Shown: positions 1-64,000 of the stretch, in pieces
Layout of the letters: each line of letters begins with the position of its first letter
Position numbering within the stretch: position 1 is the stretch's first letter
NCBI RefSeq assembly: GCF_013179285.1
Contig: NZ_WVNW01000002.1
Location: 372,001-436,000, forward strand
Length of the DNA: 64,000 nucleotides
DNA from: Roseobacter sp. HKCCD6576-2
GTDB taxonomy: Bacteria; Pseudomonadota; Alphaproteobacteria; Rhodobacterales; Rhodobacteraceae
Direction: 5' to 3'
Notes under the pieces: generated by a model
Seen by the model: the letters and a program-made list of their open reading frames with translations, nothing else
Database searches by the model: none
What the model was told of the DNA's origin: nothing
Program-made: the position numbers and the translations under genes

Positions 1-181
1 TTCTAATTCGAGTTGGACGTTTGTGAGGGTGCGCGTGGTGACCACGGTCGAAGTCTGTGGTTGTTCGGAAGACTCAGTGCCTTGCCGAGGCAGCCGACCG
101 CCTACCGTTACCTTTGGTGTGCCCGTCCCTTGCCTTTGCTCATAGTTGAGCGATAGGTGTTGGCAAACGATGGGGATGTAG
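1..181. other. Leader region before the NusG-like gene
   Basis: No coding sequence or RNA gene is recognisable here. The stretch is somewhat AT-richer than the genes that follow and probably holds the promoter of the NusG-like gene. I looked for a JUMPstart/ops-type element, because RfaH-like proteins act on such sites, and did not see one. Confidence 0.4.
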
Positions 182-697
182 GTGATGAGTTTCCACGACC
201 GCGGCGCAACTTGGTTTCTGGCCCAGTTGAAGCCCAACAGCGTCAAGATCGCCGAGCGCAATCTAGAGCGGCAAGGTTTCCGGACCTTCCTACCGGTGGA
301 AGAGGTGACCAAACGCGCGAAGTCGAGATTCTTGACCACCAAACGCCCAGTGTTTCCCGGTTATATCTTTGTGTCGTTTGATATCTCCGTAGGCGGTTGG
401 CGCGCGATTAACTCGACGAACGGTATCACCCGGTTAGTCAGTTTCGGCAGAGATCCAGCGCCGGTGCCGCCCGACATTGTCTCCGGTCTGATACTTCGCT
501 GTGACGCTTTAGGCGAACTAATGCCCTCGAAGCTGCTTTCGTCGGGTGATCGAGTTGTTATGACCCACGGCCCCTTTGCGAACTTCGTGGCCGAAGTCGA
601 ACAGATCGAACCCGACCACCGTATCTGGATTCTGCTCAACATCATGGGCGGAAAAACCCGCGCTACCATCGATGCCGGGCAGGTCCGCTCAATTTGA
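182..697 (+). CDS. NusG/RfaH-family transcription elongation or antitermination factor
   Basis: A NusG-superfamily protein of about 170 residues. Residues 10-110 form the NGN domain that contacts RNA polymerase: the WFLAQLKPN start, the FLPVEEV stretch and VFPGYIFVSF are typical. A KOW domain follows (SGDRVVMTHGPFANF, then the beta-strand segment around NIMGGKTRATI). It is about the length of RfaH or NusG. The start may be GTG at 182 or ATG at 185. No secE or ribosomal protein genes are adjacent, so this is more likely a specialised RfaH/UpxY-like paralogue than housekeeping NusG. Such paralogues usually serve one long operon, often for polysaccharide, and none is visible in the window. Family membership is clear; the target is unknown. 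Confidence 0.85.
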   Translation: MMSFHDRGATWFLAQLKPNSVKIAERNLERQGFRTFLPVEEVTKRAKSRFLTTKRPVFPGYIFVSFDISVGGWRAINSTNGITRLVSFGRDPAPVPPDIVSGLILRCDALGELMPSKLLSSGDRVVMTHGPFANFVAEVEQIEPDHRIWILLNIMGGKTRATIDAGQVRSI

Positions 698-1099
698 TCC
701 AAGCAGGCTCCTTTTCAAGATAAACTGGTCTATTCTCGGGCTTGAGCTCTTCTCTGCGCTCTAAGAGGTCTAGCTGCAGCGACTGCCGAAACTTCCAATT
801 GCGTAAAGAATAGGTGGTTTTCGCGAGCTTCACGCAAGAGCCTACACTTGCACGAGAGACAGTTTGTTGTCGATCGCAGCCCCTCTCGCAGCGCATGATC
901 CGCAACGCTTCTAGAGGGCCATGCGCTCGTGGTGCCATCGGTGCGATGATCAATCATCTCATTTTGTTTTGAACGCTCAACATCGCCTGCTCAGTAGCCC
1001 ATAGTTTGAAGGATGCTCAGGAATGTTAGACATCGTTCGTTCTTTACACGTCACGCCGCCCATGATCCCGTTCGGTGGAGCTGAAGAAGGACGATCGGA
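698..1099. other. 402-bp intergenic region
   Basis: No gene is supported here; open frames lack family similarity and ribosome binding sites. The right end holds the ribosome binding site of the BKACE gene (AAGGA about 8 bases before its ATG). The rest may contain the terminator of the NusG-like gene and the promoter of the carnitine genes, but I can mark neither with confidence. Confidence 0.4.
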
Positions 1100-2014
1100 A
1101 TGCCGTTGACCATGAACCGCGAGGTTTTCATTACCTGTGCTGTGACAGGATCGGGTGGAACGCAGGAGAAATCGCCCCATGTGCCGCGGTCGCCGGCGGA
1201 GATTGCCGACAGCGCGATCGCGGCCGCGAAGGCGGGGGCGGCGATTGTACATTGCCATGTGCGCGACCCGCGGATCGGCGCCCCGTCGCGCGATCTCGGC
1301 CTCTATCGCGAGGTGACGGACCGGATTCGCGCCTCTGACACGGATGTGGTCTTGAATCTGACCGCCGGGATGGGGGGCGATATGGTGTTTGGCTCGACCG
1401 AGGCACCTTTGCCGCTCAAAGCGGCCGGGACCGACATGGCGGGCGCGACCGAGCGGATGGCGCATATTGCGGAATGTCAGCCGGAGATTTGTACGCTCGA
1501 TTGCGGCACGATGAATTTCGCGGAGGCGGATTATGTGATGACCAACACGCCCGGCATGTTGCGGGCGATGGGGCAGATGATGACCGATCTGGGTGTGAAG
1601 CCGGAGATCGAGGCGTTTGACACTGGTCATCTCTGGTTTGCCAAGCAGTTGGTGGCCGAGGGCATTCTGACCGCGCCAGCGCTTGTGCAGCTTTGTATGG
1701 GGGTGCCTTGGGGTGCGCCGAATGACCTCAATACCTATCTCGCGATGGTCAATAACGTGCCCGCCGATTGGCATTGGTCGGCCTTCAGTTTGGGCCGGGA
1801 TCAGATGCCCTTTGTCGCTGCTGCGGTTCTGGCAGGTGGCAATGTCCGGGTCGGGTTGGAGGATAATCTGTTCTTGGAGAAGGGCGTGCTGGCTACCAAT
1901 GCGCAACTGGTCGCGCGGGCCGTAACGCTGATCGAGACGATGGGCGCCCGCGTGATCGGGCCGGAGGCGGTCCGCGCCAAACTGGGCCTGACCAAGCGAG
2001 CGCCGATCTCATGA
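1100..2014 (+). CDS. Beta-keto acid cleavage enzyme (BKACE, DUF849), probable 3-dehydrocarnitine cleavage
   Basis: This 304-residue protein is a BKACE/DUF849 TIM-barrel enzyme. Members use zinc to transfer the end of a beta-keto acid to acetyl-CoA, giving acetoacetate plus a new CoA ester. The zinc-binding HCH at residues 51-53 (in IVHCHVRDP), LNLTAGMGGD, LDCGTMNF and the MGVPWGAPND segment are all present. The next plus-strand gene is a carnitine dehydrogenase-thioesterase fusion, so the likely substrate is 3-dehydrocarnitine and the product betainyl-CoA, as for CdhC of the Pseudomonas pathway. The family is certain; the substrate rests on context. The 3' end overlaps the convergent DUF1203 gene by 6 bp. 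Confidence 0.88.
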   Translation: MPLTMNREVFITCAVTGSGGTQEKSPHVPRSPAEIADSAIAAAKAGAAIVHCHVRDPRIGAPSRDLGLYREVTDRIRASDTDVVLNLTAGMGGDMVFGSTEAPLPLKAAGTDMAGATERMAHIAECQPEICTLDCGTMNFAEADYVMTNTPGMLRAMGQMMTDLGVKPEIEAFDTGHLWFAKQLVAEGILTAPALVQLCMGVPWGAPNDLNTYLAMVNNVPADWHWSAFSLGRDQMPFVAAAVLAGGNVRVGLEDNLFLEKGVLATNAQLVARAVTLIETMGARVIGPEAVRAKLGLTKRAPIS

Positions 2015-2479
2015 GGTGCGCCGGATTCGGCATTGATAGCAGTTGTTCGCGGCGCTGCGGATATCGACAAACGCGATGTCTTTGCGTTCGAATAACGCGC
2101 GCGCATATGCGGCGATCTGATCTGTCGGCACCACTTTGCCGGTGCCATAGACGATCCGTTCACCGGCGGAGTAACCCCGTATCAGGTATTCAGGCGCGCG
2201 AAGAATGGCGGGCGTCTTGTCCGATGGCTCTGCGCGGGCGCAGGGCTCCGCGCAGAGGAATATCGGGCCGGTTTCCGCATAGGGGTTTGTGGTTTCAAAC
2301 GGTTTGTGTGCCAGGACCAGATAGTCTTGCCCCAATGGCGTTTCCTCCAGACAATGACGGCAGGGATAGCCATCGCCGCCAGACACACGACGCTCGACCG
2401 GCAAGTCATAGTCGTCGCGTCCCAGGTCGCGAATTTGGGCGACGGTTTCGGTCGGTAGAGCTAGAAATTCAATATCCAT
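2009..2479 (-). CDS. DUF1203 family protein
   Basis: A 156-residue protein starting MDIEFLALPTE. The ATG at 2479 was chosen because AAGGAG lies 7 bases upstream and the family similarity begins there, not at the longer upstream start. The CRHCLEET motif and the YLIRGYS and IRSAANNCYQCRIR segments fit DUF1203, a small cytoplasmic family of unknown function. The cysteine pairs could bind metal, but this is unproven. It lies on the opposite strand between the two carnitine catabolism genes and overlaps the end of the BKACE gene. That placement suggests association with the locus, but no role can be assigned. Confidence 0.75.
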   Translation of the reverse strand: MDIEFLALPTETVAQIRDLGRDDYDLPVERRVSGGDGYPCRHCLEETPLGQDYLVLAHKPFETTNPYAETGPIFLCAEPCARAEPSDKTPAILRAPEYLIRGYSAGERIVYGTGKVVPTDQIAAYARALFERKDIAFVDIRSAANNCYQCRIRRTS

Positions 2480-2552
2480 ATCGGGTCTCCTTTGCGGCGT
2501 TTGTTGCGCGAATGCGGCGTGGGGCCGACCCGGAACATGCGGGAACGGAGCA

Positions 2553-3986
2553 ATGACGGAGCGCAAAGCGGCAGTCATCGGGGGTGGGGTCATTGGCGGC
2601 GGATGGGTGGCACGATTCCTGCTGAACGGATGGGATGTGGCGGTCTACGATCCCGATCCGGAGGCAGAGCGTAAGATCCAAGAGGTCCTGCAGAATGCGC
2701 GCCGAAGCTTGCCAGCGCTCTACGACAGAGCACTGCCAGAAGAGGGGCGCCTGACGTTCCAAAGTGACCTTGGGGAGGCATTAGATGGGGCCGCCTGGGT
2801 TCAAGAAAGCGTGCCGGAGCGGTTGGAGCTAAAGCATCAGATTCATACGGATCTGACGGCTCTTGCGCCGCCGAATGCGATCATTGGCTCGTCCACATCC
2901 GGTTTCAAACCCTCGGAACTGACCGCGCAAGGTGCGCGGGTCATCGTCGCACACCCGTTCAATCCGGTCTATCTGTTGCCGCTTGTCGAACTGGTCGGCG
3001 AGGTGGGGCAATGCGCGGACGCGGCGGCGATCCTGCGTAGTGTCGGCATGTATCCCTTGATCGTCCGCAAGGAGATTGACGCCCATATCGCGGACCGGCT
3101 TCTGGAGGCGGTCTGGCGCGAGGCGCTGTGGCTGGTCAAAGACGGGATTGCCACAACCGAAGAGATTGACGAGGCGATCCGTATGGGCTTCGGCCTCCGA
3201 TGGGCGCAGATGGGCCTGTTTGAGACCTATCGCGTGGCGGGCGGCGAAGCGGGGATGAAGCATTTCATGGCGCAGTTCGGCCCAGCGCTGGAATGGCCCT
3301 GGACCAAGCTGATGGATGTGCCGGACTTCACGCCCGAACTGGTTGACCTGATCGCGGGGCAGTCGGATGCGCAGTCGGGTCATCTATCGATCCGCGCCTT
3401 GGAGCGTCTGCGCGATGACAATCTGGTCGGCATTCTGCGCAGCTTGCGGCGAACCAAGAGCGGGGCAGGCGGGGTGATTGTGGATCATGAGGCCAGCTTG
3501 CCGTCGGTGATGGAGGAGGACTTGCCGGTGACGGTTTTGCGGCAGGTGCCAGAAACATGGACGGATTATAACGGCCATATGAACGAGGCCCATTATCTGG
3601 AGGCCGGCGCACAAGCCAGTGATCGATTCATGGAAATGATCGGCGCCGATGCAGCTTACATCGCCAGCGGGCTGAGCTATTTTACTGTTGAAAACCACGT
3701 CCGATATCTGGCGGAGGTTCATGCAGGAGACGAGTTGAAGATCACCACGCAAGTGCTGGCAACCAAAGGGAAGAAGCTGCATCTGTTTCACAGCATGACC
3801 CGCGGAGACGGCACTTTGGCGGCGACAATGGAAACCTTGCTTCTGCATATGGATTTGCAGGCTCGTAAGAGCGTCGCGCCCCAAGGGGCCGTCGCGGAGG
3901 CGCTGGCGCAATACGCCGCCGCGCATCGAGACTTGGCGATGCCGGATGGGGCCGGGCGGTTTGTCGGGCAACGGGCTGCACAATGA
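2553..3986 (+). CDS. Carnitine 3-dehydrogenase fused to a hotdog thioesterase (betainyl-CoA thioesterase)
   Basis: A 477-residue two-domain protein. Residues 1-180 are a 3-hydroxyacyl-CoA-dehydrogenase-type NAD-binding domain (GGGVIGGGWVARF, then IIGSSTSGFKPSEL and VIVAHPFNPVYLLPLVELV). About 185-300 is the helical C-terminal dehydrogenase domain. About 330-470 is a 4HBT hotdog thioesterase with the characteristic WTDYNGHMNEAHY. Rhizobial L-carnitine dehydrogenases have the same fusion, while Pseudomonas keeps the thioesterase separate (CdhB). The expected reactions are carnitine to 3-dehydrocarnitine with NAD+, and hydrolysis of the betainyl-CoA made by the BKACE enzyme, giving glycine betaine. 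The start at 2553 fits the beginning of the Rossmann strand. Confidence 0.92.
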   Translation: MTERKAAVIGGGVIGGGWVARFLLNGWDVAVYDPDPEAERKIQEVLQNARRSLPALYDRALPEEGRLTFQSDLGEALDGAAWVQESVPERLELKHQIHTDLTALAPPNAIIGSSTSGFKPSELTAQGARVIVAHPFNPVYLLPLVELVGEVGQCADAAAILRSVGMYPLIVRKEIDAHIADRLLEAVWREALWLVKDGIATTEEIDEAIRMGFGLRWAQMGLFETYRVAGGEAGMKHFMAQFGPALEWPWTKLMDVPDFTPELVDLIAGQSDAQSGHLSIRALERLRDDNLVGILRSLRRTKSGAGGVIVDHEASLPSVMEEDLPVTVLRQVPETWTDYNGHMNEAHYLEAGAQASDRFMEMIGADAAYIASGLSYFTVENHVRYLAEVHAGDELKITTQVLATKGKKLHLFHSMTRGDGTLAATMETLLLHMDLQARKSVAPQGAVAEALAQYAAAHRDLAMPDGAGRFVGQRAAQ

Positions 3987-4184
3987 GCTTGTGACGGCAA
4001 TGGGTGCGATGCCCGCAATGCGGCTCAGGAGACTGTCTGATCACCCGGGCCGAATTGCTTCTGACTTCCGCTGCCATACCCACGCAAACATCAGCGAATG
4101 AACTGACCGCGCCACAGCGGCGAGAAGCGTCGGGTCATGTATGCGGTTCGTCAGGTGGCGCAGAAAAGCTGGGCCGCCAGGTGT
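3987..4184. other. Convergent intergenic region between carnitine and tor genes
   Basis: About 200 bp between the convergent ends of the carnitine dehydrogenase and torT genes. No gene is supported and no clear terminator hairpin was found. Confidence 0.4.
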
Positions 4185-5123
4185 CTAGTCGAGATCCGGG
4201 AAATAATCCGGCGGGGAGAGCGTAACCGCGTTCAGAGCGTCGCTCTGTGGTGTCAGCACGACAATTTCTGGTCCGAAAAGCCGGTTCGGATCGCCGGTGC
4301 CGTCGCGCCCAAGCGCTTGTCGGATCGCCAGTTCACCTTGCGCCGCCGGGTCGTCGAAAGGGGCGGCGCCGATCCGGCCATTCATCAGCCCCCTTAGGAC
4401 GGAGTGATTGGCATAGGTTGCATAGAGAAGCGGCGTTGGACCGTCACCAACGGCGATCAGCCCAACGGCGGCTTCGATGGCCGGAGCGCTGCCAATCAAG
4501 ATATCTGTGTCCGGCGCGTCAGAGAGCGCCTCATAAACCAGCGCCAATTGCTCCGGCACACCGGTATCAGCGCCGTAAATGGTGCTGATCGTGACGGCAC
4601 TATCGGCCAGCCCGGCTCGCAACCCGTCCAGCAAGGGGGTGGTCCAGCCCGACTCTGGCGGTCCGGTGATCAGGGTGGCGCTGAGCTCGCCCGATCCGAC
4701 CGGGTGCAGGTCCGCCATGTGGCGGCCGAGATCCAGGCCCATATCATACCAATCGACCCCAACACGGCCACTCAGCGCGGGGGAATGCAATTCATTGACC
4801 AGCGCATAGACCGGAACTTCATGCGCTGCGGTCGCAATTGCCCGCAGCAGGACGGGATGATCGGCACTGACCGCGCCGATCAAAATGGCGTTGGCGTCGC
4901 GCGCGACGCAATCGCTCAGTTGCGCGATCTGTGCGGCCCGCGCGTTATAGCCGCCGGCCTCCATCATGATCAGGTCCACCGCTTGACGATCGGCCTCTTG
5001 TTCCAACCCAAAACCGACGCTGAGCCAGTACTCATCCTTGAAATGCGGGACCAAGACGCAGAAGAGCGGCGTAGCGGATGCGGCAGATGCCCACAGACCC
5101 ATCGCCAAACCCGCCCCAATCAT
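4185..5123 (-). CDS. torT: TorT-like periplasmic TMAO-sensing protein
   Basis: A 312-residue periplasmic binding protein of the sugar-binding (Peripla_BP) fold. The ATG at 5123 gives a good signal peptide (MIGAGLAMGLWASAASA, mature start near TPLF) and has GGGGA upstream. Segments such as LVPHFKDEYWLSVGFGLEQEA, NAILIGAVSAD and the PPES loop resemble TorT, which binds TMAO and presents it to the sensor TorS. It lies head-to-head with torS, 34 bp apart, so the two likely share a promoter region. Placement with torS, torR and torA makes the assignment strong. No direct TMAO-binding residues were verified. Confidence 0.85.
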   Translation of the reverse strand: MIGAGLAMGLWASAASATPLFCVLVPHFKDEYWLSVGFGLEQEADRQAVDLIMMEAGGYNARAAQIAQLSDCVARDANAILIGAVSADHPVLLRAIATAAHEVPVYALVNELHSPALSGRVGVDWYDMGLDLGRHMADLHPVGSGELSATLITGPPESGWTTPLLDGLRAGLADSAVTISTIYGADTGVPEQLALVYEALSDAPDTDILIGSAPAIEAAVGLIAVGDGPTPLLYATYANHSVLRGLMNGRIGAAPFDDPAAQGELAIRQALGRDGTGDPNRLFGPEIVVLTPQSDALNAVTLSPPDYFPDLD

Positions 5124-5157
5124 TGCACGTCCCCATTGCGCGCCATACTGTTCCGCC

Positions 5158-7983
5158 GTGTTCCAGAGCCGTTTTGACACGCGTTTGATCCTGATCCTGT
5201 CTGCCATGGGCCTTTTGGCCGTGATGGTGGGCGTGGCCGCCGTGGTGGTCAATCGCTATGTGATCCAAAGCCATGACACCTTGATCCAAAGCAATTTGCC
5301 GCGAATACAACTGGCCAGCGAAATCGGCGCGGATGTTGAATTTGTTGGGACGGTGTCGACGGCGTTTGTGCGGGCGGACACCCGGGCCGATCTCGATCGA
5401 ATGGTCGCGCGGTTGGGCGACGCGGTGGATCGGATCGAGGCGGGCGTCCGTCTGTTGGAAGACGGGGAAGGTGCGGACGATCCGGCAGATTTGCCAACCG
5501 AAGATAGTGCAGCCGAAATTTTGGACCGCATCGCGACGGTCGGGCGGCAATCGTTAGAGCTCTCTGCGCGGGTCAGAGCAGAACACGAGGCGCTTGACCG
5601 CGAGGGCGCGGCTTTTACCGCGCTTGTTGGAGAAGAGATCGGGCTTGCGCGCCTGAGGGTTACAGCGACCATTGTCGGGCTCTATACCGGGGTTGATGGC
5701 GACCTCCGCCCAGTGCTGGACGATTTGGCCGACGAGTATTTCTTCGCGTTCGAGCGGCTGACTGAGTTGGGCCGATTGGTCGACGGCATGCGGCTCAAAA
5801 CGCAATCGCTTCCTGCAATGATGACATCGGCGCGGCTCGAAGAGACGCATCGGGCGCTGGTGGTGCAAGTGGCAGATGCCGAACAGCGCCTCGGTTTCCT
5901 GTTATCTGACACGGCGCGTGGGGCGGCGGCGCAGCATTTGGCAGCATATCGCGCGGCGCTGGCACCCGGCGGGTTGGTCGCGTTGCAGCGAGAGCGCGTG
6001 CTCCTGGCCGATCGCTTCGTTGCGGAAAGCCGATTGCTAAACCGGCGCATAACGGCTTTGTCCAACCGCGCCCGCGTGGCACAGACCATTTCTCAAACGG
6101 CCAGCCTGGCGCGGGTCGAGGCGGTAAACCAGCGCGCGGCTCTGCTGACCACGGCCCTGATAGTCGGGGTTGCGCTTGCGGTTGGGCTGGCCGGGGTGTT
6201 GTGGATCTACGCGCGGCGCCGCCTCGTCTCGCGGCTTGGCGATGTCTCTCGTCAAATCGTTGCTGTGGCGCGTGGGACTCACGACCAACCGGTGCCGATC
6301 ACTGGGCGTGACGAGATTGGGCGGATGGAAAAGGCCCTCAACATCCTGCGCCGCCGGTCCGCCGAGGCGACACGTTTGCAGGCCAGCCTTGAGGAGGCCG
6401 TGATCGCGCGTACCGGCGATCTGGTGCGCGAGATGCAGGCCTCCGATACCGCGCGGGCCGATGCCGAAGCCATCGCGCGCAGCAAAACGGAGCTTCTGGC
6501 GCTCATGAGCCACGAAATCCGGACCCCCCTGAATGGGATAGTCGGAATGCTCGGGTTGCTGGCCGCCGAAACCCAAGATGAGGAGCAAGCCAAGCGCGTG
6601 CAGATCGCGCATCGCTCGGCCCGCGATCTTTTGGATATCAGCAATGAGTTGCTCAACTTCGCCGCCAGCGATGATGCCGAGAATGGCCCCCGCGACGTTC
6701 ATTTCTTGCTCCGGGATTTGGTTGGGCAGTTGGAGCTTCAGTTGCGAACTCTGGCGGCGCCAAAAGGGTTGGAGGCAACGATAGAACTGATCGAGCCTGC
6801 GCCGCATGTGCTGGTGGGCGATGTGGTCAAAATCCGCCAAATCCTCTCCAACCTGATTTCGAACGCGGTCAAATACACCGATGCCGGGCGTGTCTCGGTT
6901 CTGATCGATCATGGGATTTCGGAAGCGGATGGGCAGATCGTTTTATCGATCACCGTCGCCGATACCGGAGTTGGCATGTCTGAAGCGGCGCTGGCCGAGG
7001 CCTTCGATGCTTATGCGCGCGCCACTGCTGCCCGGCAGTCCGGGATTGAGGGGATCGGTCTTGGCCTTGCCATTTCGCGGTCGCTCACAACGGCGCTTGG
7101 CGGTGCGCTTGACGTGCAAAGCGCGCCCGGCGTCGGCAGTCGGTTCACCTTATCGGTGCCGCTTGGCCTCGGAGACCCGGATCTGATCGTCAGGGAGGTT
7201 GATCTTGATGAGGCAGCGTTTGCAGATCCGCGCCGAGTGTTGATTATTGACGATCATGCCGTCAACCGTCTGGTCGCCCGTGGTTATCTGGAAAAGATGG
7301 GGTGCGATGTGGTTGAGGTGGCCACCGGGCGGGCAGGGCTCGCCGCTGTGCAGGATGGGCCTTTCGATCTGGTCCTGATTGATCTCGACTTGCCCGACAT
7401 GTCGGGGCAGTCGGTGGCCGAAGGGCTTTCCGATCAGCCTCAGGCCGGGCGTTTGGTGGCTCTGACCGCGCATCTGATCGAGGATACCGAGATGGAGCGG
7501 ACTCGATTGGGCGTGTCCCGCATTCTGGCAAAACCGATTTCCCCGCGTGCGCTGGCCGATTGTCTGTCTGATGATCTGACCACGCATGCGGACCAGCCAC
7601 GCGAGACAGTATCTTCCGACCCGGTCCTCGAAACCCTGCTCAGTGATAGGGTTGATCTGGGTGAGGAGACGACCGCTCGCATCGTGGCGGAGTTTCTAAC
7701 CGATCTGCCAAACGCCATTGACCGCATTCGCGACGCCGGCGCTGATGATGGGGGATCATCTGACGATCTGGCCGCTGCCCGACGCGCGGCGGCACATCGG
7801 CTAAAGGGCGCGGCATCGAATTTCCGATTGGACGCCTTATGCGATTTGATGCTGCGGATTGAGGCGGGCGACGAGGTTTCCGACGCGCAACTCACCACCG
7901 CGGCGGAGGCTGCGGCGCGTCAATTGTCCGAGGCAGCAACCCAGTCCGGCCTTCACGTTGTGGCCGGGTCGACGAACCGATAG
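5158..7983 (+). CDS. torS: TorS hybrid sensor histidine kinase
   Basis: A tripartite hybrid kinase, about 941 residues if translation starts at the GTG at 5158, which begins FQSRFDTRLIL just before the first membrane helix. Any earlier start would run deep into torT. Order: TM helix (about 9-31), long periplasmic sensor, second TM (ALIVGVALAVGLAGVLWIY), HAMP, HisKA with the phospho-His in LMSHEIRTPLNGIVGM, HATPase (NLISNAVKY, DTGVGM, GIGLGLAISR), a receiver domain (IIDDH; acceptor Asp in LVLIDLDLPDMSG) and a C-terminal Hpt domain (AAHRLKGAASNF). This matches E. coli TorS in architecture and size. It should relay phosphate to TorR. Its 3' end overlaps the convergent torR gene by 31 bp. Confidence 0.92.
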   Translation: MFQSRFDTRLILILSAMGLLAVMVGVAAVVVNRYVIQSHDTLIQSNLPRIQLASEIGADVEFVGTVSTAFVRADTRADLDRMVARLGDAVDRIEAGVRLLEDGEGADDPADLPTEDSAAEILDRIATVGRQSLELSARVRAEHEALDREGAAFTALVGEEIGLARLRVTATIVGLYTGVDGDLRPVLDDLADEYFFAFERLTELGRLVDGMRLKTQSLPAMMTSARLEETHRALVVQVADAEQRLGFLLSDTARGAAAQHLAAYRAALAPGGLVALQRERVLLADRFVAESRLLNRRITALSNRARVAQTISQTASLARVEAVNQRAALLTTALIVGVALAVGLAGVLWIYARRRLVSRLGDVSRQIVAVARGTHDQPVPITGRDEIGRMEKALNILRRRSAEATRLQASLEEAVIARTGDLVREMQASDTARADAEAIARSKTELLALMSHEIRTPLNGIVGMLGLLAAETQDEEQAKRVQIAHRSARDLLDISNELLNFAASDDAENGPRDVHFLLRDLVGQLELQLRTLAAPKGLEATIELIEPAPHVLVGDVVKIRQILSNLISNAVKYTDAGRVSVLIDHGISEADGQIVLSITVADTGVGMSEAALAEAFDAYARATAARQSGIEGIGLGLAISRSLTTALGGALDVQSAPGVGSRFTLSVPLGLGDPDLIVREVDLDEAAFADPRRVLIIDDHAVNRLVARGYLEKMGCDVVEVATGRAGLAAVQDGPFDLVLIDLDLPDMSGQSVAEGLSDQPQAGRLVALTAHLIEDTEMERTRLGVSRILAKPISPRALADCLSDDLTTHADQPRETVSSDPVLETLLSDRVDLGEETTARIVAEFLTDLPNAIDRIRDAGADDGGSSDDLAAARRAAAHRLKGAASNFRLDALCDLMLRIEAGDEVSDAQLTTAAEAAARQLSEAATQSGLHVVAGSTNR

Positions 7984-8663
7984 CCCTGGCCGTGCACGGT
8001 GAGAAGCCAGTCTGGTGTGGTCGCGTCCTCTTCCAGCTTTTTGCGGAGCCGCCCGACAACGACATCGATCATCCGGTCATTGGGTCGGTCCGGATCACGC
8101 CCGAGCATCTCCGAGAGCCGCCCACGGCTCAGCGTTTGCCCGGGGTGGTCCGTGAGGGCCGCGAGCACCTCAAACTCCTGCTGCGTCAGCGTTTCGACGC
8201 GGCTGACCGAAACCAGCCGGCGTCGAATACGGTCAAAGCGCCAAGGGCCGAACACATCCACCGGCGGCGGACCTTCCGGGGCTTGGCCGATATCCGCGAT
8301 GCGCGCCAGAAGGTTCTTCACCCGCGCGGCCAATTCGCGTTTGTCGAAAGGCTTGGTGACATAGTCATCGGCGCCCATTTCCAGGCCGACGATCTTGTCG
8401 ACCTGATCATCGCGCGCGGTTAGCAGGATGATCCCAACCCGGGAGGCCGCGCGCTGTTCGCGCGTGATCGTCAGCCCATCTTTGCCGCCGAGATTGATAT
8501 CCACCAGCAACAGTTCTGCCGGGTCGCGGGCCAAGACGGCCTCCATCTCCTCCGCGTTTGCGGCATCGCTGACGCGGTAGCCCTGGCCGCTGAGATAGGC
8601 GACGAGGCGCATCCGGGTGGTGCGGTCGTCTTCGACGACAAGGATATGGGGCAGGGGCGTCAT
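7953..8663 (-). CDS. torR: TorR response regulator
   Basis: A 236-residue OmpR/PhoB-type regulator. The receiver domain spans residues 1-120, with the acid pocket EDD at 11-13, the phospho-acceptor Asp at 55 (LLLVDINLGG) and the conserved Lys in YVTKPFDKRELAAR. The winged helix-turn-helix DNA-binding domain follows from about residue 130 (LTQQEFEVLAALTDHPGQTLSR and the wing KLEEDATTPDWLLTVHGQGYRF). It lies between torS and torA, divergent from torA with 120 bp between the starts. The natural reading is activation of torA in response to TMAO. Confidence 0.93.
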   Translation of the reverse strand: MTPLPHILVVEDDRTTRMRLVAYLSGQGYRVSDAANAEEMEAVLARDPAELLLVDINLGGKDGLTITREQRAASRVGIILLTARDDQVDKIVGLEMGADDYVTKPFDKRELAARVKNLLARIADIGQAPEGPPPVDVFGPWRFDRIRRRLVSVSRVETLTQQEFEVLAALTDHPGQTLSRGRLSEMLGRDPDRPNDRMIDVVVGRLRKKLEEDATTPDWLLTVHGQGYRFVDPATT

Positions 8664-8700
8664 GGTGTTTACAATTCTTCACATCTTCGTACAGGCCGCC

Positions 8701-8714
8701 TTGACGTGCATCAA
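8701..8714. promoter_or_regulatory. Crp/Fnr-type operator upstream of torA
   Basis: TTGACGTGCATCAA matches the Fnr/Dnr consensus TTGAY-N4-RTCAA. It lies between torR and torA, 70 bp before the torA start. No Fnr-type regulator gene is in the window, so the binding protein would be encoded elsewhere. Confidence 0.7.
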
Positions 8715-8783
8715 CAGGGTGACAGGCGCTGCGGCGGTAAAATCGGGCAGAAAATATCAGAAAGAGCTAAGGAGGCTTCTCCC

Positions 8784-11465
8784 ATGTCATTCCATCGTCC
8801 TACCCGCCGCGGGTTTATGCAGGGAGGGGCAGCGGCCTTCGGTGCCGCGACGTTGATGAACTCAACCGCGCTGGCATCGATCGACCCAAACTCATTTAGC
8901 AACCGCACATTCCACGCCACCCACTATGGCCCGTTCGAGGCCGTGGTGCGTGACGGTCGGCTTATCGGCATCAACACGATGATGGAGCTGGACGCCCGTC
9001 CGACCGAGATGCTGACCCAAGGCGTCCTGGATCGGACCTATGATCGGAGCCGCATCGACTATCCGATGGTCCGGAAATCCTACCTGGAAAACTGGCAAAC
9101 CGGCGAGACCCGTCCTGAATTGCGGGGCGAAGAGCCTTATGTTCGGGTCGATTGGGACACGGCGCTCGATCTTACCGCAAAGGCCTTGCTCGACACCGCA
9201 ACCAACTATGGCAATGAGGCGATCTTCAGCTCCTCCTATGGTGGCTGGAGCCATGCGGGCGTCATGCGCCCCAATGTGCTGCAAGGGCGGCTTCTGAACC
9301 TCATGGGCGGCTGCACCAACACGCAAGGCGACTGGTCCGCCGGGGCCTCGCAAATCGCCCTGCCACGGGTCATCGGCGATATGGAAGTGTACTCTCCGCA
9401 ATCTGCTTGGGAGACGATCCGCGACAATACCGAGGTGTTCCTGCTTGTCGGCTGTGACCCGATCAAGAACAACCGCGTCGAATTCCGCGTGGCCGATCAC
9501 GGCATGTATGCACCTTGGGAAATGATCCGCGATGCAGGCGTCCGCTTCATCTCGATCAACCCGCAGCGCACGGCGACCGATGACTATCTGAATGCTGAAT
9601 GGATGCGCATCATCCCCAACACCGATGTCGCGTTGTTCCTGGCGATGGCCTATCACGTGCTCGATCAAGGTCTCGAAGACCGCGCGTATATGGACCGTTA
9701 CACCGTCGGCGCGGATCGCTGGATCGCCTATGTCCAGGGTGAGGGCGAAGACGCAACGCCGAAAACCCCGGAATGGGCTGCCGCGATCACCGGCATCGAC
9801 GCCGATGAGATCCGGGCGCTGGCCGAGCTTCTGGCAACCTCAACCACCTCGATTGCTGGCGCCTGGTCGCTGCAACGGGCACAGCATGGCGAGATGACCC
9901 ACTGGGCCATCGTCAACTTCTCCGCACTCACGGGGCAAATCGGGCGGCCGGGCAGTGGTGTCGGCTTTAGCTGGCACTATGGCAATGGCGGCATGCCGCA
10001 ATCGGGCCAAGCCACGCCAACAGGGCTGAGCCAGGGCCGAAACTTTGTGCGCGGCACCTGTCCGGCCGGTCGGATCACCGACATGCTGGAAAATCCCGGC
10101 ATGGAGTTCACCTATAACGGCAACCCGGGCGTTTATCCCGAGGTTCACATGATCTTCAACGCCGGCAACAACTTCATGTCGCACCAGCAGGACACCAACA
10201 GGCTGATCCGGGCGCTGGAAACCGTCGACACGATTGTCAGCGTCGATGTCTGGTGGACGGCGGCGACCCGGTGGGCCGATATCGTGCTGCCCGCGTCGTC
10301 TTCGCTGGAACGTGATGACATCACCTCGGGCGGAACCTATTCCAATGACCGGGTCTATGCGATGAAGAAGGTCATCGAGCCGGTGGGCGAAAGCCGTTCG
10401 GATTACGAGATATTCGAGGGTCTCGCCGACAAGCTGGGCCTTTGGGCGCAGTTCACCGATGGCGAAGAGTTCATGACCCATATTCGGGCAGCCTATGAAC
10501 GGTCCTCCGCTGCGGACGAAATCCCGTTCGAAGAGTTCTGGGAAAAGGGCTATGCCCGGATGGAAGTGCCGGACGAAGCCCGCGCTTGGGTGCGGCACAG
10601 CGCCTTTATCGACGACCCGGAAGGCAACCCGCTGCACACGACCTCGGGCCGGATCGAGATGTATTGCGAAGACATCGCCGCGATGGAGATCGGCGATTGC
10701 CCGGGCATGCCGATGTGGATGGAGAAGCACGAATATCTCGGCAATGCCGAGCCTGGGCAACTCCACGTCGTGTCGCCACACCCATGGTTCCGGCTGCACA
10801 GCCAGATGGACCAATCCGAGAGCTTGCGCGACCTTTATAAGGTCCAAGGCCGGGAACCGGTGCGGATCAACCGGCAGGATGCCGAAGAACGCGGCATTGC
10901 CGACGGTGACTTGGTCGAGCTCTATAACGACCGTGGCACGGTCATCGCCGGGGCAGTCCTCAGTGATGAGATCATGCCGGGGGTTGTGTCGATCTACGAG
11001 GGTTGCTGGCCGCAGCTCGATGGTCAAGGCCGGTGTAACTCGGGGCTGGTGAACTTCATCACCTCGACGCAACGCGCCTCGGGTCTCAGCCAAGCCAACT
11101 CGGCCAACACGGTGCTCGCCTCGCTGCGGCGTTGCGAGGATCCCGAGGGGCCGAACATGGCCTATGAGAAGCCCGATATCATCGAGATGGATGAAGTGGC
11201 CTTCGCCGCGCCGGACTACGATGATCTGGGTCTCGACCGCCTCTATGATCTGACCGACGCGCTCTATGCCGATATGGAGCCTGCGGAACGTCTGTTCTAC
11301 GAGCGGTGTACGGTCTGCCACGGGCCGCGTGAGCCCCACCACTTCACGCAGCTCCAATGGCGCGGTATCACGCCCTCGATGTTCCCACGGGCGGGTCTGG
11401 ATGAGGAAGAGGCCGCAATGGTCACCGACTATCTGATGCGCCACGCCTCCGACGCGCCGAACTAA
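8784..11465 (+). CDS. torA: TMAO reductase catalytic subunit TorA with an additional C-terminal haem c motif
   Basis: An 893-residue periplasmic molybdoenzyme of the DMSO/TMAO reductase family. The ATG at 8784 has AAGGAGG upstream and opens a Tat signal (RRGFMQGGAAAFGAATL). Diagnostic stretches include SSYGGWSHAG (the Mo-coordinating serine region), GDWSAGASQ, CDPIKNNRVEFR and VVSPHPWFRLHSQMD. TorA normally ends soon after the region matching YEKPDIIEMD. Here about 75 residues follow with a haem c motif CTVCH (Cys 842 and 845, His 846; codons from 11307), then QLQWRGITPSMFPRAGL and an amphipathic end helix. That tail resembles the monohaem C-terminal domain of TorC. It should reduce TMAO to trimethylamine with bis-MGD cofactor. 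No separate torC or torD is seen in the window. Confidence 0.93.
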   Translation: MSFHRPTRRGFMQGGAAAFGAATLMNSTALASIDPNSFSNRTFHATHYGPFEAVVRDGRLIGINTMMELDARPTEMLTQGVLDRTYDRSRIDYPMVRKSYLENWQTGETRPELRGEEPYVRVDWDTALDLTAKALLDTATNYGNEAIFSSSYGGWSHAGVMRPNVLQGRLLNLMGGCTNTQGDWSAGASQIALPRVIGDMEVYSPQSAWETIRDNTEVFLLVGCDPIKNNRVEFRVADHGMYAPWEMIRDAGVRFISINPQRTATDDYLNAEWMRIIPNTDVALFLAMAYHVLDQGLEDRAYMDRYTVGADRWIAYVQGEGEDATPKTPEWAAAITGIDADEIRALAELLATSTTSIAGAWSLQRAQHGEMTHWAIVNFSALTGQIGRPGSGVGFSWHYGNGGMPQSGQATPTGLSQGRNFVRGTCPAGRITDMLENPGMEFTYNGNPGVYPEVHMIFNAGNNFMSHQQDTNRLIRALETVDTIVSVDVWWTAATRWADIVLPASSSLERDDITSGGTYSNDRVYAMKKVIEPVGESRSDYEIFEGLADKLGLWAQFTDGEEFMTHIRAAYERSSAADEIPFEEFWEKGYARMEVPDEARAWVRHSAFIDDPEGNPLHTTSGRIEMYCEDIAAMEIGDCPGMPMWMEKHEYLGNAEPGQLHVVSPHPWFRLHSQMDQSESLRDLYKVQGREPVRINRQDAEERGIADGDLVELYNDRGTVIAGAVLSDEIMPGVVSIYEGCWPQLDGQGRCNSGLVNFITSTQRASGLSQANSANTVLASLRRCEDPEGPNMAYEKPDIIEMDEVAFAAPDYDDLGLDRLYDLTDALYADMEPAERLFYERCTVCHGPREPHHFTQLQWRGITPSMFPRAGLDEEEAAMVTDYLMRHASDAPN

Positions 11466-11480
11466 GGCGGCGACATCTCC

Positions 11481-11524
11481 GGGCCGGGCGATCCTCTTCT
11501 TGGGTTGCCCGGCCCATCTTCTCT
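11481..11524 (+). terminator. Terminator or attenuator after torA
   Basis: A perfect 9-bp stem, GGGCCGGGC at 11481-11489 with GCCCGGCCC at 11507-11515, followed by the pyrimidine-rich ATCTTCTCTT. It lies 16 bp after the torA stop and 33 bp before moeA. It may end most torA transcripts while allowing some readthrough into the cofactor genes. Confidence 0.6.
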
Positions 11525-11556
11525 TCCCATCCACCTTTGGTTTTCGGAGTTTTTTC

Positions 11557-12828
11557 ATGGATGGCACGTTTGTTTCTTGCGGGTGCTGTGACGATGCCCC
11601 GGCGAAGACAAGAGCAAGCCTCATGTCAGTGGCGGACGCCGTTGCATTGGCGCTTTGCGACATTGCCCCGGTGGCGGGCCGCGCGCTTCGATCTCTGGGC
11701 GACGCCCTCGGGCGCGTGACGGTCGACCGGATCGACGCGCCGGGGCCGTTGCCCCGTTTTGACAGCGCGGCGATGGACGGCGTCGCGCTCCGCACGGCTG
11801 ATCTCGCGCAAGCCTCCGACCTGCCATTGGCAGGCACCATTGCCGCCGGAGATGGCCCGTCGGATTTGCCCGCCGGGCGGGCGATGCAGATTTTCACCGG
11901 CGCACCGGTGCCGCACGGTGCCGATGCGGTGGTGATGATTGAGCGCTGCCGGATTTCCGACGACCATGTGCATATCGATCACCCGCCCGCGCCGGGGGAC
12001 AACATCCGGCCCATGGGCAGCGATCAAGCGCCGGGCCAATCCCTTATCGAGGCCGGAACCCGGCTCACGCCGCATCATATCGGTCTGTTGGCCGCCAATG
12101 GCGTGACTGAGGTCGCTCTCCGGCGGAAACCACGGATCGCGGTCTTCTCGACCGGCGATGAACTGACCGAAGGCGCTTGTGCAGGGGGCCAGATCAACGA
12201 CGCCAATCGGCCCATGCTTCTGGCCTTGATCCGCGCCGCCGGGGCCGAGGCGGTGGATGCCGGTGTCATCCCCGATGATCTTGCGGCGAGCGCCGAGGCC
12301 TTGGCCCGTGTCGCGCCGAATGTGGACCTGATCGTGACGTCGGGCGCGGTCTCGATGGGCGGCAAAGACCATCTGCGCGCCGCCTTGGATGCGGCAGGGG
12401 GTGCGGTTCGTGGATGGCGCGTCGCCATAAAGCCCGGCAAGCCGGTGCTTTTCGGACGCATCGGGGAGGCGGCTTATACCGGTCTGCCGGGCAACCCATT
12501 CGCGGTGCATGTGGGCTTTCACCTTTTCGTCGCGCCGCAGATCGCCCGCTTATCCGGCACCGCGCCTCGGGCTTTCGCAACCGTCCCGGCGCGCGCAGGT
12601 TTCGATTGGACCCGCAAAGCGAGCCGGGCCGAGGTCTTCCCCGTACGCCTCCTGCGTTATGATGAAACTGGCCTGCCCGTGTTGGAGCGGCTTGGCCGCA
12701 GCGTCTCGGGCACGCTTCTGCCGCTGAGCGGCGCAGATGGTTTGGCGATGGTTCCGGCAGAGACATGCGATCTGCGCTCAGGCGACGCGCTGCGCTGGCA
12801 GCCGTTTTCCCAAGGAGATATCCAATGA
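11557..12828 (+). CDS. moeA: Molybdopterin molybdenumtransferase MoeA
   Basis: A 423-residue MoeA: it inserts molybdenum into adenylylated molybdopterin in the cytoplasm, in the last steps of cofactor synthesis. ATG 11557 follows CGGAG. Typical MoeA segments are RFDSAAMDGVALR, AGDG, RAMQIFTGAPVPHGADAVVMIE, the MoCF-binding IAVFSTGDEL and NDANRPML, VTSGAVSMGGKDH and KPGKPVLFG...GLPGNPFAV. The N-terminus carries an unusual CGCC cluster at about residues 7-10. Its position just after torA suggests a supply of cofactor for TMAO reductase. It overlaps the next gene by ATGA. Confidence 0.93.
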   Translation: MDGTFVSCGCCDDAPAKTRASLMSVADAVALALCDIAPVAGRALRSLGDALGRVTVDRIDAPGPLPRFDSAAMDGVALRTADLAQASDLPLAGTIAAGDGPSDLPAGRAMQIFTGAPVPHGADAVVMIERCRISDDHVHIDHPPAPGDNIRPMGSDQAPGQSLIEAGTRLTPHHIGLLAANGVTEVALRRKPRIAVFSTGDELTEGACAGGQINDANRPMLLALIRAAGAEAVDAGVIPDDLAASAEALARVAPNVDLIVTSGAVSMGGKDHLRAALDAAGGAVRGWRVAIKPGKPVLFGRIGEAAYTGLPGNPFAVHVGFHLFVAPQIARLSGTAPRAFATVPARAGFDWTRKASRAEVFPVRLLRYDETGLPVLERLGRSVSGTLLPLSGADGLAMVPAETCDLRSGDALRWQPFSQGDIQ

Positions 12829-13352
12829 CCGATATTCAACTGGCCGCGATCCGGTTCGAAACCGATGATGTCGACGCGCTGCTCAGCGATGTGGCCGCCG
12901 CGTTGACCGCCGAGCGTCTTGCGGTGCGCGGGGTCTTGCAGAGCCGGGGTGAGGTCAGCGGCGACTGCCATTGCGCCGATATGGATTTGACCAGCATCGG
13001 CACCGGGCAGGTGTTTCGGATTTCCCAACCGCTTGGCAACGGCTCGCGCGGCTGCCGCCTCGACCCCGGGGCTTTGGCTGAATGTTCGGCCCATCTTGAA
13101 GCCGAACTGGCTGCAGGTGCCGATCTGTTGATCCTCAATCGCTTTGGCCGTGGCGAAAGCGAAGGGCGCGGCTTCCGCGACTTGATCTTTACGGCTTTGG
13201 CGCGTGGCGTGCCAGTTTTGACCGCGGTGCGCCCAACCTATGCCGATGCTTGGGCCGCCTTCGGCGGAGGGGCGACGACAGACTTACCGGTCCATCTTGG
13301 GGCCGTTTGTGACTGGGCGCATCGCGCCATGGCGGTACGTCATGCCGCTTGA
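12825..13352 (+). CDS. DUF2478 family protein, molybdenum-locus associated
   Basis: A 175-residue protein starting MTDIQLAAIRFE at an ATG overlapping the moeA stop (ATGA), with AAGGAG upstream. It fits DUF2478, a small family commonly found beside molybdenum cofactor or molybdoenzyme genes and sometimes compared with THEP1-type nucleotide-binding proteins. Visible segments are CHCADMDL, ADLLILNRFGRGESEGRGF and PVLTAVRP, which look like strand-turn elements of an alpha/beta fold. No Walker A motif is intact. It sits between moeA and moaA in the same transcription unit and probably serves molybdenum metabolism. The exact role is unknown. Confidence 0.75.
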   Translation: MTDIQLAAIRFETDDVDALLSDVAAALTAERLAVRGVLQSRGEVSGDCHCADMDLTSIGTGQVFRISQPLGNGSRGCRLDPGALAECSAHLEAELAAGADLLILNRFGRGESEGRGFRDLIFTALARGVPVLTAVRPTYADAWAAFGGGATTDLPVHLGAVCDWAHRAMAVRHAA

Positions 13353-14349
13353 TAGTACACCAATGCCGCTGATCGACCGGTTTGGGCGTCGTGTGACCTA
13401 TCTTCGGCTGTCGGTGACCGACCGGTGCGATCTCCGCTGTACCTATTGCATGGCGGAGAAGATGGTGTTCTTGCCCAAACGCGATCTCTTGAGCCTGGAG
13501 GAACTGGCACGTCTATCGCGTGTTTTTGTCCGCCACGGCGTCCGCAAACTGCGGATTACGGGCGGTGAGCCGCTGGTGCGTCGCGATGTGCTCGATCTGT
13601 TTCGCGATCTCGGGCGGGACGTGCGGCGGGGCGATCTGGATGAGGTGACGCTGACCACGAACGGGACGCAACTCGTCCGCCATGCCGACGCGCTGGCGGC
13701 GGCGGGCGTGCGGCGGGTGAATGTCTCGCTTGATACGCTCGACCCGGCGCGGTTTCGCGCTGTGACCCGGCTTGGCACGCTTGCGACGGTGTTGGCCGGC
13801 ATCGATGCGGCCTTGGCGGCGGGTCTTTCCGTGAAACTTAACGCGGTTGCCAGCCGCGGCGCCTTCCAAGCGGAGCTTGATGATCTGATCCTGTTCGCCC
13901 ATGGCCGTGGCATGGATTTGACGCTGATCGAAGAGATGCCGGCAGGCGACACAGGGTCGGATCGGGCGGATCGGGCGCTGTCTCTGGCAGATGTGCAGCG
14001 CGATCTGGCGCAGCGTTGGACGCTGGAGCCGCTGCGTGCCACAACAGGCGGGCCGGCCCGGTTTGTGCGTCTCCGCGAAACCGGCGGACGGCTTGGGTTC
14101 ATATCTCCAATGTCGTGTAGCTTCTGTGCGCTGTGTAATCGGGTGCGGGTCAGTTGCACGGGACAGCTTTATCCTTGCATGGGCGACGAAGGTGCGGTCG
14201 ATTTGCGCGCACCGCTCCGCATCTCGGACCAAGCTGTGTTTGCCGCGATCCGAGAGGCGTTGGAGCACAAGCCGCAACGCCATCGGTTCGATGCTACGGC
14301 TATGAACAGCCCGACCTTGGCGCGTCATATGTCGGCGCTTGGGGGTTAG
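13342..14349 (+). CDS. moaA: GTP 3',8-cyclase MoaA
   Basis: A radical-SAM enzyme of about 335 residues that makes (8S)-3',8-cyclo-7,8-dihydroguanosine 5'-triphosphate from GTP, the first step of molybdopterin synthesis. The first 4Fe-4S cluster motif is CDLRCTYC (Cys 29, 33, 36). SAM-binding GGEPL and TTNGTQL follow. The second cluster is in SCSFCALCNRVR with a further Cys near LYPC. The protein ends in the GG that is essential in MoaA. The start is uncertain: ATG 13342 overlaps the DUF2478 gene by 11 bp, and ATG 13363 is the alternative; neither has a strong ribosome binding site. Confidence 0.93.
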   Translation: MPLDSTPMPLIDRFGRRVTYLRLSVTDRCDLRCTYCMAEKMVFLPKRDLLSLEELARLSRVFVRHGVRKLRITGGEPLVRRDVLDLFRDLGRDVRRGDLDEVTLTTNGTQLVRHADALAAAGVRRVNVSLDTLDPARFRAVTRLGTLATVLAGIDAALAAGLSVKLNAVASRGAFQAELDDLILFAHGRGMDLTLIEEMPAGDTGSDRADRALSLADVQRDLAQRWTLEPLRATTGGPARFVRLRETGGRLGFISPMSCSFCALCNRVRVSCTGQLYPCMGDEGAVDLRAPLRISDQAVFAAIREALEHKPQRHRFDATAMNSPTLARHMSALGG

Positions 14350-14418
14350 TCTATTGGTATCGATTTGGGACGGGTCGCGCCATCGTCTGGATGAGGGCGG
14401 TTGTTTCAAAGACGCGTA

Positions 14419-14432
14419 TTGATGCGCGTCAA
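14419..14432. promoter_or_regulatory. Crp/Fnr-type operator upstream of the host-attachment gene
   Basis: TTGATGCGCGTCAA fits TTGAY-N4-RTCAA exactly. It lies in the 294-bp gap after moaA, 212 bp before the next start codon. The distance is long for a direct activator site, but it leaves room for a promoter with a long leader. Confidence 0.55.
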
Positions 14433-14643
14433 TCCCTCGATCGGATCGCCAGGTTAACCTGCGGCCATGGGCCGTTTCTCGGGTATCTACGAGCTTTCGG
14501 AATCCGCTGCGAGTGCGTCGTCGGAGGCCGCCGTTCATCCCGGCTGCGTGGGATAGCGCCATGCGCTTGCGTGAGATCATGCGGCCTTGCGAGATGTCTC
14601 AAAAATCGCGGAGCCATCATTGTTGGAGAAGAGGAGACGGAGC

Positions 14644-15081
14644 ATGAAACCGACAATCACTTGGGTCCTTCTCGCGGATGCGCAATCCGCGCGGATCGTG
14701 ATGAATGCGGGGCCGGGGAAAGGGTTTTCTGACGTGCCCGGCAAGCAGTTCAAAGCTGCGCCGCCGACAGAGTACGCCGACACGCCGGGGCAGGGGCAAA
14801 GCAGCCATGGGCCGGGCCGCGCGGCGATGACACGGCGCGATCCGAAAGCGGCAGCAGCCAAGGCCTTTGCCAAGAGGCTTGCCGATGATCTCGCCGAGGC
14901 TCAACGCGCCGGACATTTCGCGCGCCTGGTGCTTGTGGCCGGGCCGCAGATGTTGGGCGATTTGAGAGAGGCGTTGAGCCCGCCCGTGCGAGCGGCACTT
15001 TTGGGCGAGTTGGACAAGACCTTGACCGAGGTCGCGCTTGCCGATCTGCCCGAGCATCTCGCCGATATACTTGCCAGTTGA
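14644..15081 (+). CDS. Host-attachment (Host_attach) family protein
   Basis: A 145-residue soluble protein of the family named for a Rhizobiales protein required for attachment to host cells. The start ATG 14644 has GGAGACGG upstream and opens TITWVLLADAQSARI, the usual N-terminal strand. A glycine/proline-rich stretch follows (residues about 20-65), then a helical half with FAKRLADDLAEAQRAGHFARLVLVA. Its fold recalls eRF1/archaeal L7Ae-like 'VLVADAxxARI' domains. The family name reflects one phenotype, and many members may serve stress or translation functions. The upstream Fnr-type box hints at expression when oxygen is low. Confidence 0.7.
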   Translation: MKPTITWVLLADAQSARIVMNAGPGKGFSDVPGKQFKAAPPTEYADTPGQGQSSHGPGRAAMTRRDPKAAAAKAFAKRLADDLAEAQRAGHFARLVLVAGPQMLGDLREALSPPVRAALLGELDKTLTEVALADLPEHLADILAS

Positions 15082-15163
15082 ACCCGCATGAGGGCTGGCG
15101 CTTAAGTGCCTTTGGGATCGGTCATTGCTCGGCAAACATCTTGACCGGTCCCGCACTGTCCGA

Positions 15164-15177
15164 TTGACCGAGATTAA
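15164..15177. promoter_or_regulatory. Imperfect Crp/Fnr-type operator upstream of the acyl-CoA synthetase operon
   Basis: TTGACCGAGATTAA differs from TTGAY-N4-RTCAA at one base in the right half-site. It ends 46 bp before the start codon of the synthetase gene, a typical promoter distance. Confidence 0.5.
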
Positions 15178-15223
15178 TGACGCCTGCGGATGGTCTGCCA
15201 CTCTTTCCGATGAGGAGGAGACC

Positions 15224-16911
<1,688 letters not shown>

Positions 16912-16915
<4 letters not shown>

Positions 16916-18906
16916 CTGTGATCGACAAACCGCGCCTCGACCGGGCACATGTGCTGGCGCTTCTGCGCGAAATGATCCGCATCCGCCGGTTCGAAGACAA
17001 ATGCGCCGAGCTTTATACGCAGCAGAAGATCCGGGGGTTCCTGCATCTCTATGACGGCGAGGAGGCCGTGGCCGCGGGGATCATTCCTGTTCTTGGTCCC
17101 GACGACGCGGTTGTCGCGACCTACCGAGAACATGGCCACGCGCTGGTGCGCGGCGTGCCAATGACCACGATCATGGCCGAGATGTATGGCAAGGCCGAGG
17201 GCTGCTCCGGTGGGCGCGGCGGCTCCATGCATCTGTTCGATGCCGAGACGAATTTCTTGGGCGGGAACGCAATTGTCGGCGGCGGTTTGCCGCTGGCCAC
17301 GGGTCGGGCCCTGGCCGACCGGATGAACGGCACCCAAAATGTGACTGCCTGTTTCTTTGGCGAAGGGGCGGTGGCCGAGGGCGAGTTTCACGAGGCGATG
17401 AACCTGGCACAGCTTTGGGGCCTGCCGGTGCTGTTTGTCTGCGAAAACAACGGCTACGCCATGGGGTCGGCCATCGAGCGGACCGAGGCGCAGGTTGAGG
17501 TGGCAAAGAAGGCCGCAGGTTACGGCATGGCGGCGGAGCAGGTCGACGGCATGGATGTCGTCGCGGTGGAGGCCGCCGCGCGGCGCGCCATCGCGCAGAT
17601 CCGCGAGACCAGCGCACCGATGCTTCTGGAATGTCAGACCTATCGGTTCCGGGCCCATTCGATGTTCGACCCGCAGCTTTACCGCGACAAGGATGAGGTC
17701 GCCGCCTGGCGACAAAAAGGCCCGATTGTCCGCTTCCGATCCTGGCTGCTCGACAACAATTTGGTCCACAAAGAGGACGTGCAGGCGATCGAAGACGCCG
17801 CCGATGCCGAGATTGCTGAGGCCGTCGCCTTCGCCGAAGCTGGAACATGGGAGCCCGTGGCGGCACTCACCGAGCATGTTCTTGGGCCGCAACCGGCACC
17901 ACGAGCGGCGGCGACACCTTCTGGCACAACCGTGGAGACCACCTATCGCGAGGCCGTCAAGCAAGGCATCCTTGATGCGATGCTGCGTGATGATCGGGTG
18001 TTTCTGATGGGCGAGGATGTGGGGGCCTATGGCGGCTGCTACGCGGTCTCGAAAGGCTTGATGGACGAGTTTGGTGAGGCGCGCATCCGCGATACGCCGC
18101 TGTCAGAGTCTGGCTTCACCGGGGCCGGGATCGGGGCCGCCGTCGCAGGTATGCGGCCTATCGTGGAACTGATGACGGTAAACTTCTCGATGTTGGCGCT
18201 GGATCAGATTCTGAACACGGCGGCGACGCTGCGGCATATGTCGGGCGGGCAATTCGGCGTGCCGCTGGTGATCCGCATGGCGACCGGCGCAGGCAAGCAG
18301 CTCGCTGCGCAGCATTCGCATAGTTTGGAAGGCTGGTATGCCCACATCCCCGGACTGAAAGTCTTGGTGCCAGCCACGCTCGAGGATGCGCGCGGGATGC
18401 TCTGGACGGCGCTCGAAGACCCTGATCCGGTGCTGATCTTCGAAAATGTGATGCTTTATAACCGTTCGGGCCGGATTGATGAAGCCGCAGGCGCGGTCGA
18501 TATCTCCAAGGCCGCTATACGCCGCGAGGGCGCCGATCTGAGCCTGATCACCTATGGTGGATCGCTGTTCAAAACGCTTGATGCGGCGGAGGCACTGGCC
18601 AAAGACGGGATCGAGGCCGAGGTGATCGACCTGCGCAGCCTAAGACCGTTGGATGATGCCACCATCCTGGCTTCGGTGGGCAAAACCCGCCGTGCCGTGA
18701 TCGTCGATGAAGGTTGGCGCAGCGGGTCGCTCGCCGCCGAAATCTCCGCCCGAATTATGGAGCAGGCGCTTTGGTCGCTTGATGCGCCGGTGGGCCGGGT
18801 TTGCTCGGTTGAGGTGCCGATCCCCTATCCCAAACATCTGGAAGAGGCAGCGATCCCTCAGATCGACAGCATTGTCACCGCGGCCAAATCGCTGTTCGGG
18901 CGCTAA
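16912..18906 (+). CDS. Thiamine-dependent 2-oxo acid/acetoin dehydrogenase E1, alpha and beta fused
   Basis: A 664-residue fusion. Residues 1-330 are E1 alpha: [21 protein letters not shown], and the thiamine diphosphate motif from [12 protein letters not shown] to CENNGYAMG. About 342-664 are E1 beta: [59 protein letters not shown] and [14 protein letters not shown]. It decarboxylates a 2-oxo acid, or cleaves acetoin, and passes the acyl group to the lipoyl arm of E2. The sequence resembles both AcoA/AcoB and pyruvate dehydrogenase E1, so the substrate is open. It is coupled to the synthetase upstream and lies 1 bp before the E2 gene. No E3 gene follows. Confidence 0.9.
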
Positions 18907-18907
18907 G

Positions 18908-20143
18908 ATGGGTGTGTTTGCGATGCCCTCACTCGGGGCGGATATGGAAGATGGTACTCTTGTCGAATGGATGATTGCCGAGGGCGACACCGTCGCGCGC
19001 GGCGATGTGGTGGCTGTTGTCGAAACCCAAAAAGGCGCAATCGAGATCGAGTGTTTCGAGGTCGGACCAGTCTCGAAACTGCTCGTCCCGGTGGGCCAGG
19101 TGGTGCCGGTTGGTGCACCCTTGGCTGTGATCGGCGAGGGAGACGTGCCAGAACCGGCGCCGGAACCCATGCCTGCCGCCGCGCCGCAGGCCCAACCGGA
19201 CGCGCCGCCAGCACCAAGCCCAGAGCGGCCAGTTCCGCCCGCCGCGGCTCCACCGGCAAGGCCGCCACGTGCTGATGGCGCGGCCGGTTCCACTATTCCG
19301 TCCACCTCGGATCAGCCACGCGCCACGCCTGCGGCCCGATTGCGAGCGCAGGAAATCGGCGTCGACCTGAGTGGGATCTCGGGCACCGGACCAGATGGGG
19401 TGATTGTTCTGGGCGATGTCGCGCGCGGCCAGGGTGCCGTGCCCCCACCGCAAGCCACCGCGCCGACAAAGAAAGACCCGAAAGCCGAAATGCGTAAAGC
19501 CATTGCTGCGGCCATGGCACGGTCCAAACAAACCATTCCGCATTTCTACCTATCGCAAACCATTGATGTGCAACCGGCGTTGGACCACCTGGCAACGCTA
19601 AATACCAACCGCCCGCCGGCGGAGCGGCTGTTGCTCGGCGCGCTCTTGGTACGGGCGACGGCCCTGGCCGCGCGGGCCTGCCCAACGATGAACGGCCACT
19701 ACGAGGGCAGCGATTTCCAGCCCGCGTCCGATGTTAATGTGGGTCTTGCAATTGCGCTTCGCGGGGGCGGGTTGGTTGCACCTGCGGTGATGCAGGCTGA
19801 CACGCTGACGCTTGATGAGACCATGATGGCGATGCGCGATTTAGTCGCCCGTGCCCGAGCCGGGCGTTTGCGCGGAACCGAGATGACCGCTGGCACACTG
19901 ACCTTGTCGAGCCTTGGCGACAGCGGGGCGGAAACGATGGGCGGCGTCATCTTCCCGCCGCAGGTGGCGCTGGTCGGGCTGGGCGCGCCGCAGCTTCGAC
20001 CGTGGGTGGTCGATGGGGCGCTTCAGCCGCGCCAGGTGATTCACCTGACCCTCTCCGTCGATCACAGGGTCAATGACGGGCGCCAAGCGTCTCGTTTCCT
20101 GACTGCATTCGACTCCCATCTGACATCTCCGGAGGCCTTATGA
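18908..20143 (+). CDS. Dihydrolipoamide acyltransferase (E2)
   Basis: A 411-residue E2. Residues 1-78 are a lipoyl domain with the lipoylated lysine at 42 (VETQKGAIEIE). About 80-137 is a flexible Ala/Pro linker. About 138-172 is the peripheral-subunit-binding domain (TPAARLRAQEIGVDLSGISGTGPDG). The rest is the trimeric catalytic domain, with LSVDHRVNDGRQASRF near the C-terminus carrying the active-site His and Asp. ATG 18908 starts 1 bp after the E1 stop and places the lipoyl domain at the N-terminus. It moves the acyl group from lipoamide to CoA. The expected E3, which would reoxidise the lipoyl arm, must be encoded elsewhere. Confidence 0.92.
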   Translation: MGVFAMPSLGADMEDGTLVEWMIAEGDTVARGDVVAVVETQKGAIEIECFEVGPVSKLLVPVGQVVPVGAPLAVIGEGDVPEPAPEPMPAAAPQAQPDAPPAPSPERPVPPAAAPPARPPRADGAAGSTIPSTSDQPRATPAARLRAQEIGVDLSGISGTGPDGVIVLGDVARGQGAVPPPQATAPTKKDPKAEMRKAIAAAMARSKQTIPHFYLSQTIDVQPALDHLATLNTNRPPAERLLLGALLVRATALAARACPTMNGHYEGSDFQPASDVNVGLAIALRGGGLVAPAVMQADTLTLDETMMAMRDLVARARAGRLRGTEMTAGTLTLSSLGDSGAETMGGVIFPPQVALVGLGAPQLRPWVVDGALQPRQVIHLTLSVDHRVNDGRQASRFLTAFDSHLTSPEAL

Positions 20144-20340
20144 CCGAAGACGAAATCCGCGTTGCTTTTCTGAAAGAACTGACCAGCGTCGCTCCCGATC
20201 TGGACCTGGATTCGATGGATATCTTGAACCTCGTCACGGCGCTTCATGTCCGTTTCGGTATCGATGTGGCGGAACCGGACTATCCCAAAATCGCGACGCT
20301 GGCCTCTGCAGTGCCGTTCCTTGCTGCGCGGATGGGGTAG
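20140..20340 (+). CDS. Small acyl carrier protein-like phosphopantetheine protein
   Basis: A 66-residue acidic protein whose ATG overlaps the E2 stop (ATGA). It has the acyl carrier signature: an acidic helix, then LDLDSMDILNLVTALHVRFGI, in which Ser 25 of DSMD is the predicted phosphopantetheine attachment site, and a final helix. At 66 residues it is shorter than AcpP (about 78). Dedicated carrier proteins are not a usual part of acetoin or pyruvate dehydrogenase operons. It may carry an acyl group made by the complex or by the synthetase, or be a structural partner. It is the last gene before a terminator. Confidence 0.8.
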   Translation: MTEDEIRVAFLKELTSVAPDLDLDSMDILNLVTALHVRFGIDVAEPDYPKIATLASAVPFLAARMG

Positions 20341-20368
20341 CTTTCTTCATCCAACCAGAAAGGAAGAA

Positions 20369-20400
20369 CGCCCCGATGGTGGTGATCGGGGCGCTTTGTT
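20369..20400 (+). terminator. Rho-independent terminator of the synthetase/dehydrogenase operon
   Basis: A perfect 9-bp stem, CGCCCCGAT at 20369-20377 with ATCGGGGCG at 20385-20393, a 7-base loop and a T-rich tail. It lies 29 bp after the carrier protein stop and separates this operon from the convergent cytochrome gene. Confidence 0.75.
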
Positions 20401-20414
20401 GGTCGTACGATCGC

Positions 20415-21503
20415 TCAAGGTCGGGTCAGCATCGAAAGGTCAACCGCGACGCTTTCGCTCAGATCGGCAAGGGAATCATAGAGCAGTTGCAGCGCGTAAT
20501 GCGGGTTGTGCGAGTAAGATGCGCCGCCATCTTGCGCGACGAACTGGTAGTTATACGCGGCGCGCAGCAAGCGCGGCGTCCAGCTCTGATACCGGTTTGG
20601 ATAGGCGTCTTCGCCTTCGGACACCGCCCCATCCCCATCGGTATCGATGAAGAAATACGGGAAAGACCCTGTGCTATAGACAATCGGTGTACCCGCGACT
20701 TCGGCGGCATAAAGCGCGATGGCCTCACCAAGTTGCGCATGCAGCGTCGCGATTGGCGCGGTGATGCCTTCGCTCGTGTCACCGTCGCCGTCATAATCCA
20801 GCGGTGACGTGCGGATTGCGGCGAAGCTATCGGCGTTTTCGTGACAGCTTGTGCAACTGGCCAAGTTGACCTCAAGGCTGTGCGGCCTATGGCACGAGAC
20901 GCAGGTGTTGAACTCGGGAACATGGGCGTATGGCCCGGCATATCGGCGGCCTGGATACTCGTAACCGCCATGCACCGCGCTGCCTTGTTGGGCGGCACTC
21001 GACAGCGCGTAATGCGAGTTGATGAAGCCCAGATCGGCCGACACGGTGTCGGGTTCGCCAGACCCGATCGCGGTATTCACGGTGCCGGTTGCGGCCCGAC
21101 CCTGATGGCAGACCGCGCAGACGGCAGAGCCACGCTCAAGCGTCACATGAACGCCCGAGGGAAAGGGCACGCTGTCGAGATTCACCGCCGCAGAACTGTG
21201 GCAGGTCGCGCAGCTCACCACGGTGCCGATCCCGACGGGATGGTCTATGGCGCCTACCGTTTCCATCGGTCCTTGCAGATAATCCAACAGGCCGGTTGAG
21301 GAGTGGCAGACGGCGCAGCGGCCCGGAATTTCGCCGTCTTCGTCCCAATGGGTAAAGGCCCCGGCAGAGCGGTCCGCATGGGGCGACGCCAGCCAGGCTT
21401 CGGTGATCTCCGTCAGAGTGGGGCCGCGATCTTGGGCCAATACGGCCGCTGGCAAGAGCAGCGCGACGGCCAACGCGAATGTGGCGAGGGGGCGAATGAA
21501 CAT
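20415..21503 (-). CDS. Periplasmic pentahaem cytochrome c with calcium-loop-like motifs
   Basis: A 362-residue exported protein. ATG 21503 has GGAGG upstream and gives a clear signal peptide ending at VLAQ (about residue 24). Five CXXCH haem motifs are visible: Cys 63, 98, 129, 201 and 217 as first cysteines (CAVCHSS, CATCHSS, CAVCHQG, CVSCHRPH, CTSCHEN). After the haem domain come two aspartate-rich loops, DYDGDGDTSEG (about 237) and DTDGDGAVSEGED (about 287), that look like EF-hand or dockerin-type calcium sites. It is an electron carrier or terminal reductase of unknown partner. It is divergent from nqrA with an Fnr-type box between them, suggesting low-oxygen expression. I do not recognise a named family. 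Confidence 0.85.
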   Translation of the reverse strand: MFIRPLATFALAVALLLPAAVLAQDRGPTLTEITEAWLASPHADRSAGAFTHWDEDGEIPGRCAVCHSSTGLLDYLQGPMETVGAIDHPVGIGTVVSCATCHSSAAVNLDSVPFPSGVHVTLERGSAVCAVCHQGRAATGTVNTAIGSGEPDTVSADLGFINSHYALSSAAQQGSAVHGGYEYPGRRYAGPYAHVPEFNTCVSCHRPHSLEVNLASCTSCHENADSFAAIRTSPLDYDGDGDTSEGITAPIATLHAQLGEAIALYAAEVAGTPIVYSTGSFPYFFIDTDGDGAVSEGEDAYPNRYQSWTPRLLRAAYNYQFVAQDGGASYSHNPHYALQLLYDSLADLSESVAVDLSMLTRP

Positions 21504-21582
21504 GGGATGTCCTCCAAATGGGCTGGCGGCGGGGCGGGCTATGGGTCTGCGCCTATCCGGCCACAAATTGCGAACCGGGTAA

Positions 21583-21596
21583 TTGACCAAGATCAA
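21583..21596. promoter_or_regulatory. Crp/Fnr-type operator between the pentahaem cytochrome and nqrA
   Basis: TTGACCAAGATCAA fits TTGAY-N4-RTCAA exactly. It lies 80 bp before the cytochrome start on the minus strand and 72 bp before nqrA on the plus strand, so one site could control both. Confidence 0.7.
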
Positions 21597-21667
21597 TGTG
21601 CGCCGGACCAAGCTCCGAGAAGGTGGGCGGAGTTTGCTGCCCATCAGGGCCAAGAACAGGCGTATCG

Positions 21668-22837
21668 ATGATGTCCGACCCTTTGCCGCCTTCCCCTGTA
21701 CCCGTTGCCCTTCTGGGCCGGGATTACCCGGGTTTGCGGCCGCGTGCGGTTGTGGCAGAGGGCGAGGTTGTAGCCCCGGGGCAGGTGCTCTTTCACGATG
21801 TGAAGCGACCGGAGATTGAGTTTGTCTCTCCGATTCGGGGCCGTGTGGCGAGCATAGGTTTTGGGCCACGGCGCACCCTTTCGGCGATTGTTATCGAACC
21901 GGCAAAGGGCGGCCCGGCCGGCCCCGCCAACATGTTACCTGAGGGGGGCGATCTGCGCAGATATCTGTTGTCTCGCGGTCTCTGGCCCGCTTTTGTGACG
22001 CGCCCCTATGGCGGTCCGCCCGACCCGGAGGCCGGCCCGGACGCCATCATCGTCTCCGCCGTTCCGGCATGTGGCAGCGCGCTTGACCCGCAAGCCATCT
22101 TGTCTGACCGGCAGAGCGACTTCGCCGACGGCATGAACGCCTTGACCGAACTAACGGAAGGGCCAGTTCACCTCTGCCTGGCGGCTCAATCGACGGTCCC
22201 GATCCCGGCAAATCCGCGTATCAAAGCGCATCGCAAGCGGTTCGCGCGCGACTGGCATCGGCCGGGTGGGCAGGTCGCACGGCTCAATCCCGTCGGCCCA
22301 TTGGGGCAGGTTTGGACCATTGGCTATCAGGACGTCGTCGCGATTGGATCGATACGGCGCACCGGTATTTATGACCCGATCCGAACGATTTCTTTGCAAC
22401 CCGAAGGACGCGCGCGGGCACAGATAATGCAAGCGCCGCTTGGGGCGGATTTGCGGACGCTGTTCGCGGCGGATGGTGCCCTTTCTCCTGATTTGGAACC
22501 GAGGTCTGGCCCGCACGGCTATAGCCATCCTGCGGCCTATCTGGGGCGACACCATCTTGATGCGGCGCTTGCCGATGTGAGCACATCGCGGAGACCAACG
22601 GGGCCGCAGCCCTTGATCCCGCTGACCGGGCTCGACCGCGCTCTTCCGGCCCATGTACAAGCCGTGCCCTTGATGCGCGCCCTTAGCATTGGTGATTTGG
22701 AGGCCTGCGCACGCCTCGGCTGCCTCGATTTGCTGGAAGAGGATGTAGTGCCGCTGACGGCGCTCTGCGCCAGCGGCACCAATTACGAACGCTGCCTGCG
22801 CGACGTGTTGGATCAGTTGCAGAAGGACGCCGCATGA
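21668..22837 (+). CDS. nqrA: Na+-translocating NADH:quinone reductase subunit A
   Basis: About 389 residues. VALLGRDYPGLRPRAVVAEGE, VLFHDVKRPEIEFVSPIRGRV and RRTLSAIVIEP align well with NqrA of Vibrio, the peripheral quinone-associated subunit. Relative to that protein the first 25-30 residues (the KKGLDLPIAG region) are absent, and the gene begins at ATGATG 21668/21671 with only a weak ribosome binding site. LIPLTGLDRALPAHVQAVPLMRALSIGD and CASGTNYERCLRDVLDQLQ are typical of the C-terminal half. It starts the order nqrABCDEF and overlaps nqrB by ATGA. A missed upstream start is unlikely, because the Fnr box and divergent gene lie close. Confidence 0.85.
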   Translation: MMSDPLPPSPVPVALLGRDYPGLRPRAVVAEGEVVAPGQVLFHDVKRPEIEFVSPIRGRVASIGFGPRRTLSAIVIEPAKGGPAGPANMLPEGGDLRRYLLSRGLWPAFVTRPYGGPPDPEAGPDAIIVSAVPACGSALDPQAILSDRQSDFADGMNALTELTEGPVHLCLAAQSTVPIPANPRIKAHRKRFARDWHRPGGQVARLNPVGPLGQVWTIGYQDVVAIGSIRRTGIYDPIRTISLQPEGRARAQIMQAPLGADLRTLFAADGALSPDLEPRSGPHGYSHPAAYLGRHHLDAALADVSTSRRPTGPQPLIPLTGLDRALPAHVQAVPLMRALSIGDLEACARLGCLDLLEEDVVPLTALCASGTNYERCLRDVLDQLQKDAA

Positions 22838-23631
22838 CCCGGTTTGCGTTGCTCATGCACGGTCGGGGGGCTGGCGGGCTCGTCGCGATTCAAAGCCTCG
22901 CGCTCTTGCCGCCCCTTGGGGTGAGCCTCTGGCACGGTGGCGCCGCGACCCTTGGCATTCTGCTCGCCGCGCTTCTGGTTGTCCTGATCTGGGATTATGC
23001 TTTTGCCGCTTTGCGCCATCGCCGCTTTGAGCCTCATGGTCTCACCACCGCCGCGATCTTCACGCTTTTCGTGCCCGCCGACATGCCGCTGTGGCATCTG
23101 GTCGTCGTTCTGTCGCTTGGTTGCGTCATCGGGGAGCGAATCTTTGGTGGGCGCGGCTTTGCCTTTCTGTCGCCGGCGACGGTCGCCCTGGCACTCGCGC
23201 TCTTGTCGCTCCCCGATCTGACCCTTGTCCCACCAAGCTCGGCGCTGGCCCTGGCCTGCCTGCCGGGGGCAGCGTTGCTTTTGGCGACGGGGCTGTTGAG
23301 CTTGCGCATTGCTCTGTCTTTTTTGGTCGTGATGATCCTGGTCCTCGGGGTGAGCAGTTTCGAGACGGCCATCATCCTGCTGACCACTAGCAGCGTCGCG
23401 CTGGTGTTTCTGATCTGCGATCCGACCTCCGCCGCTGTCACATCCTGGGGCCGTGTGCTGCATGGTGCCTTGGCCGGTGGTCTCGCCTGGGTCTTCGCGG
23501 GCCTCGGCGACGGACCGCCCGGGGCCGGCGCCTTGGTCTTTGCGGCGCTGATGGCGAGCCTCATGGCACCGCTGATCGACCATATCGTGCTGAGTTTCAG
23601 TGCTTGGAGAAGGCAAAGGCACCATGGCTGA
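22834..23631 (+). CDS. nqrB: Na+-NQR subunit B, unusually short
   Basis: A 265-residue polytopic membrane protein of the NqrB/RnfD family, with perhaps seven or eight helices. HGLTTAAIFTLFVPADMPLWH, ERIFGGRGFAFLSPA, LICDPTSAAVTSWGRVLHG and LMAPLIDHIVL align with Vibrio NqrB. That protein has about 415 residues. Here most of the N-terminal 130 residues are missing, and so is the loop carrying the SGAT motif whose threonine holds covalent FMN. No SGAT is present anywhere in this protein. Start and stop overlap nqrA and nqrC, so the reading frame looks intact. It may belong to a divergent Nqr lineage with a different cofactor set. Confidence 0.8.
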   Translation: MTRFALLMHGRGAGGLVAIQSLALLPPLGVSLWHGGAATLGILLAALLVVLIWDYAFAALRHRRFEPHGLTTAAIFTLFVPADMPLWHLVVVLSLGCVIGERIFGGRGFAFLSPATVALALALLSLPDLTLVPPSSALALACLPGAALLLATGLLSLRIALSFLVVMILVLGVSSFETAIILLTTSSVALVFLICDPTSAAVTSWGRVLHGALAGGLAWVFAGLGDGPPGAGALVFAALMASLMAPLIDHIVLSFSAWRRQRHHG

Positions 23632-24424
23632 TCCAACCCTCTCCCGCTGGCGCTTTCTGGCGCGTGACAATGACGATCCGGTCAAGATCGTAGGGGTTGC
23701 GAGCCTCACGGCCGTGATCTGTGCGGTTTTGGTTGCCAGTGCCGCGACCCTGCTGGAACCGCGACAGCAAGCTCATCTTGAGGCCGAACGCGCCGCCCGA
23801 ATGGCGGCCATGTTGGACACGCTGCCCGGCATGGGGGAGCTTTTGACCGAGACCGGGGCGGATGGCCTGACGACCTATCTGGTCGATCTGGCCAGTGGTC
23901 AGATTGTGCCCAACATGTCCGCCGCCGATTATGACGCCAACGCTGCCGCCAATGACCCGGAAACGGCGGTGGCGATCCCGGCTTCGCAAGACCTCGCCCG
24001 CTTGCGGCAGCGCGCGCCGCTTGCCCCGGTGCATATTCTCGAGCGTGACGGGGGCGTTGCTCTGATCGTGTTGCCGGTTTCTGGCACGGGATATCAGTCC
24101 CGGATCGAGGCGTTGTTGGCACTTGAGGCCGATCTCAACACTGTCGCGGCCCTGACTATTACCGCACAAGGCGAAACAGCCGGCTTGGGCTCACGCATCG
24201 AAGATCCGGACTGGCAAGCGCTTTGGCCCGGGCGGGAACTGGCCGATGCCAGTGGTCAGATCGTGATCGATGTGGTGCGCGGGCAAGCCAGCGGCCCGCA
24301 TCAGGTTGACGGTATCTCGGGCGCGACACGCACCGGTCATGGGGTGGCCGATATGCTGCGCTACTGGATGGGGCCGCATGGCTTTGGCCCATTTCTCGAC
24401 CAATTGCGCGACGGAGGTCTCTGA
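23624..24424 (+). CDS. nqrC: Na+-NQR subunit C, covalent flavoprotein
   Basis: A 266-residue protein with one N-terminal membrane helix ([22 protein letters not shown]) and a periplasmic FMN-binding domain. The flavinylation motif is present as [13 protein letters not shown] near the C-terminus, where a threonine receives FMN from ApbE. ATG 23624 overlaps the end of nqrB by 8 bp. [21 protein letters not shown] matches the conserved core. It passes electrons within the NQR complex. The apbE gene downstream would attach the flavin. Confidence 0.9.
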
Positions 24425-24425
24425 T

Positions 24426-25079
24426 ATGGCAAACACCCTGACGCGCATTGTCTCCCCGCTGATCGACCAAAATCCGGTCACCCGGCAAATCCTCGGGGTC
24501 TGTTCGGCGCTTGCCGTGACCACATCGCTCGACACGGCGCTGATGATGTCGCTGGCGCTGACGACGGTGATCTGCCTCGCCTCGGCCATCATCAGCCTCA
24601 TACGCCACCACATCCCCCATGTGATCCGGTTGATCGTGCAGATCACCATCATCGCCTCGCTGGTCATCGTGATCGACGAGTTGATGCGCGCCTTCGCCTT
24701 TGAGTTGAGCCGCGCCTTGTCGGTCTTCGTGGGCCTGATCGTGACCAACTGCCTCGTTCTAGGGCGGGCGGAGGCCTTCGCGATGCGCAATCCGGTAGGG
24801 CCATCGGTGTTGGACGCGCTTGGCAACGGCTTGGGTTATAGCCTGATCCTGATTGTGGTGGGCAGCATCCGGGAGCTTCTGGGGCAGGGCAGCCTATTGG
24901 GCGTCACGCTGCTGACGCCAGTGGAGGATGGTGGCTGGTTCCAACCCCTCGGCCTGATGCAGCTGGCGCCCGCGGCCTTCTTCATCATCGGCTTGCTGAT
25001 CTGGGCGATCCGCAGCGCCCGCGCGGATCAGGTCGAGCCTGCGCAGTACCAGCTCGCCGGGGATAGGGGGCGCGGATGA
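24426..25079 (+). CDS. nqrD: Na+-NQR subunit D
   Basis: A 217-residue membrane protein with about six helices, of the NqrD/RnfE family. The N-terminal [27 protein letters not shown] and the [13 protein letters not shown] segment, with the conserved cysteine thought to share an iron centre with NqrE, are diagnostic. [14 protein letters not shown] is also typical. It starts 1 bp after the nqrC stop and overlaps nqrE by ATGA. Confidence 0.93.
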
Positions 25080-25675
25080 CCGAACTTCTGATCGCCTCGA
25101 TCTTCTCGGAAAACCTGGCGCTGGCCTATTTCCTCGGGATCTGCACCTTCCTCGCCGTCTCGGAACGGGTGGATACGGCGATTGGGCTTGGCCTGGCCAT
25201 CATCGCAGTCCAGACGATCACGGTGCCGGTCAACGCGCTGATCCTGAACGGAGCTTTGGTGGACGGGGCCTGGGCCTGGGCGGGCCTGCCCGATGTCGAT
25301 CTGTCTTTCTTGCGGCTCGTGGCCTTCATTGGCGTGATCGCGGCGATCGTGCAGGTGCTAGAGATGACGCTGGATCGCTATTTCCCGCGCCTTTACATTG
25401 CTTTGGGCAGCTTCCTGCCGCTGATCACCGTGAACTGTGCCGTCCTTGGGGGCAGCCTCTTCATGGCCGAGCGGCAATACACCGTCCCGGAATCCCTGGT
25501 CTATGGGTTTGGCAGCGGCGTTGGATGGGCGCTTGCAATCATCGCCTTCGCGGCCATTCGCGAGCGCTTGCGCTATAGCGATATGCCTGCAGGTGTGCAG
25601 GGATTGGCCAGCGCCTTCCTGGTCACCGGCCTGATGTCGCTTGGCTTCGCGGCCTTTGCGAGGGTGCCGCTATGA
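25076..25675 (+). CDS. nqrE: Na+-NQR subunit E
   Basis: A 199-residue membrane protein with about six helices, of the NqrE/RnfA family. [25 protein letters not shown] and [17 protein letters not shown] carry the conserved cysteines that pair with those of NqrD around an iron centre. [21 protein letters not shown] is the usual C-terminal part. It overlaps both neighbours by ATGA, as expected for a tightly coupled complex. Confidence 0.93.
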
Positions 25676-26892
25676 GCAATCTGATCCTCGGTATCGTCTT
25701 TCTCGTCGCCATGACCCTGGCGCTGACCGGCGTGGTGATCCTGGCCAGGCGGGTCATGATGCCCGCGCGCCCCACGACGATCACTGTGAATGACACCAAC
25801 CGGATTGAAACGGTGACCGGACAGAAACTTCTGACCGCGCTGAACGATCACGGCGTTCTGGTCCCCTCGGCCTGCGCCGGGGCCGGCACATGCGGGCTAT
25901 GCCGGGTGCAGATCACCGGCGATGGCCCACCGCCCTTACCGGTGGAGCTGGCCCGGCTGACCCCGGCCGAGCGCCGCGATGGCACGCATCTGGCCTGCCA
26001 AGTTACCTTGCGTGGCGATATGGCGGTCCATGTCAGCGATGATCTGTTGGCCGCCGAGGCCTTTGAGGCCTGCGTCGCCTCCGTCACCGCGCTGACGCCC
26101 CTGATCCGGGAGATCGTTCTGGACCTGCCTGAGGGCAAGGCCGAGCATCTTTTTGCGGGTGCGTTCATCCAGATCACCGCGCCACCTTACGATCTGAGCT
26201 TTGATCAAATTGAGATGCCTGCGCCGTTTGAGACTGTCTGGGAACCGCTCCGCCCGCTTTCCGTCCGTACCGACGAGCCGGTGACCCGCGCGTATTCCAT
26301 CGCTAACCGGCCGGAGGATAACAGCGCCGGGCGCGTGGTTTTGAACATCCGCCTGGCCCTGCCGCCGCCAAAAGCTGCGGGGGCGCCGCCGGGGATCGTC
26401 TCATCCTGGCTGTTCTCGGTGCAACCTGGCGATCCGGTCTCTGTTGCCGGGCCCTTTGGCACCTTCCGCGTGCAAGAGAGCGACCGTGAGCTGGTGTTCC
26501 TTGGCGGCGGGGTTGGCATGGCGCCGTTGCGCGCGATGATCTTCGAAACGCTGGAGGCGCGGCACAGCCCCCGCAAGATGAGCTTCTGGTATGGCGCGCG
26601 CAGCGTCGCGGATCTGTTCTATGCCGACGAGCTGGATGCGCTGGCCGAAAAGCATGCGAATTTTGACTGGACCGTTGCCCTGTCCGACCCCGAACCAGAG
26701 GATGATTGGAGCGGCGCGACCGGGTTCATCCACACTGTCGTTTGGGAACGGTATCTGCGCGACCACCCGAACCCGGAGAACTGCGAGTTTTACCTCTGCG
26801 GCCCGCCGATGATGATCGCGGCGGTGCTCAAGATGCTGGACGATCTGGGCGTGGAACCCGACCGCATCTTCAACGATGATTTCGGAGTGTGA
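25672..26892 (+). CDS. nqrF: Na+-NQR subunit F, NADH-oxidising flavoprotein
   Basis: A 406-residue protein with an N-terminal membrane anchor (residues about 2-25) and a 2Fe-2S ferredoxin domain ([14 protein letters not shown] with the fourth cysteine in HLACQV). A ferredoxin-reductase domain follows, binding FAD ([11 protein letters not shown]) and NADH ([42 protein letters not shown]). It takes electrons from NADH into the complex. It overlaps nqrE by ATGA and ends 3 bp before apbE. All expected cofactor motifs are present. Confidence 0.95.
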
Positions 26893-26895
26893 GCG

Positions 26896-27864
26896 ATGGA
26901 TGAGACCCGGCGCAACATGATCCTTGGCGGTTTGGCTCTCGGCCTGATGCCTGATGCGGGATGGTCAGGCACCGGCGCAACCGGCGCACGCATCGCTGGC
27001 GGCCCGGCCTTTGGTAGCACGTGGCGGCTGGTCTCTGGCGGTCGAGACCCGGCTTTGATCAGCCCCTGGATCAGCCACCAAATCGCCACTGTTGATGCGG
27101 CCATGTCGCCTTATCGAGAGACCTCGCCGTTGTCGCGCTTCAATCGCGCGGAAGTCGGGCAGAAGATCGCGGTTCCCGCCTCGATGGCGCATGTCGCGCG
27201 CGCGGCTTTGGAGATTCACCAGACCACCCAGGGTGCCTTTGACCCCACAATCGGGCCACAGGTGCAGCGTTTTGGCTTTGGGCCAATCACCGGGCAGGCG
27301 GGCAGTGCCGAGGCGATTGTTCTGGGTCAGGAGTCGGTGCGGAAGGAGGTGCCGGGTGTCACGCTCGACCTCTGCGGGATTGCGAAAGGCTTTGCCCTGG
27401 ATCTCTTAACCGACGGGCTGGTGGCGCAAGGCGCGGAGAACATGCTGCTTGAACTGGGCGGCGAGGTGCGCGCGATTGGGAGGCACCCTTCCGGACGACC
27501 CTGGCAGGTGGCGATTGAAGACCCCTTGGCGCCCGGCTTTGCCGCGCACACAATCGTGACGCCGGGTGCGCTGGCGCTGGCCACATCCGGACATCGGGCC
27601 AACGGTGTTTCGGGAGACATCGCGCTCAGCCATGTGATCGATCCGGGCAGCACCCGCCCGGCGGTAGGCTTCGCGGCTTCGGTCTCTGTCCTAGCCCCGA
27701 CGGGGATGGAGGCGGACGCCATGGCCACGGCGCTGCTGGCGATGGGCGCAGGCGGCCCCGCGTTCGCGCGGGCCAATGGGGTCTCGGCACTCTTCATCCT
27801 CGATGCGGCTACGGCGGGGCAAACTGTCATGACCGGTGATTTTGCCGACCATGTCGTGGCCTGA
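26896..27864 (+). CDS. apbE: FAD:protein FMN transferase ApbE
   Basis: A 322-residue exported flavin transferase. It has a twin-arginine-like N-terminus (TRRNMILGGLALGL) and the ApbE core: FGSTWRLV, DAAMSPYRETSPLSRFN, DLCGIAKGFALDLL, MLLELGGEVRAIG and GVSGDIALSHVIDPGS. It attaches FMN to threonines in SGAT motifs of NqrC, and of NqrB where that site exists. The start is 3 bp after nqrF with GGAG upstream. Here NqrC has the acceptor motif while NqrB does not. Confidence 0.92.
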   Translation: MDETRRNMILGGLALGLMPDAGWSGTGATGARIAGGPAFGSTWRLVSGGRDPALISPWISHQIATVDAAMSPYRETSPLSRFNRAEVGQKIAVPASMAHVARAALEIHQTTQGAFDPTIGPQVQRFGFGPITGQAGSAEAIVLGQESVRKEVPGVTLDLCGIAKGFALDLLTDGLVAQGAENMLLELGGEVRAIGRHPSGRPWQVAIEDPLAPGFAAHTIVTPGALALATSGHRANGVSGDIALSHVIDPGSTRPAVGFAASVSVLAPTGMEADAMATALLAMGAGGPAFARANGVSALFILDAATAGQTVMTGDFADHVVA

Positions 27865-27888
27865 GAGGATCGGAAAGGAGACAGCGGC

Positions 27889-28062
27889 ATGACGACATTT
27901 CTGTTCACCTTGGCGCTCATCGGTTTGATGATCTTGGGCCTTGCGATCGGTGTTTTGCTCGGGCGCGGGCCGATCAAAGGGTCCTGCGGCGGGATATCTT
28001 GCGCGGTGCCGGGCGGCTGCGCGGCTTGCCCGAAATCCGGTGGCGGAGGGCAGGGGGGATGA
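27889..28062 (+). CDS. nqrM: Na+-NQR maturation protein NqrM
   Basis: A 57-residue membrane protein: one helix ([22 protein letters not shown]), then [18 protein letters not shown] and further cysteines. Position and cysteine-rich tail match NqrM (DUF539), needed to deliver iron to the NqrD/NqrE site. AAAGGAG lies upstream of the ATG, and the stop overlaps the CBS-domain gene (ATGA). The cysteine spacing differs somewhat from the Vibrio protein as I remember it. Confidence 0.85.
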
Positions 28063-28457
28063 GCACACTCAGCCTCGTTTCCGACTACATGAATCGCACG
28101 TTGGTCACGCTCAGCCCAGAACAAGAGATCAACAGCGCCGTTCATGTCTTGTTGGATCACAAGATCTCGGGCGCGCCGGTGGTCGACAAAGCGGGGCGGC
28201 TGGTCGGTATTCTGACGGAGAAGGACGGTCTGCGCGCGGCGTTGGAGGCCAGCTATTACCGCGAATGGGGCAAACCTGTCTCCGCTTATATGGCCAAAGA
28301 TGTTGTGACAATGGACCCCAACCTGGACCTTCTCACCGCCTGTCAGCAGTTTCTTGACGGCCCATATCGGCGCTTTCCCGTGGTGGAAGACGGGCGACTT
28401 CTTGGGCTGATCAGCCGCACCGATATTTTGCGTGGATTGGCCGAGAACTGGGGCTGA
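28059..28457 (+). CDS. CBS-domain pair protein
   Basis: A 132-residue cytoplasmic protein made of two CBS domains. The first is [46 protein letters not shown]; the second is [21 protein letters not shown] to [25 protein letters not shown] pairs usually bind adenine nucleotides and regulate a partner. It overlaps nqrM by ATGA and so is part of the nqr operon. It could sense energy charge or NAD(H) for the complex, but that is inference. Confidence 0.88.
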
Positions 28458-28754
28458 GGGGCATGTCGTTTCAGTCTCCCCGATCCGCTCCATATCTGGG
28501 AGAGGTGGAAAGCTGGCTTCCTTAAAGTCGATTGTTCATTCCACGGTGTAACACTGCTCTGAGGTTCAAGTCGGCTTCGGCTAGAGATGATGGACATGGC
28601 CCGCTTGAACGTCACAGCCTCACCCCAGTTTCAAAGGCGAGCCCGATGAAGGACGCTGTTTTTCCCTGCGCGCTATCTGCGTCATGAGAGGCCATTGGCT
28701 GGCACGATGATCGGAGCAGGAGGGCTCAAACAGTTCAACAACGTGTGTCAACGA
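28458..28754. other. Intergenic region left of the decayed dusA fragment
   Basis: About 300 bp with no supported gene. If the dusA fragment on its right is the original dusA 5' end, this stretch would be the native upstream region of dusA. I see no clear promoter or terminator. Confidence 0.35.
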
Positions 28755-28823
28755 TTTGAAGATGCAGAGATTATCAGCAAGGCAAAATGCGAGGCTTTCC
28801 ATCGCCCCGATGATGGATTGGAC
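28755..28823 (+). pseudogene. Decayed dusA 5'-end fragment (putative left attachment site)
   Basis: This stretch resembles the upstream leader and first codons of dusA at 51966-52035. A 14-base block (28755-28768) is identical to 51966-51979, and 23 bases (28801-28823) are identical to 52013-52035. The intervening 32-33 bases are only partly similar, and the copy here is one base shorter, so an ATG at about 28787 is out of frame with the core. Homology to dusA stops at 28823. Confidence 0.75.
28801..28823 (+). repeat. 23-bp direct repeat, left copy (attL-like core)
   Basis: Identical to 52013-52035, the codons for IAPMMDW in dusA. The 5' end of dusA is a well-known integration site for tyrosine recombinases of phages and islands, and such integration leaves a direct repeat of this kind at both ends. 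Confidence 0.75.
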
Positions 28824-28920
28824 AGGTTTACTTATCTTTTCAATACCTTAAGAGGAGTTTTGTGCACCGTGCTTGCAACGTGAAGTCGCCTTCTGAGGCG
28901 CCATATCGTGCGTTTGGCGG

Positions 28921-29358
28921 TTGCGCGGGTTTAGCCAGATTGAAGCGCATCGGAACCGATGGGTTTGGCCTTACGCAAAACAGAGCGGACGCAAGCGTGC
29001 GATCGGTACGAGAGCCTCTAAGGCGATTCCGCAGTGGCCAAACAAACACTGGCCGCTCGGTCTCATGTTGGACGCATTCTCGGACGCCTCGTGGTTCCGC
29101 ATCCTTTGCATCATCGGTGATTTCAGCCAGGAATGCCGGGCTGCCGTCGTGGACATGTTGCTCTCGCGCACTCGGGTCGCGGGAGAATTGGATCGGATCG
29201 CAGAAATGCGGAGGCATTCCTGCATTGTGGTCAGCGACAACGTCACACTCGCTGACGTTTACTCCGGGCGCGACAAGGCCATTCCACAACAAAGGGAAAG
29301 GATCAAACGAAAGACACTCGAAGCGCGTCGGGTACAACACAGAAAACGTGCCGCATAA
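28921..29358 (+). pseudogene. Degenerate IS3-family transposase (OrfB) fragment
   Basis: A 145-codon open stretch whose residues about 22-107 match the catalytic core of IS3-family OrfB: SGRKRAIGTRA, AIPQWPNKHWPLG, DAFSDASWFRILCIIGDFSQEC, RVAGELDRIAEM and IVVSDN. The core normally reads W-S-L-D-F; here the first catalytic Asp is Gly (WPLGL). Similarity ends after VVSDN, so the final Glu region, OrfA and both terminal inverted repeats are missing. It lies just inside the left boundary of the putative island. Confidence 0.8.
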
Positions 29359-29388
29359 TGCAATCAGACAGAGGGGCCAAAATCTCTC

Positions 29389-31056
29389 CTAAACTAGGCC
29401 GCTCTTCGTGCCAGAAACCCTGACGAAAGACGATCTGAGATCGCTCGGCAGTAGCGTCTCCGGCGTGTTCTGGTAGCAGACCGGTCGAAGCCAACGTCTG
29501 ATCGCGAGTGTCCCCACCGAGGTCTGCCCGAAGTTGGTCGAGGCCGGATAGGGACCGCCATGGACCATGGCGTCAGCCACTTCGACGCCAGTTGGAAATC
29601 CGTTGAACAGAATGCGCCCCGCCTTTCTCTCCAGACTGGGGAGAAGGCGGCGCACCGCATCGTGATCCGCATCGTCCATCTGCAGGGTGGCCGTTAGCTG
29701 TCCATCAAGCTGGGCGGCGACAGTTTCCATTTCGGCGCTATCTGCCGCCACCACCAGTATCGCGGCGGGCCCGAAAACCTCGTGGCGGAGGGTGTCGTCC
29801 ACCATCCAGTCTCGGGCCGAAACGCGGAACAGATCCGGGCCCGCAGCCCGCGATGCATCGTCCGAGACAAAGAGCGTTTCCACGCGGGGCGCGCCGACAA
29901 GCATATCCCGCCCTGCGCGGTAGGCCGAGGCGATGCCGTCTGTCAGCATGGTTTGCGCCGCGACACCGGACAGGGCCGCGACCGTCTCTGCGGCGAAGAT
30001 GTCCGCGTCGGCACCCTCGATGGCGATGGCAACGCCCGGGTTGGTGCAGAATTGCCCGGCCCCCATGGTCAGCGATCCGGCCCAAGCCTTGGCAATCTCA
30101 ACGCCCCGGGCCGCAAGCGCCGCAGGCATCAGAAAGACCGGATTGATGCTGCCCAACTCGCCATAGAAGGGGATTGGTTCGGCCCGGTTTGCGCACATGT
30201 CGAACAGCGTGCGGCCTGCGCCGAGCGACCCGGTGAAACCGACGGCGCGGATCAGCGGATGGGTGACAAGCGCCGTACCGACGGCGTGATCGCCGCCATG
30301 GACAAGTGAAAACACGCCCCCAGGTAAACCGGCGGCGGCGATCGCCTCGGCGATCGCTTCGGCCACGACTTCGGACGTTCCGGGGTGAGCTTCATGCCCC
30401 TTAACGACGACAGGGCATCCGGCAGCCAAAGCCGAGGCCGTATCGCCGCCTGCGACCGAGAATGCCAGCGGGAAGTTGGAGGCGCCGAACACGGCGATGG
30501 GGCCAATCGGGCGCTGGATCATATGTAGCTCCGGGCGCGGCAGTGGCGTTCTGTCGGGCATGGCCGGATCATGGCGCCGGTCAAGGTAATCGCCCGCGTC
30601 GATGTGGTCGGCAAAGAGCCGAAGTTGGCCGACCGTGCGCCCGCGCTCGCCTTCCAGCCGAGCCGCCGGAAGGCCGGTCTCACGGGTTCCAATCTCGGTG
30701 ATGGCATCGCCGACGGCGTCGATGTGGTCGGCAAAGAGCCGAAGTTGGCCGACCGTGCGCCCGCGCTCGCCTTCCAGCCGAGCCGCCGGAAGGCCGGTCT
30801 CACGGGTTCCAATCTCGGTGATGGCATCGCCGACGGCGTCGATGCGGACTGCAATGTCACGCAGCAACGCCGCTCGTTCGGCCCGGCTGGTGGCGGCAAA
30901 GGCGGCAAAAGCGTCTTCGGCGGCAACAGCGGCGTGCTCGATGAGGGCGGGTGTGCCCTTGGCGAAGGCTTCGGCCGCACCGGCGATGGGGGTGTTCCTG
31001 AATGTGTCTTCGCCGCCGATCCATGTCCCGGCGATGAGGTGCTGTCCTTTGGACAT
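29389..31056 (-). CDS. Aldehyde dehydrogenase (ketoglutarate semialdehyde dehydrogenase type) with internal 40-residue duplication
   Basis: A 555-residue NAD(P)-dependent aldehyde dehydrogenase; relatives have about 515. Start ATG 31056 has GGAGG upstream. Motifs: FGASNFPLAFSVAGGDTASALAAGCPVVVKGHEAHPG is split among the cofactor-binding strands, with GFTGSLGAGR, ELGSINPVF and the catalytic cysteine in GAGQFCTNPG. Residues 73-112 are repeated exactly as 113-152 because of a 120-bp tandem duplication. The family oxidises 2-oxoglutarate semialdehyde and related aldehydes in sugar-acid pathways. As the last gene of the cluster transcribed leftward from the RraA-like gene, it probably finishes that pathway. 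Whether the duplicated protein is active is unclear. Confidence 0.88.
   Translation of the reverse strand: MSKGQHLIAGTWIGGEDTFRNTPIAGAAEAFAKGTPALIEHAAVAAEDAFAAFAATSRAERAALLRDIAVRIDAVGDAITEIGTRETGLPAARLEGERGRTVGQLRLFADHIDAVGDAITEIGTRETGLPAARLEGERGRTVGQLRLFADHIDAGDYLDRRHDPAMPDRTPLPRPELHMIQRPIGPIAVFGASNFPLAFSVAGGDTASALAAGCPVVVKGHEAHPGTSEVVAEAIAEAIAAAGLPGGVFSLVHGGDHAVGTALVTHPLIRAVGFTGSLGAGRTLFDMCANRAEPIPFYGELGSINPVFLMPAALAARGVEIAKAWAGSLTMGAGQFCTNPGVAIAIEGADADIFAAETVAALSGVAAQTMLTDGIASAYRAGRDMLVGAPRVETLFVSDDASRAAGPDLFRVSARDWMVDDTLRHEVFGPAAILVVAADSAEMETVAAQLDGQLTATLQMDDADHDAVRRLLPSLERKAGRILFNGFPTGVEVADAMVHGGPYPASTNFGQTSVGTLAIRRWLRPVCYQNTPETLLPSDLRSSFVRVSGTKSGLV
30596..30844. repeat. Perfect 120-bp tandem duplication inside the aldehyde dehydrogenase gene
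   Basis: Bases 30601-30720 are repeated without a mismatch at 30721-30840; periodicity extends a few bases on each side (30596-30844). The unit is 40 codons, so the frame is kept. Confidence 0.97.
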
Positions 31057-31073
31057 TGGAGGCCTCCGTTGGG

Positions 31074-31853
31074 TCAGGTGTTCGTGCCGGGACCCGGCAT
31101 GGTGAAATTGAGCGGCATTCGCCCGCCATCGACGAACAGGCATTCGCCGGTGATGTAGCTGGAACGGGGGCTTGCCATGTAGATGATCGCGTCGGCGACT
31201 TCCTCCGGGGCCCCAAGGCGGCCGAGCGGAGTACGTGACAGAACCCGGGCGCGGAGCGCGGGAGAGCGGGACTGCCCTTTGCGTTGCAGGGGCGTGTCGA
31301 TGCTGCCGGGGGCCACCATGTTCACGCGGATGCCATCGGGGGCCAGCGCGATGGCCATGGCGCGGGTCAGCTGCAAGAGGCCGCCCTTGCTGGCCACATA
31401 GGCCGCATTGTCAGGGAGCGCGAGTTGCGCGTTAACCGATCCGATATTAACGATGCTGCCGGGGGCGCCTGCGGCGACCAGCGCCCGGGCAACGGCTTGT
31501 CCCAACAGAAACGGCGCCCGCAGGTTGATTTCATAGACACGGTCGAAATCCTCGCCTTCCATATCCAGGAAATCGGTCCTGTGGGTAATGGCGGCATTGT
31601 TGATGCAAATCTCGACCGGACCGCCAAGCGCATCCTGTGCGGCGGCTGCGAGGCCCTGGATCGCGTCCGGATCGCGCAACTCTGCCGGGTGATAGGTTAC
31701 CCCGCCGGTGTCGTCCCACACGTCTGTTGTCGGCGCGAGATCGGTGGCAAAGACCAATGCACCCTCGGCAAGAAGAAGGTTGACCGTGGCGCGGCCAACA
31801 CCGCCCAAAGCGCCGGTCACCAAGGCGCGTTTTCCCGTCAGCCGAAGATCCAT
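31074..31853 (-). CDS. Short-chain dehydrogenase/reductase (SDR)
   Basis: A 259-residue classical SDR with NAD(P) motif TGALGGVGRA (residues 14-23), NNAAIT, the catalytic Ser in GSVNAQ and the YVASK pair, and an adenine-specificity Asp after the second strand (ATDLAP) suggesting NAD. The C-terminus SSYITGECLFVDGG is standard. It starts 3 bp after the NIPSNAP gene and precedes the aldehyde dehydrogenase. In a cluster with a sulfatase and a lactonase-like protein it could oxidise a released sugar to its lactone, as sugar 1-dehydrogenases do. The substrate is not known. Confidence 0.9.
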   Translation of the reverse strand: MDLRLTGKRALVTGALGGVGRATVNLLLAEGALVFATDLAPTTDVWDDTGGVTYHPAELRDPDAIQGLAAAAQDALGGPVEICINNAAITHRTDFLDMEGEDFDRVYEINLRAPFLLGQAVARALVAAGAPGSIVNIGSVNAQLALPDNAAYVASKGGLLQLTRAMAIALAPDGIRVNMVAPGSIDTPLQRKGQSRSPALRARVLSRTPLGRLGAPEEVADAIIYMASPRSSYITGECLFVDGGRMPLNFTMPGPGTNT

Positions 31854-31856
31854 GGC

Positions 31857-32513
31857 TCAGGCCCTCCTTTCCGGTCGGGTCCAGAACGGAGCCGGCGTCG
31901 CCGTGAAGGTCTGCATATCGGCCATCATCGGAAGGAAGGCCTTCATGCAGTCTTGCCAGTCGGGGTCTGCCAGAAGCGCTTGCCGCCGGGCAAGGCGCTC
32001 GGCGTGATCGGCATGGCCCCAGATATGCAGGATACGGTTCTGTCTGCCGGTCTGACTAATCAGATAGGTGATGTTGTCCGTCCAATGTCGGGCCTGGACA
32101 GGCGCGGACCGTGTCTTGAGAATGTCGAGGAACGCGGACATGTCACCATGATGAAGTGCGTAGCAGCGAACGTCCACGAGGCCCGGCGTGGTCGCGGATC
32201 GCGTATAAGGCAGGTCAGGGATTTGCCGCATCACCTCGGTCTCTTGATCGGAGAACAGGCCCTTGAAATCCTGTCTGACAGAGATCCATTCAGGGTCTTG
32301 AGCCATGGCGGCGCGTCGGGTTTCCATGTCTGTGGTGTCGTCATATCCCCATAGGTGAAGGACATGGTTTTGTGGGCCGACATCGGCAATGAACCAGCCC
32401 AGAGCTGTGCCCAGATGGCGTTCCTGCGCCGCGTAGCCCGCCGCGCCATAGCGGCTGAGATAGGGGGCGAGATGTCCCGGTTTCAGGGTGTAGCGGCGCA
32501 CATCAACGATCAT
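31857..32513 (-). CDS. NIPSNAP family protein, two-domain
   Basis: A 218-residue protein with two ferredoxin-like NIPSNAP domains in tandem: VDVRRYTLKPGHLAPYL to NHVLHLWGYDDTTDMETRRAAMAQDPEW, and VDVRCYALHHGDMSAFL to NRILHIWGHADHAERLARRQALLADPDW. Such proteins occur in bacterial catabolic operons, but their reaction is unknown. Its ATG overlaps the sulfatase stop (ATGA), so it is translationally coupled to that gene. Confidence 0.87.
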   Translation of the reverse strand: MIVDVRRYTLKPGHLAPYLSRYGAAGYAAQERHLGTALGWFIADVGPQNHVLHLWGYDDTTDMETRRAAMAQDPEWISVRQDFKGLFSDQETEVMRQIPDLPYTRSATTPGLVDVRCYALHHGDMSAFLDILKTRSAPVQARHWTDNITYLISQTGRQNRILHIWGHADHAERLARRQALLADPDWQDCMKAFLPMMADMQTFTATPAPFWTRPERRA

Positions 32514-34081
32514 TCTTGGTCCTCAGGACTCCATGCGCCGGCGAAGACGCCATTCTTGCGCCAGCTTTCGGTCTTTGCCTCGATCGCTGCGTCTGAGATC
32601 GTCGCGCGACGTTTGCGAGCGCGCAACCACGCGAACAGGCGCGCTTCAAGCTTGGCACAGATGTCTGAATAGGCCGGGTCGCGGCCGAGATCGACGAACT
32701 CGTCAGGATCGGTTTCCAGGTCGAAGAGTTGTGGCGGAAAGCCTTCGAAATAGACATAGTTCCAGCGCGCATTGCGTAGATTATAAGCGCGTGCGGCGTG
32801 CGGTGGGACATTCAACTCGCGGCGCTGCTGCCGGAAGGAATAGTCCAGCTCGCTGAAAACCGTATCCCTCCAGGGGATATCTTGCCCATGCAGCAGCGGC
32901 AGCAACGACTGGCCCTCTAGGATGTGATCGGGCACCTCACCGCCGAGCCAGTCAACGAAGCTCGGCAACAGATCAATAGATTCGACGGGGCGCGCGGAGA
33001 CGGTGCCGCGCGTGCCGTCAGCCGCTGCGTCGGGATCGACCACAATGAGCGGTATACGCGTCGATTGGCGATGGAACATCTCTTTGTCGCCCAACCAGTG
33101 ATCGCCAAGGTAATCGCCGTGATCGCTGGTAAAGACGATCATGGTTTGATCAAGCGCGCCGCGGTCTTCGAGGAAGGCCATAAGACGCCCGATCTCGTCA
33201 TCGATCTGTTTGATCATGCCCATGTAAATGGGGATCACCGTGTCGCGCGCCTCGTCCCTGCAGAAGGTCCGGCATTCCTCGCGCGCGTGATAGGCGGCGA
33301 GCACAGGGTGGGGATCGTCCAGTTCTCGCGGGTCACGTAGGGCAGGGGGCACATCCGCGGCTCCGTACATCGCGTGATAGGGCGCCGGTGCCACATATGG
33401 CCAGTGCGGTTTGATATAGCTCAGATGCAGGCACCATTGGTTGGTCTGTGCGGCGATGCACTCCATCGCGCGATTGGTCATGTAAGCCGTCTCGGAGTGT
33501 TCCGCCGGAACACGCGCGGCCGCACCGACATTCTGCAGATACCAGCCGGATTTTGGCTCCGCGTCGCCGGTGGCATTCGCTCGGTAGTGCCACGGGTTCG
33601 GACCTCCGAGGCCGTGCTCCTCAAGGTATCGATTATAAGCGTAATCCGGCTTGACGGCGGCATCGGCATGGATCCCGTCATCGCGTTCGAACACGCGAAA
33701 GCCGCCTTCCGCCATCAGGCGGCCCTCCTTGGTGTTTGGATCGATTCCCAGGCGCGCCAGGCCGTCGAGGTTTGGGGTGACATGGCTTTTGCCGACCAGC
33801 AAGACATCGGTCCCAAGCGGGCGCAGATGATCGCCCATCGTCATCTCAGAGGTCGGCAGCGGCACATAGTTCCAGGTGGCGCCATGGGTGGAGATATAAC
33901 GGCCTGTATAGAAACACATCCGCGACGGGCCACAGACGGGCGATTGCACATAGGCCTGCGAGAAGCGAACACCGCGCGCCGCCAGGGCGTCAATATTCGG
34001 CGTTTCTAGTGACGGATGGCCAGCACAACCGAGATAGTCGTAGCGAAGCTGGTCCGCCATGATGAAGAGGATGTTCTTCAT
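32510..34081 (-). CDS. Type I sulfatase
   Basis: A 523-residue alkaline-phosphatase-fold sulfatase. The start ATG 34081 places the metal-binding MADQLRYDYLGCAG at the N-terminus. The formylglycine motif is PVCGPSRMCFYTGRY, with the Cys of C-X-P-S-R as the residue to be converted. VFTSDHGDYLGDHWLGDKEMF supplies the second metal site. No signal peptide is visible, so it is probably cytoplasmic and acts after uptake by the TRAP transporter. No formylglycine-generating enzyme gene is in the window. The substrate is a sulfate ester, unidentified. It is 5 bp from the SMP-30 gene stop. Confidence 0.9.
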   Translation of the reverse strand: MKNILFIMADQLRYDYLGCAGHPSLETPNIDALAARGVRFSQAYVQSPVCGPSRMCFYTGRYISTHGATWNYVPLPTSEMTMGDHLRPLGTDVLLVGKSHVTPNLDGLARLGIDPNTKEGRLMAEGGFRVFERDDGIHADAAVKPDYAYNRYLEEHGLGGPNPWHYRANATGDAEPKSGWYLQNVGAAARVPAEHSETAYMTNRAMECIAAQTNQWCLHLSYIKPHWPYVAPAPYHAMYGAADVPPALRDPRELDDPHPVLAAYHAREECRTFCRDEARDTVIPIYMGMIKQIDDEIGRLMAFLEDRGALDQTMIVFTSDHGDYLGDHWLGDKEMFHRQSTRIPLIVVDPDAAADGTRGTVSARPVESIDLLPSFVDWLGGEVPDHILEGQSLLPLLHGQDIPWRDTVFSELDYSFRQQRRELNVPPHAARAYNLRNARWNYVYFEGFPPQLFDLETDPDEFVDLGRDPAYSDICAKLEARLFAWLRARKRRATISDAAIEAKTESWRKNGVFAGAWSPEDQE

Positions 34082-34086
34082 GGCGG

Positions 34087-34977
34087 TCAAAACAGGTGAT
34101 GGCCGGTGGCGTTCACCGGGATCGTATAGAGCGATGTCGATGAGGTTGTCACCAGCGTCCGGCGATCCGCCCCCATCCATGTGAAGTTCGCGGTCTTTTC
34201 GGGGATCAGGATCACGCCGAGCGACACGCCATCGGGTGAGAAAACCTGCACGCCGCCGGGTCCGGTGCACCAGACCCGGTCTTCGGCGTCGCATTTCATG
34301 CCATCGGCCACACCCTCGCCCGCGCCAGTGAGTTCCGCGAACACCGCGCCTCCCGAAATCTCTCCGTCAGCCGTCACATCGTAGCGGCGGATGTGTTTGC
34401 GAAGGGTGTCATTGACGTAGAGCACCGTCTCTTCGGCATTGGTGCAAAGCCCGTTCGGCAGCTCGTAGTCGCGGGCGACAGGTTCAGCCGTTTCTGCCTC
34501 GGGCCGGATCCGCCAGACGCCCTGAAAATCGAGGTCCTGATCGCGTTCGACGCCGAAGAACGGCTTTCGGCCTGCAAGCGGGTCGGAGAACCAGATGGTG
34601 CCGTCGCGAGTGACGATGATGTCATTGGGGGCGTTCAACTCCTTGTCTCCGAAATGGCTGGCGAGGACCGACAGAGACCCGTCTGCCTCAAGCCGGACAA
34701 CACGGCTGGTTGCATGCTCGCAGGTCAGAAGCCGGCCCGCCGCGTCATAGGTGTTGCCGTTAGCCTTGTGGCTGGGTTGGCGAAAGACCGATGGCATCGC
34801 ATCTCCGGGTCGCCAGCGGTACATCGCATCGCCCGCGATGTCGCTGAAGGTCAGATGGCCTTCGGTTGGATGCCAGGCCGGGCCTTCGACGAACTCGTAC
34901 CCTGTCGCGAGTTGCGACACCGTCGCGTCCGGAACGATGACCGCTTCGAAATCGGGATGTCGGATATCGTATTGCAT
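34087..34977 (-). CDS. SMP-30/gluconolactonase-like (LRE) beta-propeller hydrolase
   Basis: A 296-residue six-bladed propeller protein. ATG 34977 follows GGAAGGAA. GYEFVEGPAWHPTEGHLTFSDI supplies the metal-binding Glu, NAPNDIIVTRDGTIWFSDP the conserved Asn, and YELPNGLCTNAEETVLYVNDT and GVADGMKCDAEDRVW the later metal ligands. Members hydrolyse sugar lactones. It lies between the TRAP genes and the sulfatase and fits a pathway in which a sugar is oxidised to a lactone and then opened. Confidence 0.9.
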   Translation of the reverse strand: MQYDIRHPDFEAVIVPDATVSQLATGYEFVEGPAWHPTEGHLTFSDIAGDAMYRWRPGDAMPSVFRQPSHKANGNTYDAAGRLLTCEHATSRVVRLEADGSLSVLASHFGDKELNAPNDIIVTRDGTIWFSDPLAGRKPFFGVERDQDLDFQGVWRIRPEAETAEPVARDYELPNGLCTNAEETVLYVNDTLRKHIRRYDVTADGEISGGAVFAELTGAGEGVADGMKCDAEDRVWCTGPGGVQVFSPDGVSLGVILIPEKTANFTWMGADRRTLVTTSSTSLYTIPVNATGHHLF

Positions 34978-35002
34978 GGTTTGGTTCCTTCCAATCGGCG
35001 CC

Positions 35003-36298
35003 TTAGAACCCGAACGCACGCGGGATGAACAGCACCACCTCAGGGACATAGGCCATCACCAAAAGCGCGGCTACGAGCGGTAGCAGGAACGGCGCAACCG
35101 CAATGCAGACTCGGGTAAAGGGCAACCCGGTGATATCCCGCATTATGAAGAGCGACATGCCCATCGGCGGGGTGAACTGCCCGATCATGATGGTGAAGAC
35201 CATAACCACACCCAAGTGTAGCGGGTCCATGCCGTAATTGGCGACGGCAATCGGGACGATCATCGGCGCCAGGATCAACAGCAGGATCGCATCGGCGACA
35301 ATCGCGCCCAAGAAGATGATGACCACCATCAGAAGAAGCAGGAAAGCCCATTGTTGATCGAAAGTGCCGCCGATCCAGCCAGCCAATTCCTGTGGCATGC
35401 GTCCTACGGAAAGAACCCACCCGAACAACAATGACATGGCGATCACAAACAGAAGGCGCGTTGTGCCGATCACGACCTCGCGGCTGACGTCGAAAAATGT
35501 GGCCAGCCCCAGGTCGCGATAGACGATGACGGCGAGAAACAGGGCATACAGGACGGCGACCACCGCCGCCTCGGTCGGGCTGAAGATCCCCAGGACCATA
35601 CCGCCCACAATCAGGACCGGCGTCAAAAGCGGTGGCAGCGCGTAGAGAAACGCCATACCCAGGCGCCCAAGGCTCCATTGACTGTCCGTGGTGTAGTAGC
35701 CGTGTTTGCGGCCCACGAGGTAGACATAGATCATCAGGCAGCCGGTGATCACGAAGGCGGGCATGATGCCGCCAAGAAACAGGCCGGTGATCGAGACCTC
35801 CGCCACCAGCCCGAAAAGCACCATCGGCACACTCGGCGGCAGGATCGGACCGATCGCGGCAGAAGACAGCGTTACTCCCATCGCGAAATCTTCTTTGTAG
35901 TTCTCATCGCGCATGGCCTTGTATTCCATGCGCCCTAGCCCCGCGACGTCGGCCAGCACCGATCCCGACATGCCGGCAAAGACCAGACTCGCGAAGATGT
36001 TCACATGGCCCAGCCCACCGGGAATCCGTCCGACCATGAGCTTGGCAAATGCGAAGATCCGATCCGTGATCTTGCCTGCGTTCATCAAGGCACCTGACAG
36101 CATGAAAAGCGGTATCGCCAGCATGGTGAAGTTCTGAAGCGATCCGCCCAGCTCCACGACCGCGAAGGACAACGGGAAATCGTTCCACCACAGATAGAGG
36201 ATCGACAAGCCGCCCAAGGCAAAGGCGAGGGCATAGCCGCCGAGCACAAGCACGAGGCTGGCAATAACCAACCCGATTAGAAACAAGCTAAGATCCAT
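35003..36298 (-). CDS. TRAP transporter large permease (DctM-like)
   Basis: A 431-residue membrane protein with about twelve helices, the DctM subunit. MLAIPLFMLSGALMNAGKITDRIF, HVNIFASLVFAGMSGSVLADVAGLG, GVTLSSAAIGPILPPSVPMVL and GQFTPPMGMSLFIMRDITG are family signatures. It uses a sodium or proton gradient to move the substrate handed over by the DctP-like protein. It overlaps the small subunit gene by 11 bp. Confidence 0.94.
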   Translation of the reverse strand: MDLSLFLIGLVIASLVLVLGGYALAFALGGLSILYLWWNDFPLSFAVVELGGSLQNFTMLAIPLFMLSGALMNAGKITDRIFAFAKLMVGRIPGGLGHVNIFASLVFAGMSGSVLADVAGLGRMEYKAMRDENYKEDFAMGVTLSSAAIGPILPPSVPMVLFGLVAEVSITGLFLGGIMPAFVITGCLMIYVYLVGRKHGYYTTDSQWSLGRLGMAFLYALPPLLTPVLIVGGMVLGIFSPTEAAVVAVLYALFLAVIVYRDLGLATFFDVSREVVIGTTRLLFVIAMSLLFGWVLSVGRMPQELAGWIGGTFDQQWAFLLLLMVVIIFLGAIVADAILLLILAPMIVPIAVANYGMDPLHLGVVMVFTIMIGQFTPPMGMSLFIMRDITGLPFTRVCIAVAPFLLPLVAALLVMAYVPEVVLFIPRAFGF

Positions 36299-36797
36299 TG
36301 CTGCGTGCCCCGAAGACGACGGAAAGGTTCCCGACCAGCTGCCAAAGATGGACCACGAACATGGCCGTCGCACTCAGGGGAACGATCGCGTAGATCATAT
36401 TGAGCTTCCAGCGTAGGGCGGCCGTTCGTTCGAAGCTCAGCTGTTCGTACATGGACCAGCCGCCGATGATGAGTGCGGCCATGAAGACGATGGTCAGGAG
36501 GTTGAAGATCGCCTCCATCACGCTCCGTCCCCTATAGCCGAGGAAGTTTTCCAGGATCTCGACCCGGATGTGGAGGCCTTGCCTTGACAGACCAACGGCT
36601 GCAATGAACGTCATCCAGACCAGAAGGATCTGCGTCAGTTCCTCCGGCCATTGCAGTGGCGCGTCGAAGACGTAGCGCATGATGACCTGAAGGCTGGTCA
36701 GGGCCACAAAAAACCACAGGAATATCTGTGCGATCGTGAATTCAGGTTCACGGCGCAGGATCGTCCATCGGCTGACATCGGGGTCGGTGGGAAACAC
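36288..36797 (-). CDS. TRAP transporter small permease (DctQ-like)
   Basis: A 169-residue protein with four membrane helices, the DctQ subunit: FTIAQIFLWFFVALTSLQVIMRYVF, LQWPEELTQILLVWMTFIAAVGLSRQGLHIRVE and two later helices. Translation appears to start at GTG 36797. It joins the large permease in the membrane complex and overlaps it by 11 bp. Confidence 0.9.
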   Translation of the reverse strand: MFPTDPDVSRWTILRREPEFTIAQIFLWFFVALTSLQVIMRYVFDAPLQWPEELTQILLVWMTFIAAVGLSRQGLHIRVEILENFLGYRGRSVMEAIFNLLTIVFMAALIIGGWSMYEQLSFERTAALRWKLNMIYAIVPLSATAMFVVHLWQLVGNLSVVFGARSNGS

Positions 36798-36831
36798 GGG
36801 CGCTTGATCCGTCGATTGAGGGGGCGGGGGC

Positions 36832-36856
36832 GGCGCGCGCCCGCCGGGCGCGCGCC
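36832..36856 (-). terminator. Hairpin between dctP-like and dctQ-like genes
   Basis: A perfect 11-bp stem GGCGCGCGCCC (36832-36842) with GGGCGCGCGCC (36846-36856) and a 3-base loop. There is no T-run. It lies between the binding-protein gene and the permease genes, a common place for a hairpin that protects the upstream message or limits readthrough so that more binding protein is made. Confidence 0.65.
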
Positions 36857-36875
36857 TTGTGCTGTTAGATGGAGA

Positions 36876-37907
36876 TCAACCCTGCGGTGCCAGCGCCTTG
36901 ACCTGTTCGAGAAGGCCTTCGGGCCATTCCGCCCCGTCCAGCATCTCAATCTGCGCTGTTACCGAAGCGCGGAAGGCGTCGATATCAAGGCCCTGTTCGA
37001 CGCCGATCACGGACATGCCTTCGGCTTCGAGGCTTGCAAGAAGCGCGCCTTCCTCCGCCACCACCGTCTCGGTCATGAATGCGGTCGCTTCGACAGCTGC
37101 GCGGCGCACGGCCTCCTGATCTTCCGGCGATAGCTCGCGCCAGCTGTCCGCATTGATTGTGATCGGGATTGGGATCAGCTGATGACGCGTCAGGATCAGG
37201 TAGTCCTGCACATCAAAGAAGTTCTGGTTGAAGATTGTCGGCAGCGGGTTCTCCTGCCCGTCCACGATGCCTTGCGTCAGCCCCTGGAATAGCTCCGACA
37301 GCGGAAGAGGTGTCGGGTTTGCGCCCAAGCCCGTGATCGTCGCCAGCGACAGCGGGTTGCCGACGGCGCGGATTTTCAACCCGTCAAGATCGGCGGGTGT
37401 GCGCACCTCTGTCTCCGTGGTGGTCAAGGTGCGGGCACCGAAGTAGTAGTTGCCCAGAACAACGAGGCCGCCGTCTTCGGCAAGCTCGGCGCTCCAGGCC
37501 TGGCCGTATTCAGGGTGATCAAGGACGGCAAGCTGGTGCGAGAAGTCGTCGAACACATAGCCCGCGGTCAAAATCGAGTAACTCTGCACGATGTCCGACA
37601 GAAGCGGGTAGGGCGTGAGCGCGATGTCAATTGCGCCGCTTCTGGAGGCACCAAAAAGATCGCGAAGGCCGCCGAGCTGAGAGGACGGAAACACCTGCAC
37701 CTCGACACGTCCGTCGGTGTAGTCGGCGACCAACTCGGCGAACATATCCGCGCCCCGTCCGGTCGGCCCCGAGGGGGCATGTATGTGACCCATGCGCAGC
37801 GTCACGTCCTGTGCCGATGCGAAGGTAGCGGGCCCTGCCGCCGTCAGTGCAATCCCGCATACCGCTGCAAAGCCGGTCTGTCGGATGGAAGTCAAAGCGA
37901 TGCACAT
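36876..37907 (-). CDS. TRAP transporter substrate-binding protein (DctP-like)
   Basis: A 343-residue periplasmic protein. ATG 37907 has GGGGAGGAA upstream and gives a signal peptide ending near FASAQ. The core has LRMGHIHAPSGPTGRGADMFAELV, VEVQVFPSSQLGGLRDLF, LDGLKIRAVGNPLS with the arginine that usually pairs with the substrate carboxylate, and FQGLTQGIVDGQENPL. An organic acid or sugar-acid ligand is therefore likely. It is encoded between the RraA-like gene and the permease genes. Confidence 0.93.
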   Translation of the reverse strand: MCIALTSIRQTGFAAVCGIALTAAGPATFASAQDVTLRMGHIHAPSGPTGRGADMFAELVADYTDGRVEVQVFPSSQLGGLRDLFGASRSGAIDIALTPYPLLSDIVQSYSILTAGYVFDDFSHQLAVLDHPEYGQAWSAELAEDGGLVVLGNYYFGARTLTTTETEVRTPADLDGLKIRAVGNPLSLATITGLGANPTPLPLSELFQGLTQGIVDGQENPLPTIFNQNFFDVQDYLILTRHQLIPIPITINADSWRELSPEDQEAVRRAAVEATAFMTETVVAEEGALLASLEAEGMSVIGVEQGLDIDAFRASVTAQIEMLDGAEWPEGLLEQVKALAPQG

Positions 37908-37980
37908 GTCTGGTTCCTCCCCTGATGCGCATTTCTGAAGTCATTTGCGACCGAACGGGCAAGCCCGGCGATACGCATGG

Positions 37981-38721
37981 TCACCCGTGTGTTTTGGGCC
38001 GGATGCCGGTCAGCGCTTCGTAGCGGCGCTTTGTTTCGTCGTCGGGCGGATAGATGCCGAAGATGGATTTCCCCGCCTGAACCTCCTCTAGGACGAAGGC
38101 TTCGAATTTCTCCTGCGCTTCCGCGTCGGTTGCGACCTCATCGGCCAGATACCGAGGCAGAACCACGACGCCTTCGTGATCGCCGACGATGATATCGCCG
38201 GGATAGACTGGGACATCGCCACAGGCGATCGGCACGTCGATATCGACTGCATGGTGACGGATCAGATTGGTGGGGGCCGAGCCGCCCTGCGCGTAGACCG
38301 GCCAGTCCATCTCGGCGATCTCCGGCAGGTCGCGCAGCGCGCCATCGGTGACGATACCGACCGCACCCCGCATCTGCATCCGGGTCAGCAGGATATGTCC
38401 GGCGGACGCGGCGCTCGCATCACAACGGGCATCCATGACCAGAACATGCCCGCCTGGAATGTCCTCGACGACTTTCCGCTGCGGGTGGCTGCGATCCTCG
38501 AACACGCCGAGATGATCGATATCCTCGCGCGCCGGAATGTAGCGCAGCGTGGTTGCCGGACCGACCATGGCTCCGCCTTTTGCGGTCTGGCGGGCTATGC
38601 CCTGAATATAGAGATTGCTGAGACCACGCTTGAAGAGCTGCGTTGTCAGTGTCGCGGTCGAGCAGCGTTTCAGCCGCTCGATCGTTTCTGGCGAGACGGT
38701 CTCGTCGGTTTGCATCGTCAC
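37981..38721 (-). CDS. RraA/HMG-aldolase family protein
   Basis: A 246-residue protein of the RraA-like class II aldolase/decarboxylase family. GGAMVGPATTLRY, the metal and substrate region GIVTDGALRDLPEI (with the conserved Asp and Arg), CGDVPVYPGDIIVGDHEGVVVLP are typical. GTG 38721 is preferred, with AAGGA 7 bases upstream; ATG 38715 is the alternative. Members cleave 2-oxo acids such as 4-hydroxy-4-methyl-2-oxoglutarate, so here it probably splits a sugar-derived 2-oxo acid. It is the first gene of the catabolic unit. Confidence 0.85.
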   Translation of the reverse strand: MTMQTDETVSPETIERLKRCSTATLTTQLFKRGLSNLYIQGIARQTAKGGAMVGPATTLRYIPAREDIDHLGVFEDRSHPQRKVVEDIPGGHVLVMDARCDASAASAGHILLTRMQMRGAVGIVTDGALRDLPEIAEMDWPVYAQGGSAPTNLIRHHAVDIDVPIACGDVPVYPGDIIVGDHEGVVVLPRYLADEVATDAEAQEKFEAFVLEEVQAGKSIFGIYPPDDETKRRYEALTGIRPKTHG

Positions 38722-38756
38722 GGCGGCGTCCTTGATCAGGTGGCTTGATATCGAAG

Positions 38757-38767
38757 TTGTCAGACAA
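38757..38767. promoter_or_regulatory. Candidate GntR operator before the catabolic operon
   Basis: TTGTCAGACAA is a perfect palindrome, 36 bp upstream of the RraA-like start and just after the GntR gene. A further TTTGTCAA half-site lies about 20 bp away. FCD-type GntR proteins often bind T-G-T-C-N-G-A-C-A-type sites. Confidence 0.5.
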
Positions 38768-38801
38768 AATGACTATTTGCAAAAATTTGTCAACTCCGAT
38801 T

Positions 38802-39563
38802 TTACAAGTTGCCGCTCGCGCCTCCGTCCCCGTCGAAAACACGGCGCCGCGCGCCGTCGATATGAAGACGCATGGCGGCTTCTGCGCCATCCGCATCGCC
38901 GGCTTCGATTTCTTCGAAAACGCGCTCATGCTCGCGTTGAACCAGCGCCAGACGCGCCTGCGGATCGAGCAGCGATAGGTTGCGGTTGACCGAGATCGCG
39001 GAGGAAATCGCCTCTTCAAGGGAGCTGAGCGTAACCTCGAAAAACCTGTTCCCTGAAGCCGCTGCGACTGCCTTGTGGAAGGCGAAATCATGATCGGTGC
39101 CGATCGCGCCGCTGTTGACGGCTGCATCCAGTGTCTCCAGCGCGGAGCGCAAAAGGGCAAGATCATCCTTGCTTCGACGAACGGCCGCAAGCGCCGCAGC
39201 CCTTGGTTCCAAAGCTGCCCGAAACTCAAAGCAGCGCTGCATATCGGCGATGCTGCCAAGCGGGGCGAACTGGAGAAGTGCGGTATTCGGCGGCTTCTGC
39301 ACGTAGCTTCCTGACCCTTGCCGCGCGTGGATCAGGCCATCGTCGCGCAGTTGCGCGAGCGCTTCGCGCACAACAGGACGGGAGACCGAAAACTGCTCCG
39401 CAAGTGCCGTTTCGGTCGGCAGACGGTCCCCCTCCTTGTAGTGTCCTTCCATGATGTCCGAGAGGACTGCGTCATAGACTTTGCTGCTCAGCCGCCCCTG
39501 TCCCAAACGGTCACGTCGGACATTTGCCGGTCCGGCGGCGATGACAGAAGGTTTTTTGCTCAT
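38802..39563 (-). CDS. GntR-family regulator, FadR/FCD type
   Basis: A 253-residue regulator. The N-terminal winged helix-turn-helix is GRLSSKVYDAVLSDIMEGHYKEGDRLPTE with ALAEQFSVSRPVVREALAQL, and the wing is GLIHARQGSGSYV. The C-terminal all-helical FCD domain has EFRAALEPRAA, DHDFAFHKAVAAASGNRFF and HERVFEEIEAGDADGAEAAMRLHI, where Asp and His residues usually hold a metal and an acidic ligand. ATG 39563 follows AGAGA. It heads the TRAP/sulfatase cluster and most likely represses it until a substrate or intermediate is present. Confidence 0.93.
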   Translation of the reverse strand: MSKKPSVIAAGPANVRRDRLGQGRLSSKVYDAVLSDIMEGHYKEGDRLPTETALAEQFSVSRPVVREALAQLRDDGLIHARQGSGSYVQKPPNTALLQFAPLGSIADMQRCFEFRAALEPRAAALAAVRRSKDDLALLRSALETLDAAVNSGAIGTDHDFAFHKAVAAASGNRFFEVTLSSLEEAISSAISVNRNLSLLDPQARLALVQREHERVFEEIEAGDADGAEAAMRLHIDGARRRVFDGDGGASGNL

Positions 39564-39640
39564 TGCTTGCTCGGTCTCTTTGGAAAATCTGCGCACCTGG
39601 GCCGGTTGAGCCCATTGTCGCGACCAGTTTAGCGTCGAAG

Positions 39641-39656
39641 TTGTAATATTTGTCAA
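39641..39656. promoter_or_regulatory. Candidate GntR autoregulatory site
   Basis: TTGTAATATTTGTCAA, preceded by CGAAG as at the site near 38757, lies about 80 bp upstream of the GntR start. The shared sequence around both sites suggests the regulator controls its own gene. Confidence 0.35.
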
Positions 39657-39788
39657 AGGAGAAGTGACCGGAGATCGCCTGCGGCGCACGCCCCGCTTCG
39701 CGAACGCTACCGCGCTGAAGCCAGGGGCGGTCAGAGCCGCCGGTTCCGCCATCAGACCGATCCTGCAGGCGCAGGACTGGGGCGGGCG

Positions 39789-40607
39789 TCACTCGTTGAC
39801 CTTGTCCAATCCGACGCTCATCGACACCGCTACCAGCGCAAGGATCGCAAGCAGGATCTGCACGCCGGATACGGCCGCGACCAGCGGTGAACTTGTGTAT
39901 TGCACAAGCGCCAACAACTCCACCGGCAGAGGCCGGTCGCGGAAGCCATGGGTGAAGATCGCCACGGACAGGTTGTCGAATCCTTCGACGAAGGTGAAGA
40001 CCGCGCCCGCCAGGATCGCGGGCAGCAGCAGTGGGAAGGTGATGGTGCGCAGACTCTGGAACGAGGTCGCACCAAGATTGGTGGCCGCTTCCTCCAGCGA
40101 TGGATCCAGCCGGACAAGGCGGCTTTGAACGGTTCGGACCATCACCGCCATGATGAACACGGTGATTGAGATCGCCTGCAACCAGATTGAGGGCGAAACC
40201 CCCACCAGCGCGCCAGCGAACAGCACCGCGACGCCGAGCACAATGCCAGGCACCATATGCGGCACCAGCACAAAAACCGAAAGGGCGGTCGTGCCACGGA
40301 ACTTGCCGCGCACACAGGCCAGCGCTGTGGGCACGCCCAGGACGACGCACAGGAAGGTCACCATCAGGCCAACCTTGAGGCTGGTCCACATCGCACCGAC
40401 AAGTTCGGTCTGCTCAAAGACCTCGGCATACCAGCGCAAGGTGAACCCTTCGGGTGGGAAACTGACAAAGGCGCGTGTGTCGAAAGAGATGAGGATGACA
40501 ATGACCGATGGCGCGATCAGCAGCAGCAGAGAGAAGACGGCGACGAACAGGATCAACCCGATGCCGAGAATGTCGCCAAGGGAGGCGGTGCGCAGGGCCT
40601 TGATCAT
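39789..40607 (-). CDS. ABC transporter permease, PotC-like
   Basis: A 272-residue permease with six helices of the polyamine/spermidine-type family. The ATG at 40607 overlaps the previous permease stop (ATGA). LVGAMWTSLKVGLMVTFLCVVLGVPTAL begins the domain, and the EAA loop LEEAATNLGATSFQSLRTITFPLLLP contacts the ATPase. It is the last gene of the importer operon, which reads binding protein, ATPase, permease, permease. Confidence 0.93.
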   Translation of the reverse strand: MIKALRTASLGDILGIGLILFVAVFSLLLLIAPSVIVILISFDTRAFVSFPPEGFTLRWYAEVFEQTELVGAMWTSLKVGLMVTFLCVVLGVPTALACVRGKFRGTTALSVFVLVPHMVPGIVLGVAVLFAGALVGVSPSIWLQAISITVFIMAVMVRTVQSRLVRLDPSLEEAATNLGATSFQSLRTITFPLLLPAILAGAVFTFVEGFDNLSVAIFTHGFRDRPLPVELLALVQYTSSPLVAAVSGVQILLAILALVAVSMSVGLDKVNE

Positions 40608-41536
40608 GCGTCTCGTCCTTTTGTCCAGCGAGTGAACAGGTTTGTGATCATCGCAATCGCCACCAGCACGACGAGGCAGGTCACCATCAGGATCAGTGAG
40701 CTGACTGAACCTTTGCTCCATTCCAACGAGAACACGACCTGCTCATAGATCATCGTTGCCGCGTTCAGGTAGTTGCCGCCGCCCAGCAACTGCGGCACCA
40801 CGAAGGTCGTGTAGCTCAGCGTGAAGACCAGCGCCGCCCCGGTGCCGATGCCCGGCGCGCTCAACGGGAGGATCACGGTGCGCAGCGTGCCCAGGCGGGA
40901 CGCGCCAAGATTGGCCGACGCCTCGAACAGGCCACCCTCATGGCGGCTCATGACCGCGATCAGCGGCAGGATCATAACCGGCAGGTGGATCTGCACCATG
41001 CCGATCAGGACCGCCCAATGGGTGTTCATGATGCGCAGCGGCTGGTCGATCAGCCCGAGGCTCATCAGCGTGGAGTTCACGACACCGCGCCCGCCAAGGA
41101 TCACCAGCCAGGCATAGGTCCGCACGATCCCGCTGGTCAGCAGCGGCGCGATGGTCAGGATCAGGATCAGCCGACGGGTCCATTTGCCGCCAATCAGGAA
41201 CAGATAGGCCACCGGATAGCCGAAGAGCAGGCATAGAAGCGTGGTGTTGATCGCCAGCGTCAGCGAGCGCTGGAAGGTTGTCCAATACAGCGGGTCGGTG
41301 AGCGCGTTGGTGAGATGCGACAGAGAGAATGTCTGCGAAACGATGGCCCCGCGTGAGACCACGATATCCGAAAACCCCAGGGACAAAAGGATCACGAACG
41401 GGATGACCGCGACAACGGACAGCACAATGATCGCCGGAACCGCGGGCCAGATGCCGCGGCCCGACAAAAGCTTGTCGAGAACCTGTTCAGACAGGCTGGC
41501 CTTTGAGGCGGTCTGAGAGAAGGCTGCCTCGGTCAT
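40604..41536 (-). CDS. ABC transporter permease, PotB-like
   Basis: A 310-residue permease with six helices. ATG 41536 overlaps the ATPase stop. PAIIVLSVVAVIPFVILLSLGF is the first helix, and the EAA loop is FEASANLGASRLGTLRTVILPLSAPG. It pairs with the downstream PotC-like permease to form the membrane channel of the importer. Confidence 0.93.
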   Translation of the reverse strand: MTEAAFSQTASKASLSEQVLDKLLSGRGIWPAVPAIIVLSVVAVIPFVILLSLGFSDIVVSRGAIVSQTFSLSHLTNALTDPLYWTTFQRSLTLAINTTLLCLLFGYPVAYLFLIGGKWTRRLILILTIAPLLTSGIVRTYAWLVILGGRGVVNSTLMSLGLIDQPLRIMNTHWAVLIGMVQIHLPVMILPLIAVMSRHEGGLFEASANLGASRLGTLRTVILPLSAPGIGTGAALVFTLSYTTFVVPQLLGGGNYLNAATMIYEQVVFSLEWSKGSVSSLILMVTCLVVLVAIAMITNLFTRWTKGRDA

Positions 41537-42615
41537 CAGATCGGATACACGGCGCAATAGGACGGGTCGATGACGGACAGACTGACGGCCGCCCCGGCCT
41601 GAAGGGGGCTGGCCCGCTCCTGCCGCATGGCCGCCACCTGGATCGTTGTGCCATCGGGCATGTCGACATGGTATTCGATCAGCGCGCCAACGGTGCGGTG
41701 AAACGAGACCGTCCCGCGCCACGGGCTTGTGCCCTCGGGGGCGACACGAAGGTTGTGAGGACGGGTCATGACCTGAACTTTGCCGGATAGGTCGGTCTGC
41801 GCCGTCTGACCATCGGGCAGTGCGACAGTGCCATTTCCAGCTTCCGCGCCCCAGAAATTCGACGTGCCGATGAAATCCGCGACATAAGCCGTCGAGGGAT
41901 GGTCGAACACTGTATCGGGGGCGGCGACCTGTTCGATCTGCCCCGCGCGCATAACGGCGATCCGATCCGACATCGTCAGCGCTTCTTCCTGGTCATGGGT
42001 GACGAAGATTGCAGTCAGGCCCAATCGTTTGATCAGCTGCCGAAGCTCGACCTGCATCGCGCTGCGCAGCTTTGCGTCGAGGGCGCTGAATGGTTCGTCC
42101 AGCAGCAACACGCGGGGCTGCAGGACCAGCACGCGGGCAACCGCGACGCGCTGTTGTTGACCGCCGGAGAGTTGGGCCGGATACCGATCCGCGAACTCTG
42201 CCAGCGAGACAGTATCAAGCGCCTCCGCGACGCGGGCCTCAATCTCGGACCGGGACACGCCGCGCATGCGCAGCCCGTAGCCGACATTGCGCGCAACCGT
42301 AAGATGCGGAAACAGCGCGTAGCTTTGGAACACGACGCCAACCGGGCGCCGGTTCACCGGCATGCCGCTGACATTGCGACCGTCGATCTCAATCGCTCCC
42401 TGTTCCGCATCCCAGAACCCGGCGATGCAGCGCAGAAGCGTGGTCTTGCCACAGCCCGACGCACCCAAAAGCGTCACGATCTCTCCTTCGGCAACGTCAA
42501 GTGAGCAGTCCTGCAACACCGTGATAGAGCCAAAACGTTTGGAAACCGCCCCTATGCTCAGCACCGGGGCGGCAATGTCCGATCCATACATCAGATCAGT
42601 CTTTTCCTGCATCAT
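41536..42615 (-). CDS. ABC transporter ATP-binding protein, PotA/FbpC-like
   Basis: A 359-residue ATPase. Walker A GASGCGKTT, Q-loop VFQSYALFPHLTV, signature LSGGQQQRVAVAR, Walker B LLLDEPFSALD and the switch His in FVTHDQEEAL are intact. About 110 residues at the C-terminus form a TOBE domain (VMTRPHNLRVAPEG). ATGATG at 42615 overlaps the stop of the binding-protein gene. It powers the importer encoded around it. Confidence 0.94.
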   Translation of the reverse strand: MMQEKTDLMYGSDIAAPVLSIGAVSKRFGSITVLQDCSLDVAEGEIVTLLGASGCGKTTLLRCIAGFWDAEQGAIEIDGRNVSGMPVNRRPVGVVFQSYALFPHLTVARNVGYGLRMRGVSRSEIEARVAEALDTVSLAEFADRYPAQLSGGQQQRVAVARVLVLQPRVLLLDEPFSALDAKLRSAMQVELRQLIKRLGLTAIFVTHDQEEALTMSDRIAVMRAGQIEQVAAPDTVFDHPSTAYVADFIGTSNFWGAEAGNGTVALPDGQTAQTDLSGKVQVMTRPHNLRVAPEGTSPWRGTVSFHRTVGALIEYHVDMPDGTTIQVAAMRQERASPLQAGAAVSLSVIDPSYCAVYPI

Positions 42616-43661
42616 CACGATGCGAACATGCGGTCGAAGGTTTCCACCGTTTGACCGCGCAACGGCGCGAAGTCCGGCCATTCCAGGGACGTGGTGGTCG
42701 CAAGCTCTTCGGGCGTGGATGGCACATAGGGCGCGGCCTCTTCCGGCACCGCGATGCCTTCGACCACCGTGCCGAAATAGATCGGTGCGCTGCCAGCCAT
42801 CGACTGAATCTCCGGTGTCAGCAGGATGTCAGTGAACTCATGAACCAGATCGGCGGTGCCGTCGGCGGTGTTGACGAATTGCACGATGTTGGTCGGCAAC
42901 ATCAGCGGACCCGGCCCAGTGATTTTGGTGTAGCCAATGGGCAGGCCTGAATTGGCGGCCAGCGCCGAGTTTACGTGCCACAAGGGCGCCAGGTCCACTT
43001 CGCCACGTTCAATCATCTGCTGCAACAGAGGCGGCGAGCGACCGACCAGCGGATCAAGCTCCAGCCATTTGTTCAGGGCAAACTCCATATCGCTCTGGGG
43101 CATCCCGAAGGCCTCGCTCGTGGCGGCGAGCACGCCGAGGCCGAGATTCGATTGCGGGCGGCACATGCCGATCCGGCCGGTATAGGCGCCGCTCCACAGC
43201 TCTTCCCAGGTGGTAGGTGGCGTCGTGATCTTGGTAGTGTCATAGGCGACACCAATCCCTTCGAACCAGATCGGCTGACCGACATCATAGCCGTAGGAGG
43301 GGAATTTCGGGTCCACATTGGCAGCGTTGGGGATCTGCGAGAAATCGAGCGGCACTAGCACATCCTCGGCCAGAGCGTTGATGATCGCGGGCGAGCCCAT
43401 CACTGCGAGGTCGTAGGGCGAGTTGCCGCGGGCGGCTTTGATCTGCGCCAGGGCTTCCGACGACAAGCCGCCAATGACGCGCAATGTTACGCCCGGGTTG
43501 CGGCGGCCAAGTTCTTCACCGGCAGCGATCAGCGGGGCGTCGGAGTCGTTGCCGTACCCGACCATGACCAACTCGCGGGTCTGAGCCCGTAGGATCGTTG
43601 GGCTGGCAAGTACCGTGGCAGCTGTCAGGCTGCCCAGGACGCTTCTTCGGGTCAGTTTCAT
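42615..43661 (-). CDS. ABC transporter substrate-binding protein, PotD-like
   Basis: A 348-residue exported binding protein with a twin-arginine-like signal (TRRSVLGSLTAATVLASPTILRA). GYGNDSDAPLIAAGEELGRRNPGVTLRVIGG, KAARGNSPYDLAVMGSP, WFEGIGVAYDTTKI and TTWEELWSGAYTGRIGM follow the spermidine/iron/thiamine-type binding fold. A cationic or polar nitrogen-containing ligand would fit the family, but it is not determined. It is first in the importer operon. Confidence 0.9.
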   Translation of the reverse strand: MKLTRRSVLGSLTAATVLASPTILRAQTRELVMVGYGNDSDAPLIAAGEELGRRNPGVTLRVIGGLSSEALAQIKAARGNSPYDLAVMGSPAIINALAEDVLVPLDFSQIPNAANVDPKFPSYGYDVGQPIWFEGIGVAYDTTKITTPPTTWEELWSGAYTGRIGMCRPQSNLGLGVLAATSEAFGMPQSDMEFALNKWLELDPLVGRSPPLLQQMIERGEVDLAPLWHVNSALAANSGLPIGYTKITGPGPLMLPTNIVQFVNTADGTADLVHEFTDILLTPEIQSMAGSAPIYFGTVVEGIAVPEEAAPYVPSTPEELATTTSLEWPDFAPLRGQTVETFDRMFAS

Positions 43662-43820
43662 GATGTGCTCCTGTCAGGCTTCTTTGCGCCGGATTCCCCG
43701 ACGGTGCATTAAGTAGGGGGACTTTCGAAAAGCTACGCAACGAAAAAAAGCGAAAATAGCGACTTTAGAGGAAAAGTGCCTAGAAATTAGGCGACACGCA
43801 GCGGGAAGTGGCGTCTGCGG
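43662..43820. promoter_or_regulatory. Promoter/operator region of the ABC importer operon
   Basis: About 160 bp with several TTTCG/CGAAA elements: TTTCGAAA near 43725, and CGAAAAAAAGCGAAAATAGCG near 43741. TTTCG repeats are typical of DeoR/GlpR-type operators, and a DeoR-family gene lies immediately to the right. Confidence 0.45.
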
Positions 43821-44618
43821 TCATGCCAGAAGAACCTTGGTGCCGGCGGTTTCGAGTGCGGCGATGTCGGCGGGGGTGGCCTTGCGATCGGTGACGAGTG
43901 TGTGAATGTCCCGCGCGGTGGCGATGCGTGCGCCTGCCACATGCCCGATCTTTCCGCGATCCCCGAGCATCACTGCCCGCCGGGAGGCGGCAAGCATCGC
44001 GCGCTTTACTTCAACCTCTTCCAAGTGGGCGTTCGTGAAGCCGCGTTCGGCATCGATGCCAGCGCAGCACAGATAGGCGCAATCGGCATTGAGTTGCTCA
44101 AGAAGCAGCCCCGCAAATGGCGGCACCAATGAGCGCGAGTGCGGATTTCGGCCCGTTTTCTTAAGTTTTCCGCCGGTCACCATCACGGATGCGCCCGGAT
44201 GTGTCTCCAGCGCGATGGCGATATCGAGGCTTGAAGTGATGATCATGACGTCGCGCAGGTGCTCCGGAAGGGCCATGGCCATGGCCAATGTGGTGGTCCC
44301 CGCATCAAGAATAATCGTCTCTCCGCTGCGGACCATGCTCGCTGCAAAGGCTCCAATTCTCTCCTTTTCGTCTGTGAAGCTGTGGCTCGGCACATCAACG
44401 GGGCGCTCAAAGCGGGCGGGTTTGGCGGCCATCGCGCCGCCACGCACGCGTCTAAGCAGCAGTCGTTTTTCCAGCGAATCGAGGTCGGAGCGGATGGTGA
44501 CAGCTGAGACGCCCAGCGCATCAGACAATTGACCCACCTCAGCCATGCGCTCCGTGTCGAGGATCTCAAGAATGCGCTGATGGCGGTACGGCAGGGGGGA
44601 ATTCTGCGGATAATCCAT
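43821..44618 (-). CDS. DeoR/GlpR-family transcriptional regulator
   Basis: A 265-residue regulator. The N-terminal DeoR helix-turn-helix is RHQRILEILDTERMAEVGQLSDALGVSAVTIRSDLDSLEKR with the wing RRVRGGA. The C-terminal sugar-phosphate sensor has ILDAGTTTLAMAMAL, TSSLDIAIAL, VMVTGGKL and CAGIDAERGFT. Such regulators respond to phosphorylated sugars, which fits the PfkB kinase in the operon opposite. It lies between the importer operon and the SIS-domain gene. Confidence 0.93.
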   Translation of the reverse strand: MDYPQNSPLPYRHQRILEILDTERMAEVGQLSDALGVSAVTIRSDLDSLEKRLLLRRVRGGAMAAKPARFERPVDVPSHSFTDEKERIGAFAASMVRSGETIILDAGTTTLAMAMALPEHLRDVMIITSSLDIAIALETHPGASVMVTGGKLKKTGRNPHSRSLVPPFAGLLLEQLNADCAYLCCAGIDAERGFTNAHLEEVEVKRAMLAASRRAVMLGDRGKIGHVAGARIATARDIHTLVTDRKATPADIAALETAGTKVLLA

Positions 44619-44661
44619 TACTAATACCTTCGCGTCTTGCGTTTTCTGTCGTAATGACAAA

Positions 44662-44679
44662 TATCGAAAGAAATCGATA
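44662..44679. promoter_or_regulatory. Inverted repeat in the DeoR/SIS intergenic region
   Basis: TATCGA (44662-44667) and TCGATA (44674-44679) flank 6 bases. The site lies between the divergent DeoR and SIS genes, 56 bp from the SIS start, beside other TTTCG-like elements. It may be the operator for both genes. Confidence 0.45.
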
Positions 44680-44735
44680 GGTGCCATCTTTTTCGCGTGC
44701 CTGTCCTGACCTGACCGCCAAGTACGGAGAGCGAC

Positions 44736-45848
44736 ATGAATATAGAGCAGTTACTAACGGAAATCCGCCGGGAATCATCCTCGGATGCCGCTGGCGATCC
44801 GGAAAGGTTTCGGCGCGTCGCTCTGACCGAGCACGAAATGATGTCTCAAGGCGAGGCCATTCGGGCAACGCTTGCAGCCAATGTCGTGCCCCTGGCCGCC
44901 ATCGGGCGCGATCTTGCGGACCGTAGCATCCGCCGCGTGGTCACCGTTGGCTGTGGCGATAGCTGGATTGCCGGTCACGGCGTGCGCCCGGCGCTGGAGG
45001 CCGCTCTGGGCGCACCCTGCGAGCCAATCGAAGCGTTCGACTTCGCGACCTACGGCTTGGACACCATCGACGATGAAACCGTGGTCATCGGCCTCAGCTC
45101 CTCAGGCAAGACCGAGCCTGTGATCGACGGTCTAACGGGCGCGGCAGAGCGTGGGGCTTACACGATCGGCCTTTCGAACACGCTCGAGTCGCCCTTGATG
45201 GAACAATGCCCCGGTGCGCTGCACATCCGGGCCACGCGCGGCGGCTGGCCGACGCAGTCCAGCACGGCGGCGATGGCGTTGATGCTGGCCATGGCTGCGG
45301 CCGTACAAGACGCAAAAGGTGGAGATGCATCTGCCTTGAGCGCAGCGCTGGTTGCACTGCCGGATCAGGTCGATTCCGTGGCGCGCGAGTTTTTTGAACC
45401 GGCCCGACAGGTGGCCAAGCGTCTTGCCCGCGCTGATCTGGTTCTGACGACTGGCGCAGGTCCGTTTTACGCGCCAGCTGAGTTTGGCGCGGCCAAGCTG
45501 AAAGAACTGGCACCGATCCATGCCTACTCTTTCCCGCTGGAGGAGTATCACCACTATCGGACCCAGAAGGCCGGCGATCCGCTATTCCTGATCGCGGGGG
45601 ACAAGGCAAGCCATGCCCGCGCCCTGGACACCGCGCTTATGTCGCGGGGTGTAGAAGGTTACTGCGTGGCGATTGTACCGGAGGACGAAACCGAGATAGC
45701 AAAGATTGTCGATGTCGCCTGGCATCTACCAAACGTTTCGGCGGGGACTGCGCCGATTGTCTACAGTGTGCCCATGCACTTGTTCGGCTATCACGCAGCG
45801 GTCGAACGCGATGCACTCGGCCTTGGTGCGCCCCGGCTTGGGGGCTGA
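44736..45848 (+). CDS. SIS-domain sugar isomerase/deglycase (FrlB/AgaS/GlmS-C-like)
   Basis: A 370-residue protein with two SIS domains. VVTVGCGDSWIAGHGVRPAL, IGLSSSGKTEPVIDGL and IGLSNTLESPL form the first sugar-phosphate site. TTGAGPFYAPAEFGAAKLKELAPIHAYSFPLEEYHHYRTQKAG is the second domain and contains the Glu and His often used for isomerisation. It lacks the glutaminase half of GlmS. Relatives release an amino compound from a phosphorylated Amadori sugar (FrlB) or isomerise amino-sugar phosphates. A PfkB kinase follows, as in the frl system. Confidence 0.8.
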   Translation: MNIEQLLTEIRRESSSDAAGDPERFRRVALTEHEMMSQGEAIRATLAANVVPLAAIGRDLADRSIRRVVTVGCGDSWIAGHGVRPALEAALGAPCEPIEAFDFATYGLDTIDDETVVIGLSSSGKTEPVIDGLTGAAERGAYTIGLSNTLESPLMEQCPGALHIRATRGGWPTQSSTAAMALMLAMAAAVQDAKGGDASALSAALVALPDQVDSVAREFFEPARQVAKRLARADLVLTTGAGPFYAPAEFGAAKLKELAPIHAYSFPLEEYHHYRTQKAGDPLFLIAGDKASHARALDTALMSRGVEGYCVAIVPEDETEIAKIVDVAWHLPNVSAGTAPIVYSVPMHLFGYHAAVERDALGLGAPRLGG

Positions 45849-45849
45849 T

Positions 45850-46872
45850 GTGACGCCGGATCTTGTGACGGTCGGAGGGCTTACGGTTGACAATGTCATT
45901 GCTGCCGACGGCACCGTTGCGCTGGATCTTGCGGGTGGCAACGGCGCTTTTTCCGCCGTTGGCGCGCTCAACTGGGTGAACCGCGTCGGGCTGGTCAGCT
46001 GCGCGGTCGCGACCTATCCGAAAGACACCATAGCGCGGCTGGAGGCGGGCGGGGTCGACCTTGCGGGTGTGGTCTGGTCCGACGCGGCCCTGACCGCGGG
46101 CAGCTGGTTTCTCTATGATGGGGCAGGGCGGCGTGACGAGGGGCTGACGGCGCCGGGTGCCGCGTTGGCCGAGGCGGGGTTTCCGACTGACCGGCTTTCG
46201 GCTGAGCAGGTGGTGGCGTGGCGCGCGCGTCTTGAGGCGCGCAAACTGTTGAACGAGATCGGCTATTCGGAATTTAGGGAGCAGCATCCGTTGCGGGCGG
46301 CTCAGGTGCCGCAGGCCTGGCGCGGGGTGAAAGGCGTTCATTTGGCACCCAGCGCGCCGCGCGTACTGCTGGAGATGCTAGATCTGTTCGAACCGAGGGG
46401 GGCAGTGATCACCGCCGATCCGGGTTGGCAGTTGGCGAGCCAGAGGCTCGAAGACATCGCCCCAGTCCTGGCGCGGCTCGATGCCTTCATCCCCAGTGAG
46501 GTTGAGCTGCATGCGCTGGTGCCAGACGCCGCGCCAGCCGATGCTTTGGCGGTGATCTCTGAGCGATGTCGCGGCGTGGTGGCGGTCAAAATGGGGCCGC
46601 AAGGCGCGCTGATCTGGGACCGTGTAACGCGCACCGCCATAGCTGTCCCACCACAACGGGTAGAGGCCTGCGACCCGACTGGCGCCGGTGACAGTTTTTG
46701 CGGCGGGTTTCTGGCGGGCCTCGTTGAAACTGGCGACCCGGTGCAGGCGGCCAGTTTTGGCGCGGTTTCTGCGGCGGGGGTCGTGTGTAGTTTCGGCGCC
46801 GCCGGTGCCCTCCCGGCAGACCAGGCGACCGCGCGCGCCACATTGCAAAAGGAACCCAATATATGTCGCTGA
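45850..46872 (+). CDS. PfkB-family carbohydrate kinase
   Basis: About 340 residues from GTG 45850, which begins TPDLVTVGGLTVDN and lies 1 bp after the SIS stop; ATG 45811 is the alternative and would overlap that gene. LDLAGGNGAFSAVGAL is the glycine-rich sugar-binding motif, and EACDPTGAGDSFCGGFLAGL carries the catalytic Asp of GAGD. It should phosphorylate a sugar or a sugar moiety of the imported compound. The order SIS-kinase recalls FrlB/FrlD. It overlaps the BtpA gene by 10 bp. Confidence 0.87.
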   Translation: MTPDLVTVGGLTVDNVIAADGTVALDLAGGNGAFSAVGALNWVNRVGLVSCAVATYPKDTIARLEAGGVDLAGVVWSDAALTAGSWFLYDGAGRRDEGLTAPGAALAEAGFPTDRLSAEQVVAWRARLEARKLLNEIGYSEFREQHPLRAAQVPQAWRGVKGVHLAPSAPRVLLEMLDLFEPRGAVITADPGWQLASQRLEDIAPVLARLDAFIPSEVELHALVPDAAPADALAVISERCRGVVAVKMGPQGALIWDRVTRTAIAVPPQRVEACDPTGAGDSFCGGFLAGLVETGDPVQAASFGAVSAAGVVCSFGAAGALPADQATARATLQKEPNICR

Positions 46873-47651
46873 AGCTATTCGATGGTGCCAAGCCGGTTAT
46901 TGCCGCCCTTCATCTGCCGGATTTTGCCCTAAACCGGCACCGGTCGGTCGCGTGGTACGAGGATTATGCCGTCGCCAACGCCCGTGTGTTCGCACAAGCT
47001 GGCATCCCCTGGATCAAGCTGCAGGATCAGACCAAAACTGCGGGAGCCGCCGCCTCGGACACCCTGGCGCTGATGTCTGCAATAGGGCGCCTGATCCGGG
47101 CAGAGGTCCCCGGGCTTGGCCTGGGTATCATTGTCGAGGCGCATGACCCAGTTGCGGCCATGTCGGTGGCCCATGCCACGGGGGCCGATTTCGTCCGGCT
47201 CAAGGTGTTTGTGGGCGGCGCGATGACCGCGCAAGGCCCGCGCGATGGGCTTGGCGCAGAAACTGTCTCTTACCGCGCCATGTTGCGGCGGCCTGATATT
47301 GCGATCTTGGCCGACGTGCATGACCGCACGGCGATCCCGCTCTCGGGCGAGAGCCAGCCTTTCGCGGCAAACTGGGCCGCCAAATCCGGGGCCGACGGCT
47401 TGGTCATCACCGGCAGCAGCTTTTCCGATACGCTGGCCCGGATCGACGCGGTGCGCGGCAAAGGCATTCACAAACCGATCCTGATCGGTGGTGGCGTGAC
47501 CGATGGCAATGTGGCCGAGGCGATGGCCGCCGGCGATGGCGTGGTGGTCAGCAGTGCACTGATGCGGCGCGATGCGGCGCCGGAGGATCTGCTGCAATGG
47601 GATGCCGATCTGTGCAGCCGCTTCATGGATGCGGTGCGGGTTCCTGCATGA
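46863..47651 (+). CDS. BtpA/SgcQ family TIM-barrel protein
   Basis: A 262-residue member of the BtpA/SgcQ family. VIAALHLPDF, GIPWIKLQDQT, GIIVEAHDPVAAMSVAHATGADFVRLKVFVGG, ADVHDRTAIPL, ADGLVITGS and PILIGGGVTDGNVAEAM repeat in barrel order, and the last is a phosphate-binding loop. The family is named for a cyanobacterial protein affecting photosystem I, while SgcQ lies in an E. coli sugar operon; no enzymatic reaction is generally assigned. Here it follows a kinase, so a phosphorylated substrate is plausible. It overlaps the next gene by ATGA. Confidence 0.85.
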   Translation: MSLKLFDGAKPVIAALHLPDFALNRHRSVAWYEDYAVANARVFAQAGIPWIKLQDQTKTAGAAASDTLALMSAIGRLIRAEVPGLGLGIIVEAHDPVAAMSVAHATGADFVRLKVFVGGAMTAQGPRDGLGAETVSYRAMLRRPDIAILADVHDRTAIPLSGESQPFAANWAAKSGADGLVITGSSFSDTLARIDAVRGKGIHKPILIGGGVTDGNVAEAMAAGDGVVVSSALMRRDAAPEDLLQWDADLCSRFMDAVRVPA

Positions 47652-48598
47652 GCGGGGCGGCGCGCGATTTCACCGGCTACGCGGGCCAGCCGCCGGCGAT
47701 GCGCTGGTCAAATGGAGCAGGGCTTGCCGTTTCTATCGTCGTGAATGTCGAAGAAGGCGCCGAGTTGAGCCTTGGCGCCGGCGACGACCGCAATGAGCAT
47801 ATCTACGAGGCGGTTGAGCGAGTCGAGGGCGCCCGCGACCTTTGTATGGAGAGCCATTTCGAATATGGCCCGCGTGCGGGCTGGCCGCGGATCCGAGATG
47901 CGCTGTCGGATCGTGACCTGCCAGCGACGCTGAATGCCTGCGGCCGCGCGCTGGAGGCGACGCCCTGGATCGCCGCGCAGGCGGTGCAGGACGGTCATGA
48001 GGTTTCGGCCCATGGCTGGCGGTGGGAACGCCATGTCGGCCTGGACGATGCGACGGAGCGCGCCGCGATTGCCCGCACCGTCGCGACCATCACGCGGACG
48101 GCCGGGACGCCGCCGCTTGGATGGCACACGCGCTCTGCCACCTCCGAACGCACCCGGGATCTGCTTATCGAACAGGGCGGGTTTCTCTATGATAGCAACG
48201 CCTATAATGACGACATACCGTATCTGGTCGATACCGCACATGGCGCTCATGTGGTGCTGCCCTATGCGTTCGACACCAATGACATGCGGTTTTACAACGG
48301 GGGCGGCTTTGTCTTTGCCGAGGACTTCTCCCGCTATTGCATCGCAGCCTTCGACCGGCTGTTGGTCGAGGCCGAGAAAGCCCCGCGCATGTTGTCGATC
48401 GGCCTACATACCAGGATTATCGGGCGCCCGGCACGGATCGGAGGGCTTGAAGCGTTTCTGGACCACGCTGTGCGTCACGATGATGTCTGGTTCGCGACCC
48501 GGGCCGAAATCGCCCATGCTTGGCGCAGCGCCGTAGGGCTGCCCGAGTGGACGCCGCGTCCGTGCCCCAAGGGGTTTGCGCCCGGAGGGAGCGTATGA
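47648..48598 (+). CDS. Polysaccharide deacetylase-fold hydrolase, PuuE (allantoinase)-like, copy 1
   Basis: A 316-residue member of the NodB-fold carbohydrate esterase superfamily, of the PuuE/allantoinase-like branch. VSIVVNVEEGAELS is the characteristic first motif, HEVSAHGWRWERH the second, and HTRSATSERTRDLLIEQGGFLYDSNAYNDDIPY and SIGLHTRIIGRPARIGG follow. PuuE-like proteins hydrolyse cyclic amides such as allantoin rather than sugars. ATG 47648 overlaps the BtpA stop. It is a paralogue of the next gene. Confidence 0.85.
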   Translation: MSGAARDFTGYAGQPPAMRWSNGAGLAVSIVVNVEEGAELSLGAGDDRNEHIYEAVERVEGARDLCMESHFEYGPRAGWPRIRDALSDRDLPATLNACGRALEATPWIAAQAVQDGHEVSAHGWRWERHVGLDDATERAAIARTVATITRTAGTPPLGWHTRSATSERTRDLLIEQGGFLYDSNAYNDDIPYLVDTAHGAHVVLPYAFDTNDMRFYNGGGFVFAEDFSRYCIAAFDRLLVEAEKAPRMLSIGLHTRIIGRPARIGGLEAFLDHAVRHDDVWFATRAEIAHAWRSAVGLPEWTPRPCPKGFAPGGSV

Positions 48599-49482
48599 CT
48601 CGCGATCTGATCGGATATGGAGGTGCCTGGCCGGATCTGACTTGGCCTGGAGGCCATAAGCTGGCCGTTTCGGTGGTGGTCAATGTCGAAGAAGGGGCGG
48701 AACAACAGGTGCTCGATGGCGACCCGATCAGCGAGCGGATCGGCGAGGTGCTCTCGGTCGTGCCCGAGGGCAAGCCCGACCCCGGTCAGGCGCAGATCTT
48801 TGCCTATGGCACGCGGGCCGGAGCGTGGCGCATGGCCGATGCGCTACGCCGCCACCGGGTTCCCGCGACCCTGTTCGCCTGCGGGCGCGCGGCGGAACGG
48901 GTAGGGCCGGTTCTGCGCATGCTGGCGCGCGATGGCCACGAAACCGCCTGTCACGGCTGGCTTTGGCGCCCTCATGCCGATTATGACAGCCCAGAGGCCG
49001 AGGCCGTTGACCTCGATCGTGCCGATGTGGCCATCGCGGCCGCGACGGGCGACGTCCCACGCGGGTTTTTCTGCCGCGGGGCCGAAAGCCCCTGGACGCG
49101 CAGCCTTCTGGCCGAGCGGGGTTACCTTTACACCTCTAACGGGTTTGATGACGACCTGCCGTACAGGGATGGCTCGGGCCTGATCGTGGTGCCCTATGCG
49201 CTCGACGCCAACGATATGAAATTCTTCCATCCCAACGGCTTTGTGCGCGCATCGGACATGGTCGATTACGTGACCGACGCGTTGGACGTGCTGGAGGCCG
49301 AGGCCGCGCGTGGCATGCCGCGCCTGCTGAATATCGGGTTCCACTTGCGGATCGTTGGCCGCCCGGGTCGGTTCAAGGCGTTCGAGCAGGTCCTCGCCGA
49401 ACTGGACCGCCGCCGGGATCGGCTGTGGCTGGCGCGCCGGATCGAAATTGCCGAGGTCTTTGACTGGGCCTGTCCGGCATGA
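48595..49482 (+). CDS. Polysaccharide deacetylase-fold hydrolase, PuuE (allantoinase)-like, copy 2
   Basis: A 295-residue paralogue of the preceding protein: VSVVVNVEEGAEQQ, HETACHGWLWRPHADYD, CRGAESPWTRSLLAERGYLYTSNGFDDDLPY and NIGFHLRIVGRPGRFKAFE align position by position. The main differences are Cys instead of Ala before the HGW motif, CRGAES in place of HTRSATS, and a charged C-terminus. ATG 48595 overlaps the first copy (ATGA). Two non-identical copies side by side suggest two substrates, or a heteromeric enzyme. Confidence 0.85.
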   Translation: MTRDLIGYGGAWPDLTWPGGHKLAVSVVVNVEEGAEQQVLDGDPISERIGEVLSVVPEGKPDPGQAQIFAYGTRAGAWRMADALRRHRVPATLFACGRAAERVGPVLRMLARDGHETACHGWLWRPHADYDSPEAEAVDLDRADVAIAAATGDVPRGFFCRGAESPWTRSLLAERGYLYTSNGFDDDLPYRDGSGLIVVPYALDANDMKFFHPNGFVRASDMVDYVTDALDVLEAEAARGMPRLLNIGFHLRIVGRPGRFKAFEQVLAELDRRRDRLWLARRIEIAEVFDWACPA

Positions 49483-50126
49483 TTGTGCTGATCAATCCCA
49501 ACACGTCTGAGACGACCACCGAGGCCATGCTGCGGATTGCACGGCAGGTGGCGGGCCCGGCGGTGCGGGTCGACGGGCTGACCGCGGCATTCGGGGCGCC
49601 GTTGATCACCGACCCTTTCGCGCTGGCCCGCGCGGCAGACGCCGTCGCAGCGCTTGCGCCGCGTGTGGGCAGGGCCGAGGCTGTGATCGTCGCGGCCTTT
49701 GGCGATCCCGGCCTGATGGACCTACGCGGACGGCTGTCGGTGCCAGTCACGGGCATTGCCGAGGCGGGTATGGCCGAGGCGGCGCAGGTTGGGGCACAAT
49801 TTGCAGTTGTGACGACGACGCCGGATTTAAGCGATCACATTGCCAAAGCCGCCCGTTCCTACGGCCATGAGGCGTTCCTTGGCACCTGGACGACGCCCGG
49901 CGATCCGGCGGTTCTGACCCATGATGCCGTCGCACTGCAAACCGCGTTGGCCGAAGCGTGCGACCGTGCCGTTGAAGCCGGAGCCGAGGCGATCATCATT
50001 GGCGGCGGACCACTGGCCGAAGCCGCCCAAAGCCTCGCAGCCTCATCCCCAGTGCCGCTGATCGAACCGCTGCCCGCAGCCGTCCGGCTCAGCCTTGCCC
50101 GCTGCACCAAAGGAGCTTCTAGATGA
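49479..50126 (+). CDS. Asp/Glu/hydantoin racemase-family protein lacking both catalytic cysteines
   Basis: A 215-residue protein of the aspartate/glutamate/hydantoin racemase fold. The N-terminal IVLINPNTSETTTEAML is typical of hydantoin and allantoin racemases. The motif that normally reads A-C-F-G-D-P-G-L is VAAFGDPGL here, and the second cysteine region reads IIGGGPLAEAA instead of containing a Cys. Both acid-base cysteines are therefore replaced (Ala and Gly). Racemisation by the usual two-cysteine mechanism is unlikely. It may bind the substrate or use other chemistry. The ATG overlaps the PuuE-like gene before it and the amidohydrolase after it. Confidence 0.82.
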   Translation: MIVLINPNTSETTTEAMLRIARQVAGPAVRVDGLTAAFGAPLITDPFALARAADAVAALAPRVGRAEAVIVAAFGDPGLMDLRGRLSVPVTGIAEAGMAEAAQVGAQFAVVTTTPDLSDHIAKAARSYGHEAFLGTWTTPGDPAVLTHDAVALQTALAEACDRAVEAGAEAIIIGGGPLAEAAQSLAASSPVPLIEPLPAAVRLSLARCTKGASR

Positions 50127-51634
50127 CCCGCCATATTGTCGCCGCCGACCATATTATCACCGGGTTCGATGAAGGCGGCGCGGCGCAGATCGTTGCCGAC
50201 GGGGCCATCCTGATCGACGGAGACCAAATTGTCGAGATCGGCCCCGCCGGCGCCTTGCGCAGGGCGCATCCGGGGCTACCCGAGACCGGTGGCAAGGGCA
50301 GGGTGGCCATCCCGGGTCTGATCAACGCGCATCACCATGTCGGTCTGACCCCGTTCCAGATGGGCGCGCGCGATCAACCTCTGGAACTGTGGTTTCCCGA
50401 ACGCCTTGCGATGCGCGATGTCGCGCCCCGGCTGGATACGCTCTATGCGGCCTTCGAGATGATCGCCTCGGGTGTGACTACCGTGCAGCACCTTCATAGC
50501 CGGGCGCCGGGCGATACCGATGCCGTGCTGGCTCGCGCCGACACCATCATTGGCGCCTATAAGGACCTCGGCATGAGGGCGAGCTACTCCTTTGCCCTGC
50601 GTGACCAGAACCGCATGATCTATGCGGCGGATGAAGAGTTCATCGCCTCGCTACCCGCCGCTCTGCAAAAACCAACGGCGGATTATCTTGCCGGCTTCGG
50701 CCTTCCATTGTCTGACCAGATCGCGGTGTTCCATGCGTTGCGCGCCCGGTGGCAAGACGATGCGCTTGTAGGCATCCAGATTGCGCCGTCGAACCTGCAC
50801 TGGCTGTCGGATGCGGCGCTCGAAAGTGCCGCGCAGATGGCCGAAGAGACCGGCGCACCGATGCATATGCACCTTTTGGAGACGCCGTATCAGAAGGAAT
50901 ACGCCCGCCGTCGCACTGGCGGCTCTGCGCTGGAGCATATCGACAGCTTTGGCCTTGTCGGGCCGCAACTGACCATTGGTCACGGGGTCTGGATGACGCC
51001 GGATGATGTTGCCCTGCTGGCGGAGCGTGGCGGCTGCCTGTGCCACAATTGTTCGTCCAACCTGCGCCTGAAGAGCGGCACAGCCGATCTGAATGGCTTC
51101 CTTGCCAGCGGCGTGCCGGTCGCGCTTGGCCTCGACGAGGCGGGGATCAACGACGATCGTGACATGTTGCAGGAGATGCGGCTTGCGCTGACGCTGCATC
51201 GGCCTGCCGGGCATGATGCGCCGCATCCGACCGCATCGCAGATTCTGCGGATGGCAACGGAACATGGGGCCGCCACGACGCCCTTCGCAGGGCGGATTGG
51301 GCGTCTGGCACCGGGGCGTCTGGCCGATATCGTGTTGCTGGACTGGCAGGCTGTCACCAAACCGTGGCAGGACCCGACCATGCCCTTGGTTGATGTGTTG
51401 ATCCGGCGCGCAAAATCCGGGGCTGTCGCTACGGTTCTGATCGGTGGCAACGTGGTTTATGATGAAGGCCGCTTCACCAATATCGACCGCGAGCAAGTCT
51501 TGGAAGAGATCGCAAGCGATCTCGCTCGTCCCTGTTCGGAATCCGAGGTCAGCATGCAGCGCCTTTCCCGGGACCTGATAGAGCCGGTCAGCCGGTTTTA
51601 TGAGGGCTGGCTTGGCCAAGGCGCGGGCCGCTGA
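50123..51634 (+). CDS. Metal-dependent amidohydrolase, 8-oxoguanine deaminase/TrzA-AtzA type
   Basis: A 503-residue amidohydrolase. Metal ligands are visible: the HXH of GLINAHHHVGLTPFQ, HMHLLETPYQ, LTIGHGVWM, and the final Asp in ALGLDEAGINDDRDM. HNCSSNLRLKSGTADL is typical of aminohydrolases of the guanine, 8-oxoguanine and triazine deaminase branch. The small beta-sandwich is formed by both ends (VADGAILIDGDQIVEIGPAG; RLADIVLLDWQ). It probably deaminates or dechlorinates-like hydrolyses an exocyclic group on a nitrogen heterocycle. It closes the SIS-kinase operon. Confidence 0.87.
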   Translation: MTRHIVAADHIITGFDEGGAAQIVADGAILIDGDQIVEIGPAGALRRAHPGLPETGGKGRVAIPGLINAHHHVGLTPFQMGARDQPLELWFPERLAMRDVAPRLDTLYAAFEMIASGVTTVQHLHSRAPGDTDAVLARADTIIGAYKDLGMRASYSFALRDQNRMIYAADEEFIASLPAALQKPTADYLAGFGLPLSDQIAVFHALRARWQDDALVGIQIAPSNLHWLSDAALESAAQMAEETGAPMHMHLLETPYQKEYARRRTGGSALEHIDSFGLVGPQLTIGHGVWMTPDDVALLAERGGCLCHNCSSNLRLKSGTADLNGFLASGVPVALGLDEAGINDDRDMLQEMRLALTLHRPAGHDAPHPTASQILRMATEHGAATTPFAGRIGRLAPGRLADIVLLDWQAVTKPWQDPTMPLVDVLIRRAKSGAVATVLIGGNVVYDEGRFTNIDREQVLEEIASDLARPCSESEVSMQRLSRDLIEPVSRFYEGWLGQGAGR

Positions 51635-51988
51635 GCAGATCGCGCCTGCTGGCATAATAACTGTTGCTAGCCCGGTGCCTTGTCCTGTCTGACGTTAGTG
51701 ATTGCGGGTCTGAATAGCATTATTTGACACGTCGGCGCATGGTCGCGGCCTTACTTCTGTGAGATGGTTTCCCATCCGCGCACAGGTCGACTATATGCAG
51801 ATCAACGAGATTGCCAACATCGCACGAAGGACGGTGGAAGGCTTGTTCGGTAACAAGGCCTGATCGACACTGCGTGCGCGGCTCACATGCCAACGAGTTG
51901 CAGTGGAGAGGCAAATCGGGAGATATTGAGACGTGTTCCAGACGAGCAGCTTTGCCCTGCAACAGTTTGAAGATGCAGAAAAATTGAA
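51635..51988. other. 354-bp region at the right end of the putative island
   Basis: No intact gene is supported. A minus-strand open stretch at 51720-51962 and a plus-strand one both lack recognisable similarity. If a dusA-type integrase once lay next to this end, only unrecognisable remains could be here. The last 25 bases before dusA resemble the sequence upstream of the decayed fragment at 28.75 kb. The stretch should also hold the promoter now used by dusA. Confidence 0.4.
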
Positions 51989-52972
51989 ATGAAACAGCAC
52001 GCTAGACTTTCTATCGCCCCGATGATGGATTGGACCGATCGTCATTGCCGGTATTTGCACCGGCTGATGTCTCGGGAAGCGTTGTTGTATACCGAGATGG
52101 TCACGGCCCCCGCGATTTTGCATGGTGATCGAGATCGCTTGTTGGCCTTCGATCCGGCAGAGCATCCTGTGGCATTGCAGCTTGGCGGGTCTGATCCGTC
52201 CGAGCTGGCCAACGCGACGGAGATTGCGGTCGGATATGGGTATGATGAGATCAATCTCAATATCGGCTGCCCGTCGGATCGCGTGCAGTCGGGTTGTTTT
52301 GGAGCGGTGTTGATGGAACGGCCCAAGCTGGTGGCCGATTGCGTCGCGGCAATGATTGCGGCCAGCCCGGTGGAGGTCACGGTTAAATGCCGGATCGGCG
52401 TCGATGACCAAGTGCCCGAAGAGGTGCTGCCAACGTTTCTGGAGACGGTCGCGGCAGCTGGTGTCGGGCGGTTTGCGATCCATGCCCGGAAAGCGTGGTT
52501 GCAGGGCTTGAGCCCAAAGGAAAACCGGGATGTACCGCCGCTGAATTACCCGCTGGTCTATCAGATGAAACGCGATTTCCCTGAGCTGCATCTGTCGATC
52601 AATGGTGGCGTGATGTCGTTGGATGAGGCGCAGGCCCATTTGGCCGAAGGGATGGATGGCGTGATGATTGGGCGAGCGGCTTACCATGACCCGTCGAACA
52701 TTTTGCTCGCTGCCGATCAGAAGATTTTCGGTCTGGACTGCGAGCCGCGGAGCGCCGAAGAAATCGTCGGTCTGATGTTGCCCTATATCGCCGCGCATGT
52801 GGCCAATGGCGGCAAACTGGCCCATGTCACGCGGCATATGTTGGGTCTGTTTGCCGGACGTCCGGGCGCGCGGGGTTGGAAACGCGTTTTGTCGGAGCGT
52901 GCGCATCGTCCCGGCGCCGGGGTTGAGGTCGTCGAGGCTGCGTTATCTGAGATTGTATTGCGCGCGGCGTGA
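51989..52972 (+). CDS. dusA: tRNA-dihydrouridine synthase A
   Basis: A 327-residue FMN enzyme that reduces uridines in the tRNA D-loop. SIAPMMDWTDRHCRYLHRLMS starts the barrel, EMVTA and ALQLGGSDP follow, and the catalytic cysteine is in INLNIGCPSDRVQSGCFGA (the second Cys). RIGVDD, IHARKAWLQGLSPKENR and GVMIGRAAYHDP are the DusA-specific parts. The first eight codons, before the 23-bp repeat, would be element-derived if the island model is right. The gene is complete. Confidence 0.95.
   Translation: MKQHARLSIAPMMDWTDRHCRYLHRLMSREALLYTEMVTAPAILHGDRDRLLAFDPAEHPVALQLGGSDPSELANATEIAVGYGYDEINLNIGCPSDRVQSGCFGAVLMERPKLVADCVAAMIAASPVEVTVKCRIGVDDQVPEEVLPTFLETVAAAGVGRFAIHARKAWLQGLSPKENRDVPPLNYPLVYQMKRDFPELHLSINGGVMSLDEAQAHLAEGMDGVMIGRAAYHDPSNILLAADQKIFGLDCEPRSAEEIVGLMLPYIAAHVANGGKLAHVTRHMLGLFAGRPGARGWKRVLSERAHRPGAGVEVVEAALSEIVLRAA
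52013..52035 (+). repeat. 23-bp direct repeat, right copy (attR-like core)
   Basis: Identical to 28801-28823 and lies within the first codons of intact dusA. It marks the likely right boundary of the island. Confidence 0.75.
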
Positions 52973-53143
52973 CCGCCGGCACCCGGGTGATGGCCCATCT
53001 CAGGCCCCCTTCGGGAGCTATCGGCGTGCCAGTGGGAGCTACGTGTCAAACCGTCGGATGCAACGGGGGCGGTGCCGCGCTTGGCAAGACCGGCGGGGAT
53101 GTGTATCCGAAACCAAGTTTCGAGCAGGGCAGGAGGGCATAAC

Positions 53144-53968
53144 ATGCCGGATATGGGCGACTTGATGGCGATGTTGGCGTTGATCCTTCTGATCGGGGCT
53201 TTTGCGGGCGTCGTTGCCGGTCTTCTGGGGGTCGGCGGCGGGATCATCCTGGTCCCTGCGTTTTTCTTCGCCTTTTCCTATCTGGGCTACGACACCGTCG
53301 ATCTGATGCAAATCTGTCTGGCGACATCGTTGGCGACCATCATCGTGACCTCTGTGCGCTCGCTTTTATCGCACAACAAAAAGGGCGCGGTGGATTGGAC
53401 GATCTTGCGGTCCTGGGGACCGGGTATTGCGATCGGTGCGGCGTTTGGCGTTGTCGCGGCCGCGGGGTTGCGCAGCGAGATCCTGATGGGGATTTTTGGC
53501 GTTCTCGGTGTGTTGGTCGGCCTTTATTTCGGGTTCGGCAAACCGGAATGGCGCCTTGGCGATGCGATGCCAAAGGGCGTGCCGCGCGCGATTGCCTCGC
53601 CTATTCTGGGCTTTCTCTCGGTTCTGATGGGGATCGGCGGCGGCAGTTTCGGAGTGCCGCTGATGAGCCTTTACAACACGCCGATCCACCGCGCCGTGGC
53701 CACGGCGGCCGGGTTTGGCGTGATCATCGCGGTGCCATCTGTTCTCGGCTTTTTCTTTATCGAGGGGGCTGCGGAAGGGCGGCCACCCTTTACCGTTGGG
53801 TCGGTGAACCTCGTGGCCTTTGTTGTGGTGGTTGCGATGACTCTCATCACGGCGCCTTGGGGCGTGAAGCTGGCTCATGCGATGGACCCTAAACCTTTGA
53901 AGCGAGTCTTTGCCGTCTTCATCATGGTGATGGCTCTGAACATGCTTTGGTCCGCCTTTTCGGGATGA
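53144..53968 (+). CDS. TauE/SafE family membrane permease
   Basis: A 274-residue membrane protein with about eight helices in two related halves. ATG 53144 has AGGAGGG upstream. LIGAFAGVVAGLLGVGGGIILVPAF and ILGFLSVLMGIGGGSFGVPLMSL are the paired G-rich repeats of the family, and LATSLATIIVTSVRS is the usual second helix. Members export sulfite, sulfoacetate and related organic anions. It could remove sulfite or sulfate made by the cell, but no sulfonate gene is adjacent. The stop overlaps the next gene by ATGA. Confidence 0.9.
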   Translation: MPDMGDLMAMLALILLIGAFAGVVAGLLGVGGGIILVPAFFFAFSYLGYDTVDLMQICLATSLATIIVTSVRSLLSHNKKGAVDWTILRSWGPGIAIGAAFGVVAAAGLRSEILMGIFGVLGVLVGLYFGFGKPEWRLGDAMPKGVPRAIASPILGFLSVLMGIGGGSFGVPLMSLYNTPIHRAVATAAGFGVIIAVPSVLGFFFIEGAAEGRPPFTVGSVNLVAFVVVVAMTLITAPWGVKLAHAMDPKPLKRVFAVFIMVMALNMLWSAFSG

Positions 53969-54741
53969 GTTGGCTTCAGACAGGCTGGCAGGTTTTCGAT
54001 CCGGACCCGCGCCTGTTCGACTGGCTGGCGAAGATTACGCCGGCGGCGCTGGCCACGGCTGATGACCCGGCGCATGCCCAATGGCATCGGCATGGCGGCA
54101 CCTGGTTCGCGGGTGTTGATGTGCTGGAGAATGACGCGGAGGGGCGATTGGGTACCTCCGGACGGCTCACCTGTCAGGCGCTGGAGGAAGCCGAGCGCAT
54201 CACCGGTAGGTTGCCGCTCCACAAAGCGCAAATCTCGATCACCTATCCGGGCTATCCGCAGCAAGACCCTGACGAAAGTGACGCCAATCATCGGTTCCGC
54301 AAGACCCGTGATGCGGCACATCTGGACGGTCTCCTGCCAATTGGTCCCAAGCGCCGCCGGATGATCCGGGAGCCGCATGGCTATATCCTCGGCCTGCCGC
54401 TGACCGAAAACGGGTCAAATGACGCGCCTTTGGTCGTCTGGGAGGGCAGTCATGAGGTGATGCGGCATGCGATGAGGCGCGCGTTGCAAGACGAACCGCC
54501 AGAACAATGGCATGAGGTGGATGTGACCGAGGCGTATCACGCCGCCCGACGCCACTGCTTCGAAAGCTTAAACCGGGTTGAGGTGACGGCAATGCCTGGT
54601 CAGGCGATCTTGCTGCATCGTCTGACGTTGCATGGCGTGGCGCCATGGTCGTCGAAAGGTTCGACGGCCCCCCTACGTGCCATCGCCTATTTTCGCCCGG
54701 AACTGCCGGGTGGTGTCTTCGACTGGGTGACACTTGCATAA
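53965..54741 (+). CDS. Phytanoyl-CoA dioxygenase-like protein
   Basis: A 258-residue protein starting MSWLQTGWQVFDPDPRLFDWL at an ATG that overlaps the TauE stop. WHRHGGTWFAGVDVLENDAEGR, PHGYILGLPLTENGSNDAPLVVWEGSHEVM and GQAILLHRLTLHGVAPW are arranged as in Fe(II)/2-oxoglutarate oxygenases of the phytanoyl type: a helical start, a jelly-roll, and a late His. The canonical H-X-D is not clear, so iron binding is uncertain. Function unknown. Confidence 0.6.
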   Translation: MSWLQTGWQVFDPDPRLFDWLAKITPAALATADDPAHAQWHRHGGTWFAGVDVLENDAEGRLGTSGRLTCQALEEAERITGRLPLHKAQISITYPGYPQQDPDESDANHRFRKTRDAAHLDGLLPIGPKRRRMIREPHGYILGLPLTENGSNDAPLVVWEGSHEVMRHAMRRALQDEPPEQWHEVDVTEAYHAARRHCFESLNRVEVTAMPGQAILLHRLTLHGVAPWSSKGSTAPLRAIAYFRPELPGGVFDWVTLA

Positions 54742-54742
54742 G

Positions 54743-54818
54743 GCAGGGCCTTACGGGACGCCGCTTTGGGGGCCAGAAGAACCACGGGCGTATGTGTTGT
54801 TGTGAACAGAGGCCCTGC
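54743..54818. repeat. Inverted repeat after the dioxygenase-like gene
   Basis: GCAGGGCCT (54743-54751) and AGGCCCTGC (54810-54818) are exact inverted copies separated by 58 bases, followed by TTATTTCTT. It could act as a long-loop terminator between the two genes. Confidence 0.45.
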
Positions 54819-54859
54819 TTATTTCTTGGTCCATGTCGGGCTCGGATAGGAGAATGATC

Positions 54860-55429
54860 ATGGCAAAGATCGCGGTGGTTTTGACGGAAGGCTTCGCAGA
54901 TTGGGAATATGCTCTGATCGGCGGAACTGGTCGTCCGTTCTATGGCTTCGATGTCCATTATTTTGCGCCCGAGGGCGGCGCGGTTCAGTCGCAAGGCGGC
55001 CTCAAGGCGGTTGTTGGGCAAGACATGGATGACCTCGCGACCTGGCAGCCAGACGTGGTGGTCGTAGTGGGCGGCATGATCTGGGAAACTGCGCAAGCCC
55101 CGGATGTCGCGGACGTCCTCGTTGCGGCGCGGGCGCGAGGTGCGACTGTTGCCGGTATCTGTGGCGGGACACTTGCCTTGGCCCGGGCGGGGTTGCTGGA
55201 TGACACCGCGCACACCTCGAATGACGCGGACTTCCTTATACAGAACGCAACCGACTATGGCGGCGCGGCCAACTACATGATCCGCGCATCGGCGGTATCA
55301 TCAGATGGCATTATCACCGCCCCAGGTACAGCGCCCGTAAGCTTTGCGGCTGCGGTTTTTGAGTCGGTCGGCTTGCCCGGAGAGACTGTTGCACAATTCA
55401 AACAGATGATGGCGACTGAACACGCCTAG
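54860..55429 (+). CDS. DJ-1/PfpI family glutamine amidotransferase-like protein
   Basis: A 189-residue protein of the DJ-1/PfpI superfamily. IAVVLTEGFADWEYALIGG supplies the conserved Glu, and VAGICGGTLALARAGLLD holds the nucleophile Cys in the elbow. LDDTAHTSNDADFL follows. Members include deglycases, proteases, hydratases and chaperones, so the activity is open. ATG 54860 has TAGGAGA upstream. It is a single gene with its own promoter region. Confidence 0.9.
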   Translation: MAKIAVVLTEGFADWEYALIGGTGRPFYGFDVHYFAPEGGAVQSQGGLKAVVGQDMDDLATWQPDVVVVVGGMIWETAQAPDVADVLVAARARGATVAGICGGTLALARAGLLDDTAHTSNDADFLIQNATDYGGAANYMIRASAVSSDGIITAPGTAPVSFAAAVFESVGLPGETVAQFKQMMATEHA

Positions 55430-55508
55430 TGGGTCTTAGGTGGCAGCTCTCTGCCATTCCGACGTCTTCTAGCCTGCCAAAATCGATCTTGATGCGGAGA
55501 GGGATGCG

Positions 55509-55739
55509 TTACTTGGCCAGCCGGGCCGCCCGCCCGCCGCGCCGCTGTTTCAGCATCGGTGCGCGGGTCGGCAACTCGGCCATGATCTGGGCGCGAACTT
55601 CGGCGGAGAGTTTCGACCACTGGCTGATCTCATCGATCGACCGGTTGCAGCCGGTGCAGAGCCGCGTTTCGGGATGCACCACGCAAATCTTGATACACGG
55701 ACTCTCGATCTCGTCGCGTTTCCAAACTTGGTCAGTCAT
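55509..55739 (-). CDS. DUF1289 family small protein
   Basis: A 76-residue protein with the DUF1289 cysteine pattern: SPCIKICVVHPETRLCTGCNRSIDEISQW, four cysteines that probably bind metal or an iron-sulfur cluster. The C-terminus is strongly basic. It starts right after the ruvX stop. The family has no established function; the linkage to ruvX is common in this group of bacteria. Confidence 0.88.
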   Translation of the reverse strand: MTDQVWKRDEIESPCIKICVVHPETRLCTGCNRSIDEISQWSKLSAEVRAQIMAELPTRAPMLKQRRGGRAARLAK

Positions 55740-56222
55740 TCAAGCATCCCGTAGATAGCGCAACCGGTCGAGCGCGCCTTGCAAGATATATCCCGCCGCC
55801 ACATGATCAATGACCTCGGCGCGACGTTTTCGTGTCGTATCCGCCTCAAGCAGGGCTTTTTCGGCGGCCACGGTGCTCAAGCGTTCGTCCCAATAGCTGA
55901 TCGGCAGGGTCTCAAGCTCGGGCAATCGGCTGAGATTGCGGGCAAATGCGCGGGTCGATTGCGCGCGCGGGCCCTCCGACCCGTCCATATTGCGCGGCAG
56001 GCCAAGGATCATCCCGCCGATCTCACGCTCTTGGATCAGGGTGACCAACCGCGCGGCATCAAGGGTGAATTTGCTGCGCTTCACGGTCTCCAACGGCGTG
56101 GCCGCACTCAGCAACCTGTCGCTCACCGCGACACCGATCGTCTTGGTGCCGAAATCGAGCCCGATCAGCGCGCGGCCCTGGGGCAGGGCCGCGGCAAAGT
56201 CTTCGATTGTGTCGAAGATCAT
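55740..56222 (-). CDS. ruvX: Putative pre-16S rRNA nuclease / Holliday junction resolvase YqgF
   Basis: A 160-residue RNase H-fold nuclease. ATG 56222 overlaps the ccmI stop (ATGA) and is preferred to longer frames. LIGLDFGTKTIGVAVSD gives the first Asp, MILGLPRNMDGSEG the next region, SYWDERLSTVAAEKALLE the Glu, and IDHVAAGYILQGAL the final Asp. In E. coli YqgF processes the 5' end of 16S rRNA; resolvase activity is also discussed for the family. Confidence 0.93.
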   Translation of the reverse strand: MIFDTIEDFAAALPQGRALIGLDFGTKTIGVAVSDRLLSAATPLETVKRSKFTLDAARLVTLIQEREIGGMILGLPRNMDGSEGPRAQSTRAFARNLSRLPELETLPISYWDERLSTVAAEKALLEADTTRKRRAEVIDHVAAGYILQGALDRLRYLRDA

Positions 56223-57454
56223 TCGACGGGCCTGGGCAACGTCTCGCCCGCAGCCTCCACCAGGGCAAGCGCGTCGGGTCGCTCCGCAAAGACCACGCGC
56301 GCCTCGTCCAGGATCGCCTGCGCGCGGTCGGTCTCGCCCAAGACACCAAAGGCGCGGATCAGTTGCGCCCAATCCTCGGGCGGGCCGCCTTCGGAGGCCA
56401 GGCGCGCCGCCAAGCCGCCGACCATGCCCTCGACCATCGCTTGCCGATCCTCGGGGGCCATATCTTCGGCGGCTTCGATTTGCTCCAAGCTGGGGCCGCG
56501 CGGCGCGCGCGGCTGCGGCAGATCGGCCAAGCTCACATTGTCGCCTGCGAGATAGGCGACGTCTTCGATTTGCAGCCGGATCGGCTCAAGCCAAGGTGCG
56601 TCATGCGGGCTGTCGGCCAATAGGTTGCGCCAAATCGGATACGCCAGATCGGCGCGGCCTTGTTGCGCATACATCAGGCCAACATAATAGCGCGCCGTGC
56701 CATTGCCGGAGGACATATCCAAGGCCGTCGCCAAAGCGGATTCGGCCTCGGGGGAGACATAGCCCCCCGCCGCGAGCACCATCATCTCGGCATGGTCCAC
56801 ATGATGTTGCGCGGTCACGTCTTCCCCCAGGAGATCAATCAGGCGTTCCTGCGCCAGCCGTGCAGCGCGAAAATTACCAAGCGCGGCTTCGTTCTGCGCC
56901 AAAAGCGACATGCCTTCCGGGTCATCGGGGCGTTGCTCCATCACGGTGCGAAGTTGGGCGACCAAGGCTTCCCGCTCGGGATCGACATCGACGGTCGGGC
57001 GCACCCCGATCTCTGCCTCGACCTCGGATTGGCTGGGCCGCTCCGCGCGGGCCTGTTCCACCAACTCGACCCGAAGCGCCAGGGGCAGATCGGGATAGCC
57101 GGGCGCGCCAACTTGCCAATAGATGCCAAAGCTGCCCGCCACCATCGCGACCAAGCCAAGCGCCAGGACCAGCTTGCCGCGCGGGCCGCCGGACTCAGTT
57201 TGACGGCCAGCGGCTTGTAAGGCCCGGTCGGCTTCCAACACCCGGCGCGCGACTTCGGCCTTGGCGCGGGTCGCCTCCGCCTCGCTCAAGACGCCGCGCG
57301 CCATGTCGCGATCCAACTCTTTCAACTGGTCGCGATAGACCCGCAGGTCATAGGCGGCCGAGGGCGTATCCCCGCCACGCGGTCGCAAGAACACCGCCCA
57401 GATGGCCAGGGCCACAAATACTGACGTCGCGCCTGCGACAATCCAAAATCCCAT
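56219..57454 (-). CDS. ccmI: Cytochrome c biogenesis protein CcmI
   Basis: A 411-residue membrane protein. An N-terminal helix (FWIVAGATSVFVALAIWAVFL), a cytoplasmic coiled loop with YRDQLKELDRDMARGVLSEAEATRAKAEVARR, a second helix near LVLALGLVAMVAGSFGIYW, and a periplasmic TPR-type region (EALVAQLRTVMEQRPDDPEGMSLLAQNEAALG and later repeats) give the CcmI layout. It presents apocytochrome to the haem ligation complex and would serve the many c-type cytochromes here, including TorA's tail. It is divergent from soxB. Confidence 0.93.
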   Translation of the reverse strand: MGFWIVAGATSVFVALAIWAVFLRPRGGDTPSAAYDLRVYRDQLKELDRDMARGVLSEAEATRAKAEVARRVLEADRALQAAGRQTESGGPRGKLVLALGLVAMVAGSFGIYWQVGAPGYPDLPLALRVELVEQARAERPSQSEVEAEIGVRPTVDVDPEREALVAQLRTVMEQRPDDPEGMSLLAQNEAALGNFRAARLAQERLIDLLGEDVTAQHHVDHAEMMVLAAGGYVSPEAESALATALDMSSGNGTARYYVGLMYAQQGRADLAYPIWRNLLADSPHDAPWLEPIRLQIEDVAYLAGDNVSLADLPQPRAPRGPSLEQIEAAEDMAPEDRQAMVEGMVGGLAARLASEGGPPEDWAQLIRAFGVLGETDRAQAILDEARVVFAERPDALALVEAAGETLPRPVE

Positions 57455-57648
57455 AATGCCTCTCGTTCGTTCACGCCGTCCTGATCATCTAAGCCGCCAA
57501 TCGCTTGGGCAAAAGATACAATCCGCCGCAGCCCATATCCACCTAATCCGATCCGCTGTCGCAATCCGGCCTTGAAATGCCGCGCCGAGTATCCTCTCAT
57601 CTCGCCCGTTCCCGCACACCAGGGCCACCCAAATCGGGAAGGAGACCC

Positions 57649-58896
57649 ATGCGCCGCTATTCCGCCTTTGCCATCGCCCGTGAGGCCATGCGCCACCATT
57701 TGGGCTGGGAACGGGCTTGGGCGTCCCCTGCGCCGAAGCCGCGCTATGACGTGATCATCGTCGGGGCCGGGGGCCATGGCCTCGCCACCGCCTATTACCT
57801 GGGCAAGAACCACGGCATCACCAATGTCGCCGTGATCGAGAAAGGCTGGCTTGGTGGCGGCAATACCGGCCGGAACACCACAATCATCCGCTCGAATTAC
57901 CTGCAGGACCCCTCGGCAGCGATCTACGAAAAGGCCCGTTCGCTTTACGAGACGATGAGCCAGGACCTGAACTACAACGTCATGTTCAGCCCCCGCGGCG
58001 TGATGATGTTGGCCCAGACCGAACATGAGATCCGCGGCTATCAGCGCACGGCGCATGCCAATGCGCTGCAAGGCGTTTCAACAGAGTTCATCGGGCCGGA
58101 GCGGGTGAAGGAGCTTTGCCCTATCATTCATATTGATGGCCCGCGGTACCCTGTTCTGGGCGCGCTGTGGCAACCGCGCGGCGGCACCGCGCGCCATGAT
58201 GCGGTCGCTTGGGGCTATGCCCGCGCCTGTTCCGATATGGGCATGGACATCATCCAACAATGCGAAGTCACCGGCGTGCGGTCCGAAAACGGCCAAGTGA
58301 CCGGCGTCGAGACCACCAAGGGCGCGATCGCCTGCGGCAAGCTTGGCATCGTCGTGGCGGGCCATTCCGGGGTCCTGGCAGATATGGCGGGCTTCCGTCT
58401 GCCGATTGAATCGGTGGCGCTCCAGGCATTGGTGTCGGAACCGATCAAGCCCTGCATGGATGTGGTGGTGATGGCCAACACGGTCCATGGCTATATGAGC
58501 CAGTCCGACAAGGGCGAGATGGTGATCGGCGGCGGCACCGATGGCTATAACAACTACACCCAACGCGGGTCCTTCCATCATATCGAGGAAACCGTCCGTG
58601 CCCTGGTCGAAACCTTCCCAATGATCAGCCGTTTGAAGATGTTGCGGCAATGGGGCGGGATCGTGGATGTCACCGGCGACCGCTCGCCGATCATCTCACC
58701 GACGCCGCTTGGCGGTTGTTTTATCAATTGCGGATGGGGCACCGGCGGGTTCAAAGCCATTCCTGGCTCCGGTTGGGCCACCGCCGAAATGATCGCGAAC
58801 GGCGCGCCCGGCCCGCTGGCCGCCGAGTTTGGCCTGGAGCGGTTCCGCGAGGGCCGGTTCATTGACGAAAGCGTCGCGGCGGGGGTGGCGCATTGA
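57649..58896 (+). CDS. soxB: Heterotetrameric sarcosine oxidase subunit beta
   Basis: A 415-residue flavoprotein. ATG 57649 follows AAGGAGA. YDVIIVGAGGHGLATAYYLG (residues 33-52) is the FAD-binding motif; GGGNTGRNTTIIRSNY and ARHDAVAWGY (His 183), the probable covalent FMN attachment region, match SoxB. It oxidises sarcosine (N-methylglycine) to glycine at the beta subunit. It is separated from soxDAG by about 660 bp holding another small gene and a terminator. Confidence 0.95.
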   Translation: MRRYSAFAIAREAMRHHLGWERAWASPAPKPRYDVIIVGAGGHGLATAYYLGKNHGITNVAVIEKGWLGGGNTGRNTTIIRSNYLQDPSAAIYEKARSLYETMSQDLNYNVMFSPRGVMMLAQTEHEIRGYQRTAHANALQGVSTEFIGPERVKELCPIIHIDGPRYPVLGALWQPRGGTARHDAVAWGYARACSDMGMDIIQQCEVTGVRSENGQVTGVETTKGAIACGKLGIVVAGHSGVLADMAGFRLPIESVALQALVSEPIKPCMDVVVMANTVHGYMSQSDKGEMVIGGGTDGYNNYTQRGSFHHIEETVRALVETFPMISRLKMLRQWGGIVDVTGDRSPIISPTPLGGCFINCGWGTGGFKAIPGSGWATAEMIANGAPGPLAAEFGLERFREGRFIDESVAAGVAH

Positions 58897-59092
58897 CAAC
58901 GATCCGCTTCAATCAGCGCTCGGCGGCCTTCATCCCGGCCCGCGCCGGAAAATCCGCGTCACTGGCATGTTCTGGCTGCCAAAATAGGACCGAACCGGCC
59001 CTTTTTGGCCGAGATCAGAGGCCCATCGGCAGAGCGATTGAGCCTTCGTCCACGTCTTCCATGCTGTGTCGCGCAGCAAAGGAGGACTCCCC

Positions 59093-59326
59093 ATGGCTGA
59101 CTATCACCACAGAAACAACGCCTTCGATTATGACTCGCAGGGAAGTTCGGGCGGGGCCCTGGGGGCGCTCGCGTTCGTTGTCGGGATCATCGTGCTTTTC
59201 TTCATTGCCATGCTCTTCATCGGCGGCGATGGAGAGGGGACAGCGCCGACCGACCCTGCCGCCGCAACCGCGCCGGCAACCGATGGCGCGGCAAGCGCGC
59301 CGGTGGCACCCACAACCGGCCAATAA
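59093..59326 (+). CDS. Small membrane-anchored hypothetical protein
   Basis: A 77-residue protein starting MADYHHRNNAFDYDS with AAAGGAGG upstream. One helix (GALAFVVGIIVLFFIAMLFIGG) is followed by an Ala/Pro/Thr-rich tail of low complexity. No named family is recognised. It lies between soxB and soxD and is followed by a terminator, so it is either an inserted gene or the end of a soxB transcript. Confidence 0.7.
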   Translation: MADYHHRNNAFDYDSQGSSGGALGALAFVVGIIVLFFIAMLFIGGDGEGTAPTDPAAATAPATDGAASAPVAPTTGQ

Positions 59327-59353
59327 CCCCGCTTATAAAACCGCAATCGCATC

Positions 59354-59390
59354 GGACGGGCGCCTTTCGGCGTCTGTCCTTTGCTTGTTT
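59354..59390 (+). terminator. Terminator between the small membrane protein and soxD
   Basis: The imperfect inverted repeat GGACGGGCGCC, TTTC loop, GGCGTCTGTCC, is followed by TTTGCTTGTTT. It lies 27 bp after the small gene's stop. Confidence 0.7.
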
Positions 59391-59560
59391 ATGATCCCGA
59401 CGGGGTCTTTGAACGCCACCGCTGTTTTCTGCGCAGACGGGCCTCGCGGCGGCGGCGGTGACGGTTTTCCAAGGCATGCCATTCTCTCGCAGGGCGTCGA
59501 GCAATCCGTCTCGAAGCCCGTTGTTTTCCAAATACATACGCCCAGAGTTGAGGCCCAGAT

Positions 59561-59881
59561 ATGCTGATCCTAACCTGCCCAAATTGCGGCCTCGCCGTGG
59601 AGGAAACCGAACTGGCCCCGGGTGGTGAAGCGCATTTGAAACGCTTTGGACCTGGGTCAGACGATGCGGATTTCGAGGCGTATCTGTTCCAGCGGGACAA
59701 CCCGAGAGGCGTGCATTTCGAGCGTTGGCGTCACGCCTATGGCTGTGGAAAATGGTTCCTTGCGGCGCGAGATACGGCGACGCTCGAGGTTTTCGGGACC
59801 TATTCGGCTCAGACCACCGAACCGCCTGCCGACATCATCGCCAAGATTAAAGACAAACGCCCTGACTGGAGCCCCGCATGA
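59561..59881 (+). CDS. soxD: Sarcosine oxidase subunit delta
   Basis: A 106-residue zinc-binding subunit. CPNCGLAVEE holds the first two cysteines, RHAYGCGKWFLAARDT a later His and Cys, and RFGPGSDDADFEAYLFQRDNPRGVHFERW is the family core. ATG 59561 overlaps no gene; the stop overlaps soxA by ATGA. It is structural in the alpha-beta-gamma-delta complex. Confidence 0.95.
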   Translation: MLILTCPNCGLAVEETELAPGGEAHLKRFGPGSDDADFEAYLFQRDNPRGVHFERWRHAYGCGKWFLAARDTATLEVFGTYSAQTTEPPADIIAKIKDKRPDWSPA

Positions 59882-62800
59882 GCACCCGTCTCGCCACTGG
59901 CGGTCACCTCATCGACCGCAGCGCTCAAGTTGAGTTCTCCTTCAACGGCAAACGCCTTAAAGGCTTTGCGGGCGACACGCTCGCCTCGGCGCTTCTGGCC
60001 AATGGTCAGACCCTCGTTGGCCGCTCGTTCAAATACCACCGTCCGCGCGGCATCATGGCCTCCGGCGCGGAAGAGCCGAACGCACTCGTCAATTTGGGCG
60101 AAGGAGGCAAATTCGAACCCAATCAGCGGGCGACCACGACCGAGCTCTTCGACGGGTTAGCGGCGCGGAGCCAGAACCACTGGCCGAGCCTCGAATTCGA
60201 TATCGGTGCGGTGAACCAGCTTGCCGCCCGCGCGCTGCCAGGCGGGTTTTACTACAAGACCTTCATGTATCCGCGCGCCTTCTGGAAACATGTGTTTGAG
60301 CCATTTATCCGCCAATCCGCCGGTCTGGGCGCTGCGCCAAAGGACCGCGATGCGGATCGGTATGAGCATTTCTATGCCTTTGTCGATGTGCTGGTTGTGG
60401 GCGGCGGTGTCGCCGGTCTGCAAGCGGCGCGGACCGCCGCGCGGGCCGGGCTGTCGGTCCTGGTGGTCGAGCAGACTGCCCATTGGGGCGGGCGCGCATT
60501 GGTCGATGGGATCGGTCTTGAGGGCACCTCGGCAGCAGACTGGGTCAAGAGCACCGTCGAAGCGTTGACCCAAAGCGAGGCTGTGAAACTGCGGACCCGA
60601 ACCATGGTTGCGGGCGTCTATGATCATGGGTACGTGACGGCTTATGAACGCATCTCCGATCACACGCCGGATGCGGACGCACCCCGTCACCGGCTCTGGC
60701 GGATCCGGGCGAAGCAAGTGATCTCGGCCACCGGCGCTCTGGAGCGGCCGCTCAGCTTTGCCGGGAACGATATTCCGGGCGTGATGCTCGCCTCGGCGGT
60801 GCGCGACTATGTGGTGAACCACGCGGTTTCGCCGGGAGACCGCACAGTGGTTGTGACCAATAATGACGACGCCTATCGCACCGCCATCGCGATCAAACGA
60901 GCGGGCCTTGATGTGCCCTGCATCGTCGATGCCCGACCTGCGGCAGACGGCGCGCTGCCGCAAGAGGCGCGGGCGCTTGGCATTCCGGTCAAGACCGGCA
61001 CTGGCATCGCCAAGGTCAAAGGACGCGGCAAGGTCACCGGCGTTGCACTCTGTCTACAAGCGGGCGAGGGCGCGGTCAGTGAAGAGGTCGCCTGCGATGC
61101 GGTGGCGATGTCCGGCGGCTGGTCGCCGGTGGTGCATCTCTGGTCCCATTGCGGCGGCAAGTTAAACTGGGATGAAGCAGGCGCGTTTTTTCGCCCCGAC
61201 CCGGATCGCCCACCGACTTCGCATGACGGGCAGGGATTTGTGACCTGCGCCGGGGCCGCAGATGGCGCAATGCTGACCCGTGAAGTGTTCGCGAATGCGG
61301 ATGCCGTCGCCCGGCAGGTCGCGGCGGCTCTGGGCGCGCCGATCGAAACCGGTCCGGACTTACTCGCAATCGACATGCCCGATGAAGCGCCGATCTCGCC
61401 AGTTTGGGTGATGCCGCAGGGCGCGGATGAGGCCAAGCGCGCCAAGATGTGGCTGGATTTCCAGAACGACGTGAAAGTGTCGGATGTGCAACTCGCCGCG
61501 CGCGAGGGCTATGAAAGCGTCGAACACACCAAGCGCTACACCACGCTCGGCATGGCAACCGATCAAGGGAAGCTAAGTAATATCAATGGATTGGCGGTGC
61601 TTTCTCAAGCGCTGAACGCGCCGATCCCACAGGTCGGCACAACCACCTTCCGCCCACCTTATACCCCGATCTCCATGGGCGCGATTGCGGGTGAGGCCCG
61701 CGGCGACGTGTTCCAGCCGATCCGGCGCACGCCGATCCATGACTGGCATGAGGCCAATGGCGCGGTGTTTGAGCCGGTCGGCGGCTGGCGGCGGCCATAT
61801 TGCTTCCCGCGCGGCGAGGAAAGCCATGCCGAAGCCGTTGCCCGCGAGATCACCGCGACCCGGAACAGCCTTGGCCTGCTCGACGCGTCGACCTTGGGCA
61901 AGATCATCGTCAAAGGCCCCGACGCGGGCCGGTTCATGGACATGCTCTACACCAATATGATGAGCACGCTGAAACCGGGCCGGTGCCGCTATGGGCTGAT
62001 GTGCTCGGAGAACGGGTTCCTGATGGATGACGGGGTTGTGGCGCGGCTCGATGACGAGACGTTCCTGGTGCACACCACCACGGGCGGTGCCGATCACATC
62101 TACGCCCATATGGAAGATTGGCTGCAATGCGAATGGTGGGATTGGCGGGTGCACACCGCCAATGTCACCGAGCAATGGGCGCAGATCGCGGTTGTGGGTC
62201 CGAAAGCGCGGGCGGTGCTGGAGAAACTCGGCGGCGATATGGATTTGTCGGCGGAGGCCTTGCCCTTCATGGCTTGGGCCGAGGGCAAGATCGGCGAATT
62301 CGACGCGCGGGTGTTCCGGATTTCCTTCTCTGGCGAGTTGAGTTTCGAAGTTGCCGTGCCGGCCAGCCAGGGACGGGCATTCTGGGATGCCCTGCATGAG
62401 GCCGGGGCCGAGTTCGATGCCACGGCCTATGGCACCGAAGCGCTGCATGTGATGCGGGCCGAAAAAGGCTTCATCATGATCGGTGACGAGACCGACGGCA
62501 CGGTGATCCCGCAAGATTTGGGCCTCGATTGGGCAATCTCCAAGAAGAAAGAGGACTACCTGGGCAAGCGGGCGCAGGCGCGGAGCTATATGACCGACCC
62601 GGACCGCTGGAAACTGGTCGGTCTGGAGACCTTGGACGGTTCCGTTCTGCCCGATGGCAGCTATGCGCTGGCCGATGGACGAAACGCCAATGGGCAGCGC
62701 AACACCCAAGGCCGCGTGACCTCGACCTATCACTCGCCGACGCTGAACCGGGGGATTGCCATGGGGCTGGTCCGCCATGGACCGGATCGGATGGGGGAGG

Positions 62801-62895
62801 TGTTGGAGTTCAACACCGTGACCGACAAAGTGATCAAAGCCCGCATCGTCAGCCCGGTCTTCTATGACCCGGACGGGGAGAAGCAGAATGTCTAA
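59878..62895 (+). CDS. soxA: Sarcosine oxidase subunit alpha
   Basis: A 1005-residue subunit. Residues 15-85 are a ferredoxin-like domain (FSFNGKRLKGFAGDTLASALLANG) without the cluster cysteines. VDVLVVGGGVAGLQAARTAARAG near 169 binds NAD or FAD, and AISATGALERPLSF-type segments follow. The C-terminal half is an aminomethyltransferase (GcvT) domain with LLDASTLGKIIVKGPDAGRFMDMLYTNM and GEDET-like ends, which moves the methyl carbon of sarcosine to tetrahydrofolate. It overlaps soxD and soxG. Confidence 0.95.
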   Translation: MSTRLATGGHLIDRSAQVEFSFNGKRLKGFAGDTLASALLANGQTLVGRSFKYHRPRGIMASGAEEPNALVNLGEGGKFEPNQRATTTELFDGLAARSQNHWPSLEFDIGAVNQLAARALPGGFYYKTFMYPRAFWKHVFEPFIRQSAGLGAAPKDRDADRYEHFYAFVDVLVVGGGVAGLQAARTAARAGLSVLVVEQTAHWGGRALVDGIGLEGTSAADWVKSTVEALTQSEAVKLRTRTMVAGVYDHGYVTAYERISDHTPDADAPRHRLWRIRAKQVISATGALERPLSFAGNDIPGVMLASAVRDYVVNHAVSPGDRTVVVTNNDDAYRTAIAIKRAGLDVPCIVDARPAADGALPQEARALGIPVKTGTGIAKVKGRGKVTGVALCLQAGEGAVSEEVACDAVAMSGGWSPVVHLWSHCGGKLNWDEAGAFFRPDPDRPPTSHDGQGFVTCAGAADGAMLTREVFANADAVARQVAAALGAPIETGPDLLAIDMPDEAPISPVWVMPQGADEAKRAKMWLDFQNDVKVSDVQLAAREGYESVEHTKRYTTLGMATDQGKLSNINGLAVLSQALNAPIPQVGTTTFRPPYTPISMGAIAGEARGDVFQPIRRTPIHDWHEANGAVFEPVGGWRRPYCFPRGEESHAEAVAREITATRNSLGLLDASTLGKIIVKGPDAGRFMDMLYTNMMSTLKPGRCRYGLMCSENGFLMDDGVVARLDDETFLVHTTTGGADHIYAHMEDWLQCEWWDWRVHTANVTEQWAQIAVVGPKARAVLEKLGGDMDLSAEALPFMAWAEGKIGEFDARVFRISFSGELSFEVAVPASQGRAFWDALHEAGAEFDATAYGTEALHVMRAEKGFIMIGDETDGTVIPQDLGLDWAISKKKEDYLGKRAQARSYMTDPDRWKLVGLETLDGSVLPDGSYALADGRNANGQRNTQGRVTSTYHSPTLNRGIAMGLVRHGPDRMGEVLEFNTVTDKVIKARIVSPVFYDPDGEKQNV

Positions 62896-63460
62896 GGTGA
62901 GTGCGTTGATGGGGGCCACGGCCCAAGGTTTTGCCGCGGTGAAAGAGCTCGGGCTGCAAGGCATGGTGACGCTGAAGGCGGACCTGTCCACGCCGGAGGC
63001 CGCAAAGGCGGTGCAGGCCGCCACCGGGCTGGCTTTGCCGACCCAAAGGGGAATCGCCGAAGGCGAGTCTGGGGCCGTCGCTTGGATGGCGCGCGATGAG
63101 CTTTTGATTCTTTGCGGGCATGACCAGGCGGATGCCTGCGTTGCAACCCTAAGCTCCGAATTGACGGGCGCACATCACTTGGCGGTCAATGTCTCGGACG
63201 CCCGCGCGTTTTTCGCGATTGAAGGTGCGGGCGCGCGCGAGGTCCTGGCGAAGCTTGCGCCGGTCGACCTGCGCCCGGGTGTGTTTGAACCGGGCGAGAT
63301 GCGCCGCACGCGTCTTGCGCAGGTTCCGGCGGCCTTCTGGATGACCGGCCCGGACAGCTTTCGGCTGATCTGCTTCCGATCGGTCGCGCGCTATGTGTTT
63401 GATCTGTTGACCCTGTCGGCAAAACCCGGCGGAGAGGTGGATTACTATCGCGGCCTATAA
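62888..63460 (+). CDS. soxG: Sarcosine oxidase subunit gamma
   Basis: A 190-residue protein resembling the GcvT-like gamma subunit: AVAWMARDELLILCG, LTGAHHLAVNVSDARAFFAIEGAGAREVLAKLAPVDL and DSFRLICFRSVARYVFDLL. ATG 62888 overlaps the soxA stop by 8 bp. It completes the tetramer and is the last sox gene; no folate genes follow in the window. Confidence 0.92.
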   Translation: MSKVSALMGATAQGFAAVKELGLQGMVTLKADLSTPEAAKAVQAATGLALPTQRGIAEGESGAVAWMARDELLILCGHDQADACVATLSSELTGAHHLAVNVSDARAFFAIEGAGAREVLAKLAPVDLRPGVFEPGEMRRTRLAQVPAAFWMTGPDSFRLICFRSVARYVFDLLTLSAKPGGEVDYYRGL

Positions 63461-63540
63461 GCGCCCGCTCTTAGCCTCATTTTCTCCAGAATCAAGAAAT
63501 AGACCTGGATCACTATTTACCTAGTGATGGAGTGTCTTTC

Positions 63541-64000
63541 ATGTCTCGCGACGCAATACCCACTGTCGCCATGCCGCGCCCGCGGCAGCGTGGTCCGAAA
63601 CCTCTGACGCTAGTTATTGTGTTCGCGCTGCTACCTTTTGCCTTTTCGCTTTGGTACATAAGGAGACAGCGGCTTGACGGTGGTTTCTATATGCCAACCG
63701 AGTTCCTCGATGCGCAGCAACAGATGATCAACATGCTCGGCATCTTGCTGATCGTTCCGGTCATTGGCCTGATCTTGTACATCACGATCCTGCTGGCCTT
63801 TGAGCGCCAACACCGGTTGGGACGTAGCGCGCTCTTGCTTGCGCTTTGCCTGGTCTTCGGCGGGATTGCCTACAGCGAGCGCTATCTGAAGAGTGCGATT
63901 ACCCAGCCGTTGGCGGCAGCGGAGATCGCCAGTTACGCTGCGCAGGCCTTGTCGGATGGTCCAGATGGCCCGCTTTCGGAGTTTCGCTACGAAAGCCGCG
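63541..64000 (+). CDS. Partial membrane protein of unknown function, truncated by the window end
   Basis: The ATG at 63541 has GGAG 8 bases upstream, and the frame stays open to the end of the window (153 codons). The protein begins MSRDAIPTVAMPRPRQRG and has three predicted helices: TLVIVFALLPFAFSLWYI, a second around MLGILLIVPVIGLILYITIL, and SALLLALCLVFGGIAY. The part after the third helix looks periplasmic. No family is recognised from this part; the C-terminus lies outside. Confidence 0.65.
   Translation, partial: MSRDAIPTVAMPRPRQRGPKPLTLVIVFALLPFAFSLWYIRRQRLDGGFYMPTEFLDAQQQMINMLGILLIVPVIGLILYITILLAFERQHRLGRSALLLALCLVFGGIAYSERYLKSAITQPLAAAEIASYAAQALSDGPDGPLSEFRYESR

Follow-up and report, generated by a model that had tools for sequence, protein, structure and literature searches.

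Genomic islands specific for dusA that carry dusA-associated integrases have been described together with their mechanism (Farrugia et al. 2015, PMC4482086). The sections of that account consulted here report islands with a mosaic cargo that insert into the 5' end of dusA and are flanked by direct repeats, imperfect there; a new dusA 5' end comes from the island while the old one forms the outer boundary. SGI1-related elements of Vibrio also target dusA (PMC8409611). According to the part of that report consulted, dusA acquires a new promoter on their insertion and its reading frame is restored, a tandem pair of elements at dusA has been seen, and their gene content includes an integrase, RdfN and mobilisation genes.

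The locus examined here lies in a 64-kb stretch of Roseobacter DNA (the window). It shares with the Farrugia islands the insertion point, the repeats, the mosaic cargo and the exchange of dusA 5' ends, and with the Vibrio elements the target gene. It differs from the former, as far as the consulted sections describe them, in that its integrase is a short remnant, its catabolic cargo lacks phage, conjugation and mobilisation families in the ORFs scanned, and its host belongs to the family holding Ruegeria and Poseidonocella. Unlike the Vibrio elements as presented in the consulted part, it yielded no integrase gene or mobilisation family. The locus clearly exemplifies an established type of island, not a new mechanism.

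A preliminary description had proposed a 23.2-kb island placed at the start of dusA by a tyrosine recombinase, with the gene rebuilt on insertion. Both ends now support this proposal: other genomes have DNA homologous to the left end upstream of their dusA, and the right end is homologous to the right ends of dusA-integrase elements and holds an integrase remnant. With a probability of about 0.92, the block between 28801-28823 and 52013-52035 would be a dusA-specific genomic island of 23.2 kb. Its anatomy rests on sequence comparison, from which we infer the recombination event.

The two boundaries carry the same 23-mer, ATCGCCCCGATGATGGATTGGAC, on the plus strand with 0 mismatches. The left attachment repeat (attL core) occupies 28801-28823 and the right one (attR core) 52013-52035, inside the first codons of dusA, so that exact 23-bp direct repeats of the conserved dusA 5' region are found at both ends. 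No third site occurs in the window at up to 3 mismatches, and the genome assembly (4.4 Mb, 64 contigs) has only these 2 copies at the same tolerance. The largest count in 100 dinucleotide shuffles was 0. A 14-base block, TTTGAAGATGCAGA, is likewise exact at 28755-28768 and 51966-51979, preceding the 23-mer by 46 bases in the left copy and 47 in the right and thus in near register. Gapped local alignment of the two copies covers 78 columns. The earlier claims of an identical, non-chance repeat and of an upstream match at nearly equal distance are borne out.

The intact dusA gene (51989-52972, plus strand; Pfam Dus, E 6.7e-78) has an island-type N-terminus, MKQHARLSIAPMMD, as judged from the right-end alignment. 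The left copy had been described as a decayed dusA start. Instead it is a displaced and open one, as translation of 28762-28851 (plus strand) reveals: the frame starts at the ATG at 28762, runs through ARLSIAPMMDWT and continues in island bases to a stop, giving MQRLSARQNARLSIAPMMDWTGLLIFSIP. When the flanks were joined in silico at the repeat (left-copy start plus 52036 onward), they encoded one full-length DusA in frame. The present dusA 5' end is thus supplied in frame by the island and the original one lies at the outer boundary. In a true empty site, without 28824-52035, dusA would start MQRLSARQNARLS.

The first ~140 bp of the island (28801-28942, plus strand) are conserved. Using our own DNA as the blastn query, 74% identity over 141 bp was obtained with G100 and 73% over 137 bp with G074, both matches lying upstream of dusA on the dusA strand. 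The left end is common to at least six other genomes (G100, G074, G259, G012, G001 and G003), in which it stands 2.6-52.7 kb upstream of dusA. A displaced in-frame dusA 5' end precedes it in our genome and in five of these six; G012 has the left end without one. A model built from G100, G074, G259 and G012 gave E 2.6e-29 and a sole full-length match in 244 kb of our contig; these four were found by their likeness to the window's left end, so this value is not independent. The position of their left ends upstream of dusA is an independent test. G001 and G003 were first found through dusA-like repeats upstream of their dusA and not through the left end, and a left-end model lacking our genome and members of its genus recovers the same positions in both (E 4.5e-6 and 1.1e-8, respectively).

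Counting against a dusA-specific island, G278, G182, G128 and G289 carry this left end as well, on stretches that gave no dusA. The blastn search matched 63 of 295 genomes, in most cases through nothing but the dusA core, and two candidates per genome were scored; counts of genomes with the left end are therefore lower bounds. The pattern CCSATGATGGATN{10,40}TTTCAAT matched 4/295 genomes, G101, G112 and G310 among them, and a search of plasmids for the left end gave no match. Just inside it lies an IS3-family transposase remnant (28985-29300, strand not assigned), 65.8-84.4% identical by blastn to plasmid places annotated as IS3 transposase; its extent is approximate, as the query ended at 29300. 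The consulted parts of published accounts of dusA-specific elements contain no description of a conserved left end of ~140 bp. This end allows elements with no detectable intact integrase (ours, G074 and G259) to be recognised, and it is a practical probe for integrase-less islands of the dusA family, which integrase-based searches overlook.

The right end (51873-52036, plus strand) consists of an integrase-dusA spacer and the island-supplied dusA start. A model of 14 genomes, our own excluded, matched it with E 6.6e-25 (nhmmer) and matched 51741-51870 with E 2.9e-14, the matches together spanning 51741-52036. The 14-genome alignment extends through ATGATGGAYTGGAC and diverges beyond. Overlapping the spacer is a remnant of ~55 codons of a dusA-associated tyrosine integrase (51735-51902, minus strand), located by tblastn and nhmmer and divergent from dusA, the position and orientation expected of the integrase gene of dusA islands, whose 5' end adjoins that of dusA. 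By tblastn, 51738-51902 is 38% identical to residues 25-79 of the G036 integrase (E 2e-5), and in a whole-genome search 51735-51875 is 43% identical to integrase residues 34-80 (E 3.9e-5). Its frames contain stops. Among the best 80 of 248 loci, the integrase is divergent from dusA in 74, at 140-199 bp, and in 70 of those 74 the gap is 140-159 bp. In seven genomes the integrase is 95.8-97.0% identical to that of G036, yet dusA is only 70.6-78.4% identical to its G036 counterpart. A promoter scan of 51600-52100 returned one minus-strand site, the mean in shuffles being 0.4.

These observations are consistent with a model in which an integrase borne by the element recombined its own attachment site with the conserved ATGATGGAYTGGAC in the first dusA codons. 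The old dusA 5' end would have been displaced to the left edge of the island, and the element would have provided dusA, in frame, with a different leader, start codon and first codons. On this model dusA is intact because the element supplied an in-frame replacement front end. Loss of the integrase probably immobilised the island. A search of the genome for a full-length relative of the remnant integrase found none, and only ~55 codons remain at the locus; therefore the island is probably fixed. The window gave no match to PF00589, so that mobility of the element is hypothetical. This weighs against the island reading, as do the shortness of the remnant and a fragment of 45 residues from the same integrase family on another contig, C62.

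Most of the cargo could have arrived later, brought by homologous recombination or an IS into a small resident element with genuine ends, cutting the integrase in the process. The amidohydrolase gene ends at 51634, ~100 bp from the integrase remnant, the IS3 remnant lies just inside the left end, and G074 has the same left end on a 2.6-kb stretch in which no integrase was detected, all of which suit late arrival. Against it, the distance from left end to dusA varies from 2.6 to 52.7 kb, and the longest belongs to an element with a full-length integrase, so that large element-borne cargo is plausible; we consider late arrival unlikely. That longest element, in G100 (apparently Poseidonocella pacifica DSM 29316, NZ_FOJU01000001.1), resembles the island in its left end and in having the same integrase subfamily at its right end, and differs from it in its full-length integrase, 96% identical to that of G036. 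Non-specific recombination that simply duplicated part of the dusA start, with no integrase involved, would agree with the shortness of the repeat and leader and the absence of an intact integrase. It is very improbable, as other genera have dusA elements, some with full-length integrases, whose ends match both inner ends here.

The leader of the displaced dusA 5' end (28636-28800, plus strand) itself resembles the right end of a dusA-integrase element, spacer and dusA start. The right-end model matched 28636-28823, core included, with E 3.5e-14, and the leader with the core removed with E 0.0025 in 64 kb and 0.0094 in 244 kb (nhmmer). Because this leader is island-type, we lean toward a history in which the island landed on a dusA already holding an older element of the same kind, whose outer left end would now be unrecognisable. 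G003, where an integrase fragment lies ~200 bp to the left of the displaced dusA end, provides a precedent for accretion. Tentatively, one may suppose instead that there was no older island, the left leader being the lineage's ancestral dusA leader and its likeness to the island leader dating from the element's past capture of a similar dusA start. In favour of this, the open frame of the left copy resembles native starts, a displaced start in G128 encodes a similar peptide, MKRLDQNARLSVAPMMDW, and the 188 kb leftward yielded no second left end. The register-free score of the leader, 29-30, was moreover exceeded by 1 of 200 shuffles (33) and is weak alone. Compared in near register, however, the leader fits 95 integrase-adjacent leaders (best L163, 29; L166 and G027, 28) better than 19 leaders without an adjacent integrase (best 19), the two sets being collections of unequal size with some genomes twice in the 95. 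Searching the dusA regions of 30 other genomes with a leader model also gave no match at E 0.05, which again favours the older element.

In this lineage such elements may land on one another's attachment ends at dusA and later lose their integrases. Retention of the terminal ~165 bp at the right end would follow from the reliance of dusA on them for its leader, start codon and first codons; integrase loss and the retained right end would therefore make the islands permanent. Taken jointly, dusA as a stacking site, integrase loss, the kept ~165-bp right end, permanence and recognition by the ~140-bp left end fall just short of an even bet. A metabolic gene block may become fixed in this manner, the host gene adopting the island's front end and integrase loss immobilising the island.

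The preliminary description also placed accessory catabolism and an IS3 remnant between the copies, and Pfam and blastn agree. The first cargo block (29389-39752, minus strand) encodes an aldehyde dehydrogenase, an SDR, NIPSNAP, a sulfatase, an SMP-30/gluconolactonase-like protein, a TRAP transporter (DctM, DctP), an RraA-like protein and a GntR regulator. The second (39789-44687, minus strand) encodes an ABC transporter (two permeases, ATPase and binding protein) and a DeoR regulator. The third (44736-51634, plus strand) encodes a SIS protein, a PfkB kinase, BtpA, two polysaccharide-deacetylase-fold proteins, an Asp/Glu/hydantoin racemase and the amidohydrolase, which has relatives at E 1e-80 in 4/198 genomes, our own included. 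Between 29 and 52 kb, no phage structural, conjugation/transfer or mobilisation Pfam family was found among the scanned ORFs (all but 36288-36797 and shadow ORFs), so the island was not classed as a prophage or a conjugative or mobilisable element. The cargo is variable and missing from this site in the relatives compared: among the matches listed, cargo ORFs are at most 41% identical, and hence distant, to the dusA-upstream stretches of G001-G005.

An empty site with the CBS gene beside dusA had been predicted and was seen in 0/5 same-genus genomes within the stretches examined (7.8 kb in G004, 15 kb in G005, 19 kb in G002 and 35-36 kb in G001 and G003). CBS/nqr ORFs sought upstream of dusA in these genomes gave no match at E 1e-15 among the matches listed, and the ApbE gene of the block found no relative exceeding 47% identity among 60 other genomes. 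The CBS/nqr block is accordingly at most a candidate for host flank and ancestral neighbour of dusA. The observation named beforehand as contrary to an island, a block conserved in place with no CBS gene beside dusA in any genome, was seen, within the genomes examined, in its second part only; the block is not conserved in place. A tRNA was rejected as the integration target, the window containing none. No true empty site was found, which also counts against the island; each same-genus genome has different DNA to the left of dusA. When upstream ORFs of eight genomes were compared with 244 kb of our contig, identity exceeded 45% for just two neighbouring genes of G002 (and a shadow ORF). These two genes, which lie upstream of dusA in G002, match positions 1100-3506 of the window.

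The 23-base repeat noted in the preliminary description (28801-28823 on the left and 52013-52035 in the first codons of dusA) is an exact match, unique within the window and the 4.4-Mb genome. The 14-base block upstream is likewise exact (28755-28768 and 51966-51979), lying 46 and 47 bases ahead of the repeat, and gapped local alignment of the two copies covers 78 columns. The first codons of the present dusA are of island type (MKQHARLSIAPMMD), the displaced dusA start (MQRLSARQNARLSIAPMMDWT) sits at the left margin, and the flanks joined at the repeat yield full-length DusA. These features support the proposal that an island entered the 5' end of dusA and rebuilt the gene; the anatomy of the block is that of a dusA-specific island. 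The mechanism is already known, because it is reported by Farrugia et al. (PMC4482086) and in PMC8409611. The accessible text of Farrugia et al. describes exchange of dusA 5' ends at such islands, a feature shared by the window, together with 94 islands bounded on each side by 21-bp repeats, and excision shown by PCR. It places such integrases in Alpha-, Beta- and Gammaproteobacteria, and its single Rhodobacter mention is of an integrase at a gene other than dusA. In the accessible text of PMC8409611, a dusA-specific island supplies a new promoter and frame to dusA, and one tandem pair at dusA is described.

Right of dusA, gene order is syntenic with the window in five same-genus genomes (G001-G005); left of dusA it differs in every one. 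ORFs from 28.8-51.7 kb have only distant matches in the stretches upstream of dusA in these genomes (E 1e-15). The matches are to an ABC ATPase (identity up to 41%), to an SDR (34%) and, in G002, to a polysaccharide deacetylase (41%). The 28.8-52 kb block is not conserved in place among them, conservation being part of the pattern that had been named as contrary to an island. No match to the CBS or nqr ORFs of the window was found in the same upstream stretches (7.8-36 kb each, E 1e-15), and therefore the specific prediction of a CBS gene adjoining dusA was not borne out. A Na+-NQR-like cluster occupies 21596-28457 (NqrA, NqrB, FMN-binding, two Rnf-Nqr subunits, NqrF-like and ApbE, then a CBS-domain protein). 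In 60 other genomes no relative of its ApbE exceeds 47% identity, so the whole block may itself be accessory. At 1100-3986, genes for BKACE and 3-hydroxyacyl-CoA dehydrogenase/thioesterase match G002 genes (85% and 73%) located about 15-17 kb upstream of G002 dusA, a hint that the former left flank may lie close to 1100-3986. In G001 (loci L041/L042), genes left of the displaced dusA end are unrelated to those of the window and constitute one more variable block in this position. A large ORF in that block includes a GATGSGKS motif, which we take to be nucleotide-binding-loop-like.

In the family genome G006 a tyrosine integrase lies divergently ahead of dusA. Relatives occur in 51/295 family genomes (E 1e-30 or better), with none in the window's own genome at E 1e-30. 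Integrases of a second subfamily, the G036 type, are 95.8-97.0% identical to that of G036 in seven genomes (G263, G205, G201, G100, G307, G216 and G145), whereas dusA of the same genomes, compared from the core on, shares 70.6-78.4% identity with G036 dusA. This disparity fits movement of the G036-type element between hosts. In a collection of named genomes 248 loci carry this integrase; of the best 80, 74 have a divergent dusA <1 kb from the integrase start, at 140-159 bp in 70/74 and 140-199 bp in 74/74. The other 6/80 have no dusA within the stretch, and in 3/6 the integrase is <200 bp from the stretch start.

The right end of the island (51873-52036) belongs to an alignment of 14 genomes in which the integrase-dusA spacer and first dusA codons are alike in most through ATGATGGAYTGGAC and divergent beyond. 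A model built from 14 genomes, own genome excluded, matches the window at 51873-52036 (E 6.6e-25), 51741-51870 (E 2.9e-14) and 28636-28823 (E 3.5e-14, part of the match being dusA core), with no further window match below E 1. The minus strand of 51738-51902 encodes an integrase piece (residues 25-79, 38%, E 2e-5) that reads GNLVDLHIVDLCADGKPSHRSKAAT, with a stop soon after. A search of the whole own genome with the G036 integrase recovered this piece (E 3.9e-5) along with another fragment outside the window, on contig C62 (12155-12289; residues 2-46, 53%, E 2.5e-6; open frame 96 aa), and two weak matches (24%); no full-length relative was found there. PF00589 has 15 matches in the genome and 0 in the window. 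Longer though still partial integrases occupy the equivalent place in G001 (residues 15-73 and 71-238, 85%) and G004 (residues 1-177, 58%), so the integrase match is partial in all three genus genomes observed to have this right end.

Own DNA from 28620-28940 was searched against 295 genomes, with two candidates scored per genome. Left-end matches were obtained in G100 (74% over 141 bp, E 9.5e-20) and G074 (73% over 137 bp, E 3.1e-16), along with weaker left-end matches and many short matches to the dusA core. The left end lies on the dusA strand, 52.7 kb upstream in G100 and 2.6 kb in G074; its distance to dusA is 35.7 kb in G259, 7.8 kb in G012, 13.7 kb in G003 and 23.4 kb in G001. A model of four genomes (G100, G074, G259 and G012) matches 28801-28942 at E 2.6e-29, a value that describes likeness and is no test, because the four had been picked out for their resemblance to the window's end. 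This is the sole full-length match in 244 kb, and a core-only match lies at 52013-52046 (E 0.0013). The tests of homology were position upstream of dusA and model matches in G001 and G003. The left ends of these two were first found via dusA-like repeats, and the model matches them at those spots (E 4.5e-6 and 1.1e-8).

The window, G100, G074, G259, G001 and G003 each have a displaced in-frame dusA 5' end ahead of the left end, though in G003 it has no ATG or GTG start; G012 has no such 5' end. Four further left-end matches lie on stretches without dusA, where a displaced start is clear in G128, partial in G278 and absent in G182 and G289. In G014 a displaced start lies 15.3 kb upstream but has no window-type left end, and an integrase stands at dusA. 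Seven of the left ends are linked to dusA. The integrase match next to dusA is full length in two of them (G100 and G012) and partial in another two (G001 and the window); G074, G259 and G003 show none at E 1e-8. About 1.2 kb into the G100 element the left end is matched a second time, in part (locus L116, 7754-7808, E 7e-4), possibly at a nested or tandem end.

In G003 one island landed on another: about 200 bp to the left of its displaced dusA end there is an integrase fragment, and the displaced leader matches the integrase-dusA spacer of G025 with a score of 54, against <=19 for leaders without an integrase. G001 represents a first landing, since its displaced leader scores best (90) against leaders without an integrase and 32 against leaders with one. 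The left copy in the window falls between these cases. Its leader is nearly in register with island right ends, and a leader-only model matches it with an E of 0.0025 over 64 kb and of 0.0094 over 244 kb. On the other side, its register-free score of 29-30 is beaten by 1/200 shuffles, and no outer left end of an older island was found in 188 kb. We consider it moderately probable that the island landed on a dusA already occupied by an older one.

The cargo (29389-51634) consists of catabolic and transport genes, and an IS3 remnant lies inside the left end; catabolic genes and the remnant had been anticipated. No integrase, phage, transfer or mobilisation families were found among the ORFs scanned in the cargo. 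Its amidohydrolase has strong relatives in 4/198 family genomes, own included (E 1e-80). Parts of the cargo have homologues on plasmids, with no match reaching 80% coverage of the 7.8-7.9 kb stretches used as queries. The aldehyde dehydrogenase gene contains a perfect 120-bp tandem duplication at 30596-30844 (2.1 copies, 100% matches), a length that is a multiple of three. Homologues on plasmids are shorter by 115-120 bp, and their alignment to the gene is split in two. The tandem is either a recent in-frame duplication of 40 residues or an assembly effect.
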